From assembly GCF_032854445.1 (NCBI RefSeq), contig NC_088295.1, positions 2,050,501-2,114,500 of the forward strand: 64,000 nt of DNA. Reading direction: 5' to 3'. Position numbers and translations under genes: made by a program. Positions within the stretch are counted from its first letter, which is position 1. Every line of letters starts with the position of its first letter. Positions 1 to 64,000 of the stretch are shown piece after piece. Origin of the DNA: Liolophura sinensis. Its lineage: Eukaryota; Mollusca; Polyplacophora; Chitonida; Chitonidae. A model generated the notes under the pieces. The model ran no database searches, was not told where the DNA came from, and saw nothing but the letters and a program-made list of their open reading frames with translations.

Positions 1-84
1 TGGGGCTCACTTTCACATATGAACCATATTTCAAGTTACACAGGAGATCAGACCTGAGTGTCATATCTGTATGTATGATATATT

Positions 85-1440
85 TTAGGGGTCCCGCTAT
101 ACTTTAGAGGCCCTGCTATACTTTAGAGGTCCTGCTATACCTTAGGGGTCCTGCTATACTTTAGAGGTCCCGCTATACTTTAGGGGTCCTGCTATACTTC
201 AGGGGTGCCGCTATACTTTAGAGGTCCTGCTATACTTTAGGGGTCCTGCTATACTTCAGGGGTCCTGCTATACTTCAGGGCTCCTGCTATACTTTAGAGG
301 TCCCGTTATACTTTAGGGGTCCTGCTATACTTCAGGGGTCCTGCTATACTTTAGAGGTCCCGCTATACTTCATGGGTCCTGCTATACTTCAGGGCTCCTG
401 CTATACTTTAGAGGTCCCGCTATACTTTAAGGGTCCTGCTATACTTCAGGGGTCCCGCTATACTTTAGAGGTCCTGCTATACTTTAGGGCTCCTGCTATA
501 CTTTAGAGGTCCCGCTATACTTCAGGGCTCCTGCTATACTTCAGGGGTCAGGGCTCCTGCTATACTTCAGGGGTCCTGCTATACTTCAGGGGTCCCGCTA
601 TACTTTAGAGGTCCCGTTATACTTTAGAGGTCCTGCTATACTTTAGGGGTCCTGCTTTACTTTAGAGGTCCCGCTATACTTTAGGGGTCCTGCTATACTT
701 CAGGGGTCCTGCTATACTTCAGGGCTCCTGCTATACTTTAAAGGTCCTGCTACACTTTAGGGGTCCTGCTACACTCTAGTGGTCCTGCTATACTTCAGGG
801 GTGCCGCTATACTTTAGGGGTCCTGCTATACTTTAGGGGTCCTGCTATACTTTAGAGGTCCCGCTATACTTTAGGGGTCCTGCTATACTTCAGGGGTCCT
901 GCTATACTTCAGGGCTCCTGCTATACTTTAGAGGTCCTGCTACACTTTAGGGGTCCTGCTACACTCTAGTGGTCCTGCTATACTTCAGGGGTGCCACTAT
1001 ACTTTAGAGGTCCTGCTATACTTAAGGGGTCCCACCATAGTCTAGGGGTCCTGCTATACTTCAGGGGTCCCACTATATCTTAGAGGTCCTGCTATACTTT
1101 AGTGGTCCCGCTATACTTCACGGCTATACTTTAGGGATTCTGCCATCCTTCAGGGGGCCCGCCATACTCTATGGGTACCACCAAACTTTACGGGTACTGC
1201 TATTCTTTGGGGGTTCCGCTATACCTTATTGGTCCCTCTACACTTTTGGGGTCCCACTGTGCTTTAGTGGTCCTGCTATACGTCAGGGGTCCTGCTGTAG
1301 CTTAGAGGTCCTGCTATACTTTTGGGGTCCTGCCATACTTTAGGGGTCCTGCCATCCTTTAGGGGGCCTGCCATACTTTAGGGTCCCATTAAACTTAAGG
1401 GGTCCCACCATACTTAAAGGGTCCCACCATACTTTAACGA
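85..1440. repeat. 19-bp minisatellite 3' of SUFU, about 70 units
   Basis: The unit reads approximately GGGGTCCTGCTATACTTTA, with CAGG/GAGG and CCGC/CTGC variants; it degenerates after about 1030. It lies past the SUFU stop in the 3' UTR or flank. On the SUFU strand the unit contains GACCCCTAAAGTATAGCAGG, which resembles part of the terminal exon (GACCCAAGTATAG then CAGG). Confidence 0.9.
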
Positions 1441-1750
1441 ACACTCACCTACACATGAAAATATATTCGACAATCCTTTGTTGCATAACCTAACACAGTT
1501 GTATGATATACAGGTTTCCTAATTAACAACTAACACCTAGCCAGCATTAAAACCTGTAAAACTCCAGTCAGCCACCACTCCATAAATTAAAGTTAAATTC
1601 ACCAAATGACAGTTAAAACAACAGGTGGCATATACATAAAATGGAATGGATGAAGTTCTCGTTTGAGATGAAAGTAGCAGTAACTAGCGGTGTCCTTCAC
1701 TAAACACGTCCCTCACCCGCCCAGGGCAGATGTCCACTAACACAGCATGG
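1441..1750. other. SUFU 3' UTR/flank, non-repetitive
   Basis: Unique AT-rich sequence between the stop codon and the 19-bp array. No coding block or canonical polyadenylation hexamer was seen on the minus strand. Confidence 0.5.
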
Positions 1751-1825
1751 TCATGGTAACTCCCCTCTCTTGTATACCTGAAGAACTATACTTGGGTCAG
1801 CAAACTTAAACTCCACAGGAAAGTG
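1751..1825 (-). CDS. SUFU: SUFU terminal coding exon 10
   Basis: Codons 391-414 and stop TGA. Reads HFPVEFKFADPSIVLQVYKR then GELP, resembling the human C-terminus (LPKEYSWPEKKLKVSILPDV). The acceptor is GGTTCAG|CACTTT, phase 0. Conservation is modest, so this is the least certain SUFU exon. I saw no AATAAA on the minus strand in the 1.7 kb downstream. Confidence 0.75.
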   Translation of the reverse strand, partial: HFPVEFKFADPSIVLQVYKRGELP

Positions 1826-4800
1826 CTGAACCTATAACCAAGTAAAAACACACAGCTTGATTTCAGCTTCACTGTCATGTAAAAAATGATAGATACCTTT
1901 ATGAAAATGACAACACAGTATAGCAATACTCCATAATATATTGTACCCAGCAAACAAAATTCTGTGGGTAGACATAAAGTAGACATAACAGTGTCTCATA
2001 CAGAACAAGGAGCTGCATGCAGGCTGAGAGAGTTACCTGATCTAATTTGTTCAGCTTTTCCAGGTCTGTACACATGTGGTCAAGTAAATCACGGGAACAG
2101 TACACCTACAAAAAGACAAAAATGTCTTCAGGACTACTGAGATTATAGTGCAAGAAAATGAAGTTCTGAAATCAGAGCAAGACAATGTAGCCCTGCATGA
2201 ATATGATACAGGTGAGGGGTCATCCACCTACAGATGAAAAGGTCATCCACCTACAGATGAAGGGGTCATCCACCTACAGATGAAGGGGTCATCCACCTAC
2301 AGATGAAGGGGTCATCCACCTACAGATGAAGGGGTCATCCACCTACAGATGAAGGGGTCATCCACCTACAGATGAAGGGGTCATCCACCTACAGATGAAG
2401 GGGTCATCCACCTACAGATGAAGGGGTCATCCACCTACAGATGAGGGGATCACCCACCTCCAGATGGGGGGGGGGGGAGAGAACCTTCAGATGAGGATAA
2501 CCTACCTACAGATGGGGGGTGACCCACCTACAGGTGAGGGGGAATTGTGATGACCCAACTACAAATGCTGGGGTTGATCCACCTACAGATGATGTTGATC
2601 CATCTACAGATGAGGGTGGTGACCCACCTACAGATGAGGGGGTCACACAAACACACAAATGAGAGGGGTAATCACGCTAGGGAGGGGGGGGGGAGGTGTG
2701 TCACCATTCTATAGATGAGAGAGTCACCATTCTATAGATGAGAGAGTCACCATCCTATATATGAGGGAGTCATCATCCTACAGATGAGGGGAGCACTCAC
2801 TCACAGATGAGGGTCATCACCCTACAGATCAGTGGATCACCCACTTGCAGATGAGGGAGTCATCATCTAACAGATCAGGGAGTCACCATCCTAGAGGTGT
2901 GGGAGTCATCACCCCACAGATGAGGGAGTCGGAGAGGGAGATCGGGCAGTCATCACCCAACAGATGAGGGGTAAATGATGAGGGGCTAATCATCCTACAG
3001 ATACAGAGATAATCCACCTGCAGATGAGGGGTAACCCACGTACTGATGAAGGGGTAACCCACCTGCATATGAAGGGGCAACCCACCTACAGATGAAGGGC
3101 TCACCGACGTACAGATGAAGGGTTCACCGACCTACAGATGAATGGATCACCCACCTGCAGATGAAGGGCTTACCAACCTACAGATGCATGGACCACCCGC
3201 CTGCAGATGAAGGGCTCACCGACCTACCGACCTACAGATGAAGAGGGCACCCACCTACAAGTGAGGGGTAACCATCCTACAGGTTAGGAGATAATATACC
3301 TGAAGATGAGAGAGTCACCATCCCATAGATGAGAGGATAACCCACCTCTACATGAAGAGGTCACCTTAGGTAAAAGGGCCACCCACCTACAGTTGAGGGG
3401 TAATTGAAGAGGGGCTAATCAACCTACAGGTGAAGGGTAACCACCCTACAGATACAGAGATAATCCACCTGCAGATGAGGGGTAACCCACCTACTGATGA
3501 AGGGCTCACTGACCTACAGATGAAGGGCTCACCCACCTGCAGATGAAGGGTCACCATCCTACAGGCAAGGACAAAATCCACCTGCAGATGAGGGGATGCC
3601 ATCCTTTAAATGAGGGAGCCACCCATTCATACAGATTGGGGTGGGGGAGGAGGTCAACCTAGTGAAGAGGTCGTAACCCACAATAGTTTAAGTGTATGAC
3701 CAATATTTAACACAACACCCTAAAACCACCTCACATGTTACCTGACACAAGACTACTGCTAAAAGCTGACTGGTCAAAGCCTAGATGAAGAATGAAGGAG
3801 AAAGCCTGGCAAGCAGTGATCAACCTACCTGCAGATAAGAGCCTTGAGCTACAAGGGGGTCTTCCAGTGTTACCACTACATTTTCATCTTTCATACCCGA
3901 TGGTATTAAATGAATTGTGTGGTTGGTACCACTATGAAAGATGAAAAATCGGCCTTTCTTCAGCCTAGCTCTGAAACAGAATTTGGGAACCTTGAGAAAC
4001 ACAGAATTAATAACAGATAATTCTATCAGGCTGGGTGTAATTAAAAAATAAAATGTAGTTTGCCGTGCTCAAATCACCCAGACAATGCACAGCAGACACG
4101 AGTTGTCCACTGTTTCAGAACGAGGCACTGCCTATGCCAATGTAATGGGTCGAAAATAAACCATCGAATCAGAGCGAGGCATGTAACAGGTTTTGGCCAA
4201 TAAATGCACATTTCCAGCTAGCACCTCTCCATGTCAGTTCGAGCTCTGAATTTGAACATAACAATTTTGCGACAACAGAGGAGTGATGATTTTAAGTAAA
4301 CTAATTAAAAACTGTCAGAAATGAACGATTTATTTTGTAGAGAAACTTGCAGATTTCTTAGATGGTAGTGTTGCCAAGAATTTGATGACCACGTGGAGCT
4401 GATTTCGGCAAACTCAGGCCTACAACTTCAGTTTGGGTCACACTCTGTGTCTGGGTGACGGTAGCTATGGAGCCAGGCGTGCTGACACAAGTCACAGAGG
4501 CATCCGACGACTGGAAGGAAACAACTCAAAGAGCAGTGTTGTTCTTCAGCCAGCCTCTAGCTATATGTAACTCCTCAGACTGGACCCGTTCCGGTGGCCT
4601 GTTACAGATATTATCCCTTGTATTCCAACACCAGTGTGGCTCTGAACAGTGGCTGCAGTGGCGCGAAGACAGTAGTTTGTGTACCGCAGACCGAGTCCTG
4701 CATCAACGGAGATGTCTGCCATCATCGAGCACAAGCTGTTCACTCCCACCTCTTGCATGTAATACCAGCAATCCGCCGCTTTCGGAGGGTTTACAAGTGA

Positions 4801-7800
4801 AAAAACGCATCGTTGCCCATGTTGCGCTTACCCAGATATAGTACCTAGATACTCGCTGTTTGATACCACCTCTTCATACCTCATTCAAGGAATAAGCGCC
4901 CACTGGCCACACGATGTCGGTAATGGTAAATAATTCACCTTTAAACCAAACTGACCAATTATACGTAAATTCATATCAGAAAGTCTTTGGAAAATGTGAA
5001 CTGTCAAATTCTGAAGAATACAGACCTTCTGACAGCAAAAATCGGCCCCCTATTTTATCAGCGAAATGGAATCGTCCCAGTGTCAAAGATGAGGACGGCA
5101 ACTGTACACAGATGATCAATTTGAGCACACATTGCTCACCATTGCTTTCAGCGTTGAAGTTTTTGGAGGTATATTAGAATTCAAAATACACCCTGACATT
5201 TTCTTTTAAAACTCTTATTAAGTGAAGCAGTTCCTCAAATGCTGTGTTCACATGAAAAAAATATGTAACTACCACCAAATTCAGCAAGAGTGTAAATTTT
5301 ATGGAGATATGACTAGTTTTCAACATGTTTCTGCTCTGGTGGTAGAGACTAAAAGTGGACAAAGTTTTAAATGCCACGAAATAATTAATACTGGCATATA
5401 AAAAAGAATATTAACACATAATACAGAATTTCTCAGTAATTTAATTGCGCCTCTAATTATCAGCTTAAAGATCATCTTTAAAATAATAGTGGAAATACAT
5501 GTAGTTCACAACAACTTACTTGACAACCAGGGGTAGTAACTCTGCAGCCTCCGCATCAAATCTCAATTGTGCACTGTCCAATTTCTCCACCTCAGCTGGA
5601 CTAGGATGAGAATTACTCATAGCTTTTGACTTTTGAGATCCAGACGGAGCTACCACACTGGCGACAGGAAGACAGCAAATCACAACAAAAGTGAAAACAT
5701 ATAGCTGTCATAAACAGATTCTCAAAGTTGATGTTTCAATAATAAATTCATTTCTAGACTTGGATCAGTCATGTGGTCACCCTGACTTCACATGACCCTG
5801 ACTTCACAACTGCCAAATTGTCAACGTCAGTTTTCATTTATATTTTGATTTGTACTGTATGCTGTACTCATGAATTTTTCACAGGTATGGGAATAGTCGG
5901 GTACACAGGTGGAAGAAACCACCTACCTTTGTCAGGTGCATGACAATGCTCCAGACAAGACCAGGAAACCATCTACCTGTGCCAGGTGCATGCTAACGTG
6001 CCAGACAAGACCAGGAAACCATCTACCTGTGCCATGTGCATGTTAACGCGCCAGACAAGACCAGGAAACCACCTGCCTTTGCCATGTGCATGACAAACTT
6101 AAAGCCACAAGCAAACCAGCAAGATCTCATTGTTTAAAGTCAGGATTCCTTCTACATAAAAATAATAGATGTCAAAAGTAAACAAATACCATAATTCCAC
6201 TCCACAAGATAATACTGCACCATGTATTTGAGCTTCTCTGTATCGGCTAAGTAATACTGGTGATTTAGCAGCAGCTCCTGGTGGATGAAGAACAGAACTG
6301 GGTGTGTACCTCTCTCCTGGTTTGCACCAGCTGCAGAGTGCGGTAACATGACCCAGGCTGGATCCGTCTCTCTCTATCCCTTCTTTCACTAACAGTGTCA
6401 TGTCTGGCTTCACATCAAACACTGACTTCTGGCGCTTCATGTCAGTTATATGGCAACGCCCCACCCTAAAACCACAACCAGGTTACAGCATATGTAGACG
6501 TACATAAGAGCAGACAAATAATAAGCTGCCCTTTAATCACTTACACACATTTTGTACAATTACTGACTCACGGTACTCAAGAACATTTCATTTGAATGAG
6601 CCAGTTTCAAGAAGTAAACAGATCAGTGACAAACTTCCCCATGCTTGTGACACATAGATTTTACGGTATGCAACACGTATGCTGTAGTGACCTATGATTT
6701 ATGAGGTAATGTGAGGACGGACTGTTTGAGAGAGGTAATGTGAGCACTGACTGTTTGAGAGAGGTAATGTGAGCACTGACTGTTTGAGAGAGGTAATGTG
6801 AGCACTGACTGTTTGAGAGAGGTAATGTGAGGACTGACTGTTTGAGAGAGGTAGTGTGAGCATTGACTGTTTGAGAGAGGTAATGTGAGGACTGACTGTT
6901 TGAGAGAGGTAATGTGAGGACTGACTGTTTGAGAGAGGTAATGTGAGCACTGACTGAGAGAGGTAATGTGAGCACTGACTGTTTGAGAGAGGTAATGTGA
7001 GCACTGACTGTTTGAGAGAGGTAATGTGAGCACTGACTGTTTGAGAGAGGTATTGTGAGCACTGACTGTTTGAGAGAGGTAATGTGAGCACTGACTGTTT
7101 GAGAGAGGTAATGTGAGCACTGACTGTTTGAGAGAGGTAATGTGAGAACTGACAGTTTGAGAGAGGTAATGTGAGCATTGACTGTTTGAGAGAAGTAACA
7201 CAAGCACTGACAGATAGGCTATGAGACCACTGACTTATAGAGGTACTGTGAGGACTGACTGATGGAGGTACTGTGAGGACTGACTGTTTGACAGAGGAAA
7301 TGCAAGCACTGGCTGTTTGAGAGCGGTAATGTGAGGACTGGCTGTTTTAGAGAGGTAATGCGACCACTGGCTGTTTGACAGAGGCAATGTGAGCAGTGAC
7401 TGAGAGAGAGGCAATGTGAGGACTGACTATTTGACACAGGAAATGCAAGCACTGGCTGTTTGAGAGAGGTAATGCAGGTACTGACTGTTTGAGAAAAGTA
7501 ATGCAAGCACTGAATATTTCCTACACTAATGTGAGCACTAATTCTTTGAGTGAGATAATGAGACATATCATTTGATCAGGGCATTGAGACTGACTGTCTG
7601 AGGTTATAAGACTGACAGTTTCACAGAGGAAATGAGACTGACCATTTGAGTGACATAATTAGACTGACCGTTTAAGAGAGGCAATGAGATCAATGACCGC
7701 AGCTCCTCTCCATCTCTGAGCAGCTTTCACTTCATCATCCATCACTCCAACTACCTATAGGGCAATCACAATATACCAAAACACACATCATGTACTATCA

Positions 7801-10800
7801 CTTTATGTGCATATTTGCACAGCTACAGGATTAACAACTGTGTCCTGACACCAGAAGAGTACCAGTGAGTACACTACAAATCTACAGCCAAACCAAATTA
7901 TTCCTGAAAATATCACTGAAACAAAAAAAAAAAAAATACACACCAGAACCAATGGCCAAACTGAGATACATTTAAATACTAACCAAATTTTCAATTCTTG
8001 AAAAATAAGATGAAAAAGTAAAATACAATGCATTTATCTGAGTGTTGTGTAATGCCATAAATAAGAATGTATGCAATGATAACCAGATTTATGGGGGGAG
8101 GAAAATGCATTTATTTATTTATTATTTATTTTATTTATTTCATTGGTGTTTTACGCCATACTCAAGAATATTCCACTTATACGACGGCGGCCAGCATTAC
8201 GGTGGGAGGAAACTGGGCACAGTCGGGGGAAACCCACGACCATCCACAGGTTGCTGATAGTCCTTCCCACTTACGGCCGGAGAGGAAGCCAGCATGAGCT
8301 GGACTTGAACTCACAGCGACCACATTGGTGAGAGGCTCCTGGGTCATTAGGCTGCGCTAGCGCGCTAACCGACTGAGCCACAGAGGCCCCCTATTTATTA
8401 GGCTTCCCATCAAATCACTTGGGCTACCTGCTAGAGTATAAAACTTTACCCACCTGTGACCCACTTTTCAGACATATTGGCACCTTCATTTCTGACTGGC
8501 TACAAGGCTATGAACTAAAGTTTTGCCATTAAAATGTCTTTAAAAACTTGTTATTTTTCTTCATTGCTGGCTTGTAAAATTGCAATCTCAAAAAGCCAGT
8601 CAAGGTAGAAAAAACAAACTTGGCATTTTTAATAACGAACATATGAAGCTTCTTTCAACGTTTTTCACTAATGATCTTTAAAAGAAATTTCACTTGCAAG
8701 TTTTAGGTGGATCGCCGTGCCTATATTTTAAATGTCAGTAGTGAAGTCACGCTATTGTCTGCGCAGTTGATTATTTTTCAAGAATCCACACTTGTGAGTT
8801 TTTGTTTTGGGTGACAACTTGTAACATCCGAGTGTGCATCTGATTGGTGTGACGTAAAGCGGGATTCGAACCCACAAACACAGGACTTTAAAAACGTCCC
8901 AATATCCCACTGAGCTATCTGGTAAGGCCTTTCAACCTTCTCCTTTTAGATGACTTTAAACGTTTGTTGTGAGGTCAACCTTTTGTCAAACATAAGAATG
9001 TTATATATGAAGGGTTCATTCGTTTCTTAGCAATATGAAATTTATTTTCTGACAGTTTCGTTCTTTGCCCTTATTTCAAATACACCAAATGTTGCCACTG
9101 TGAGAAAAGGCAGAGCGGTGTCATCAATTTTCTCAAGAAAAAATATGAAGAGCACAACAGAGTTTGTACTACGGTGAACTGGTGGGTATAATTTGTGGCA
9201 TTCTTTTTACAAATCTCAAAGCGTTGATATGTCAATGTGACAGAAATTGTGTAATCTACTATCAGATTTTGCTGTTTATATGTAAGCTTCGTTCAATTCA
9301 GATATAGATCAAGTCACCGTTCAAAATCTTACACACCCAGTATGTGCTTAAGTACTAAAGTGAATGGAAGTCCCTATCTCTGCACATGTTCTTTATAAAG
9401 CGACACAAACTAAATGTTTCCTTGTAACATGCAGGGGAGTCCTGGTACTGCCAGGGTTATAAAGTGAATGCATTTTTGACCGGCAATTCATTCCAGAGGA
9501 CAAAGAACAATAACTGTTGACCCTTGACATTTTTGACCAGCAATTCATTCCAGAGGACAAAGAACAATAACTGTTGATCCTTGACATTTTTGACCAGCAA
9601 TTCATTCCAGAGGACAAAGAACAATAACTGTTGATCCTTGACATTTTTGACCAGCAATTCATTCCAGAGGACAAAGAACAATAACTGTTGACCCTTGACA
9701 TTTTTGACCAGCAATTCATTCCAGAGGACAAAGAACAATAACTGTTGATCCTTGACATTTTTGACCGGCAATTCATTCCAGCGGACAAAGAACAATAACT
9801 GTTGATCCTTGAAAAATAATCAGCAGCTGCATAACACTGGACGCTGATGTTCTACGTCGAGCCAATTATTTTTCAAGACTCGTCATTTGCAAGGCGTTTC
9901 TCTACTACGTAAAAAAACTGTTTGTTGGGTATGCAAGTTATGCTGTAACTGACCAATGAAATTAGCTACAAAGTAGCTCAAGTCCAAAAAATGCTTAAAT
10001 AAACACATTGCCTAGTACTGCTTGACGTCAGGATTACAAATCTGTAAGAATTATTTATGTACTTAGTATAGTTTTCAGGTTATGACCAAAAACCATCAAA
10101 AATAAGAAGTACATTTATGACGGACACCCTTCTTGCACACCATCCCCCCTCTTCTCCAAGATGACCATACATGCAAAAACTGACAAAACCTTCCATTCAA
10201 ATAACACAGGAGCTTTGTGCTAGACCACACGAAACCTGTTCACAACAGTGCTGTCTACAGGGTGTGTATTCTAATTCTGTCTGGCGACCGAAGCAGTAGA
10301 TCAAAGAAACAATCTCTATACATGTGGCCCAGCACTACTATATGAGAGCACTGTTTGTTTTTTCTTCCACTGTCTTTCACCATAGCCCCAATGAACACTG
10401 GCGCTAGCAGTCACCAATTCAAATCCAGTTTATTCCCGTCAATCTTTGTTCTTTTTTTTTCCTTTAATTACCATGAAATTAGGCCCCAGACTATCAGTTT
10501 TAACAGCCTGGAGTTTAATTCCAGTCTACTTCTTACCATTCTTACCAAATTCATTTCTGATTTAAGCATGGACACTATGGTTCATTTGTTGGAGATTGTT
10601 ACGCCGGGTGTCGCTCAAATAGTTTTGTATTTGTTGAAAATAAGAGGTTCTGGTTTCGCCAAGGTACATGCAAGTCACTTCTTCAGAGAGTTCATTGTGT
10701 AATATTGACTATGTTCATTACTTTGCTTGTATTAGACAAACCTGGGATCTTTTCATAAGAGTAAAGAGCTGAAAGACTTTAACGGTCTGTGGTGGAAAAA

Positions 10801-13800
10801 GTGGAAAGTTTTAGAAAGTGGACGCTAAAATCTGTGTGTACAGACTTCTTGGAAGCTGTATTACACTATAACTAGTTTATTTCTTTATTTGATTGGTGTT
10901 TAACACCTTACTCAAGAATATTTCACTTAGACCGTGGTGGCCAGCATTATGGTGGGAGAAAACCTGTTGCTGACAGACCTTCCCATGTAGAACTGGAGAG
11001 GAAGCCAACATGAGCTGGACTTGAACTCACAACGATTGCATTGGTGAGAGGCTCCTGGGTCACTGCACCATGCTAACCACCGCAGCCACCTTGGCCCCGA
11101 AGAAACTGAAGAGTTACAGTATAAGTCTATAATCTTTGATAAGCAACACACTTCAAACAGCTTGGAACAAACCTTGTTCATTACATAGCTATGTTCAGGG
11201 TTCTGCCCACGGTTGGCAGCAATGGACAGTCGCGCCTGGTGACACGCAATCTTGATACCTGGCACCCCAAAATCAAGATAGCTTTCTTCATAACTTGTGG
11301 AAGGGGCAGTAGATTAGCAATTGGTTGTACCATTTGTGAACTCCAAATGACGACCGTCTCTCAAAAGTGATCACACTGCCGCAACTGATAGTAATTATCG
11401 TAACCCTTGCCGATATGTGGCACGTGCAGATGTCCACGGCATTGCCTTTGGCACATTTCTCGGTGCAGCTGGTTCCTTCCCCTGAAGTCAGATGGCACTA
11501 AGCGCTCTAGAATCAAGGTACGCAGAATACTGTACGGAACCAGACTAATTTCTCGGTACTGGTAAGCGAGGATCCCAACAAGCTGTGACTGAGTATGACA
11601 TGGCCGAAGACAGCTGAAAAATACACTGTCCAACCATAATTTTTCCGAACTGAACAGTCGCTATGATGACGAGTGTGACAACTCTCTGTTCACACTGCCA
11701 AAAGCAAACTGAAATAGCAAACCAGGAAAATAGTTCTTTTCCAGTAACAATGCTATCCAAACACCAGAAACAAGTCCTATTTCACTCAAAAAAAAACAAC
11801 ATAAAGCAGTTGTCAGGTATTGCTACAAAATGCTTTGGAAACTTCAATCTAGGCAGTGTCAAAGTAAATTTACAGCTTCAAAAACAACCACAACAAGCTA
11901 GTCTACACTGTAAAGTTGGCAGATAAAATATTTGACATCCTACATTTCTACTGATGTATTCTACAGATTTTATTCCAACTTTCTGTTTATCTTTCATGGT
12001 TCAGATGCTCTCTCACAGCACCATTAGATGAGCAATTTTTAAAAAAATCTTCCATGAGAAGGAAGACGCTTCCTTCCTAGCACACACCCTCCTTGCTCAT
12101 CCCACACCTGTTACCAGCCACTCAACATTTCCTGAGCAGAGTATGTTGAGTTTGCTATCAGAATTCAAGAAAGTATAAAAAAAACATTGCCATACCTGTC
12201 TAAACTCCACAGTGCCAAATTTTGTGGAAAGGGGAGGTAAATCTTGGTCATCTGTGATCAACATGTGTCTGATCTTTGAGGCGGACTTTCCATTTAATGA
12301 TTTGTTCCATGGTATGTGATCACCCGTGTGCAAAACATTTCCTAGTCAAATACAAAACAATGATCTCATTAAACACAATGCTTGATACAATCATTCAAAT
12401 GAAAAATGGTAGCTTTCATGCATTTAACACCTGTGTTCAAATCACCTGTCTGGTCAGCTGGTCATACTGATGAGAATAAGTCCAGGGACTAGCCTGGCCA
12501 TACCTGTGATCTGTAACTCACCTGTCTGAAAGACAACTTGGCCAGCTGATCATACTGATGAGAATAAGACTATACCTGTAGTCTGAAAGACAACTTGGTC
12601 AGCTGGTCATACTGATGAGAATAAGTCCAGGGTCTAGCCTGACACTACCTGTAATCTGTAACTCACCTGTCTGAAAGACAACTTGGTCAGCTGGTCATAC
12701 TGATGAGAATAAGACTAGGGTCTAGCCTGACAATACCTGTAATCTGTAACTCACCTGTCTGAAAGACAACTTGGTCAGCTGGTCATACTGATGAGAATAA
12801 GTCCAGGGTCTAGCCTGACAATACCTGTAATCTGTAACTCTCCTGTCTGAAAGACATCTTGGTCAGCTGGTCATACTGATGAGAATAAGACTAGGGTCTA
12901 GCCTGACAATACCTGTAGTCTGTAACTCACCTGTCTGAAAGACAACTTGGTCAGCTGATCATACTGATGAGAATAAGACTAGGGTCTAGCCTGGCTATAC
13001 CTGTAGTCTGTAACTCACCTGTCTGAAAGACAACTTGGCCCGCTGATCAAGCTGATGAGAATAAGACTAGGGTCTAGCCTGACAATACCTGTAATCTGTA
13101 ACTCACCTGTCTGAAAGACAACTTGGTCAGCTGGTCATACTGATGAGAATAAGTCCAGGGTCTAGTCTAACAATACCTGTAATCTGTAACTCACCTGTCT
13201 GAAAGACAACTTGGCCCGCTGATCAAACTGATGAGAATAAGACTAGGGTCTAGCCTGACAATACCTGTAATCTGTAACTCACCTGTCTGGAAGACATACT
13301 TGGCCAGCCTATTCATCAGTTGAGCTGGCCACATAGGGGCTGCTCCTTCATTTGCTTCTTTTTTCAGCCTAAAGGTGAGCTCAAACCCAAACCCACTTGG
13401 CTGGCCTGGCCCTGATGTTCTGCCGATGATAAACCACATCATATTTCAATAATTATGAAGACTACAGATTCCTGTTGAAAGACAGGATGGAATAGTGTTA
13501 AGCATCAACCAGGAACCAATTAACAAGTACAGCAAGTAAGTTCCATATACATAACATTATTAACTCCTAAAAGATGCAATATTGGACCATATGATTGCTC
13601 ACTAAATGGATCAAATAATATTACATTTGAAATGAAATAATATCCAATGCACATAAGATTTTCATTCCTTGACAAAATCAAGAACTCAAACTAAACCCTC
13701 TGTTTCACACAAGTCTTTGTAGGCGATGTTATAATCTCACTGTGAGTCAGACTTACTGATGAACTCGTCCATCACCATAGAGATCACTGAAGCCGTAAGT

Positions 13801-15494
13801 AACGTAATGCCAGTGGCAAGGGATTCCCTTGCTGTCATCCCCATCATTGGAGTACATACTGATGTAGTCTAATGGATCAGAGCCGCCCATCCTACAGGAA
13901 AACAGAACAGCTGTACAATATGATGTGATCCTAACCCACTGAATCACAGATCCTACAGGAAAACAGAACAGCTGTACAATATGGTGTGATCCTAACCCAC
14001 TGAGTCACCCATCCTACAGGAAAACAGAACAGCTGTACAATATGGTGTGATCCTAACCCACTGAGTCACCCATCCTACAGGAAAACAGAACAGCTGTACA
14101 ATATGGTGTAATCCTAACCCACTGAGTCACCCATCCTAAAGGAAAACAGAACAGCTGTACAATATGGTGTGATCCTAACCCACTGAATCACCCATCCTAC
14201 AGGAAAACAGAACAGCTGTACAATATGGTGTGATCCTAACCCACTGAGTCACCCATCCTACAGGAAAACAGAACAGCTGTACAATATGGTGTGATCCTAA
14301 CCCACTGAGTCGCCCATCCTACAGGAAAACAGAACAGCTGTACAATATGGTGTAATCCTAACCCACTGAGTCACCCATCCTACAGGAAAACAGAACAGCT
14401 GTACAATATGGTGTGATCCTAACCCACTGAGTCACCCATCCTACAAGAAAACAGAACAGCTGTACAATATGATGTGATCCTAACCCACTCAGTCACCCAT
14501 CCTACAGGAAATCAGAACAGAACAGCAGTCAAACATGGTGTGATCCTAACCCATTCTATTACAATAAAGGTCACAGAATATGTCATAGGTGCAGCAGTCG
14601 ATCACTTCCTGGAAATCCCAAGCTGTAGTATTCCTGATTTTCAAAATGTTTATTGCATTCTACATATATACGGTACAGACTGTTCTCAACACTGGATATT
14701 TTCTGTTATCTGCTAACAAGGACTGGGTATATTGGCAGACTGCACAACCCAAAGTACACTGAACACAGAACATCATAAACAAAACGTTTTAGTTTGAACA
14801 TTTTCACTAAAACAGATGCACATTATCCTCTGCTAAATAATGATAAACTTAAATGTAGTACTTACTAGTTACATCAAAGAGGAGAGTTGTTGGTATCATT
14901 TTTAGACCTAAATTTTTTGCATCTCTATGGCCCATTTTCACCAAAAAAACTTCCTAACTTAACCCTTTTCCGTAAATCACATCACATAAATGTGCCATAA
15001 CTAACAGATGATGTCATTCCAAAAATGCTTAAAGAAATATAATCTAGCCTACAAAGTTTTGTCAAAATATGTGGCCCTGAGTACTTGTACATAGACCTAC
15101 AAAAATTTTGAATAATTTTGAAAAGTCAATTTACTGAAAAAGACTGTTTAATTAAACATTACAGCAGGTATTCCTTGTTAACCGTTCTAGCTTAGCCACA
15201 CCTGTAAATTAGCAATTGACAGTTACGTAATATGTGAGAATGACAACTGTAAGACTCCACAGTGCCAGAATGTTTCATGTTGCCAAGGGCCATAACCTAG
15301 CAGACGAAGAGGTGCGGATGTTGTTTCCCTTACCAAAACTTGACAAGTGTAGTTGCCTGAAAAGGATTTAATTGGTCTGGATAGAGTTCGCTGCACTGTT
15401 TGTCAATTGCTTCCAATCCACTGAAATCCCCATCACCAACCCGGTATGACACAGCATTTAATGACACGCCTGCTTCTTCCTGCTTCCCCGCCAT
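1751..15494 (-). CDS. SUFU: Suppressor of fused homologue (complete gene, 10 coding exons)
   Basis: SUFU binds GLI/Ci transcription factors and restrains Hedgehog signalling in cytoplasm and nucleus. Joined exons (minus strand): 15494-15334, 13891-13757, 13419-13283, 12341-12196, 7754-7669, 6465-6310, 5657-5520, 3970-3829, 2105-2037, 1825-1751. Together they give 1245 nt, or 414 residues plus TGA, and phase agrees at all nine introns. Recognisable blocks are LYPDQLNPFQATTLVKFW, GGSDPLDYISMY, HWHYVTYGFSDLYGD, PSGFGFELTFRLKKE, TGDHIPW and RHMLITDD (N-terminal domain), then CHITDMKR and IERDGSSL, then AQLRFDAEAAELLPLVV and ARLKKGRF (C-terminal domain). Tyr140 and Asp152 keep the spacing of human Tyr147 and Asp159, which I recall as part of the GLI-binding region. 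Human SUFU is 484 residues; the shortfall is mainly in the disordered linker between the two lobes, so either the linker is short here or a weakly conserved exon was missed in intron 6. The start was chosen at the only ATG upstream of the conserved block with a clean exon. It is divergent to RPTOR. Confidence 0.93.
2037..2105 (-). CDS. SUFU: SUFU coding exon 9
   Basis: Codons 368-390: VYCSRDLLDHMCTDLEKLNK followed by LDQ, aligning with human ILLTEEFVEKMLEDLEDLTS. The acceptor is TTTTGTAG|GTGTAC and the donor GATCAG|GTAACT. Confidence 0.88.
2210..3650. repeat. 23-bp minisatellite in SUFU intron 8, donor-derived
   Basis: Near-perfect units of GGTCATCCACCTACAGATGA type at 2210-2460, then increasingly degenerate units to about 3650 with a poly-G run near 2467. 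On the SUFU strand the unit reads ATCTGTAG|GTGGATGA, close to the exon 8 junction ATCTGCAG|GTAGGTTGATCA. Confidence 0.88.
3829..3970 (-). CDS. SUFU: SUFU coding exon 8
   Basis: Codons 320-367. Reads ARLKKGRFFIFHSG and EDPLVAQGSYLQ, matching human GRLLHGRHFTYKS and HPYAAHGPWLQ. The acceptor is TGTTTCAG|AGCTAG and the donor CTGCAG|GTAGGT, phase 0. The donor region is the likely source of the 23-bp array in intron 8. Confidence 0.92.
3971..5519. other. SUFU intron 7
   Basis: Mostly unique sequence. It contains the tyrosine-recombinase relic at about 4561-4860 (minus). No SUFU-like block or tandem array was seen elsewhere in it. Confidence 0.6.
4561..4860 (-). pseudogene. Relic of a Crypton-like tyrosine recombinase (transposon fragment)
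   Basis: The minus-strand frame reads CWYYMQEVGVNSLCSMMADI, then LRYTNYCLRATAATVQSHTG and IISVTGHRNGSSLRSYI followed by a stop. This matches the C-terminal catalytic part of Crypton/ZMYM-type tyrosine recombinases: Arg in the YTNxxxRAT block, the TGHRN block, and the SLxSY tyrosine. Only about 85 residues are visible and the frame is lost upstream, so it is a fossil rather than an active gene. It inserted in SUFU intron 7 in the same orientation as SUFU. Which element family it belongs to cannot be settled here. Confidence 0.72.
5520..5657 (-). CDS. SUFU: SUFU coding exon 7
   Basis: Codons 274-319 plus two bases. The first half is Ser/Pro/Lys-rich and poorly conserved (linker). The second half, VEKLDSAQLRFDAEAAELLP, matches human LESVHLKFNQESGALIP. 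The acceptor is CGCCAG|TGTGGT and the donor GTCAA|GTAAGT. The phase join to exon 6 is consistent, but an intervening linker exon cannot be excluded. Confidence 0.85.
5900..6090. repeat. Short tandem repeat in SUFU intron 6
   Basis: Three to four imperfect copies of a roughly 57-bp unit containing AGGAAACCATCTACCTGTGC and CCAGACAAGACC. On the SUFU strand each copy carries a donor-like AG|GTAGRT. It does not clearly match the edge of exon 6 or 7. Confidence 0.7.
6310..6465 (-). CDS. SUFU: SUFU coding exon 6
   Basis: Codons 222-273 plus two bases. Reads CHITDMKRQKSVFDV, LLVKEGIERDGSSLG and CSWCKPGE, matching human LITDMRR and GIETDGSNLSG. The acceptor is GTTTTAG|GGTGGG and the donor GAGAG|GTACAC. 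Confidence 0.92.
6700..7680. repeat. 29-bp minisatellite in SUFU intron 5, donor-derived
   Basis: About 16-18 close 29-bp units (GAGGTAATGTGAGCACTGAC then TGTTTGAGA) to about 7200, then a diverged zone up to exon 5. On the SUFU strand each unit reads CATTACCTCTCTCAAACAGT then CAGT, closely matching the exon 5 end and donor CATTGCCTCTCTTAAACG|GT then CAGT. Because 29 is not a multiple of 3, all three frames stay open and produce spurious ORFs. Confidence 0.9.
7669..7754 (-). CDS. SUFU: SUFU coding exon 5
   Basis: Codons 194-221 plus two bases. Reads VVGVMDDEVKAAQRWRGAAV and IDLIASLK, matching the family motif VGV...E..AAQ.W.G..V..LL. The acceptor is CTATAG|GTAGTT and the donor AAACG|GTCAGT. 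The donor is non-optimal at position +3, and it is the junction from which the 29-bp array in intron 5 appears to derive. Confidence 0.88.
8105..8392 (-). mobile_element. tRNA-derived SINE, minus orientation
   Basis: Read on the minus strand it starts with a tRNA-like head, CTCTGTGGCTCAGTCGGTTA (A box) and GAGTTCAAGTCCAG (B box). It continues through a body containing GTTTCCTCCCACCGTAATGC and ends with a GTAAAACACCAATGAAATAA tail of A/T-rich repeats. The tail type is widespread in molluscs. A second copy lies at 10868-11098. Confidence 0.8.
8858..8930 (-). mobile_element. tRNA-like segment, probable SINE head or tRNA pseudogene
   Basis: The minus strand has ATAGCTCAGTGGGATA (A-box-like) and GTGGGTTCGAATCCCGC (a complete T arm with B box), plus a GGAC/GTCC anticodon-like stem. 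The flanks do not form an acceptor stem, so it is not a functional tRNA as read. Confidence 0.45.
9465..9815. repeat. 60-bp tandem repeat in SUFU intron 4, 6 units
   Basis: Unit containing ATTTTTGACCAGCAATTCAT, TCCAGAGGACAAAGAACAAT and AACTGTTGATCC. The copies are nearly identical, implying recent expansion. No link to an exon edge was seen. As 60 is a multiple of 3, minus-strand pseudo-ORFs result. Confidence 0.93.
9816..12195. other. SUFU intron 4, proximal part
   Basis: Non-repetitive apart from the SINE copy at 10868-11098. The ORFs of about 70-115 codons here show no conserved domain that I can recognise. Phase of the flanking exons (4 and 5) already joins cleanly, so no exon is required. 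Confidence 0.55.
10868..11098 (-). mobile_element. Second copy of the tRNA-derived SINE, minus orientation
   Basis: Shares GGTGTTTAACACCTTACTCA, GGCCAGCATTATGGTGGGAG and the tRNA-like head (GTTAGCATGG, GAGTTCAAGTCCAG on the minus strand) with 8105-8392. It is more diverged and internally shortened. Confidence 0.75.
12196..12341 (-). CDS. SUFU: SUFU coding exon 4
   Basis: Codons 145-193. Reads TGDHIPWNKSLN, RHMLITDDQDLPPLSTKFG and VEFRQ. The acceptor is TTTGACTAG|GAAATG and the donor GACAG|GTATGG, phase 0. Confidence 0.93.
12480..13282. repeat. About 88-bp array in SUFU intron 3, donor-derived
   Basis: About nine units, each containing TAACTCACCTGTCTGAAAGA and CAACTTGGTCAGCTGGTCAT. On the SUFU strand each reads CCAAGTTGTCTTTCAGACAG|GTGAGTTACAG, a near copy of the exon 3 end CCAAGTATGTCTTCCAGACAG with the same donor. 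The genuine exon 3 sits at the proximal end of the array. Confidence 0.93.
13283..13419 (-). CDS. SUFU: SUFU coding exon 3
   Basis: Codons 99-144 plus one base. Reads TSGPGQPSGFGFELTFRLKK and then WPAQLMNRLAKYVFQTG. The acceptor is ATCGGCAG|AACATC and the donor CAGACAG|GTGAGT. The last 20 or so exon bases and the donor are copied about nine times in intron 3. Confidence 0.95.
13757..13891 (-). CDS. SUFU: SUFU coding exon 2
   Basis: Codons 54-98 plus two bases. Reads WMGGSDPLDYISMY and HWHYVTYGFSDLYGDGRVH. The acceptor is TTTTCCTGTAG|GATGGG and the donor CATCA|GTAAGT. This acceptor is the template of the 61-bp array just upstream in intron 1. Confidence 0.95.
13892..14560. repeat. 61-bp array in SUFU intron 1, acceptor-derived
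   Basis: About ten to eleven units. Each contains CCCATCCTACAGGAAAACAG then AACAGCTGTACAATATGG. On the SUFU strand this reads CTGTTTTCCTGTAG|GATGGG, the exact exon 2 acceptor with the first exon bases. One copy at about 14137 has TAAAGG instead of TACAGG, changing the CTGTAG acceptor to CTTTAG. A mid-array copy near 14440 has TACAAG, losing the acceptor AG. Confidence 0.93.
14561..15333. other. SUFU intron 1, proximal part
   Basis: Unique AT-rich sequence. Nothing recognisable was found beyond the exon 1 donor at its right edge. Confidence 0.5.
15334..15494 (-). CDS. SUFU: SUFU coding exon 1
   Basis: Residues 1-53 plus two bases of codon 54. Begins MAGKQEEAGV and contains the family block LYPDQLNPFQATTLVKF. 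The donor reads TTTTG|GTAAGG, phase 2. The N-terminus before the conserved block is shorter than the proline-rich human one. Confidence 0.9.
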
Positions 15495-15875
15495 AGTTTG
15501 AAAGTTGTACCATTTAATTCTCGTTTCATCCGCTAGGATCGCGACGAACCTGTCATACTTATTAAATTACCTTTTAAAACAAGAGTGTATACAATTCTTT
15601 TTCTGTCTGTAAGCTTTTGTAAGACATAAAACATTAAATTTGGAAAATATTCCGCTGCGTTTTATTGTCATTCTGTTCCGAAATATGTCTAGACATATGC
15701 ACGCATTTTTCTATAGCGGACATGGATAGTCATCAAAATAACAAATATGGCTGCTCCCATGTGTCATGACCGTGTGGAGTGGGAAGTGTTGAAATAAGGC
15801 GTTATATTCATGGATGTCATGATGTCTTAGACTGCCAGTTCTTGGAAGAAGATATTTCCATTTCATGTCGTTAAA
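15495..15875. promoter_or_regulatory. Shared divergent promoter of SUFU and RPTOR
   Basis: Only 381 bp separate the SUFU start codon (minus) from the RPTOR start codon (plus), so both 5' UTRs and core promoters must lie here unless non-coding first exons exist elsewhere. No TATA box is obvious. A plus-strand ATGGCTGC element at about 15747 resembles the YY1-type motif of housekeeping promoters. Transcription start sites cannot be placed from sequence alone. Confidence 0.7.
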
Positions 15876-16028
15876 ATGATGACAGGCGAGCTGGATTTCA
15901 GTGTGTTTGGGGACGAGGAAGACGATGTTGATGACTGGGACCTCCCCCTAGCTTTCACGAGCCCTCGTCACACTGAGAAAATACAGGGCCCAAAGACTGT
16001 CACCCAGACATGGCGCATGAAAGAAAGG
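15876..16028 (+). CDS. RPTOR: RPTOR coding exon 1
   Basis: Residues 1-51. Begins [20 protein letters not shown] and then [17 protein letters not shown] and TWRMKER, matching human DWNLPLAF and WRMKDR. Two consecutive ATGs allow a start at 15876 or 15879. The donor AGG|GTGTGA is weak but in phase 0 with exon 2. Confidence 0.92.
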
Positions 16029-19000
16029 GTGTGACATGACTTTTCTGTGTTGTGATTCAAATGGAAAGTTAAAAGTGTTTACTGTGGTGAATTGGTCGTA
16101 GTTGTTAAGGCAATACCATCATTCTGAGATCTAGATATTCCTTGTCCGGGATGGTCAAAATGATGGTGATTTTAAATGCTAAGCCAACAGTAATTTACAC
16201 GTGTGATGGGCTTTCACTTTCGTTTTCCTATCAAAGTTTCATGTGAAGCATGTATATTTGTGCCCTGTTTTTGATGACTGCATATTGTTCAAGGTCTCTT
16301 GATAAGACATTTCTGGGAAAATGTGCTAATCTGCATTTGACTGTCACAGCACAGCACCCACCACATCAAAGTAATCTTCAAAGTACATAGAATATACTAA
16401 CCGTATTAAGGCTCTGCACTAATTAAATTCTTTCTAGTAAGTTGAGTTGGTATTTCAGGAATCTCGCGAGTTCACACAGGTTGAGACGAGACAGGTTGGA
16501 ATCTCTCACACACTACCTAGGCATTACAGACCCTTACTCTGCATTGTCGAAAGTCAGAATGAACTCGTATGGCACTTCCGGCCTATCCAAACTTGAAAGC
16601 TGGGAACCTTGACCCGTGCATAAAGCTATGGAATTTCATGTGACACACTTTAATATATATATTTTTTTACGGTAATAAGGATTTGTGAAAATAGAATGAA
16701 ATTGGACATTTAGAAGAGCCGTCTTATCCAATGTTAATTGTCTTCTCCTCGACCAACCCTGACTTGTCCATATCTGCCTGATCTTGTGAAACAGAAATGC
16801 CCACTCAGCTTATTGTATCATATTATTTTGTAAGACTATGACATCGACTAGAATATGCAGATGTTTTAAAATATTCAACTGAAGTACCTGAACTGTGACA
16901 CAAAACAAGCCTTATGTATCCCTCTAGGGCACCAATATTTACTCATATTTTTTCGCAGATTTCGTACAGTAGCAATGTCAGATTAATCATTCAGATTTTA
17001 CTGTTTATGTCATTTCCATTTTATGAAGTGTTCAGTGGTATGAAATATGATATTTTCTAAAATCAGAGATGGGTCCCACACATGAACACATAGGGATTGT
17101 TTTACATGATAATTTTAATGTACATGTACATCTGTATGAAGAATAAAGTGAGAGATCCTCATTTTACTCCATGTCATTGTCCTTGAAGATAATAATATTA
17201 ATCTGATAGTTTCATGTATGTTGCAGATATTGGCTGTTAGTTATGGACTATATTGAGCTCTTTATTGATGTTTCCTGTTCAGTAGGAAACAAGATACGAT
17301 TTAAGACAAATTTGCAGATATCTGACATTAGGAGACCTTTAATGGTGTCATCCATTTGTTATCGATACAAACTGATTTATTCATATTGTAGATGAAGACT
17401 GTGAGTGTGGCTCTTGTCTTGTGTCTCAATGTGGGTGTGGACCCTCCAGACATTGTCAAAACTACGCCTTGTGCTCGCTTAGAGTGCTGGTTAGGTATGT
17501 TAGCTTACAATTGATCACACAGTGTAAAACACCAATCAAATAGATCAGTAATTTAATACAAATAATTACACATTTCAATTAAGTAATTTGAAATAAATGT
17601 GTTCATCCTATTTTATAACCAGACCAATTAAGCAACTGTTGATCCTCTTTCTGGCACTTGAATTCATGAGATATGTTAAGCTCTACTGTTATTACTTACA
17701 AAGAGTAGTGACCACTTAATTTAGAGTTTGGGCCTTTGAGACATTTAAAATTTGAAGAACAAGCAAACTTTTGAGAACAAGTGATCATTTACTAAAGGAG
17801 CTTGACCGCCCCTGCTTTGTGGAGGAGTCCACTTGATACATCACTCCAGAAAAATATTCATTTATTCTAAGCTCTGTTCATTAATAATTTGGTATGTTTT
17901 GATGATGATGACTATCCTTCACAGATCCATTGTCTATGAGCCCCCATAAAGCTCTTGAGGGGGTGGGGGCCAATCTTCAGAAGCAGTATGAACGCTGGCA
18001 ACCCAGAGCTCGCTACAAGCAGAGCTTGGATCCCACAGTGGATGAAGTCAAGAAACTTTGCTCTTCTCTCAGACGGAATGCCAAGGTAGTATTATACGTG
18101 CACTTAATCACTCTGATTCTGCAGATGGTATAACCAGCCCTCAAAATTCGAAAAAACCTGCTTAATCAGGAAAATGTGGTGTGAAATTTACCTTGCGGAA
18201 CCTTTAGTTTGGTGACGCAGATTATTAAATTCAAATTAAATTACGTTAAGTTATAATAGTGGACAAGTTTTACAATCCAGGCACAGCTAGCGTTAGTCAC
18301 ACTCCTTTGAGTGATCGACATTGGTGGATTTGTGCAGGCATGGTGATTTCACAATTGCTCGGAAATACTTTTTCGGTTCCATGTACTTTGGACTTTGGAA
18401 TAAGTGGGAATTGTTTTTGTGGTTCCCAACAATTTCTGCTATGGGAACCAATTTACCTGTAATAATTGTATGTTAATGGCATTTCATGAAATAAATTTTT
18501 ATATCTGATGTATTGTGAAGATTTAATTATCACTGACTTGTAAAACATTTTCATTTGAAATGTGTGAATTGTCACTGACTAATTGAAGTGCCTGACTGAA
18601 GATTATGGAAACAGAATAAGTCCTGTTATTTCGCACAAAAATGGAGAGAGAACTGGACACACTAAACTTATGTCAATTTGAGTTACCTGCTCTACTTAAA
18701 AAGTCCAATGTAGCAGGTGATAAATACGACTAGCAGAACAACCTTAAACTTAAACGCATCTCAGAAACCGAATTTCATGTGAAGTACGATTTCCTTTGTC
18801 AGAGACCTTGATTTGGAGATACATTTTCCTTAGTCACCAGCATTGCTACCTACTTGTCCATGGTGTATAGACACAGCTCAGCACACAAAGATTGAATCCA
18901 TATTCTTTGAGGTCACTTGTGGCAACAAAGTACAACCACGTATTGACAATTTAGCCAAATTTTGAAAGCTTTTAACTCAAACATTTAGACAACTAACTCT

Positions 19001-22000
19001 TTTCAATGTTTACAAAGCTGCACTATGTGAGGAAGCCTTTTTTCATAGAAAATGGACTTTGGGATTATTTTAAACCTGATAATGACACATCGGTCAGTAG
19101 ACATAACCTGTGGCACCCGCTTCGCTTTAGTGTGAATTTCGTCAACAAATAGAGTTTATCAGCCCACTTAACTGATGCAGACATGATGACATGAAGTTTT
19201 TTCACTTCGTTCTATTCTTTTCTATGCCATTTTCTATGCCAATGATATATCGTTTGCCTGTTTTTGAATTTGCATGACCTCTGCGCAAACTGAACGATCG
19301 TTCGTGCCAATTTTTGAGGGCTGTGTAACTCAAATTATCTTCATCAAGAAGAACATTAGAGATTAGCTTGATGTTAATTTTAACTAACATTGTTGAAGGA
19401 AAAGTTATTTTAGTGTTGACTATTGAAATTAATCATGCTGTAATGTTTGTGTACTTATATCTAGTCTTTGCATTTTCTCAAATTGTCGTTACCCTTAGTG
19501 TATGTGACTTTCAATGAATGCCAGCTTTCTGTACCATTGGCAGCTGAAATTTTGAAACTAAAATGTGTGTGTTAGGCTGACCAAATTTAGGTCTGTCATA
19601 AAAATACATGTACATGTGTCTTAACTGAAATCATGTCCTAAGATTCTGTTCATTTCTTGTAATCATCTGAGATCTCCCTACTGTATTGTGTAATCATCTG
19701 AGATCTCCCTACCGTATCGTGTAATCATCTGAGATCTCCCTACCCTATTGTGTAATCATGTGAGATCTCCCTATCGTATCGTGTAATCATGTGAGATCTC
19801 CCTATCGTATCGTGTAATCATCTGAGGTCTCCCTACCGTATCGTGTGATCATCTGAAATCTCCCTGCCGTATCGTGTAATCATCTGAGATCCCCTGGCCA
19901 TATCATGTAATCATCTGAGATCTCCCTACCGTATCGTGTAATCATCTGAGGTCTCCCTACCGTATCGTGTGATCATCTGAAATCTCCCTGCCGTATCGTG
20001 TAATCATCTGAGATCCCCTGGCCATATCGTGTAATCATCTGAGATCTCCCTACCGTATTGTGTAATCATCTGAGGTCTCCCTACCGTATCGTGTGATCAT
20101 CTGAAATCTCCAGGCCATATCATGTAGTCATCTGAGATCTCCCGACTGTATCGTGTAATCATCTGAGATCTCCCCACCGTATCGTGTAATCATCTAAGAT
20201 CTCCCCACCATATCATGTAATCATCTGAGGTCTCCCTACCCTATCGTGTAATCATCTGAGATCTGCCTACCCTATTGTGTGATCATCTGGAATATTCGTG
20301 CTGCATCGTGTAATCATCTGAGATCTCCTGGCCATATCATGTAATAATCTGAGATCTCCCTACCCTATCGTGTAATCATGTGAGATCTTCCTACCGTATT
20401 GTTACAGGAAGAGAGGGTCCTGTTTCACTACAATGGACATGGTGTCCCAAGACCCACAGTCAATGGAGAGATCTGGGTGTTCAATAAGGTAAGCTTCAGT
20501 ATGTGGTTTGAATCAGTCTAGATTCTCTGTAGTGTAATCACAAGCTTTATGTATCTATTTGTGAGGGTTGAACTCCATACTACTACTTGACAGTATTTAG
20601 TTCTCTTGTTTGATGAAAGCCCCCTTACTGTCACAGATTGTGCGGTCTTGTGTCTGCTCATGTGCCCGTTTGCTCAGGTCAACATTTGTTGAAGACCACT
20701 TCTCTTCCACCAGTATGGTGATTGTATTTGTATGATGTATCTGGGACATTAGCTGGCCAACAGTCAGTCCACGGTTTACTCCAGGCACTCTGGTTTTCTT
20801 CACCCTGATAATACTGACTGCCATGAGGAAAAGTAAAATGTAGACAGCAGGGCCTGATCCTGACATGTTATGTTGTTTTTGACAGACGTGCAACCAGTAA
20901 AAGCTTTGCTTTAGAAAACTTAAATTTTAATTAAATTGTGTATTCTCTGACATGACTGTACGCTGAAAGCTCTTGCGAATACTGTCCTAGGAGAGATTGA
21001 GACAGTTCAACCTGACTTTCGTTATTGGATCACTTCTCTTTTTGATATTTTAATCAATGAGCATGAGTCATTCTCATGCATGTGGTTTGCTGGAAACTTT
21101 CCAAGGGACTTTAATTAGCATCAGAAACTTAAATGAGACCCCCTGATATGCATTTCTGAGACCCCCTGATATGCATTTCTGAGACCCCCTGATATGCATT
21201 TCTGAGACCCCCTGATATGCATTTCTGAGACCCTCTGATATGCATTCCTGAGACCCCCTGATATGCATTTCTGAGACCCCCTGATATGCATTTCTGAGAC
21301 CCATTGATATGCATTTCTGGCTAACAACCTGCCTAAACCCACTACCGCACTACCATCTAGTCTGGTGCCAAACTGGTATGAGCTGAATTGGGGTTGGTGA
21401 CCTGGTCACTGTAGTTTAACCATGAGAGTTTCACAGCCACAACCAATTTCAACTGTTCCAAAGCGAGTGAGAAAGGCTTCTGCTATGGAATAATGGTGTG
21501 CTCTATCTATCTAAAATTGTTAAAGGTGAAACAACATTTTTTTTTTTTTTGATTATGGGTCTGTTGATGAGAATTGCCAGAGTCCCATTATGGAGGCATG
21601 AAAAAATGTGAAAAAATTGCCGGAAGTAGTTTCACCCAAGTACGACATGTCAGTGCGCTTAACGAAATAGAGCGTGTTATGGTCAAACATTAGCTTCCTT
21701 TCGTGATGTTTTCTTTATTATTTTGTTGGGATTTATATGTTGTGATTATGCATTGAATGAAAATTTTAATTTTGTTTGGAGTCGTGCTTTCAATTATTAT
21801 ACATTTAGTTTCATGTCAGGAAAGCTTATCGAATGCACTTGCACTATTTTGAAGGTCATAATGGTAAATGCCACATACAGGTTGGTACCTTGATTGCCTG
21901 TGGTAGTTTACATAGCGAAAAGATTTACACCATGTAAGGTAGCCTACGTTCATGTATTTAACAGCTATTGTATTTATTGTATTTAGGCCTACCTTACAGC

Positions 22001-25000
22001 AATCGAATGCTTTGTTAGTCACCAAAATGGTGAAAACAAAGAATATGGAAGCTATCAAACAGTGGGTATGCCATTTGACCTTGACCCCAGTGCTATAGAT
22101 AAGGGGTGGCAGGCATAAATTCTCTTAAAAATTAGATGATACACTTTTAAAATTAAAACAGCATACTGAATACGCATGACGATTTGTGTATAGGCCTAAA
22201 TTTGTGAGATTTAAAGCAAACAGTCTGTGAAAATCGAAAATAGATCTCCAAAGTAGTTTGGACCTGTCCAGGGCCTGTTAGTTTTCAGAAATTGATGTTA
22301 CAGCAAAGGTTGATGTACCATTACCCACAGCCATGGAGAATGACTACTGTGTGTATTTTGTGACATTCTCGTGTAGGTCTGTGTAGGCCTGTACATGTAT
22401 GTGACTACAAGACTCTCAGTACCGGTAGGTCTGTGTAAGCCTATACATGTAAGCCTATACATGTATGTAACTACAAGACTCTCTGTACAGGTGTGTCTTT
22501 GTAGGCCTATACATGTATGTAACTACAAGACTCTTAAGTACCGGTAGATCTGTGTAGGCCTATACATGTATGTAACTACAAGACTGTCTGTACCGGTAGG
22601 TCTGTGTAAGCCTATACATGTATGTAACTACAAGACTCTCAGTACCGGTAGGTCTGTGTAGGCCTATACATATATGTAACTACAAGACTCTCTGTACCTG
22701 TAGGTCTGTGTAAGCCAATACATGTATGTAACTACAAGACTCTCAGTACCTGTAGGTCTGTGTAAGCCAATATATGTTTGTAACTACAAGACTCTCTGTA
22801 CCTGTAGGTCTGTGTAAGCCAATACATGTGTGTGACTACAAGACTCTCAGTACTGGTATGTCTTTGTAAGCCTATACATGTATGTTACTACAAGACTCTC
22901 TGTACCGGTAGGTCTGTGTAAGCCAATACATGTGTGTAACTACAAGACTCTCAGTACCGGTAGGTCCGTGTAAGCCTATACATGTATGTTACTACAAGAC
23001 TCTCTGTACCGGTAGGTCTGTGTATGCCTATACATGTATGTAACTACAAGACTCTGTGTACCGGTAGGTCTCTGTAGGCCTGTACATGTATGTAACTACA
23101 AGACTATCTGTACCGGTAGGTCTGTGTAGGCCTATACATGTATGTAACTACAAGACTCTCTGTACCGGTAGGTCTGTGTAGGCCTATACATGTATGTAAC
23201 TACAAGACTCTCAGTACCGGTAGGTCTGTGTAGGCCTATACATGTATGTAACTACAAGACTCTCTGTACCGGTAGGTCTGTGTAGGCCTATACATGTATG
23301 TAACTACAAGACTCTCTGTACCGGTAGGTCTGTGTAGGCCTATACATGTATGTAACTACAAGAATCTCTGTACTGGTAGGTCTGTGTAGGCCTGTATATG
23401 TATGTAACTACAAGACTCTCTGTACCTGTAGGTCTGTGTAAGCCAATACATGTGTGTAACTACAAGACTCTCTGTACCTGTAGGTCTGTGTAAGCCAATA
23501 CATGTATGTAACTACAAGACTCTCAGTACCGGTAGGTCTGTGTAGGCCTATACATAGATGTAACTACAAGACTCCCAGTATCGGTAGGTCTGTGTAGGCC
23601 TATACATGTATGTAACTACAAAACTCTGTGTACCGGTAGGTCTGTGTGGGCCTGTACACCAATGTAACTACAAGACTGTCACTACCGGTAGGTCTCTGTA
23701 GGCCTGTACATGTATGTAACTACAAGACTCTCTGTACCTGTAGGTCTGTGTAGGCCTATACATGTATGTAACTACAAGAATCTCTGTACCGGTAGGTCTG
23801 TGTAGGCCTGTACATGTATGTAACTACAAGACTCTCTGTACCTGTAGGTCTGTGTAAGCCAATACATGTGTGTAACTACAAGACTCTCAGTACCGGTAGG
23901 TCCGTGTAAGCCTATACATGGATGTAACTACAAGACTCTCACTATCGGTAGGTCTGTGTAGGCCTGTACATGTATGTAACTACAAAACTCTGTGTACTGG
24001 TAGGTCTGTGTAGGCCTATACATGTATGTAACTACAAGACTGTCTGTACCGGTAGGTCTGTGTATGCCTATACATGTATGTAACTACAAGACTCTCAGTA
24101 CCTGTAGGTCTGTGTAGGCCTATACATGTATGTAACTACAAGACTCTCAGTACCTGTAGGTCTGTGTAGGCCTATACATGTATGTAACTATAAGACTCTC
24201 AGTACTGGTAGGTCCATGCAGGCCTATACATGTATGTAACTACAAGACTCTCTGTACTGGTATGTCTTTGTAGGCCTATACATGTATGTAACTACAAGAC
24301 TCCCAGGTCTGTGTCCAGCTAGACATCAATGTAACTACAAGACTCTCTGTACCGGTACGTCTGTATAGGCCTATACATGTATGTAACTACAAGACTCTCT
24401 GTACCAGTAGGTCTGTGTAAGCCTGTACATGTATGTAACTAAAAGACTCTCTGTACCGGTAGGTCTGTGTAGGCCTGTACATGTATGTAACTGAAAGACT
24501 CTCTGTACCGGTAGGTCTGTGTAGGCCTATACATGTATGTAACTACAAGACTCTCAGTACCGGTAGGTCTGTGTAGGCCTGTACATGTATGTAACTGAAA
24601 GACTCTCTGTACCTGTAGGTCTGTGTAGGCCTACACATGTGTGCATATTGTATGCACATGAATGTCTTTTGATTTCTCAACACCCATCACTCAATCAACT
24701 TCACACTTTCCAAATGCATTGCTGGGGACCCAAAACAGTGAAGTGTTGAGTATTTTCAAAAAATGTGTACTGCAGTGGGCTTACCCTGTACTCCTCTTTT
24801 GGTAAAGTAGGGAGTACCGCACTACCCTCTGAAAATTGTCTGTAGCACTGCTTGACCCCTTGGGTTACTGCCCAATAGTTGATCTTCCTAATTGCGTGAA
24901 TGCCCAGAAACTTAATACACAAAGTTTATCTGTTAAGTTCTGGAATGAGCTGTTAAATACTTTTGCTATATTTGATTAAGGTTTGGATATAATCCTGAAA

Positions 25001-28000
25001 AGATTGAAAAAATGATTGATAGTTTGTACAGGTATTTTGTGTGTCCTTGCCTGTATGTGTACTGTTGAGATACAACTGTACAATGTAAGGACCAAAAGAT
25101 ATATTATGATATGTTACCTTGATCTGTTGCCATGTACAAATAATGAAGATTGTCATGCTGACACTAACCAAACAAACAGAATTGGTAACAACTTAGTTGT
25201 AAAAAAAACAGTTTCGGGAAAATGTCTACAATCTTACAGTATATCATGATGTGAGATTCTGGTACAATTCATTCTCTTAGAAGTCATGTCGTAATGAGGT
25301 GGGAGAGGTTTCTCCATTACAGACAGAATAACAGATAGGCCCTTTGTGGGTGGAGACCAATGTGAGATTCTGGTGCAATTCATTCTCTTAGAAGTCATGT
25401 CGTAATGAGGTGGGAGAAGTTTCTCCATTACAGACAGAATAACAGATAGGCCCTTTGTGGGTGGAGACCAATGTGAGATTCTGGTACAATTCATTCTCTT
25501 AGAAGTCATGTCGTAATGAGGTGGGAGAGGTTTCTCCATTACAGACAGAATAACAGATAGGCCCTTTGTGGGTGGAGACCAATGTGAGATTCTGGTACAA
25601 TTCATTCTCTTAGAAGTCATGTCGTAGTGAGGTGGGAGAGGTTTCTCCATTACAGACAGAATGACAGATAGGCCCTTTGTGGGTGGAGACCAATGTGAGA
25701 TTCTGGTGCAATTCATTCTCTTAGAAGTCATGTCGTAATGAGGTGGGAGAGGTTTCTCCATTACAGACAGAATAACAGGTAGGCCCTTTGTGGGTGGAGA
25801 CCAATGTGAGATTCTGGTACAATTCATTCTCTTAGAAGTCATGTCGTAATGAGGTGGGAGAGGTTTCTCCATTACAGACAGAATAACAGATAGGCCCTTT
25901 GTGGGTGGAGACCAGTGAATTGTACCTGAAGATAGTTGGTCAGTAATTACAAGAAAAATAAAAATAGAAGAAAAGCATTAGACCCATTTTCACAGCCGTT
26001 GGGCTCTAGTATATAAATGTAATTCTGATGTGAATGTTGGTGTATGTTGCAGAGTTACACTCAGTACATCCCACTGTCCATATATGACCTTCAGAGCTGG
26101 ATGGGAAGTCCCTCTATCTATGTGTATGACTGCTCTAATGCTGGAGTCATTGTGGAATCCTTCAAACAGTTTTCTCAGCAGAGGGAACAGGAAATAGAGG
26201 TAACAACCGGACTAATTTGTGAAAGAAAGTCTGTCGAGAATAAATTCCGAGTTAAATTTTTAATGATACAGTAGTTTTAAGTAATTGCTACAAAATAGGC
26301 GGAAATAACTATTGCCCGTAAAAATAACTGCAGTTTTCAGTAAATTTGTTTGAAACCATTCTTAAGCATTAGTGCCATGAATAGTTATGTGACTGTTTTC
26401 TTATTCATGATGTTTTTTAGTCTGTCACTCAAAATGGTGGACAGAAAAGCCCATCCCAATTCTCTACCAAACACTGCATACAGCTAGCTGCCTGTGGAAC
26501 CAATGAACTGCTGCCCATGAATCCGGAACTACCTGCAGATCTCTTCACCTCCTGTCTCACTACACCGATAAAAATAGCTCTCAAATGGTGAGGATTTTTA
26601 GGGAAAACAAATCCCAAATGTTGTGTTTTCAGGCAATTTTGTGCCAACAGTTGAACCAGTCAGTTGTAGCTATATAGTCTGATTTCATACGGCAATTTTG
26701 TGCCAACAGTTGAACCAGTCAGTTGTAGCTATATAGTCTGATTTCATACGGCAATTTTGTGCCAACAGTTGAACCAGTCAGTTGTAGCTATATAGTCTGA
26801 TTTCATACGGCAATTTTGTGCCAACAGTTGAACCAGTCAGTTGTAGCTATATAGTCTGATTTCATACGGCAATTTTGTGCCAACAGTTGAACCAGTCAGT
26901 TGTAGCTATATAGTCTGATTTCATTTCCCTGTATAGGGCCCACTTTAAAAATACAGAAACTTTAAGCCATTTAACCTGTATAAAATTTTGTCTGAAAAGC
27001 TTTATAATACAAGTGCAATATATGTGTTAATGATTTATTTCAATGTAAAATTTATATGATGTCTAAGAGTTGTTCAAAACTAATGCTAAATACATGTAGA
27101 TTTGATTTTTCCTCAGGCCTCAGTTGAAATACATTTCATTACATTGATTCACTGACTTACTGCACATCACAGGTATGTTTCACAATATTGTAGACCGGCC
27201 CGGATAGCACAGTTGATAGAGCGTCCGCTTCGGGATCGGTAGATCCAGGATCAATCCTAGTTCAAGTCACACCTAAGACTTTAAAAGAGGAAGTTGTAAC
27301 TTCCTCGCTTGGCGTTCAGCATGAAGGGGATAGTGCAACGACTGGTTGACCCGTATCAGTATAATGGCTCGGGCGGGGCCGCTTACTTGCCTTCGGTAAG
27401 TCGTCTCAGTGAAGCAGCACTAAATAAAAGAGCGGTGGAAATCCGTCCTGCAACAAGGAGGCACATTACACGTACATGCACCCTAATGATTCCTTCGTCG
27501 TCATATGACTGAAAAATTGTTGAGTACGACGTTAAACCCCAAGCACTCACTCGCACTCACTCACAATATTGTACCCAAGGCTGATAAATATCTGATTGTT
27601 TCTGTAGTTATGTTTTGCAGTATTGTATCTGAGGCTGATTAATATCTGATTGTTTCTGCAGGTATGTTTCACAATATTGTACCCAAGGCTGGTAAATATC
27701 TGATTGTTTCTGCAGGTATGTTTTACAGTATTGTATCTGAGGCTGATTAATATCTGATTGTTTCTGCAGGTATGTTTTACAGTATTGTATCTGAGGCTGA
27801 TTAATATCTGATTGTTTCTGCAGGTATGTTTTGCAATATTGTACCCAAGGCTGATTAATATCTGATTGCTTTTGCAGGTATGGTTTGCAATATTGTATCT
27901 GAGGCTGATTAATATCTCATGTTTCTGCAGGTATGTTTTACAGTATTGTATCTGAGGCTGATTAATATCTGATTGTTTTTGCAGGTATGGTTTGCAATAT

Positions 28001-31000
28001 TGTACCCAAGGCTGATTAATATCTGATTGTTTTTGCAGGTATGTTTTGCAATATTGTATCTGAGGCTGATTAATATCTGATTGTTTCTGCAGGTATGTTT
28101 TGCAATATTGTACCCGAGGCTGATTAATATCTGATTGTTTCTGCAGGTATGTTTTGCAATATTGTATCTGAGGCTGATTAATATCTGATTGTTTTTGCAG
28201 GTATGTTTTGCAATATTGTACCCAAGGCTGATAAATATCTGATTGTTTCTGTGGGTATGTTTTGCAGTATTGTATCTGAGGCTGATTAATATCTGATTGT
28301 TTCTGCAGGTATGTTTTGCAATATTGTATCTGAGGCTGATTAATATCTGATTGTTTTTGCAGGTATGTTTTGCAATATTGTATCTGAGGCTGATTAATAT
28401 CTAATTGTTTCTGTAGGTATGTTTTGCAATATTGTATCTGAGGCTAATTAATATCTGATTGTTTCTGCAGGTATGTTTTGCAATATTGTACCCAAGGCTG
28501 ATTAATATCTGATTGTTTTTGCAGGTATGTTTTGCAATATTGTGTCTGAGGCTGATTAATATCTGATTGTTTTTGCAGGTATGTTTTACAGTATTGTACC
28601 CAAGGCTGATTAATATCTGATTGTTTCTGCAGGTATGTTTTGCAATATTGTATCTGAGGCTGATTAATATCTGATTGTTTCTGTAGGTATGTTTTGCAGT
28701 ATTGTATCTGAGGCTGATTAATATCTGATTGTTTCTGCAGGTATGTTTTACAGTATTGTATCTGAGGCTGATTAATATCTGATTGTTTCTGCAGGTATGT
28801 TTTACAGTATTGTACCTGAGGCTGATTAATATCTGATTGTTTCTGCAGGTATGTGTTGCAATATTGTATCTGAGGCTGATTAATATCTGATTGTTTCTGC
28901 AGGTATGTTTTGCAATATTGTATCTGAGGCTGATTAATATCTGATTGTTTCTGCAGGTATATTTTGCAATATTGTACCCAAGGCTGATTAATATCTGATT
29001 GTTTTGCAGGTATGTTTTGCAGTATTGTACCCAAGGCTGATAAATATCTGATTGTTTCTGCAGGTATGTTTTACAGTATTGTATCCAAGGCTGATAAATA
29101 TCTGATTGTTTCTGCAGGTATGTTTCACAGTATTGTACCCAAGGCTGATTAATATCTGATTGTTTCTGCAGGTATGTTTTACAGTATTGTACCCAAGGCT
29201 GATAAATATCTGATTGTTTCTGCAGGTATGTTTTGCAGTATTGTATCTGAGGCTGATTAATATCTGATTGTTTTTGCAGGTATGTTTTACAGTATTGTAC
29301 CCAAGGCTGATAAATATCTGATTGTTTCTGTAGGTATGTTTTGCAGTATTGTATCTGAGGCTGATTAATATCTGATTGTTTCTGCAGGTATGTTTTGCAA
29401 TATTGTATCTGAGGCTGATTAATATCTGATTGTTTTGCAGGTATGTTTTGCAGTATTGTACCCAAGGCTGATAAATATCTGATTGTTTCTGCAGGTATGT
29501 TTTACAGTATTGTATCCAAGGCTGATAAATATCTGATTGTTTCTGCAGGTATGTTTCACAGTATTGTACCCAAGGCTGATAAATATCTGATTGTTTCTGC
29601 AGGTATGTTTCACAGTATTGTACCCAAGGCTGATAAATATCTGATTGTTTCTGCAGGTATGTTTCACAGTATTGTACCCAAGGCTGATAAATATCTGATT
29701 GTTTCTGTAGGTATGTTTTGCAGTATTGTATCTGAGGCTGATTAATATCTGATTGTTTCTGCATGTATGTTTTGCAGTATTGTACCCAAGGCTGATAAAT
29801 ATCTGATTGTTTCTGCAGGTATGTTTTGCAGTATTGTATCTGAGGCTGATTAATATCTGATTGTTTTTGCAGGTATGTTTTGCAATATTGTATCTGAGGC
29901 TGATTAATATCTGATTGTTTCTGCAGGTATGTTTCACAGTATTGTACCAAAGGCTGATAAATATCTGATTTTTTCTGCAGGTATGTTTTACAGTATTGTA
30001 CCCGAGGCTGATTAATATCTGATTGTTTTTGCAGGTATGTTTTACAGTATTGTATCCAAGGCTGATAAATATCTGATTGTTTCTGCATGTATGTTTCACA
30101 GTATTGTACCCAAGGCTGATTAATATCTGATTGTTTCTGCAGGTATGTTTTACAGTATTGTACCCAAGGCTGATAAATATCTGATTGTTTCTGCAGGTAT
30201 GTTTTACAGTATTGTATCTGAGGCTGATTAATATCTGATTGTTTCTGCAGGTATGTTTCACAGTATTGTACCAAAGGCTGATAAATATCTGATTTTTTCT
30301 GCAGGTATGTTTTACAGTATTGTACCCGAGGCTGATTAATATCTGATTGTTTTTGCAGGTATGTTTTACAGTATTGTATCCAAGGCTGATAAATATCTGA
30401 TTGTTTCTGCATGTATGTTTCACAGTATTGTACCCAAGGCTGATAAATATCTGATTGTTTCTGTAGGTATGTTTTGCAGTATTGTATCTGAGGCTGATTA
30501 ATATCTGATTGTTTCTGTAGGTATGTTTTGCAGTATTGTATCTGAGGCTGATTAATATCTGATTGTTTCTGCAGGTATGTTTTACAGTATTGTATCTGAG
30601 GCTGATTAATATCTGATTGTTTCTGCAGGTATGTTTTACAGTATTGTACCTGAGGCTGATTAATATCTGATTGTTTCTGCAGGTATGTGTTGCAATATTG
30701 TATCTGAGGCTGATTAATATCTGATTGTTTCTGCAGGTATGTTTTGCAGTATTGTATCTGAGGCTGATTAATATCTGATTGTTTCTGCAGGTATATTTTG
30801 CAATATTGTACCCAAGGCTGATTAATATCTGATTGTTTTGCAGGTATGTTTTGCAGTATTGTACCCAAGGCTGATAAATGTCTGATTGTTTCTGCAGGTA
30901 TGTTTTACAGTATTGTATCCAAGGCTGATAAATATCTGATTGTTTCTGCAGGTATGTTTCACAGTATTGTACCCAAGGCTGATTAATATCTGATTGTTTC

Positions 31001-34000
31001 TGCAGGTATGTTTTACAGTATTGTACCCAAGGCTGATTAATATCTGATTGTTTCTGCATGTATGTTTCACAGTATTGTACCCAAGGCTGATTAATATCTG
31101 ATTGTTTCTGCAGGTATGTTTTACAGTATTGTACCCAAGGCTGATAAATATCTGATTGTTTCTGTAGGTATGTTTTGCAGTATTGTATCTGAGGCTGATT
31201 AATATCTGATTGTTTCTGCAGGTATGTTTTGCAATATTGTATCTGAGGCTGATTAATATCTGATTGTTTCTGCAGGTATATTTTGCAATATTGTACCCAA
31301 GGCTGATTAATATCTGATTGTTTTGCAGGTATGTTTTGCAGTATTGTACCCAAGGCTGATAAATATCTGATTGTTTCTGCAGGTATGTTTTACAGTATTG
31401 TATCCAAGGCTGATAAATATCTGATTGTTTCTGCAGGTATGTTTCACAGTATTGTACCCAAGGCTGATAAATATCTGATTGTTTCTGCAGGTATGTTTTA
31501 CAGTATTGTATCTGAGGCTGATTAATATCTGATTGTTTCTGCAGGTATGTTTCACAGTATTGTACCCAAGGCTGATTAATATCTGATTGTTTCTGCAGGT
31601 ATGTTTTACAGTATTGTACCCAAGGCTGATAAATATATGATTGTTTCTGTAGGTATGTTTTGCAGTATTGTATCTGAGGCTGATTAATATCTGATTGTTT
31701 CTGCAGGTATGTTTTGCAGTATTGTACCCAAGGCTGATAAATATCTGATTGTTTCTGCAGGTATGTTTTGCAGTATTGTATCTGAGGCTGATTAATATCT
31801 GATTGTTTTTGCAGGTATGTTTTGCAATATTGTATCTGAGGCTGATTAATATCTGATTGTTTCTGCAGGTATGTTTCACAGTATTGTACCCAAGGCTGAT
31901 AAATATCTGATTGTTTCTGCAGGTATGTTTTACAGTATTGTATCTGAGGCTGATTAATATCTGATTGTTTCTGCAGGTATGTTTCACAGTATTGTACCCA
32001 AGGCTGATTAATATCTGATTGTTTCTGCAGGTATGTTTTACAGTATTGTACCCAAGGCTGATAAATATATGATTGTTTCTGTAGGTATGTTTTGCAGTAT
32101 TGTATCTGAGGCTGATTAATATCTGATTGTTTCTGCAGGTATGTTTTGCAGTATTGTACCCAAGGCTGATAAATATCTGATTGTTTCTGCAGGTATGTTT
32201 TGCAGTATTGTATCTGAGGCTGATTAATATCTGATTGTTTTTGCAGGTATGTTTTGCAATATTGTATCTGAGGCTGATTAATATCTGATTGTTTTTGCAG
32301 GTATGTTTCACAGTATTGTACCAAAGGCTGATAAATATCTGATTTTTTCTGCAGGTATGTTTTACAGTATTGTACCCGAGGCTGATTAATATCTGATTGT
32401 TTTTGCAGGTATGTTTTACAGTATTGTATCCAAGGCTGATAAATATCTGATTGTTTCTGCATGTATGTTTCACAGTATTGTACCCAAGGCTGATTAATAT
32501 CTGATTGTTTCTGCAGGTATGTTTTACAGTATTGTACCCAAGGCTGATAAATATCTGATTGTTTCTGTAGGTATGTTTTGCAGTATTGTATCTGAGGCTG
32601 ATTAATATCTGATTGTTTCTGCAGGTAAGTTTTGCAATATTGTATCTGAGGCTGATTAATATCTGATTGTTTTTGCAGGTATGTTTTGCAATATTGTATC
32701 TGAGGCTGATTAATATCTGATTGTTTCTGCAGGTATGTTTTGCAATATTGTATCTGAGGCTGATTAATATCTGATTGTTTCTGCAGGTATGTTTTGCAAT
32801 ATTGTACCCAAGGCTGATTAATATCTGATTGTTTTTGCAGGTATGTTTTGCAATATTGTACCCAAGGCTGATTAATATCTGATTGTTTTTGCAGGTATGT
32901 TTTGCAATATTGTATCTGAGGCTGATAAATATCTGATTGTTTCTGTAGGTATGTTTTGCAGTATTGTATCTGAGGCTGATTAATATCTGATTGTTTCTGC
33001 AGGTATGTTTTACAGTATTGTATCTGAGGCTGATTAATATCTGATTGTTTTTGCAGGTATGTTTTACAGTATTGTATCTGAGGCTAATTAATATCTGATT
33101 GTTTCTGCAGGTATGTGTTGCAATATTGTATCTGAGGCTGATTAATATATGATTGTTTCTGCAGGTATGTTTTACAGTATTGTACCCAAGGCTGATTAAT
33201 ATCTGATTGTTTCTGCAGGTATGTTTTACAGTATTGTATCTGAGGCTGATTAATATCTGATTGTTTTTGCAGGTATGTTTTACAGTATTGTATCCGAGGC
33301 TGATTAATATCTGATTGTTTTTGCAGGTATGTTTTACAGTATTGTATCTGAGGCTGATTAATATCTGATTGTTTTTGCAGGTATGTTTTACAGTATTGTA
33401 TCTGAGGCTGATTAATATCTGATTGTTTTTGCAGGTATGTTTTACAGTATTGTATCCGAGGCTGATTAATATCTGATTGTTTTTGCAGGTATGTGTTGCA
33501 GAATACAGACAAGTTAGTACCTGGATTAACTCTAGATATGGTGGACAAGTAAGTGTAAATTGAGATAAGATAACATACATGTCTTCTGTTCTAGGTGGAT
33601 AAATAAATTTTCTCAGTAGAATGTAGCGTATAGAATGTTTAAGCTTTCTTCCCAGGCTCATTTCCATGACAACTTGCACGGTCACTTTCAAGCCAGGCAC
33701 CTGGTCTCCATCCACTTCCCAATTTCTGAACCTTCTTTATTAAGACTTATCACAACCTTCTCCTAGCCTAATGTCAGCAGTGTTATTGTCCCTGATCTGC
33801 TGTTTTGTTTAGAATACCATTGCTGTCCTCTTCAGGGTTCCGGGCCAGTTGAATGATAGACGCACAATGCTAGGAGAACTGAACTGGATCTTCACGGCCA
33901 TCACTGATACTGTGGCCTGGAACACTCTGCCTAGAGGTAAGTCAACGGATCTTTACAGCCATCACCAATACTGTGGCCTGGAACACTCTGACTAGAGGTA

Positions 34001-37000
34001 AGTCAACGGATCTTTACAGCCATCACCAATACTGTGGCCTGGAACACTCTGCCTAGAGGTAAGTCACTGGATCTTCTTGGCCATCACTGATACTGTGGCC
34101 TGAAACACTCTGCCTAGAGGTAAGTCACTGGATCTTCTTGGCCATCACTGATACTGTGGCCTGAAACACTCTGCGTAGAGGTAAGTCACTGGATCTTTAC
34201 AGCCATCACCTATACTGTGGCCTGGAACACTCTGCGTAGAGGTAATTCTCTGGATCTTTACAGCCATCACAGATACGTTGGCCTGGAACACTCTGCAAGA
34301 AGGTAAGTCACTATCTTCACGGCTATCACAGATACTGTGGCCTGGAACACCATGCCAGGAGGTAAGTCACTGGATCTTCATGGCCATCACTGATAGTGTG
34401 GCCTGGAACACTCAAGAGTTAAGCTCACTTACAATCAACATGTCCTTACCCCAACATCCCACCCACCCCCCCCTCCCTTACTGGTAGTAAACATTTGTCA
34501 ACATGTCCTAACCCCCGTTTGCTCACTGCAAACATCAGTCAGCATGTCCTGTCTCAAACTGACTGGTAGTAGGCATCAGTCAACACGTCCTGTTGCCCAC
34601 TTACTGGTAGTAAACATCAGTCAACATGTCCCATCTCCCATTTACTGGCAGTAAACATCAGTCAACATGTCCCGTCTCACACTTACTGGCAGTAAACATC
34701 AAACGTGGCCTGTCTCCCATTTACTGGTAGTAAACATCAGTCGGCATGGCCTGTATCCCATTTACTGGTAGTAAACATCAGTCAACATAGCCTGTCTCCC
34801 ACTTACTGGCAGTAAACACCAAACGCGGCCTGTGTTCCACATACTGGTTGTGAACATCAGTCAACATGGCCTGTGTCCCACTTACTGGCAGTAAACGTCA
34901 AACATGGCCTGTATCCCATTTACTGGTAATGAACATCAGCCAACATGGCCCGTCTCACACTTACTGGCAGTAAACATCAAACATGGCCTGTCTCCCATAT
35001 ACTGGTAGTAAACATCAGTCAACATGGCCTGTCCCCCATTTAGTGGTAGTAAACATCAGTCAACATGGCCTGTGTCCCATATACTGGTAGTAAACATCAG
35101 TCGACATGGCCTGTCTCCCATTTACTGGTAGTAAACATCAGTCAACATGGCCTGTCTCACACTTTCTGGTAGTAAACATCAGTCAACATGCCATGTCTCC
35201 CATTTACTGGTAGTAAACATCAGTCAACATAGCCTGTCTCCCATTTACTGGTAGTAAACATCAGTCGGCATGGTCTGTCTCCCATTTACTGGTAGTAAAC
35301 ATCAGTCAACATGGCCTGTCTCCCATATACTGGTAGTAAACATCAGTCAACATAGCCTGTCTCACACTTTCTGGTAGTAAACATCAGTCAACATGCCATG
35401 TCTCCCATTTACTAGTAGTAAACATCAGTCAACATAGCCTGTCTCCCATTTACTGGTAGTAAACATCAGTCGGCATGGTCTGTCTCCCATTTACTGGTAG
35501 TAAACATCAGTCAACATGGCCTGTGTCCCATATACTGGTAGTAAACATCAGTCAACATGGCCTATTTCCCTTTTACTGGTAGTAAACATCAGTCAACATG
35601 GCCTGTCTCCCACGTACTGGCAGTAAACATCAAACATGGCCTGTCTCCCATTTACTGGTAGTAAACATCAGTCGACAAGGCCTGTCTCCCATTTACTAGT
35701 AGTAAACATCAGTCAACATGGCCTGTCTCCCATTTACTGGTAGTAAACATCAGTCAGCATGGTCTGTCTCCCATTTACTGGTAGTAAACATCAGTCAACA
35801 TGGCCTGTCTCCCATTTACTAGGAGTAAACATCAGTCAACATAGCCTGTCTCCCATTTACTGGTAGTAAACATCAGTCGGCATGGTCTGTCTCCCATTTA
35901 CTGGTAGTAAACATCAGTCAACATAGCCTGTCTCCCACGTACTGGCAGTAAACATCAAACATGGCCTGTCTCCCATTTACTGGTAGTAAACATCAGTCAA
36001 CATGGCCTGTCTCCCATTTACTGGTAGTAAACATCAGTCAACATGGCCTGTCTCCCATTTACTGGTAGTAAACATCAGTCAACACGATTTTTTTATGTGT
36101 AAGAGAGATTTAATTTCTTTTGAAAGGTGAATGCTTATTTAAGGAGATCTAGATATTCGTCTGACTGTAAAATCTCCTCAGTTTCAAATAAATGTGTATT
36201 TGAAAAGCAAGTATGTTTTTAGTGCTTCTTCTTTTTATCTCACGTTTTAAGAAAAAAAAGCAGTTGAATCTGTGCATTAATTTTGCCTACATGTATTTAA
36301 TGGTTTCCTTGATTCTGATTGGGTGCTGATCTCTATACAGTAACTTCTTCAAATAGTGTCAGATTGTGGTAAAACTTTGTGCCCCACCCAGAAAATTGTG
36401 ATAACCAGCTTGTTCCATGTTTTGCATATTTAGTGTGGGATGGAAATTCACTGTTTTATATGGTTTTCTGAATTGCTGTTACAGATTTATTTCAGCGGTT
36501 CAGCGGCTCTTTCGTCAGGATCTACTGGTGGCTAGTTTATTCCGTAACTTCCTCCTGGCCGAGAGGATTATGAGGTCGTACAACTGTACCCCTGTATCTA
36601 GTCCTAACTTGCCCTCCACGTACCAGCATCCTATGTGGTGAGTCCTGTTTTGTGTGATAGTCCCACAAATGTACCCCTGTATCTAGTCCTAACTTGCCCT
36701 CCACGTAACAGGACCCAGTGTGGTGAGTCCTGTTTTGTGTGATAGTCCTACAACTCTACCCCTATTCAATGTGGTGAGTCCTGTTTTGTGTGATAGTCCA
36801 ACAACTGTACCCCTGTATCCAGTCCTAACTTGCCCTCCACGTAACAGGACCCAGTGTTTTGAGTCCTGTTTTGTGTGATAGTCCTACAACTGTACCCCTA
36901 TTCAATGTGGTGAGTCCTGTTTTGTGTGATAGTCCTACAACTGTACCCCTGTATCTAGTTCTAACTCACGGTCTACATACCAGCACCCAGTTTGGTGAGT

Positions 37001-40000
37001 TCTGTTTTGTGTGATAGTCCTACAGCTCTACCCCTGTTCAATGTGGTGAGTTCTGTTTTGTGTGATAGTCCAACAACTGTACCCCTATTCAATGTGGTGA
37101 GTCCTGTTTTGTGTGATAGTCCTACAACTGTAACCCTGTATCTAGTTCTAACTCACGGTCCACATACCAGCACCCAGTGTGGTGAGTTCTGTTTTGTGTG
37201 ATAGTCCTACAACTCTACCCCTATTCAATGTGGTGAGTTCTGTTTTGTGTGATAGTCCAACAACTGTACCCCTATATCTAGTCCTAACTTGCCCTCCACG
37301 TACCAGCATCCTGTGTGGTGAGTCCTGTTTTGTGTGATAGTCCTACAACTGTACCCCTATTCAATGTGGTGAGTCCTGTTTCGTGTGATAGTCCTACAAC
37401 TGTACCCCTATTCAATGTGGTGAGTCCTGTTTTGTGTGATAGTCCTACAACTGTACCCCTGTATCTAGTTCTAACTCACGGTCCACATACCAGCACCCAT
37501 TGTGGTGAGTTCTGTTTTGTGTGATACTCCTACAACTCTACCCCTATTCAATGTGGTGGGTTCTGTTTTGTGTGATAGTCCTACAACTGTACCCCTGTAT
37601 CTAGTCCTAACTTGCCCTCCACGTAACAGGACCCAGTGTTTTGAGTCCTGTTTTGTGTGATAGTCCTACAACTGTACCCCTATTCAATGTGGTGAGTCCT
37701 GTTTTGTGTGATAGTCCTACAACTATACCCCTGTATGTAGTCCTAGCTCACCCTCCATGTACCAGCACCCAATGTGGTGAGTTTTGTTTTGTGTGATAGC
37801 CCTACAACTATACCCCTGTATGTAGTCCTAGCTCACCCTCCATGTACCAGCACCCAATGTGGTGAGTTTTGTTTTGTGTGATAGCCCTACAACTATACCC
37901 CTGTATGTAGTCCTAGCTCACCCTCCATGTACCAGCATCCAATGTGGTGAGTCCTGTTTTGTGTGATAGTCCTATTGAAGGGAAACATGGTGAGGTATTG
38001 AGTACCTTTTACCCCATGCATCAAAAGCTGTGAGACTTGAAAGCACCTGTGCGATTGTCTACCATATATGCCCCATGCCTATTAAGTAGTGTCTTGTAAA
38101 ATGTCCGTCATCATCACAGATCACTGATGTGTTATCATTGATGAATGTTCTGCACTATTCACTATTTGGGTAAGTTTATCAGTCAGATGTAGTTGTTGTA
38201 AAAATACAGAGTATGACGTTTGTTACAGGAATGCTTGGGACTTAGCACTGGATCAATGCCTCTCCCAGCTGCCCCACCTGTTAGAGAGTGAGGACACCTC
38301 TTTCAAACACAGCCCATTCTTTGCAGAGCAGCTGACTGCCTTCCAGGTGTGGCTATCGTACGGCTCCGAGTCCAGGTCTCCACCAGAGCAGTTACCCATT
38401 GTACTTCAGGTGTGTCTGCCGTACATACCCATATAGTCACATGCAGCACCAGAACAACTCCCCAATTGTCTGCCTTACATACCCATACAGCCACACACAG
38501 CACCAGAACAACTCCCCAGTTGTCTGCCTTACACACCCATATAGCCACACACAGCACCAGAACAACTCCCCAGTTGTCAGCCTTACACACCCATACAGCC
38601 ACACACAGCACCAGAACAACTCCCCAATTGTCTGCCTTACACACCCATATAGCCACACACAGCACCAGAACAACTCCCCAGTTGTCAGCCTTACACACCC
38701 ATATATCCGCAGGCAGCACCAGAACAACTCCACAGTTGTCAGCCTTACACACCCATACAGTCACACACAGCACCAGAACAACTCCCCAATTGTCTGCCTT
38801 ACACACCCATATAGCCACACACAGCACCAGAACAACTCTCCAGTTGTCTGCCTTACACACCCATATATCCGCAGGCAGCACCAGAACAACTCCCCAGTTG
38901 TCTGCCTTACATACCCATACAGCCACACACAGCACGAGAACGACTCCCTAGTTGTCTGCCTTACACACCCATATAGCCACACACAGCACCAGAACAACTC
39001 TCCAGTTGTCTGCCTTACACACCCATATAGCCACACACAGCACCAGAACAACTCCCCAGTTGTCTGCCTTACACACCCATACAGCCACACACAGCACCCG
39101 AGCAACTCTCCAGTTGTCTGCCTTACACACCCATACAGCCACACACAGTACCAGAACAACTCCCCAATTGTCTGCCTTACACACACATATATCCGCAGGC
39201 AGCACCAGAACAACTCCCCAGTTGTCAGCCTTACACACCCATACAGTCACACACAGCACCAGAACAACTCCCCAATTGTCTGCCTTACACACCCATATAG
39301 CCACACACAGCACCAGAACAACTCCCCAGTTGTCTGCCTTACACACCCATATATCCGCAGGCAGCACCAGAACAACTTCCCAGTTGTCTGCCTTACACAC
39401 ACATACAGTCACACACCGCACCAGAACAACTCCCCAGTTGTCTGCCTTACACACACATATATCCGCAGGCAGCACCAGAACAACTCCCCAGTTGTCAGCC
39501 TTACACACCCATACAGTCACACACAGCACCAGAACAACTCCCCAATTGTCTGCCTAACACAACCCATATAGCCACACACAGCACCAGAACAACTCCCCAG
39601 TTGTCTGCCTTACACACCCATATATCCGCAGGCAGCACCAGAACAACTCCCCAGTTGTCTGCCTTACATACCCATACAGCCACACACAGCACGAGAACGA
39701 CTCCCTAGTTGTCTGCCTTACACACCCATATAGCCACACACAGCACCAGAACAACTCTCCAGTTGTCTGCCTTACACACCCATATAGCCACACACAGCAC
39801 CAGAACAACTCCCAGTTGTCTGCCTTACACACCCATATATCCACAGGCAGCACCAGAACAACTCCCCAATTGTCTGCCTTACACACCCATATATCCCGCA
39901 GGCAGCACCAGAACAACTCTCCAGTTGTCTGCCTTACACACCCATATAGCCACACACAGCACCAGAACAACTCCCCAGTTGTCAGCCCTTACACACCCAT

Positions 40001-43000
40001 ACAGCCACACACAGCACCAGAACAACTCCCCAGTTGTCTGCCTTACACACCCATACAGCCACACACAGCACCCGAACAACTCTCCAGTTGTCTGCCTTAC
40101 ACACCCATATAGCCACACACAGCACCAGAACAACTCCCCAGTTGTCTGCCTTACACACCCATACAGCCACACACAGCACCCGAGCAACTCTCCAGTTGTC
40201 TGCCTTACACACCCATACAGCCACACACAGTACCAGAACAACTCCCCAATTGTCTGCCTTACACACACATACAGCCACACACAGCACCCGAGCAACTCTC
40301 CAGTTGTCTGCCTTACACACCCATATAGCCACACACAGCACCAGAACAACGCCCCAGTTGTCTGCCTTACACACCCATACAGCCAAACGCAGCACCAGAA
40401 CAATTCCCCAGTTGTCTGCCTTACACACAAATACAGCCACACACAGCACCAGAGCAACTCTCTAGTTGTCTGCCTTGCACACCCTTATATCCGCAGGCAG
40501 CACCGGAACAACTCCCCAGTTGTCTGCCTTACACTCCCATACAGTCACACACAGCACCAGAACAACTCCCCAATTATCTGCCTTACACACCCATATAGCC
40601 ACAGGCAGCACCAGAACAACGCCCCAGTTGTCTGCCTTACACACCCATACAGTCACACATAGCACCAGAACAACTCTCCAGTTGTCTGCCTTACACACAA
40701 ATACAGCCACACACAGCACCAGAGCAACTCTCCAGTTGTCTGCCTTACACACCCATATAGCCACACACAGCACCAGAACAACGCCCCAGTTGTCAGCCTT
40801 ACACACCCATACAGTCACACACAGCACCAGAACAACTCCCCAATTGTCTGCCTTACTGAAAGAGCACCACTTTCCACCAGACAACATATAGACTCCATTC
40901 TGGCGTGATTTCGTGATAATCTGTGCTTGTTTCCACCCAGGTGTTGTTAAGCCAGGTGCACAGACTGCGGGCGCTGGATTTGCTGGGCAGGTTCCTGGAT
41001 CTAGGGCCCTGGGCTGTCAGTTTGGTGAGAATTGTTAAATATTACATAACTGTCACTTACTTCCTGTATTTATAAGACATAGCTAAAACTTTGTTGCCAT
41101 AATTAGTATTGTGGTTGATGGCATTGTTTATACCATGACTATATACTGTGTTATATTGCACTTGTATCAATGATGAATCTTTCTTTCCATATTTCAGGCA
41201 CTGTCAGTGGGGATTTTTCCATATGTACTGAAGCTGTTACAAAGCTCAGCACGAGAGTTACGCCCCTTGTTGGTATTCATTTGGGCCAAAATCTTGGCCG
41301 TAGATAGTGTAAGTGCAGCAGTTGAAGGTCTGCAACAATGAGTGATATTTTTTGTTGTATTTTATACGTTTTATGATGATGGAAACTCACATAGGCTCCT
41401 GAAATTTTTCAAGAGTGGAATCTGCATGTGAAGCCTGTTATAAAGCCCAGAAATATTGTGGTCAGTTATTTGTTAATAGTTCCCTTTTTCCAAAGGTTGA
41501 TATTAAATCAAATTGATAGAGAATACTTACAATCTGCTTACAATCATACGTAAAATGAATAATTAGGCTTTAGAATGATCTTGTAAACATGTAATATTGC
41601 TGTCTGTCTGTGAACAGATTATATTACATGTATGCTCTCCTACAGTCCTGTACACTCTATATTACTTTCCCTCTACAGACCTATACACATATTAGTGTCT
41701 CTCTACAGTCCTGTACACGCTATATTACTTTCCCTCCACAGTCCTATGCACATATTACTGTCTTTCTACAGTCCTGTACATGCTATATTACTTTCCCTCT
41801 ACAGTCCTATGCACATATTACTGTCTCTCTACAGTCCTGTACACGCTATATTACTTTCCCTCTACAGTCCTATGCACATATTACTGTCTCTCTACAGTCC
41901 TGTACACGCTATATTACTTTCCCTCTACAGTCCTATGCACATATTACTGTCTTTCTACAGTCCTGTACACACTATATTACTTTCCCTCTACAGTCCTATG
42001 CACATATTAGTGTCTCTCTACAGTCCTATGCACATATTACTGTCTTTCTACAGTCCTGTACACACTATATTACTTTCCCTCTACAGTCCTATGCACATAT
42101 TACTGTCTTTCTACAGTCCTGTACACACTATATTACTTTCCCTCTACAGTCCTATGCACATATTAGTGTCTCTCTACAGTCCTATGCACATATTACTGTC
42201 TTTCTACAGTCCTGTACACACTATATTACTTTCCCTCTACAGTCCTATGCACATATTACTCTCTCTCCACAGTCCTGTACACACTATATTACTTTCCCTC
42301 TACAGTCCTATGCACATATTACTGTCTCTTTACAGTCCTGTACACGCTATATTACTTTCCCTCTACAGTCCTATGCACATATTACTGTCTCTCTAGTCCT
42401 GTACACGCTATATTACTTTCCCTCTACAGTCCTATGCACATATTATTGTCTTTCTACAGTCCTGTACATGCTATATTACTTTCCCTCCACAGTCCTATGC
42501 ACATATTACTGCCCCTCTACAGTCCTATGCACATATTACTGTCTTTCTACAGTCCTGTACACGCTATATTACTTTCCCTCCACAGTCCTATGCACATATT
42601 ACTGTCTTTCTACAGTCCTGTACATGCTATATTACTTTCCCTCTACAGTCCTATGCACATATTACTGTCTTTCTACAGTCCTGTACACGCTATATTACTT
42701 TCCCTCTACAGTCCTATGCACATATTACTGTCTTTCTACAGTCCTGTACACACTATATTACTTTCCCTCTACAGTCCTATGCACATATTACTGTCTCTCT
42801 ACAGTCCTGTACACGCTATATTACTTTCCCTCTACAGTCCTATGCACATATTACTGTCTCTCTACAGTCCTGTACACGCTATATTACTTTCCCTCTACAG
42901 TCCTATGCACATATTACTGTCTTTCTACAGTCCTGTACACACTATATTACTTTCCCTCTACAGTCCTATGCACATATTAGTGTCTCTCTACAGTCCTATG

Positions 43001-46000
43001 CACATATTACTGTCTTTCTACAGTCCTGTACACACTATATTACTTTCCCTCTACAGTCCTATGCACATATTACTGTCTTTCTACAGTCCTGTACACACTA
43101 TATTACTTTCCCTCTACAGTCCTATGCACATATTAGTGTCTCTCTACAGTCCTATGCACATATTACTGTCTTTCTACAGTCCTGTACACACTATATTACT
43201 TTCCCTCTACAGTCCTATGCACATATTACTCTCTCTCCACAGTCCTGTACACACTATATTACTTTCCCTCTACAGTCCTATGCACATATTACTGTCTCTC
43301 TACAGTCCTGTACACGCTATATTACTTTCCCTCTACAGTCCTATGCACATATTACTGTCTCTCTAGTCCTGTACACGCTATATTACTTTCCCTCTACAGT
43401 CCTATGCACATATTATTGTCTTTCTACAGTCCTGTACATGCTATATTACTTTCCCTCCACAGTCGTATGCACATATTACTGCCCCTCTACAGTCCTATGC
43501 ACATATTACTGTCTTTCTACAGTCCTGTACACGCTATATTACTTTCCCTCCACAGTCCTATGCACATATTACTGTCTTTCTACAGTCCTGTACACGCTAT
43601 ATTACTTTCCCTCTACAGTCCTATGCACATATTACTGTCTTTCTACAGTCCTGTACACACTATATTACTTTCTCTCTACAGTCCTATGCACATATTAGTG
43701 TCTCTCTACAGTCCTATGCACATATTACTGCCCCTCTACAGTCCTATGCACATATTACTCTCTCTCTACAGTCCTGTACATGCTATATTACTTTCCCTCT
43801 ACAGTCCTACGCACATATTACTGTCTCTCTACAGTCCTGTACACGCTATATTACTTTCCCTCTACAGTCCTATGCACATATTACTGCCCCTCTACAATCC
43901 TATGCACATATTACTCTCTCTCTCTCTACAGTCCTGTACATGCTATATTACTTTCCGTCTACAGTCCTATGCACATGATTTTCTCTCTACAGCCCTGTAT
44001 ATGCTATATTACTATCCGTCTACAGCCCTATGCACATATTACTTTCTATCAACGGCCCTGTATACATGTTATATTACTTTCTCTCTACAGTCCTATGCAC
44101 ATATTACTTTCTATCGACGGCCCTGTATACATGTTATATTACCTTCCCTCTCCAGTCCTATGCACATATTACTTTCTATCGGCGGCCCTGTATACATGTT
44201 ATATTACCTTCCCTCTCCAGTCCTATGCACATATTACTTTCTATTGACGGCCCTGTATACATGTTATATTACCTTCCCTCTCCAGTCCTATGCACATATT
44301 ACTTTCTATCATCGGCCCTGTATACATGTTATATTACCTTCCCTCTCCAGTCCTATGCACATATTACTTTCTATCGACGGCCCTGTATACATGTTATATT
44401 ACCTTCCCTCTCCAGTCCTATGCACATATTACTTTCTATCGACGGCCCTGTATACATGTTATATTACCTTCCCTCTCCAGTCCTATGCACATATTACTTT
44501 CTATCATCGGTCCTGTATACATGTTATATTACCTTCCCTCTCCAGTCCTATGCACATATTACTTTCTATCATCAGCCCTGTATACATGTTATATTACTTT
44601 CTCTCTCTGCAGTTTGTGTACATATCGTATCACTTTCTCTCTGCAGTGTTGTATATTGTTTGGTTTTGTTATTTCCCTACAGTCATGCCAGGCAGATTTG
44701 GTGAAGGACAATGGTCACAAGTACTTCCTGTCTGTGTTAGCTGACCCCTACATGCCTGTGAGTTCTTGTTAGTTGGCAGGGGTGGGGGTGGGGTGGTGGG
44801 GCTGGAATCACTCTGGTGGCACGGTTATACTTGTGTGTCCTCCCAAACCACTGTGCCAATTTTGATGAAACTTACCATGCGTCTTAGCTATCACCTGAAC
44901 TTATGCATCCTTAAGTTTTATGGTAGTTGGGTAATTATTTTCAAAATTCAAGGGAAAATAATAAGAAAATTTGCTTTGGGGCTAAAATGGCACTTAGCCT
45001 GAAACTGCCTTGGGTCCAAGTCACAAGACGAAGGGCCACACTTTTTTTTTTGAATGTCTGATCCCTGTATACACACCATGAAAGTATCTGTCAAACGCAC
45101 TACACAGCAGATCATGTAGATGGCAATAATTGGAACTTCATCTTGTTTACATATTAGAGCGCCCTTTAAATATTCCTTACTCTGTCCACAGTCGGTGTTT
45201 ATTTTGTTGAAGTGTGCACAAAACTAACAGGGGTGCTTACTATGGGTGTTGTACTTTACACAGAAGGATGGAGTTCAGTACAAGGTACTCAGCCACCAAA
45301 AGTCTGTCAGGCGATGCTTTAGGGGAAGTAAAATTGTGCAGGTATTTTGAATTATTCACTGAAGAGAAATTTTCTGCGACACTCTTCTGTTTCGCATTCA
45401 GAAGTAGGTAGGCGTGATTCATATGTACCACATGGATTCTTGTGCTGTCAAAACATCTCTCTATTGCTCGAAATGTGCATGTCATATTTTTTACTACAGA
45501 CTTTCAGAGAAATGTGACAGAGATTAATGTCTGGCAATTGACAGGAGCTCAGACATTCTACTTCTGCAGTTCATGTTGGGTTGTGCTGTTGTTGTAACTT
45601 TAATTCCACATTCGGACAAGTTTTGTATCCTTGCTTCAATTCATGAAAAATAAACGAACATTGTTGAGACTGTACACGCCAGAATTGCGACCAAGAGAAC
45701 ACCACCTACTTGCCAAAATGGTTCATACAGTCGCAGTAGGCCAGTGGCGACCGCTTATTTTTTCCCCTGTAATTATTTTCATATGTAAGTATTTGAAAAT
45801 AGTGCCTTCCCATGTATTTCAGTTATGTCAAAACAACTCTTCCTAAAGCACAGAACCTGTTTCCATGAAACTTAGCGCATATCTTCCCGATAATCAGAAC
45901 TTGTGCATGCCTAAGGGTGGGGAAAACCTAAAAATGACACCTAGTTCTGTTGAAAGGTGCAAAACTTGTAAATGTGGTCTTGAATGTTTTTTTCCATTTT

Positions 46001-49000
46001 TTCTTAAAAGAGAAAAAAACAGTTGAAAATTACTTTTGTTTGTTGGACATTTGGGAGCAGCTCTGGGTATATATTGTCTTTGCACAGTAATATTATATAT
46101 GAGGATTTTACACATGTTTGATCATATTATTTATGTTTAATATAACGATAAATATTATCGTGCAACAAATGTACCTTCTAAAAAATTTATTTGCATCACA
46201 TCTTTATTTAGAATATTATTCTGCAAAGACACTATATAACAAGAAGTGACCTCTAATACCCACCATACAAAAACATTTTCAAATACCCTTTTCTCCTGAA
46301 TGAAAAATCAAAGAAATATTAAAGACCATATTTATATATCCATGCCCTCGTTCTCTTTCATCTGATTTTGGCATTATTTTTATGGGTTTTTTTTCTGCTT
46401 TAAGTTTAATTGCTTTCAGGTATTACCTAATTGTTTTCATAGTTACCTCTGTTCAGGTACTTAGTGCAATAAAATTGGATTCAAACTGAATGAGTTCATT
46501 CAGTCTGGATGTACCAGTAGTGCGATCAGTGCACACCATGAATGGCCCTTGAAGCAATCTGTATGAAGCCAGACTAAGCAACATGACATCCTGCCTTTTC
46601 GTTAAAGGTTTTATTTTTGGAAATGTTGGGGGATGGAAGGGGGTATTTTGGACATCTGGATTCTCGTTATCATGTAAACATCTTAACCATTAAGGGAAAG
46701 CGTAGCCTCCATTTGTTAACACTGCCCATTAGGTGGTGCTGCAGAGCTCTGTGTATGTTATTCTGGAATTGAAGTCAACAGTTATTGGATAAACTTAAAC
46801 TGTGTTCATAGGTCTACATGTGCTGGGAATTTTTTCGATGTTAGTGATATTATAAAAATAATAAGTTAATAATTTATTATTATTTGACTACGTGTAAGTG
46901 CTCATGTACTGGTTTGTCATTATTTGACTGTTGTTTTGCTGTACAGGCTGAGCACCGGACCATGGCAGCATTTGTTCTGGCTATGATTGTCAATGAGTAT
47001 CAGCAGGGGCAGGTGAGTCACTACCAATTGTCTTTTATTTCTGTCATATCTGTATTGTCTTTAAATTTCAACATATTTTTTGGAGGCAGTGGATTTTTGT
47101 ACGACCAACAACGTGTATTAATTTACCTCTCTTCTGATGTAGATACAGTATAATGTTGATATCCAGGGCTGATGTTGTCAACCTCTCTTCTGATGTAAAT
47201 ACAGTGTAATGTTGATGTCCAGGGCTGGTGTTGTCAACCTCTCTTCTGATGTAAATACAGTGTAATGTTGATGTCCAGGGCTGATGTTGTCAACTTCTCT
47301 TCTGATGTAAATACAGTGTAATGTTGATGTCCAGGGCTGGTGTTGTCAACCTCTCTTCTGATGTAAATACAGTGTAATGTTGGTATCCAGGGCTGGTGTT
47401 GTCATCCTCTCTTCTGATGTAGATACAGTATAATGTTGATATCCAGGACTGGTGTTGTCAACCTCTTTTCTGATGTAGATATAGTATAATGTTGATATCC
47501 AGGGCTGGTGTTGTCGACCTGTCTTCCGATGTAGATACAGTATAATGTTGATGTCCAGGGCTGGTGTTGTCGACCTGTCTTCCGATGTAGATACAGTATA
47601 ATGTTGATGTCCAGGGCTGGTGTTGTCGACCTGTCTTCCGATGTAGATACAGTATAATGTTGATGTCCAGGGCTAGTGTTGTCGACCTGTCTTCCGATGT
47701 AGATACAGTATAATGTTGATGTCCAGGGCTGGTGTTGTCGACCTCTCTTCTGATGTAGATACAGTATAATGTTGATGTCCAGGGCTGGTGTAGTCAACCT
47801 CTCTTCTGATGTAAATACAGTGTAATGTTGATGTCCAGGGCTGGTGTTGTCCACCTGTCTTCCGATGTAGATACAGTATAATGTTGATGTCCAGGGCTGG
47901 TGTTGTCCACCTGTCTTCCGATGTAGATACAGTGTAATGTTGGTATCCAGGGCTGGTGTTGTCCACCTGTCTTCCGGTGTAGATACAGTATAATGTTGAT
48001 GTCCAGGGCTGGTGTTGTCGACCTGTCTTCTGATGTAGATACAGTATAATGTTGATGTCCAGGGCTGGTGTTGTCCACCTGTCTTCCGATGTAGATACAG
48101 TGTAATGTTGGTATCCAGGGCTGGTGTTGTCCACCTGTCTTCCGGTGTAGATACGGTATAATGTTGATGTCCAGGGCTGGTGTTGTCGACCTGTCTTCTG
48201 ATGTAGATACAGTATAATGTTGATGTCCAGGGCTGGTGTTGTCCACCTGTCTTCCGATGTAGATACAGTATAATGTTGATGTCCAGAGCTGGTGTTGTCA
48301 ACCTCTTTTCTGATGTAGATATAGTATAATGTTGATGTCCAGGGCTGGTGTTGTCAACCTCTCTTCTGATGTAAATACAGTATAATGTTGATGTCCAGGG
48401 CTGGTGTTGTCAACCAGTCTTCTGATGTAGATACAGTATAATGTTGATGTCCAGGGCTGGTGTTGTCAACCTCTCTTCTGATGTAAATACAGTGTAATGT
48501 TGATATCCATGGCTGGTGTTGTCGACCAGTCTTCTGATGTAAATACAGTATAATGTTGATGTCCAGGGCTGGTGTTGTCCACCTGTCTTCCGGTGTAGAT
48601 ACAGTGTAATGTTGATGTCCAGAGCTGGTGTTGTCAACCTCTCTTCTGATGTAGATACAGTATAATGTTGATGTCCAGGGCTGGTGTTGTCGACCTGTCT
48701 TCCGATGTAGATACAGTATAATGTTGATGTCCAGAGCTGGTGTTGTCAACCTGTCTTCTGATGTAGATACAGTATAATGTTGATGTCCAGGGCTGGTGTT
48801 GTCGACCTGTCTTCCGATGTAGATACAGTATAATGTTGATGTCCAGAGCTGGTGTTGTCAACCTCTTTTCTGATGTAGATATAGTATAATGTTGATGTCC
48901 AGAGCTGGTGTTGTCAACCTCTCTTCTGATGTAAATACAGTATAATGTTGATGTCCAGAGCTGCTGTTGTCAACCTGTCTTCTGATGTAGATACAGTATA

Positions 49001-52000
49001 ATGTTGATGTCCAGGGCTGGTGTTGTCAACCTCTCTTCTGATGTAGATACAGTATAATGTTGATGTCCAGGGCTGGTGTTGTCCACCTGTCTTCCGATGT
49101 AGATACAGTATAATGTTGATGTCCAGAGCTGGTGTTGTCAACCTCTTTTCTGATGTAGATACAGTATAATGTTGATGTCCAGGGCTGGTGTTGTCATCCT
49201 CTCTTCTGATGTAAATACAGTATAATGTTGATGTCCAGAGCTGGTGTTGTCCACCTGTCTTCTGATGTAAATACAGTGTAATGTTGATGTCCAGGGCTGG
49301 TGTTGTCAACCTCTCTTCTGATGTAAATACAGTGTAATGTTGATGTCCAGAGCTGGTGTTGTCCACCTGTCGTCTGATGTAAATACAGTGTAATGTTGAT
49401 GTCCAGGGCTGGTGTTGTCAACCTCTCTTCTGATGTAAATACAGTGTAATGTTGATGTCCAGGGCTGGTGTTGTCATCCTCTCTTCTGATGTAGATACAG
49501 TATAATGTTGATATCCAGGGCTGGTGTTGTCATCCTCTTTTCTGATGTAGATACAGTATAATGTTGATATCCAGAGCTGGTGTTGTCAACCTCTCTTCTG
49601 ATGTAAATACAGTGTAATGTTGATGTCCAGAGCTGGTGTTGTCCACCTGTCTTCCGATGTAAATACAGTATAATGTTGATGTCCAGGGCTGGTGTTGTCC
49701 ACCTGTCTTCTGATGTAAATACAGTGTAATGTTGATGTCCAGGGCTGGTGTTGTCAACCTCTCTTCTGATGTAAATACAGTATAATGTTGATGTCCAGGG
49801 CTGGTGTTGTCATCCTCTCTTCTGATGTAGATACAGTATAATGTTGATGTCCAGGGCTGGTGTTGTCAACCTCTTTTCTGATGTAGATACAGTATAATGT
49901 TGATGTCCAGGGCTGGTGTTGTCGACCTGTCTTCTGATGTAGATACAGTATAATGTTGATGTCCAGGGCTGGTGTTGTCAACCTCTCTTCTGATGTAAAT
50001 ACAGTGTAATGTTGGTATCCAAGGCTGGTGTTGTCAACCTGTCTTCTGATGTAAATACAGTATAATGTTGATATCCAGGGCTGGTGTTGTCAACCTCTCT
50101 TCCGATGTAGATACAGTATAATGTTGATGTCCAGGGCTGGTGTTGTCAACCTCTCTTCTGATGTAAATACAGTGTAATGTTGATGTCCAGGGCTGGTGTT
50201 GTCATCCTCTTTTCTGATGTAGATACAGTATAATGTTGATGTCCAGAGCTGGTGTTGTCAACCTGTCTTCCGATGTAGATACAGTATAATGTTGATGTCC
50301 AGGGCTGGTGTTGTCAACCTCTCTTCTGATGTAAATACAGTGTAATGTTGATGTCCAGGGCTGGTGTTGTCAACCTGTCTTCTGATGTAGATACAGTGTA
50401 ATGTTGATGTCCAGGGCTGGTGTTGTCAACCTCTCTTCTGATGTAAATACAGTGTAATGTTGATGTCCAGGGCTGGTGTTGTCATCCTCTCTTCTGATGT
50501 AGATACAGTGTAATGTTGGTATCCAGGGCTGGTGTTGTCCACCTGTCTTCCGGTGTAGATACAGTATAATGTTGATGTCCAGGGCTGGTGTTGTCGACCT
50601 GTCTTCTGATGTAGATACAGTATAATGTTGATGTCCAGGGCTGGTGTTGTCAACCTCTCTTCTGATGTAAATACAGTGTAATGTTGATGTCCAGGGCTGA
50701 TGTTGTCAACCTCTCTTCTGATGTAGATACAGTATAATGTTGACGTCCAGGGCTGGTGTTGTCGACCTGTCTTCCGATGTAGATACAGTATAATGTTGAT
50801 ATCCAGGGCTGGTGTTGTCAACCTCTCTTCTGATGTAAATACAGTATAATGTTGATGTCCAGGGCTGGTGTTGTCAACCTGTCTTCCGGTTTAGATACAG
50901 TGTAATGTTGATATCCATGGCTGGTGTTGTCGACTAGTCTTCTGATGTAAATACAGTGTAATGTTGATATCCAGGGCTGGTGTTGTCGACCTGTCTTCCG
51001 ATGTAGATTAAGTGTAATGTTGGTATCCAGGGCTGGTGTTGTCGACCTGTCTTCCGATGTAGATACAGTGTAATGTTGATATCCAGGGCTGGTGTTGTCG
51101 ACCTGTCTTCCGGTTTAGATACAGTGTAATGTTGGTATCCAGGGCTGGTGTTGTCCACCTGTCTTCCGGTGTAGATACAGTGTAATGTTGGTATCCAGGG
51201 CTGGTGTTGTCGACCTGTCTTCCGATATAGATACAGTGTAATGTTGGTATCCAGGGCTGGTGTTGTCAACCTGTCTTCTGATGTAGATACAGTGTAATGT
51301 TGGTATCCAAGGCTGGTGTTGTCAACCTGTCTTCCGATGTGGATACAGTGTAATGTTGGTATCCAGGGATGGTGTTGTCGACCAGTCTTCCGATGTAGAT
51401 ACAGTGTAATGTTGATATCCAGGGCTGGTGTTGTCGACCTGTCTTCCGATGTAGATACAGTGTAATGTTGGTATCCAGGGCTGGTGTTGTCGACCTGTCT
51501 TCCGATGTAGATACAGTGTAATGTTGGTATCCAGGGCTGGTGTTGTCAACCTGTCTTCCGATGTAGATACAGTGTAATGTTGGTATCCATGGCTGGTGTT
51601 GTCGACCTGTCTTCCGATGTAGATACATTATAATGTTGGTATCCAGGGCTGGTGTTGTCGACCTGTCTTCTGATGTAGATACAGTGTAATGTTGGTATCC
51701 AGGGCTGGTGTTGTCAACCTGTCTTCCGATGTAGATACAGTGTAATGTTGGTATCCATGGCTGGTGTTGTCAACCTGTCTTCCGATGTAGATACAGTGTA
51801 ATGTTGGTATCCAGGGCTGGTGTTGTAGACCTGTCTTCTGATGTAGATACAGTGTAATGTTGGTATCCAGGGCTGGTGTTGTCGACCTGTCTTCTGATGT
51901 AGATACAGTGTAATGTTGATATCCAGGGCTGGTGTTGTCGACCTGTCTTCCGATGTAGATACAGTGTAATGTTGGTATCCAGGGCTGGTGTTGTCGACCT

Positions 52001-55000
52001 GTCTTCCGATGTAGATACAGTGTAATGTTGGTATTCAGGGCTGGTGTTGTCGACCTGTCTTCCAGTGTAGATACAGTGTAGTGTTGGTATCCAGGGCTGG
52101 TGTTGTCGACCTGTCTTCCGATGTAGATACAGTGTAATGTTGGTATCCAGGGCTGGTGTTGTCGACCTGTCTTCTGATGTAGATACAGTGTAATGTTGGT
52201 ATCCATGGCTGGTGTTGTCCACCTGTCTTCCGATGTAGATACAGTGTAATGTTGGTATCCAGGGCTGATGTTGTCGACCTGTCTTCCGATGTAGATATAG
52301 TGTAATGTTGGTATCCAGGGCTGGTGTTGTGGACCTGTCTTCTGGTTTAGATACAGTGTAATGTTGGTATCCAGGGCTGGTGTTGTCCACCTGTCTTCCG
52401 ATGTAGATACAGTGTAATGTTGATATCCAGGGCTGGTGTTGTCGACCTGTCTTCCGATGTAGATACAGTGTAATGTTGATATCCAGGGCTGGTGTTGTCA
52501 ACCTGTCTTCCGGGTTAGATACAGTGTAATGTTGGTATCCAGGGCTGGTGTTGTCAACCTCTCTTCTGATGTAAATACAGTGTAATGTTGATATCCAGGG
52601 CTGGTGTTGTCAACCTCTCTTCTGATGTAAATACAGTGTAATGTTGATATCCAGGGCTGGTGTTGTCAACCTGTCTTCCGATGTAGATACAGTGTAATGT
52701 TGGTATCCAAGGCTGGTGTTGTCGACCTGTCTTCCGGGTTAGATACAGTGTAATGTTGGTATCTAGGGCTGGTGTTGTCGACCTGTCTTCCGATGTAGAT
52801 ACAGTGTAATGTTGATATCCAGGGCTGGTGTTGTCGACCTGTCTTCCGATGTAGATTAAGTGTAATGTTGGTATCCAGGGCTGGTGTTGTCGACCTGTCT
52901 TCCGATGTAGATACAGTGTAATGTTGATATCCAGGGCTGGTGTTGTCGACCTGTCTTCCGGTTTAGATACAGTGTAATGTTGGTATCCAGGGCTGGTGTT
53001 GTCCACCTGTCTTCCGGTGTAGATACAGTGTAATGTTGGTATCCAGGGCTGGTGTTGTCGACCTGTCTTCCGGGTTAGATACAGTGTAATGTTGATATCC
53101 AGGGCTGGTGTTGTCCACCTATCTTCCGATGTAAATACAGTGTAATGTTGGTATCCAAGGCTGGTGTTGTCAACCTGTCTTCCGATGTAGATACAGTGTA
53201 ATGTTGGTATCCAGGGCTGGTGTTGTCAACCTCTCTTCTGATGTAAATACAGTGTAATGTTGATATCCAGGGCTGGTGTTGTCAACCTCTCTTCTGATGT
53301 AAATACAGTGTAATGTTGATATCCAGGGCTGGTGTTGTCGACCAGTCTTCTGATGTAAATGCAGTGTAATGTTGGTATCCAGGGCTGGTGTTGTCAACCT
53401 CTCTTCTGATGTAGATACAGTGTAATGTTGGTATCCATGGCTGGTGTTGTCGACCTGTCTTCCGATGTAGATACAGTGTAATGTTGGTATCCAGAGCTGG
53501 TGTTGTCGACCTGTCTTCCGATGTAGATACAGTATAATGTTGATGTCCAGGGCTGGTGTTGTCAACCTCTCTTCTGATGTAAATACAGTGTAATGTTGAT
53601 GTCCAGGGCTGGTGTTGTCAACCTCTCTTCTGATGTAAATACAGTGTAATGTTGATGTCCAGGGCTGGTGTTGTCAACCTGTCTTCTGATGTAGATACAG
53701 TGTAATGTTGATGTCCAGGGCTGGTGTTGTCAACCTCTCTTCTGATGTAAATACAGTGTAATGTTGATGTCCAGGGCTGGTGTTGTCATCCTCTCTTCTG
53801 ATGTAGATACAGTGTAATGTTGGTATCCAGGGCTGGTGTTGTCCACCTGTCTTCCGGTGTAGATACAGTATAATGTTGATGTCCAGGGCTGGTGTTGTCG
53901 ACCTGTCTTCTGATGTAGATACAGTATAATGTTGATGTCCAGGGCTGGTGTTGTCAACCTCTCTTCTGATGTAAATACAGTGTAATGTTGATGTCCAGGG
54001 CTGATGTTGTCAACCTCTCTTCTGATGTAGATACAGTATAATGTTGACATCCAGGGCTGGTGTTGTCGACCTGTCTTCCGATGTAGATACAGTATAATGT
54101 TGATATCCAGGGCTGGTGTTGTCAACCTCTCTTCTGATGTAAATACAGTATAATGTTGATGTCCAGGGCTGGTGTTGTCAACCTGTCTTCCGGTTTAGAT
54201 ACAGTGTAATGTTGATATCCATGGCTGGTGTTGTCGACTAGTCTTCTGATGTAAATACAGTGTAATGTTGATATCCAGGGCTGGTGTTGTCGACCAGTCT
54301 TCTGATGTAAATACAGTATAATGTTGATGTCCAGGGCTGGTGTTGTCAACCTCTCTTCTGATGTAAATACAGTGTAATGTTGATATCCATGGCTGGTGTT
54401 GTCGACCAGTCTTCTGATGTAAATACAGTGTAATGTTGATGTCCAGGGCTGGTGTTGTCCACCTGTCTTCCGGTGTAGATACAGTGTAATGTTGGTATCC
54501 AGGGCTGGTGTTGTGGACCTGTCTTCCGATGTAGATACAGTGTAATGTTGGTATCCATGGCTGGTGTTGTCGACCTGTCTTCCGATATAGATACAGTGTA
54601 ATGTTGGTATCCAGGGCTGGTGTTGTCGACCTGTCTTCTGATGTAGATACAGTGTAATGTTGGTATCCAAGGCTGGTGTTGTCAACCTGTCTTCCGATGT
54701 GGATACAGTGTAATGTTGGTATCCAGGGATGGTGTTGTCGACCAGTCTTCCGATGTAGATACAGTGTAATGTTGATATCCAGGGCTGGTGTTGTCGACCT
54801 GTCTTCCGATGTAGATACAGTGTAATGTTGGTATCCAGGGCTGGTGTTGTCGACCTGTCTTCCGATGTAGATACAGTGTAATGTTGGTATCCAGGGCTGG
54901 TGTTGTCAACCTGTCTTCCGATGTAGATACAGTGTAATGTTGGTATCCATGGCTGGTGTTGTCGACCTGTCTTCCGATGTAGATACAGTATAATGTTGGT

Positions 55001-58000
55001 ATCCAGGGCTGGTGTTGTCGACCTGTCTTCTGATGTAGATACAGTGTAATGTTGGTATCCAGGGCTGGTGTTGTCAACCTGTCTTCCGATGTAGATACAG
55101 TGTAATGTTGGTATCCATGGCTGGTGTTGTCAACCTGTCTTCCGATGTAGATACAGTGTAATGTTGGTATCCAGGGCTGGTGTTGTAGACCTGTCTTCTG
55201 ATGTAGATACAGTGTAATGTTGGTATCCAGGGCTGGTGTTGTCGACCTGTCTTCTGATGTAGATACAGTGTAATGTTGATATCCAGGGCTGGTGTTGTCG
55301 ACCTGTCTTCCGATGTAGATACAGTGTAATGTTGGTATCCAGGGCTGGTGTTGTCGACCTGTCTTCCGATGTAGATACAGTGTAATGTTGGTATTCAGGG
55401 CTGGTGTTGTCGACCTGTCTTCCAGTGTAGATACAGTGTAGTGTTGGTATCCAGGGCTGGTGTTGTCGACCTGTCTTCCGATGTAGATACAGTGTAATGT
55501 TGGTATCCAGGGCTGGTGTTGTCGACCTGTCTTCTGATGTAGATACAGTGTAATGTTGGTATCCATGGCTGGTGTTGTCCACCTGTCTTCCGATGTAGAT
55601 ACAGTGTAATGTTGGTATCCAGGGCTGATGTTGTCGACCTGTCTTCCGATGTAGATATAGTGTAATGTTGGTATCCAGGGCTGGTGTTGTGGACCTGTCT
55701 TCTGGTTTAGATACAGTGTAATGTTGGTATCCAGGGCTGGTGTTGTCCACCTGTCTTCTGATGTAGATACAGTGTAATGTTGATATCCAGGGCTGGTGTT
55801 GTCGACCTGTCTTCCGATGTAGATACAGTGTAATGTTGATATCCAGGGCTGGTGTTGTCAACCTGTCTTCCGGGTTAGATACAGTGTAATGTTGGTATCC
55901 AGGGCTGGTGTTGTCAACCTCTCTTCTGATGTAAATACAGTGTAATGTTGATATCCAGGGCTGGTGTTGTCAACCTCTCTTCTGATGTAAATACAGTGTA
56001 ATGTTGATATCCAGGGCTGGTGTTGTCAACCTGTCTTCCGATGTAGATACAGTGTAATGTTGGTATCCAAGGCTGGTGTTGTCGACCTGTCTTCCGGGTT
56101 AGATACAGTGTAATGTTGGTATCTAGGGCTGGTGTTGTCGACCTGTCTTCCGATGTAGATACAGTGTAATGTTGATATCCAGGGCTGGTGTTGTCGACCT
56201 GTCTTCCGATGTAGATTAAGTGTAATGTTGGTATCCAGGGCTGGTGTTGTCGACCTGTCTTCCGATGTAGATACAGTGTAATGTTGATATCCAGGGCTGG
56301 TGTTGTCGACCTGTCTTCCGGTTTAGATACAGTGTAATGTTGGTATCCAGGGCTGGTGTTGTCCACCTGTCTTCCGGTGTAGATACAGTGTAATGTTGGT
56401 ATCCAGGGCTGGTGTTGTCGACCTGTCTTCCGGGTTAGATACAGTGTAATGTTGATATCCAGGGCTGGTGTTGTCCACCTATCTTCCGATGTAAATACAG
56501 TGTAATGTTGGTATCCAAGGCTGGTGTTGTCAACCTGTCTTCCGATGTAGATACAGTGTAATGTTGGTATCCAGGGCTGGTGTTGTCAACCTCTCTTCTG
56601 ATGTAAATACAGTGTAATGTTGATATCCAGGGCTGGTGTTGTCAACCTCTCTTCTGATGTAAATACAGTGTAATGTTGATATCCAGGGCTGGTGTTGTCG
56701 ACCAGTCTTCTGATGTAAATGCAGTGTAATGTTGGTATCCAGGGCTGGTGTTGTCAACCTCTCTTCTGATGTAGATACAGTGTAATGTTGGTATCCATGG
56801 CTGGTGTTGTCGACCTGTCTTCCGATGTAGATACAGTGTAATGTTGGTATCCAGAGCTGGTGTTGTCGACCTGTCTTCCGATGTAGATACAGTGTAATGT
56901 TGATATCCAGGGCTGATGTTATCAACCTGTCTTCTGATGTAGTGTAGATACAGTATAATGTTGATATCCAGGGCTGATGTTATCAACCTGTCTTCTGATG
57001 TAGTGTAGATACAGTATAATGTTGATATCCAGGTCTGATATTGTCAACCTCTCTTCTGATGTAGATACAGTATAATGTTGATATCCAGGTCTGATATTGT
57101 CAACCTCTCTTCTGATGTAGATACAGTATAATGTTGATATCCAGGTCTGATATTGTCAACCTGTCTTCTGATGTAGATACAGTATAATGTTGATATCCAG
57201 GGCTGGTGTTGTCCACCTATCTTCCGATGTAAATACAGTGTAATGTTGGTATCCAAGGCTGGTGTTGTCAACCTGTCTTCCGATGTAGATACAGTGTAAT
57301 GTTGGTATCCAGGGCTGGTGTTGTCAACCTCTCTTCTGATGTAAATACAGTGTAATGTTGATATCCAGGGCTGGTGTTGTCAACCTCTCTTCTGATGTAA
57401 ATACAGTGTAATGTTGATATCCAGGGCTGGTGTTGTCGACCAGTCTTCTGATGTAAATGCAGTGTAATGTTGGTATCCAGGGCTGGTGTTGTCAACCTCT
57501 CTTCTGATGTAAATACAGTGTAATGTTGGTATCCAAGGCTGGTGTTGTCGACCTGTCTTCCGATGTAGATACAGTGTAATGTTGGTATCCAGAGCTGGTG
57601 TTGTCGACCTGTCTTCCGATGTAGATACAGTGTAATGTTGATATCCAGGGCTGATGTTATCAACCTGTCTTCTGATGTAGTGTAGATACAGTATAATGTT
57701 GATATCCAGGGCTGATGTTATCAACCTGTCTTCTGATGTAGTGTAGATACAGTATAATGTTGATATCCAGGTCTGATATTGTCAACCTCTCTTCTGATGT
57801 AGATACAGTATAATGTTGATATCCAGGTCTGATATTGTCAACCTGTCTTCTGATGTAGTGTAGATACAGTATAATGTTGATATCCAGGTCTGATATTGTC
57901 AACCTCTCTTCTGATGTAGATACAGTATAATGTTGATATCCAGGTCTGATATTGTCAACCTCTCTTCTGATGTAGATACAGTATAATGTTGATGCCCAGG

Positions 58001-61000
58001 GCTGGTGTTGTCAACCTCTCTTCTGATGTAGATACAGTATAATGTTGATGCCCAGGGCTGATGTTGTCAACCTCTCTTCTGATGTAGATACAGTATAATG
58101 TTGATATCCAGGTCTGATATTGTCAACCTCTCTTCTGATGTAGATACAGTATAATGTTGATGCCCAGGGCTGGTGTTGTCAACCTCTCTTCTGATGTAGA
58201 TACAGTATAATGTTGATATCCAGGTCTGATATTGTCAACCTCTCTTCTGATGTAGATACAGTATAATGTTGATGCCCAGGGCTGGTGTTGTCAACCTCTC
58301 TTCTGATGTAGATACAGTATAATGTTGATATCCAGGTCTGATATTGTCAACCTCTCTTCTGATGTAGATACAGTATAATGTTGATGTCCAGGGCTGGTGT
58401 TGTCAACCTCTCTTCTGATGTAGATACAGTATAATGTTGATGCCCAGGGCTGATGTTGTCAACCTCTCTTCTGATGTAGATACAGTATAATGTTGATGTC
58501 CAGGGCTGATATTGTCAACCTCTCTTCCGATGTAGATACAGTATAATGTTGATATCCAGGGCTGGTGTTGTCAACCTTTCTTCTGGTATAGATACAGTAT
58601 AATGTTGATATCCAGGTCTGATACTGTCAACCTCTCTTCTGATGTAGATACAGTATAATGTTGATGCCCAGGGCTGATGTTGTCAACCTCTCTTCCGATG
58701 TAGATACAGTGTAATGTTGGTATCCAGGGCTGGTGTTGTCCACCTGTCTTCCGATGTAGATACAGTGTAATGTTGATATCCAGGGCTGATGTTATCAACC
58801 TGTCCTCTGATGTAGTGTAGATACAGTATAATGTTGATATCCAGGTCTGATACTGTCAACCCCTCTAATGATGTAGGTACAGTGTAATGTTGATATCCAG
58901 GTCTGATATTGTCAAACTCTCTTCTGATGTAGATACAGTATAATGTTGATGCCCAGGGCTGGTGTTGTCGACCTGTCTTCTGATGTGGATACAGTATAAT
59001 GTTGATGCCCAGGGCTGATGTTGTCAACCTCTCTTCTGATGTAGATACAGTATAATGTTGATGCCCAGGGCTGGTGTTGTCGACCTGTCTTCTGATGTGG
59101 ATACAGTATAATGTTGATGCCCAGGGCTGATGTTGTCAACCTCTCTTCTGATGTAGATACAGTATAATGTTGATGCCCAGGGCTGGTGTTGTCGACCTCT
59201 CTTCTGATGTAGATACAGTATAATGTTGATGCCCAGGGCTGGTGTTGTCGACCTGTCTTCTGATGTAGATACAGTATAATGTTGATGCCCAGGGCTGGTG
59301 TTGTCAACCTCTCTTCTGATGTAGATACAGTATAATGTTGATGCCCAGGGCTGGTGTTGTCAACCTCTCTTCTGATGTAGATACAGTATAATGTTGATGC
59401 CCAGGGCTGGTGTTGTCAACCTCTCTTCTGATGTAGATACAGTATAATGTTGATGCCCAGGGCTGGTGTTGTCGACCTGTCTTCCGATGTAGATACAGTA
59501 TAATGTTGATATCCAGGGCTGATGTTGTCGACCTGTCTTCTGATGTAGATACAGTATAATGTTGATGCCCAGGGCTGATGTTGTCAACCTGTCTTCTGAT
59601 GTAGATACAGTATAATGTTGATGTCCAGGTCTGATATTGTCAACCTCTCTTCTGATGTAGATACAGTATAATGTTGATATCCAGGTCTGATATTGTCAAC
59701 CTCTCTTCTGATGTAGATACAGTATAATGTTGATGTCCAGGGCTGGTGTTGTCAACCTCTCTTCTGATGTAGATACAGTATAATGTTGATGTCCAGGGCT
59801 GGTGTTGTCAACCTCTCTTCTGATGTAGATACAGTATAATGTTGATGCCCAGGGCTGATGTTGTCAACCTCTCTTCTGATGTAGATACAGTATAATGTTG
59901 ATGCCCAGGGCTGATACTGTCAACCCCTCTAATGATGTAGATACAGTATAATGTTGATGCCCAGGGCTGGTGTTGTCAACCTCTCTTCTGATGTAGATAC
60001 AGTATAATGTTGATGCCCAGGGCTGGTGTTGTCAACCCCTCTCCTGATGTAGATACAGTATAATGTTGATGCCCAGGGCTGATGTTGTCAACCTCTCTTC
60101 TGATGTAGATACAGTATAATGTTGATGTCCAGGGCTGATGTTGTCAACCCCTCTAATGATGTAGATACAGTATAATGTTGATGCCCAGGGCTGATGTTGT
60201 CAACCTCTCTTCTGATGTAGATACAGTGTAATGTTGATATCCAGGGCTGATGTTATCAACCTGTCTTCTGATGTAGTGTAGATACAGTATAATGTTGATG
60301 CCCAGGGCTGATACTGTCAACCCCTCTAATGATGTAGATACAGTATAATGTTGATATCCAGGTCTGATATTGTCAACCTCTCTTCTGATGTAGATACAGT
60401 ATAATGTTGATGTCCAGGGCTGATGTTATCAACCTGTCTTCTGATGTAGTGTAGATACAGTATAATGTTGATGCCCAGGGCTGATACTGTCAACCCCTCT
60501 AATGATGTAGATACAGTATAATGTTGATATCCAGGTCTGATATTGTCAACCTCTCTTCTGATGTAGATACAGTATAATGTTGATGCCCAGGGCTGATGTT
60601 ATCAACCTGTCCTCTGATGTAGTGTAGATACAGTGTAATGTTGATGCCCAGGGCTGATGTTGTCAAACTCTCTTCTGATGTAGATACAGTATAATGTTGA
60701 TATCCAGGTCTGATATTGTCAACCTCTCTTCTGATGTAGATACAGTGTAATGTTGATGCCCAGGGCTGATGTTGTCAACCTCTCTTCTGATGTAGATACA
60801 GTGTAATGTTGATATCCAGGGCTGATGTTATCAACCTGTCCTCTGATGTAGTGTAGATACAGTATAATGTTGATGCCCAGGGCTGATGTATGTATTTGAT
60901 ACCCTTCTTATGTTTTATTTCTCCACCAGGAGGCAGCACTGCAGGGTAATCTGATCTCTATATGTCTGGAACAGTTGACGGACTCGCACTCTCAACTCCG

Positions 61001-63458
61001 CCAGTGGCTGGCTATCTGTCTAGGCAAGGTAAGGGCAGACCTCACTACAGGCTAGCTTGATCTCTGTGTGTCTGGACAAGGTAAGGGGTAACTACATTTC
61101 AGGTTAACCTGATCTCTGTATGTCTAGGCAAGGTAAGGGCTGACCTCGCATTGTCAGGTGCATTGATTGGCCTTTGTCAGGTTATAATACTGCTATGTCG
61201 TGTTTGTCAAGTGTATTGATGTGTGGTTCTCTTTGTCAGGTTATAATACCGCTATGTGGTTGTGTTTGTCAAGTGTATTGATGTGTGGTTCTCTATCTCA
61301 GGTTATAATACCGCTATAGTGTTGTGTTTGTCAAGTGTATTGATGTGTGGTTCTCTATCTCAGGTTATAATACTGCTGTGTGGTTGTGTTTGTCAGGTGT
61401 ATTGATGTGTGGTTCTCTATCTCAGGTTATAATACCGCTATGTGGTTGTGTTTGTCAAGTGTATTGAGGTGTGGTTCTCTATCTCAGGTTATAATACCGC
61501 TATGTGGTTGTGTTTGTCAAGTGTATTGATGTGTGGTTCTCTATCTCAGGTTATAATACCGCTATGTGGTTGTGTTTGTCAGGTGTGGACCCAGTTTGAC
61601 CCTGCCCGGTGGTGTGGGGTGAGAGACAGTGCTCACGAGAAACTCCACAAGATGTTGTCTGACCCTATCCCTGAGGTAAGAAATGTGGTAAATACATGTA
61701 GCCATGTATTTAAAGGTCAATATTTGCCTGTGGAAATCATATTTTTAATGATTTTAAACTGGATTGTGGTTTAAGTATTCTGTGCTCCCTAACCCTTGTC
61801 TAATGTGTCTTTCAGGTTAGAGCAGCTGCAGTTTTCGCCCTGGGGACTTTTATCTCTAACTGTACCCAGCGTAGCGACCACGCTAACAACATTGACCTTG
61901 GGGTTGGGATGAAGCTGATAGGTGTCCTGCAGGATGGAAGCCCCTTAGTCAGGAAGGTGGGTCTTAGCTCAGCATGGATGATACTGATGACCACAAGAAT
62001 GGCATGGATGATACTGATGACCATAGACATGGCAGGGATGATACTGATGACCTAAACTTCAGGGATGATACTGATGACCATAAACATGTCAGGGATGATA
62101 CTGATGACCATAAACATGTCAGTGATGATATTGATGACCATAAACATGTCAGGGATGATACTGATGACGATAAACATGTCATTGATGATATTGATGACCA
62201 TAAACATGTCAGGGATAATATTGATGACCACAAGCATGGCAGGAATGATACTGATGACCATAATCATGGCAGGAATGATAACGATGACCATAAACATTGC
62301 AGGGATGATACTGATGACCACAAGCATGGCAGGAATGATACCGATGACCATAATCATGGCAGGAATGATACCGATGACCATAAACATTGCAGGCATGATA
62401 CTGATGATCATAAACATGTCAGGGATGATACTGATGACCATAAACATTGCAGGGATGATACCGATGACCATAAACATTGCAGGGATGATACTGATGACCA
62501 TAAACATGTCTGGGATGATACTGATGACCATAAACATGTCAGGGATAATATTGATGACCACAAGCATGGCAGAAATGATACTGATGACCATAAACATGTC
62601 TGGGATGATACTGATGGCCACAAGCATGGCAGGAATGATACTGATGACCATAAACATTACAGGGATGATACTGATGACCATAAACATTGCAGGGATTATA
62701 CTGATGACCATAAACATGTCAGGGATAATATTGATGACCACAAGCATGGCAGGGATGATACTGATGACCACAAACATGTCAGGGATGATACTGATGACCA
62801 TAGACATGTCAGGGATAATATTGATGACCACAAGCATGGCAGGAATGATACTGATGACCATAGACATGTCAGGGATAATATTGATGACCACAAGCATGGC
62901 AGGAATGATACTGATGACCATAGACATGGCAGAGATAATATTGATGACCACAAGCATGGCAGGAATGATACTGATGACCATAGACATGGCAGAGATAATA
63001 TTGATGACCACAAGCATGGTAGGGATGATACTGATAACATATGTATATGTGTGTTGTGAAGTTGAGATCTTTGTAATTGAAGTTGAGCTGTGTGCTGATG
63101 AGAAGTTGAACTCTGTGTTGATAAAGTTGAGCTGTATGTTAAGAAGTAGAGCTGCGTGTTGATGAGAAATTGAGCTGAGTGTTGATGAGAGTTGAGCTGT
63201 GTGTTGATGAAGTTGGGCTTTGTGTGTGTTGATGAGAATTTGAGCTGCATGGTGATGAGCCTTGTGTTAATGAGAAGGTCAGCTGTGTGTGGAGAAGTTA
63301 TTACCAGAACTTTGATCATTTTTGTACAGGAGCTGGCTGTGGCTTTCTCAGGGCTGGTTGTCCAGTTTGAGAGTCAGTTTGCTGCCATTGCCCATCAGTT
63401 CATCGAGGAAGAGAGGACAAAGGAGACGAACAGTGCAATGGTGGCCGCGGTGCTCCGG
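15876..63458 (+). CDS. RPTOR: Raptor (regulatory-associated protein of mTOR) homologue, N-terminal 698 residues, partial at 3' end
   Basis: Raptor is the mTORC1 subunit that recruits TOS-motif substrates and docks on Rag GTPases at lysosomes. Exons: 15876-16028, 17392-17494, 17925-18085, 20408-20488, 26053-26199, 26421-26587, 33489-33548, 33836-33936, 36496-36637, 38229-38409, 40941-41024, 41198-41308, 44683-44757, 46947-47012, 60930-61028, 61583-61675, 61816-61956, 63330-63458. All phases agree, giving 698 codons. The RNC caspase-like domain spans about residues 52-215, with [10 protein letters not shown] (His146, His150) and YDCSNAG (Cys193). The armadillo-type helical domain follows from about residue 300. 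The linker and WD40 propeller lie beyond the window. Identity to human Raptor is high through most exons. Oddities are the exon 9 duplication and very large repeat-filled introns. Confidence 0.96.
16029..17391. other. RPTOR intron 1
   Basis: Non-repetitive 1.36-kb intron without recognisable coding blocks or mobile elements. One of the few repeat-free introns here. Confidence 0.6.
17392..17494 (+). CDS. RPTOR: RPTOR coding exon 2
   Basis: Residues 52-85 plus one base: [20 protein letters not shown] and then [14 protein letters not shown]. This is the start of the RNC domain and nearly identical to the human protein. The acceptor is ATTGTAG|ATGAAG and the donor TTAG|GTATGT. Confidence 0.97.
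17925..18085 (+). CDS. RPTOR: RPTOR coding exon 3
   Basis: Residues 86-139, including [20 protein letters not shown] and [20 protein letters not shown], a hallmark of Raptor. The acceptor is CTTCACAG|ATCCAT and the donor GCCAAG|GTAGTA. Confidence 0.98.
18086..19650. other. RPTOR intron 3, unique part
   Basis: Non-repetitive, AT-rich. The short ORFs at 18259-18462 and 19202-19390 show no family resemblance that I can recognise. Confidence 0.5.
19655..20400. repeat. 31-bp array in RPTOR intron 3, abutting the exon 4 acceptor
   Basis: About 24 units of GTAATCATCTGAGATCTCCC then TACCGTATCGT. The last unit breaks off in CTACCGTATTG only a few bases before the acceptor TTACAG|GAAGAG. Whether the unit derives from the junction is unclear; the match past the acceptor is poor. 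Confidence 0.9.
20408..20488 (+). CDS. RPTOR: RPTOR coding exon 4 (caspase-like His exon)
   Basis: Residues 140-166: [20 protein letters not shown] and then EIWVFNK. It carries the conserved His pair of the caspase-like fold. The acceptor is TTGTTACAG|GAAGAG, abutted by the 31-bp array; the donor is AATAAG|GTAAGC. Confidence 0.98.
20489..21130. other. RPTOR intron 4, first part
   Basis: Unique sequence. A 98-codon minus-strand ORF at 20597-20893 has a hydrophobic stretch but no recognisable family and is treated as chance. Confidence 0.5.
21134..21320. repeat. 23-bp array in RPTOR intron 4, 8 units
   Basis: Units of TGAGACCCCCTGATATGCAT then TTC, almost identical to each other. Confidence 0.93.
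21321..22371. other. RPTOR intron 4, unique spacer
   Basis: No repeat or coding signal seen, apart from a poly-T run near 21540. Confidence 0.5.
22372..24640. repeat. 52-bp array in RPTOR intron 4, about 43 units
   Basis: Unit: AGGTCTGTGTAGGCCTATAC, ATGTATGTAACTACAAGACT, CTCTGTACCGGT. Variants alternate AGGCC/AAGCC, CTCTCTG/CTCTCAG and ACCGG/ACCTG. No match to the exon 4 or 5 edges was seen. Confidence 0.95.
25250..25918. repeat. 111-bp array in RPTOR intron 4, 6 units
   Basis: Very homogeneous units beginning TGTGAGATTCTGGTACAATT and ending GTGGGTGGAGACCA. Since 111 is 37 codons, a 212-codon minus-strand pseudo-ORF of near-identical repeats runs through it. No domain is recognised and codon-level constraint is not evident. 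Confidence 0.93.
26053..26199 (+). CDS. RPTOR: RPTOR coding exon 5 (caspase-like Cys exon)
   Basis: Residues 167-215: [20 protein letters not shown], then YVYDCSNAG (Cys193) and [13 protein letters not shown]. The acceptor is ATGTTGCAG|AGTTAC and the donor ATAGAG|GTAACA, phase 0. Confidence 0.98.
26421..26587 (+). CDS. RPTOR: RPTOR coding exon 6
   Basis: Residues 216-270 plus two bases. A divergent Ser/Gln-rich start, then [20 protein letters not shown] and [17 protein letters not shown]. The acceptor is TTTTTTAG|TCTGTC and the donor AAATG|GTGAGG. Confidence 0.97.
26630..26930. repeat. 59-bp array in RPTOR intron 6, 5 units
   Basis: Five virtually perfect copies containing GGCAATTTTGTGCCAACAGT and CAGTCAGTTGTAGCTATATA. 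The absence of divergence implies a very recent expansion. Confidence 0.95.
27163..33488 (+). repeat. 54-bp array in RPTOR intron 6, about 110 units, exon 7 acceptor-derived
   Basis: Each unit contains ATATCTGATTGTTTCTGCAG|GTATGTTTTGCA then ATATTGTATCTGAGGCTGAT. The exon 7 boundary is ATATCTGATTGTTTTTGCAG|GTATGTGTTGCA, so the real exon start is the terminal unit. Two unit families (CCCAAGG and TCTGAGG) intermix and blocks recur, for example units with GATTGTTTTGCAGG at about 29010, 29432, 30834 and 31323. A SINE interrupts the first unit. The 54-bp length keeps frames open, giving minus-strand pseudo-ORFs up to about 800 codons. Confidence 0.97.
27193..27561 (+). mobile_element. tRNA-derived SINE with target-site duplication inside the 54-bp array
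   Basis: Begins GACCGGCCCGGATAGCACAG then TTGATAGAGCG (tRNA-like A-box region). The tail is GAGTACGACGTTAAACCCCA followed by ACTCACTCGCACTCACTCAC, a tail type typical of mollusc SINEs. It is flanked by CACAATATTGTA at 27181-27192 and 27562-27573, a 12-bp target-site duplication that is itself part of a 54-bp repeat unit. Confidence 0.85.
33489..33548 (+). CDS. RPTOR: RPTOR coding exon 7 (60 bp)
   Basis: Residues 271-290 with split codons at both ends: [20 protein letters not shown], matching human WFCMQKCVSLVPGVTLDLIE. The acceptor TTTTTGCAG|GTATGT is identical to the core of the 54-bp repeat that fills intron 6, so the exon looks like the last unit of that array. Its first six bases also read as a donor. 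The true donor is GACAA|GTAAGT. Confidence 0.95.
33836..33936 (+). CDS. RPTOR: RPTOR coding exon 8
   Basis: Residues 291-324 plus one base: [20 protein letters not shown] and then [13 protein letters not shown]. The acceptor is CTCTTCAG|GGTTCC and the first donor CCTAGAG|GTAAGT. About eight further copies of the exon end and donor follow; the first was chosen because its phase fits. Confidence 0.94.
33937..34420 (+). repeat. 61-bp array in RPTOR intron 8: copies of the exon 8 end with donor
   Basis: About eight copies of ATCTTCACGGCCATCACTGA, TACTGTGGCCTGGAACACTC and TGCCTAGAG|GTAAGTCA follow directly after the real exon 8. Most keep an intact GTAAGT donor; the copy near 34238 reads GTAATT. 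Since 61 is not a multiple of 3, use of a downstream donor would shift the frame. Confidence 0.96.
34440..36085. repeat. 41-bp array in RPTOR intron 8, about 40 units
   Basis: Units of CCCATTTACTGGTAGTAAAC, ATCAGTCAACATGGCCTGTC, T. Some units are shortened (CATCAAACATGG). No link to the exon 8 or exon 9 edge was found. Confidence 0.94.
36096..36495. other. RPTOR intron 8, unique 3' end
   Basis: AT-rich sequence leading into the exon 9 acceptor region. It includes the conserved acceptor TGTTACAG at 36484, which is 11 bp upstream of the frame-restoring one. Confidence 0.7.
36496..36637 (+). CDS. RPTOR: RPTOR coding exon 9 (start site uncertain)
   Basis: Residues 325-371 plus two bases: [20 protein letters not shown], then [15 protein letters not shown] and TYQHPM. 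The conserved acceptor TGTTACAG at 36484 would give the family DLFQR but is then out of frame because TTCAGCGG is duplicated at 36491-36506. An acceptor at 36495 (TTTCAG|CGGTTC) restores frame and changes DLFQR to AVQR. The donor ATGTG|GTGAGT is followed by many copies. Confidence 0.82.
36638..37975 (+). repeat. Array in RPTOR intron 9: copies of the exon 9 end with donor
   Basis: Mixed long units (about 117-120 bp) and short units (about 50 bp). They repeat TACAACTGTACCCCTGTATC, TAGTCCTAACTTGCCCTCCA, CGTACCAGCA and AATGTGGTGAGTCCTGTTTT, all copied from the exon 9 end and its GTGAGT donor. About 18 donor-like TGTG|GTGAGT sites follow the real one. Short units are internal deletions of the long unit. 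One variant family reads GTTTTGAGTCC, losing the donor GT context. Confidence 0.95.
38229..38409 (+). CDS. RPTOR: RPTOR coding exon 10
   Basis: Residues 372-432: [20 protein letters not shown], then [20 protein letters not shown] and [10 protein letters not shown]. The acceptor is TTGTTACAG|GAATGC and the donor CTTCAG|GTGTGT, phase 0. Its 3' end is the source of the 54-bp repeat in intron 10. Confidence 0.97.
38410..40858 (+). repeat. 54-bp array in RPTOR intron 10, about 45 units, derived from the exon 10 end with donor deleted
   Basis: Unit: CACCAGAACAACTCCCCAGT, TGTCTGCCTTACACACCCAT, ATAGCCACACACAG. Compare the exon 10 junction: CACCAGAGCAGTTACCCATT, GTACTTCAG|GTGTGTCTGC, CGTACATACCCATATAGTCA. 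The unit is the exon end fused to intron start with about 13 bp, including the donor, removed. It yields long open frames on both strands that are not genes. Confidence 0.95.
40941..41024 (+). CDS. RPTOR: RPTOR coding exon 11
   Basis: Residues 433-460: [20 protein letters not shown] and then LGPWAVSL, essentially identical to human. The acceptor is CCACCCAG|GTGTTG and the donor AGTTTG|GTGAGA. Confidence 0.98.
41198..41308 (+). CDS. RPTOR: RPTOR coding exon 12
   Basis: Residues 461-497: [20 protein letters not shown] and then [17 protein letters not shown]. This is the highly conserved armadillo core. The acceptor is ATATTTCAG|GCACTG and the donor GATAGT|GTAAGT. Confidence 0.98.
41309..41630. 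other. RPTOR intron 12, unique 5' part
   Basis: AT-rich sequence before the array. No features seen. Confidence 0.5.
41636..44660 (+). repeat. Acceptor-derived array in RPTOR intron 12, about 90 half-units
   Basis: Alternating half-units of about 31 bp: CTCTACAG|TCCTATGCACATA and CTCTACAG|TCCTGTACACGC, each with a TTTCCCTCTACAG-type pyrimidine tract. The real exon 13 boundary is TTTCCCTACAG|TCATGCCAGG, so the unit resembles the acceptor plus the first exon bases. A block of at least about 400 bp (41990-42450) recurs 970 bp downstream. The last third (43980-44610) is a variant family with GGCCCTGTATACATGTTATA. Confidence 0.94.
44683..44757 (+). CDS. RPTOR: RPTOR coding exon 13 (75 bp)
   Basis: Residues 498-522: [20 protein letters not shown] and then DPYMP. 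The acceptor is TTCCCTACAG|TCATGC and the donor ATGCCT|GTGAGT. The acceptor with the first exon bases is the apparent template of the array in intron 12. Confidence 0.98.
44758..46946. other. RPTOR intron 13, no tandem array
   Basis: 2.2 kb without minisatellite. Two segments, about 44850-45010 and 45845-45960, share a dispersed-repeat flavour (ATGAAACTTA then AACTTRTGCATGCCT) and may be halves of an old non-autonomous element. No coding signal was recognised. Confidence 0.5.
46947..47012 (+). CDS. RPTOR: RPTOR coding exon 14 (66 bp)
   Basis: Residues 523-544: [20 protein letters not shown] then GQ, matching human AEHRTMTAFILAVIVNSYHT. The acceptor is GCTGTACAG|GCTGAG and the donor GGGCAG|GTGAGT. 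Confidence 0.97.
47150..60890. repeat. 13.7-kb 56-bp array filling RPTOR intron 14, about 245 units
   Basis: Unit: CCTCTCTTCTGATGTAGATA, CAGTATAATGTTGATGTCCA, GGGCTGGTGTTGTCAA. Variant positions (CTCTCTTCTG/CTGTCTTCCG, GATGTCC/GGTATCC/GATGCCC, TATAAT/TGTAAT) form regional subfamilies: mixed at 47.1-50.9 kb, GGTATCC at 50.9-56.9 kb, GATGCCC at 57.9-60.9 kb. Some units carry a 5-bp TGTAG insertion (61 bp). A block of about 3.3 kb is duplicated in tandem. Each unit contains GATACAG, an acceptor-like AG. Confidence 0.97.
60930..61028 (+). CDS. RPTOR: RPTOR coding exon 15
   Basis: Residues 545-577: [20 protein letters not shown] and then [13 protein letters not shown]. The acceptor is TCTCCACCAG|GAGGCA and the donor GGCAAG|GTAAGG. 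Two imperfect copies of its end and donor follow in intron 15. Confidence 0.97.
61029..61145 (+). repeat. Two copies of the exon 15 end and donor in RPTOR intron 15
   Basis: After the real donor GGCAAG|GTAAGGGC come TTGATCTCTGTGTGTCTGGA then CAAGGTAAGG, and CTGATCTCTGTATGTCTAGG then CAAGGTAAGG. They combine the exon 15 start (CTGATCTCTATATGTCTGG) with its end (GTCTAGGCAAG) and the donor. Confidence 0.85.
61150..61582 (+). repeat. 62-bp array in RPTOR intron 15, exon 16 acceptor-derived, 6-7 units
   Basis: Unit: GGTTATAATACCGCTATGTG, GTTGTGTTTGTCAAGTGTAT, TGATGTGTGGTTCTCTATCT, CA. The exon 16 boundary is GGTTATAATACCGCTATGTG, GTTGTGTTTGTCAG|GTGTGG. Most copies have CAAG where the real acceptor has CAGG; one copy (about 61395) keeps CAGG. 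Confidence 0.93.
61583..61675 (+). CDS. RPTOR: RPTOR coding exon 16
   Basis: Residues 578-608: [20 protein letters not shown] and then [11 protein letters not shown]. The acceptor is GTTTGTCAG|GTGTGG and the donor CCTGAG|GTAAGA. The acceptor segment is repeated upstream. Confidence 0.97.
61816..61956 (+). CDS. RPTOR: RPTOR coding exon 17
   Basis: Residues 609-655: [20 protein letters not shown] and then [20 protein letters not shown]. The acceptor is CTTTCAG|GTTAGA and the donor AGGAAG|GTGGGT. Confidence 0.97.
61973..63040. repeat. 30-bp array in RPTOR intron 17, about 36 units
   Basis: Units of GGATGATACTGATGACCATA then AACATGTCAG, starting 17 bp after the exon 17 donor. Since 30 is a multiple of 3, it produces a 361-codon Asp/His-rich pseudo-ORF on the plus strand and others. 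Confidence 0.95.
63056..63300. repeat. Degenerate 20-25-bp repeat in RPTOR intron 17
   Basis: About ten diverged units of GTTGAGCTGTGTGTTGATGA then GAA, between the 30-bp array and the exon 18 acceptor. Confidence 0.8.
63330..63458 (+). CDS. RPTOR: RPTOR coding exon 18 (last in window)
   Basis: Residues 656-698: [20 protein letters not shown], then AHQFIEEER and MVAAVLR. The acceptor is TTGTACAG|GAGCTG and the likely donor CTCCGG|GTGGGT, phase 0; reading on hits a stop after five codons. The next block in human Raptor is the Ser/Pro-rich linker, expected to the right of the window. Confidence 0.93.
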
Positions 63459-64000
63459 GTGGGTGGAATCTAGTGACATCTGGTGGCAGCTCTGGTAATC
63501 CCTCCCACAGTTGTCCACAGTTAACCCTCAGTCAGTGCCCGCAATGCACAGGGCACAGGCCACTTGCGTCTTCACACCCCCCCCCCCCCCCCCATGCATG
63601 AAAGCCCATCTTTTCTTTATGTTATAACATTGATATGTTGACAGCATGTGCCCGCAGCGTGCAATTTTATGTATGTTGTACAGATAACTTTGTACTATTT
63701 GACACCCTGGATCTCTTTGTTGGATTTTTCGTTCTGTTGTTGCCAGATTTTTGTGAACGAAGCATGTTTCTTCATTCAAGTGCTGTTTTTTTTTTGTTTT
63801 TTTTTAAGAACACGATATCAAAACGTGAATTTCACCAGACGATCAAATTGTGGTCAGTTTCAAAGGTCCCATCTTCATTTGATGGATTACATTTTAAATT
63901 TAATAGTGTATTATCTACACTCATCTTCATCAGTTAGTGTTTTGGGGTGTGAAATAAAAAAAAAACCCACTAAATTCCATTGCCTTATTTCAAAAGTGTG
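63459..64000. other. RPTOR intron 18, start
   Basis: Unique sequence with a C run near 63580 and A/T runs near 63790 and 63955. No coding block of the next Raptor exon was seen. Confidence 0.6.

Follow-up and report, generated by a model that had tools for sequence, protein, structure and literature searches.

Mirage-like minisatellites at exon–intron borders in two adjacent genes of the chiton Liolophura sinensis

Minisatellite arrays cross a splice junction in seven introns of two adjacent genes within the window, that is, the whole 64-kb stretch of Liolophura sinensis DNA analysed here. The repeat unit of each array comprises the edge of an exon together with its donor or acceptor, and the real exon lies at the terminal position of the array. 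By their structural features, these arrays are mirages, a kind of repeat already described in amphioxus and found here in a mollusc at high density. It is likely that they are also mirages in origin, namely minisatellites founded by a duplication straddling an exon–intron border, which survive since splicing hides the copies.

Gene models and host assembly

Two gene models served as the frame for the analysis.

1751..15494, minus strand: coding span of a SUFU-like gene with 10 exons; the model equals the NCBI protein and contains the Pfam domains SUFU and SUFU_C
15876..63458, plus strand: RPTOR, exons 1–18, running on past the window; supported by the NCBI protein and by RPTOR chains in PDB

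The SUFU model, whose end at 1751 was derived from exon lengths, is identical over 416 of 416 residues to P0121 (NCBI 'suppressor of fused homolog [Liolophura sinensis]'). Its protein is only 38% identical to its match in B. floridae, which sets aside amphioxus as the source of the window, and 42% identical to P0162, a second SUFU of L. sinensis. The first 696 of 698 residues of the RPTOR model are identical to P0241 (NCBI 'LOW QUALITY PROTEIN: regulatory-associated protein of mTOR-like [Liolophura sinensis]'). The 26 introns that separate the 18 RPTOR and 10 SUFU exons are GT-AG throughout, at 52 of 52 junctions.

Two places in RPTOR deserve mention. In exon 18 (63445–63470), the low-quality NCBI protein and the straight reading part ways beyond residue 696, which points to a frame difference, either in the assembly or in an allele. 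The start of exon 9 (36484–36512) contains an 8-bp tandem duplication (CAGCGGTT/CAGCGGCT); both the model and the NCBI protein take the AG located 11 nt downstream of a preceding AG, and in this region the NCBI protein lacks one residue relative to the RPTOR chain in PDB. The SUFU-like gene and RPTOR may be neighbours in many molluscs, and matches to both were retrieved from Patella, Mercenaria, Ruditapes, Mizuhopecten, Gigantopelta, Lottia, Solemya and Sinanodonta.

A published L. sinensis assembly, which may not be the one that contains the window, has a size of ~609 Mb, was built from HiFi reads and consists of 27.89% repeats, according to passages of PMC11068029. The species of the assembly was first named L. 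japonica, a name later corrected to L. sinensis (PMC12441733).

Arrays that cross splice junctions

After 61 TRF rows had been merged by hand, 22 arrays were obtained, which occupy 40,195 bases or 63% of the window. All except one are intronic. Seven of the 21 intronic arrays cross a splice junction, four of them at a donor and three at an acceptor. The counts of retained AG or GT given below include the real copy and omit copies scoring less than half the unit length.

13886..14553, minus strand: SUFU intron 1, 61-bp unit, acceptor type; 6 nt of exon 2; acceptor 13891/13892; AG in 11/11 copies
12451..13308, minus strand: SUFU intron 3, 88-bp unit, donor type; 26 nt of exon 3; donor 13282/13283; GT in 7/8 copies
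6703..7689, minus strand: SUFU intron 5, donor type; 21 nt of exon 5; donor 7668/7669; GT in 24/29 copies
27567..33501, plus strand: RPTOR intron 6, 54-bp unit, 110 copies, acceptor type; 13 nt of exon 7; acceptor 33488/33489; AG in 104/110 copies
33883..34413, plus strand: RPTOR intron 8, 61-bp unit, donor type; 54 nt of exon 8; donor 33936/33937; GT in 8/9 copies
36580..37974, plus strand: RPTOR intron 9, 85/51-bp units, donor type; 58 nt of exon 9; donor 36637/36638; GT in 11/13 copies
61177..61586, plus strand: RPTOR intron 15, 62-bp unit, acceptor type; 4 nt of exon 16; acceptor 61582/61583; AG lost in 4/6 copies

The entry for SUFU intron 5 merges a 29-bp array (6703–7560) with a 26-bp row (7609–7689), and its overlap with the exon comes through this small row. 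Arrays cover 182 of 3539 exon bases (SUFU exon 6 having been counted 120 nt too long), all of which are the seven edge overlaps. In 7/7 crossing arrays the true junction belongs to an end copy, as is required if the gene still works.

RPTOR intron 15 additionally harbours copies of the opposite type.

61029..61150, plus strand: RPTOR intron 15, two donor-type copies of the edge of exon 15; score 81 against 36.5 for the best of 25 control junctions

These copies, which apparently carry an internal deletion, were outside the TRF list and are not among the 21 arrays. The donor and acceptor classes of the preliminary description hold, including the presence of both types in this intron, and so does its statement that both genes and both strands are affected.

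The same description had claimed units built from an exon edge plus the adjoining donor or acceptor in ten introns. Seven of these are certain, as the array crosses the junction. Two more are moderate cases (SUFU 8 and RPTOR 12) and one is probable (RPTOR 10). For such weaker cases, the array stretch or its copies were aligned to the junction and to 25 control junctions.

2207..3564, minus strand: SUFU intron 8, ~23-bp unit, merged from several TRF rows; similar to the exon 8 donor (3828/3829) but ending 264 nt from it; moderate
41635..44567, plus strand: RPTOR intron 12, ~31/63-bp unit, acceptor type; degenerate copies run toward acceptor 44682/44683; moderate
38413..40856, plus strand: RPTOR intron 10, 54-bp unit; starts 3 nt past donor 38409/38410 and resembles the exon edge; probable

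Correspondence between units and their own junctions

Each unit was aligned to the junctions of its own intron and to 50 junctions of other introns, which gives a rank out of 51. When 40 exon and 15 intron bases are used, the unit of every crossing array ranks first (z 7.9 to 41), a result that is partly built in, as the 15 intron bases of the own junction belong to the array. On 60 exon bases alone, the units of SUFU 3, SUFU 5, RPTOR 8 and RPTOR 9 still rank first of 51, that of RPTOR 6 is second (a tie), and those of SUFU 1 and RPTOR 15 are 17th and 21st. These last two share just 6 and 4 bases of exon, and they are assigned as acceptor cases because the splice site itself falls within the array.

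The weaker arrays gave smaller differences. SUFU 8 scores 44 against its own donor, with 38.5 for the best of the 25 controls, and ranks 3–4 of 51 in the unit test; RPTOR 12 scores 40.5, with 31 for the best of 25, and ranks 2–16 of 51. The unit of RPTOR 10 lacks ~12 nt around the junction. Its score of 31 is surpassed at one of 25 control junctions (34.5), and its in-phase match is equalled by 73 of 7620 control windows and at none of 16 other donors.

The remaining 11 of the 21 arrays were not counted as junction-derived: those in RPTOR introns 3, 4 (three arrays), 6 (59-bp), 8 (41-bp), 14 and 17 (two arrays) and in SUFU introns 4 and 6. One of them, the 30-bp array of RPTOR intron 17 (61957–63035), begins 15 nt past the donor and may weakly resemble the edge of exon 17. 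It scores 29.5, nearly equal to RPTOR 10, with one of 25 controls higher (30.5); its unit is first of 51 on exon bases alone and 31st with 40 exon and 15 intron bases. The other ten showed no convincing junction match when their units were compared with the set of 51 junctions. RPTOR 3, RPTOR 14, the 30-bp array of RPTOR 17 and SUFU 6 were rechecked against 25 controls, and none was counted as junction-derived; at the SUFU intron 6 donor, the one junction misplaced by the overlong exon 6 in the comparison with 51 junctions, three of the 25 controls score as high. The RPTOR 3 array ends 8 nt from the acceptor.

The sequence matches between units and exon edges exceed chance. The preliminary description had allowed that they might be expected of AT-rich units, a concern that the four units ranking first of 51 on exon bases alone, with the junctions of the window as controls, set aside. 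Chance matches of AT-rich units could explain the weak resemblances in other arrays such as RPTOR 17, and in SUFU 1 and RPTOR 15 the shared stretch of exon is too short for the exon-only test. As an account of the crossing arrays, chance or an assembly artefact is nevertheless extremely improbable, given four units that beat 50 of 50 controls at their own exon edge. The HiFi reads behind the published assembly, which may not be the window's own, also speak against an artefact (passages of PMC11068029).

Unit anatomy and conservation of copies

The exonic share of the unit in the seven arrays is 0.06, 0.10, 0.24, 0.59, 0.59, 0.68 and 0.89, and no fixed anchoring of the junction within the unit was seen; its place fits a uniform spread (KS p 0.93), a test that has little power at n=7. 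Such random placement fits duplications with random breakpoints. AGGT junctions were not significantly preferred, either among the strict seven (4/7 vs 18/45, Fisher p 0.44) or in a set of 11 cases (7/11 vs 15/41, Fisher p 0.17).

These observations bear on the RNA-linked copying mechanism suggested in the preliminary description and on any anchored route, neither of which found backing: the junction lies anywhere in the unit, donors and acceptors are both hit, and the AGGT motif is not significantly favoured. If spliced or partly spliced RNA, or lariats, were reverse-copied into the intron as tandem units, exon edges would be present in the units, as they are. However, the units contain both flanks of a single junction, exonic and intronic, ordered as in the genome, and lie beside that same junction, and a lariat would contain no exon. 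We regard this route as very improbable.

Splice dinucleotides are no better kept than other positions of the unit in the seven arrays to which the comparison was applied, SUFU 5 being left out (conservation quantiles 0.21 to 0.55 in six arrays and 0.00 in RPTOR 15). It therefore seems highly improbable that selection keeps the arrays as an aid to splicing or regulation, for example as decoys or ratchet points. The loss of AG from most acceptor copies of RPTOR 15 points the same way. Some features would suit such a function, namely the presence of at least 82 CAG|GTATGT motifs in RPTOR intron 6 and the use of AG|GT motifs as either splice site in human genes, as described in passages of PMC10809524.

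In SUFU 1, SUFU 3, SUFU 5 and RPTOR 8, one of the end copies falls clearly short of the mean for interior copies; the difference is small or absent in RPTOR 6, RPTOR 9 and RPTOR 15. Except in RPTOR 8, neighbouring copies show scarcely greater similarity than any two copies of the array. The array in RPTOR intron 9 has higher-order periods of 51, 85, 136, 187, 272, 323 and 459 (TRF), which fit slippage or unequal exchange.

Distribution relative to exon–intron borders

The number of crossings expected by chance was estimated by placing a seed of one period at random according to three schemes: per array-free intron base, with the intron drawn evenly, or within the array's own intron. Per base, 2.7 of 21 crossings are expected and 7 were seen (p 0.012). 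With introns drawn evenly the expectation is 6.1 (p 0.42), and with placement in the own intron it is 5.9 (p 0.35). The latter value is high because 11 of the 16 introns with arrays leave no more than 87 to 475 bases array-free. Removing three SINE-like stretches made little change (6.2 expected in the own intron, p 0.42).

Twelve of the 21 arrays lie within one period of a junction, against expectations of 5.1 per base (p 0.001), 11.0 with an even intron draw (p 0.41) and 10.3 in the own intron (p 0.22). When the three weaker arrays are included as junction-derived, the count is 10/21, with p 9e-5 per base and 0.02 in the own intron. Introns with more array-free sequence do not hold more arrays (Spearman 0.07, p 0.72).

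A bias toward borders in the birth of minisatellites is possible, and its detection in this single window, picked for being striking, depends on the null chosen. The preliminary description had proposed a process that seeds minisatellites at exon–intron borders; the per-base comparison (p 0.012) agrees with it and the own-intron comparison (p 0.35) does not. According to such a reading, a mutational process connected, for example, with pausing, R-loops or breaks favours the borders, and minisatellites arise there more often. We consider it possible, although rather doubtful. The per-base excesses in crossings, in arrays within one period and in the extended count of 10/21 would be expected from it, as would an array number independent of array-free intron length, and the same pattern occurs in an unrelated phylum, as described for amphioxus in the passages cited below. 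However, the excess is gone when arrays are placed within their own intron (0.22 for proximity within one period, and 0.02 only with all three weaker cases), breakpoints do not cluster at the junction, and AGGT is not significantly preferred.

Comparison with mirages and other systems

It had been stated initially that no system of this kind was known to have been described. This is not the case: passages of PMC3087553 and PMC3902484 describe amphioxus 'mirages', minisatellite-like tandem duplications over an intron–exon boundary, at donors or acceptors, in which many but not all copies have AG or GT. PMC3087553 credits the name to Canestro and others in 2002, in work on Adh. The amphioxus genes concerned are Adh3, the globins BflGb6 and BflGb9, TnC and PGBD5, of which PGBD5 is added and TnC cited by PMC3902484. 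According to the passages of PMC3087553, amphioxus mirages seem not to disturb splicing and might be general in cephalochordates. Further features of amphioxus mirages are an interior that is homogenised while the ends of the cluster escape, polymorphic length and somatic instability.

The chiton arrays share with mirages a unit that spans the exon–intron boundary (7/21 intronic arrays), their occurrence at both donors (4) and acceptors (3) and the retention of AG or GT in many but not all copies (11/11, 7/8, 24/29, 104/110, 8/9, 11/13 and 2/6). They differ in belonging to another phylum and in affecting 7 to 10 of the 26 introns of two genes. They also differ in size, with up to 110 copies in 5.9 kb in the chiton, whereas the two haplotypes of BflGb6 have 6 and 3 units and amphioxus units measure 10–160 bp, as given in the passages on amphioxus. 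No report of mirages in molluscs was found among the matches listed from the open-licence literature, nor in the repeat and intron passages of two chiton genome papers. A gene of abalone has an intronic minisatellite, for which the passages of PMC6905558 describe no link with a border.

Related phenomena are known elsewhere. In human segmental duplications, internal tandem repeats occur at exon–intron boundaries, and the expansion of a boundary minisatellite alters gene structure, as in the chiton; these repeats differ in having on average four 30-bp units, in varying between paralogues and in creating introns in some instances (passages of PMC2812944). The dual-specific AGGT sites of human UBC likewise involve repeat units with a motif that serves as donor or acceptor, and their expansion can be spliced out (passages of PMC10809524). 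The same passages consider that expansion of tandem repeats with AGGT is likely less harmful, being removable by splicing, the same logic as that proposed here for the chiton arrays. Unlike those of the chiton, the UBC repeats are coding, and AGGT junctions are not significantly favoured in the chiton. The Rogers model of intron gain by tandem duplication of AG/GT (cited in the passages of PMC3087553) also involves a duplication that includes splice signals; in contrast, the chiton arrays enlarge introns that already exist.

Proposed origin

The preferred reading, a border-straddling duplication whose copies are hidden by splicing, can be laid out in three steps. A tandem duplication of some 20–90 bp would arise at an essentially random site in or beside a short intron. 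Where the duplication lies over a splice site, one end copy would join the exon correctly and the rest would become intron, making the change close to harmless; selection would eliminate a duplication of this kind if it lay within an exon. Growth by slippage or unequal exchange would then carry the exon edge and splice site along, and at a late stage some arrays may lose the splice dinucleotide. The sequence itself shows the units, their overlap with the junction and the end position of the real exon; we infer in which order the steps occurred, how the mutations arise and that they are neutral, and harmless splicing is an assumption.

The number of crossings, which is near the own-intron expectation (5.9, p 0.35), supports this simple duplication model. 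So do the spread of junction positions through the unit, the occurrence of four donor and three acceptor types, the end position of the real junction in 7/7 arrays, the confinement of arrayed exon bases to the seven edge overlaps, the lack of extra conservation at splice dinucleotides, the apparently undisturbed splicing in amphioxus and the higher-order periods of RPTOR 9. Several results count against it: the per-base excess of crossings (p 0.012), the excess within one period (p 0.001) and the 10/21 obtained with the weaker arrays (p 9e-5 per base, 0.02 in the own intron). The lack of a relationship between array number and array-free intron length, also expected from border seeding, and the hardly greater similarity of adjacent copies (RPTOR 8 apart), by which local turnover is not visible, likewise count against it.

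The dense mirages of the chiton suggest a wider route of intron growth and provide a second assembled genome for testing border bias. If the bias is real, splice junctions are probably slippage-prone sites; if it is not, the arrays are a clean example of selection shaping where repeats survive. As they multiply functional-looking splice sites, they also offer a natural test of how the spliceosome chooses its sites.

Double splice motifs in RPTOR intron 6

In the RPTOR intron 6 array the unit contains CTGCAG|GTATGT, in which an acceptor runs straight into a donor-like motif. CAG|GT is present in 88 of 88 pattern-matched copies between 27567 and 33501, and CAG|GTATGT in 82 of 88. Ratchet points of recursive splicing are composed of a juxtaposed acceptor and donor (passages of PMC8605326), a feature shared by these copies. 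Joining exon 6 to any CAG|GTATGT copy would recreate a donor, and, judging from the motif alone, stepwise removal of the intron would be possible in principle. We consider it unlikely, but worth stating, that a genuine border bias is common to genomes as distant as those of lancelet and chiton, with borders acting as hot spots that lengthen introns, and that RPTOR intron 6 could undergo recursive splicing. If so, recursive splicing would make a wrong choice of acceptor in this intron self-correcting.

Other repeats in the window

The only non-intronic array (79–1436), which was excluded from the counts, lies just downstream of SUFU and has ~71 copies of a 19-bp unit. RPTOR intron 14 is filled by a 13.8-kb array (47125–60889) with ~245 copies of a 56-bp unit that is not clearly junction-derived. 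Three stretches in SUFU intron 4 and RPTOR intron 6 (8105–8395, 10870–11100 and 27195–27566) were recognised by eye and are presumably SINE-like repeats. A full-text literature search with pieces of them gave no match. Rfam at gathering score and a tRNA scan gave no hits. The last of these stretches, 27195–27566, directly adjoins the RPTOR intron 6 array.
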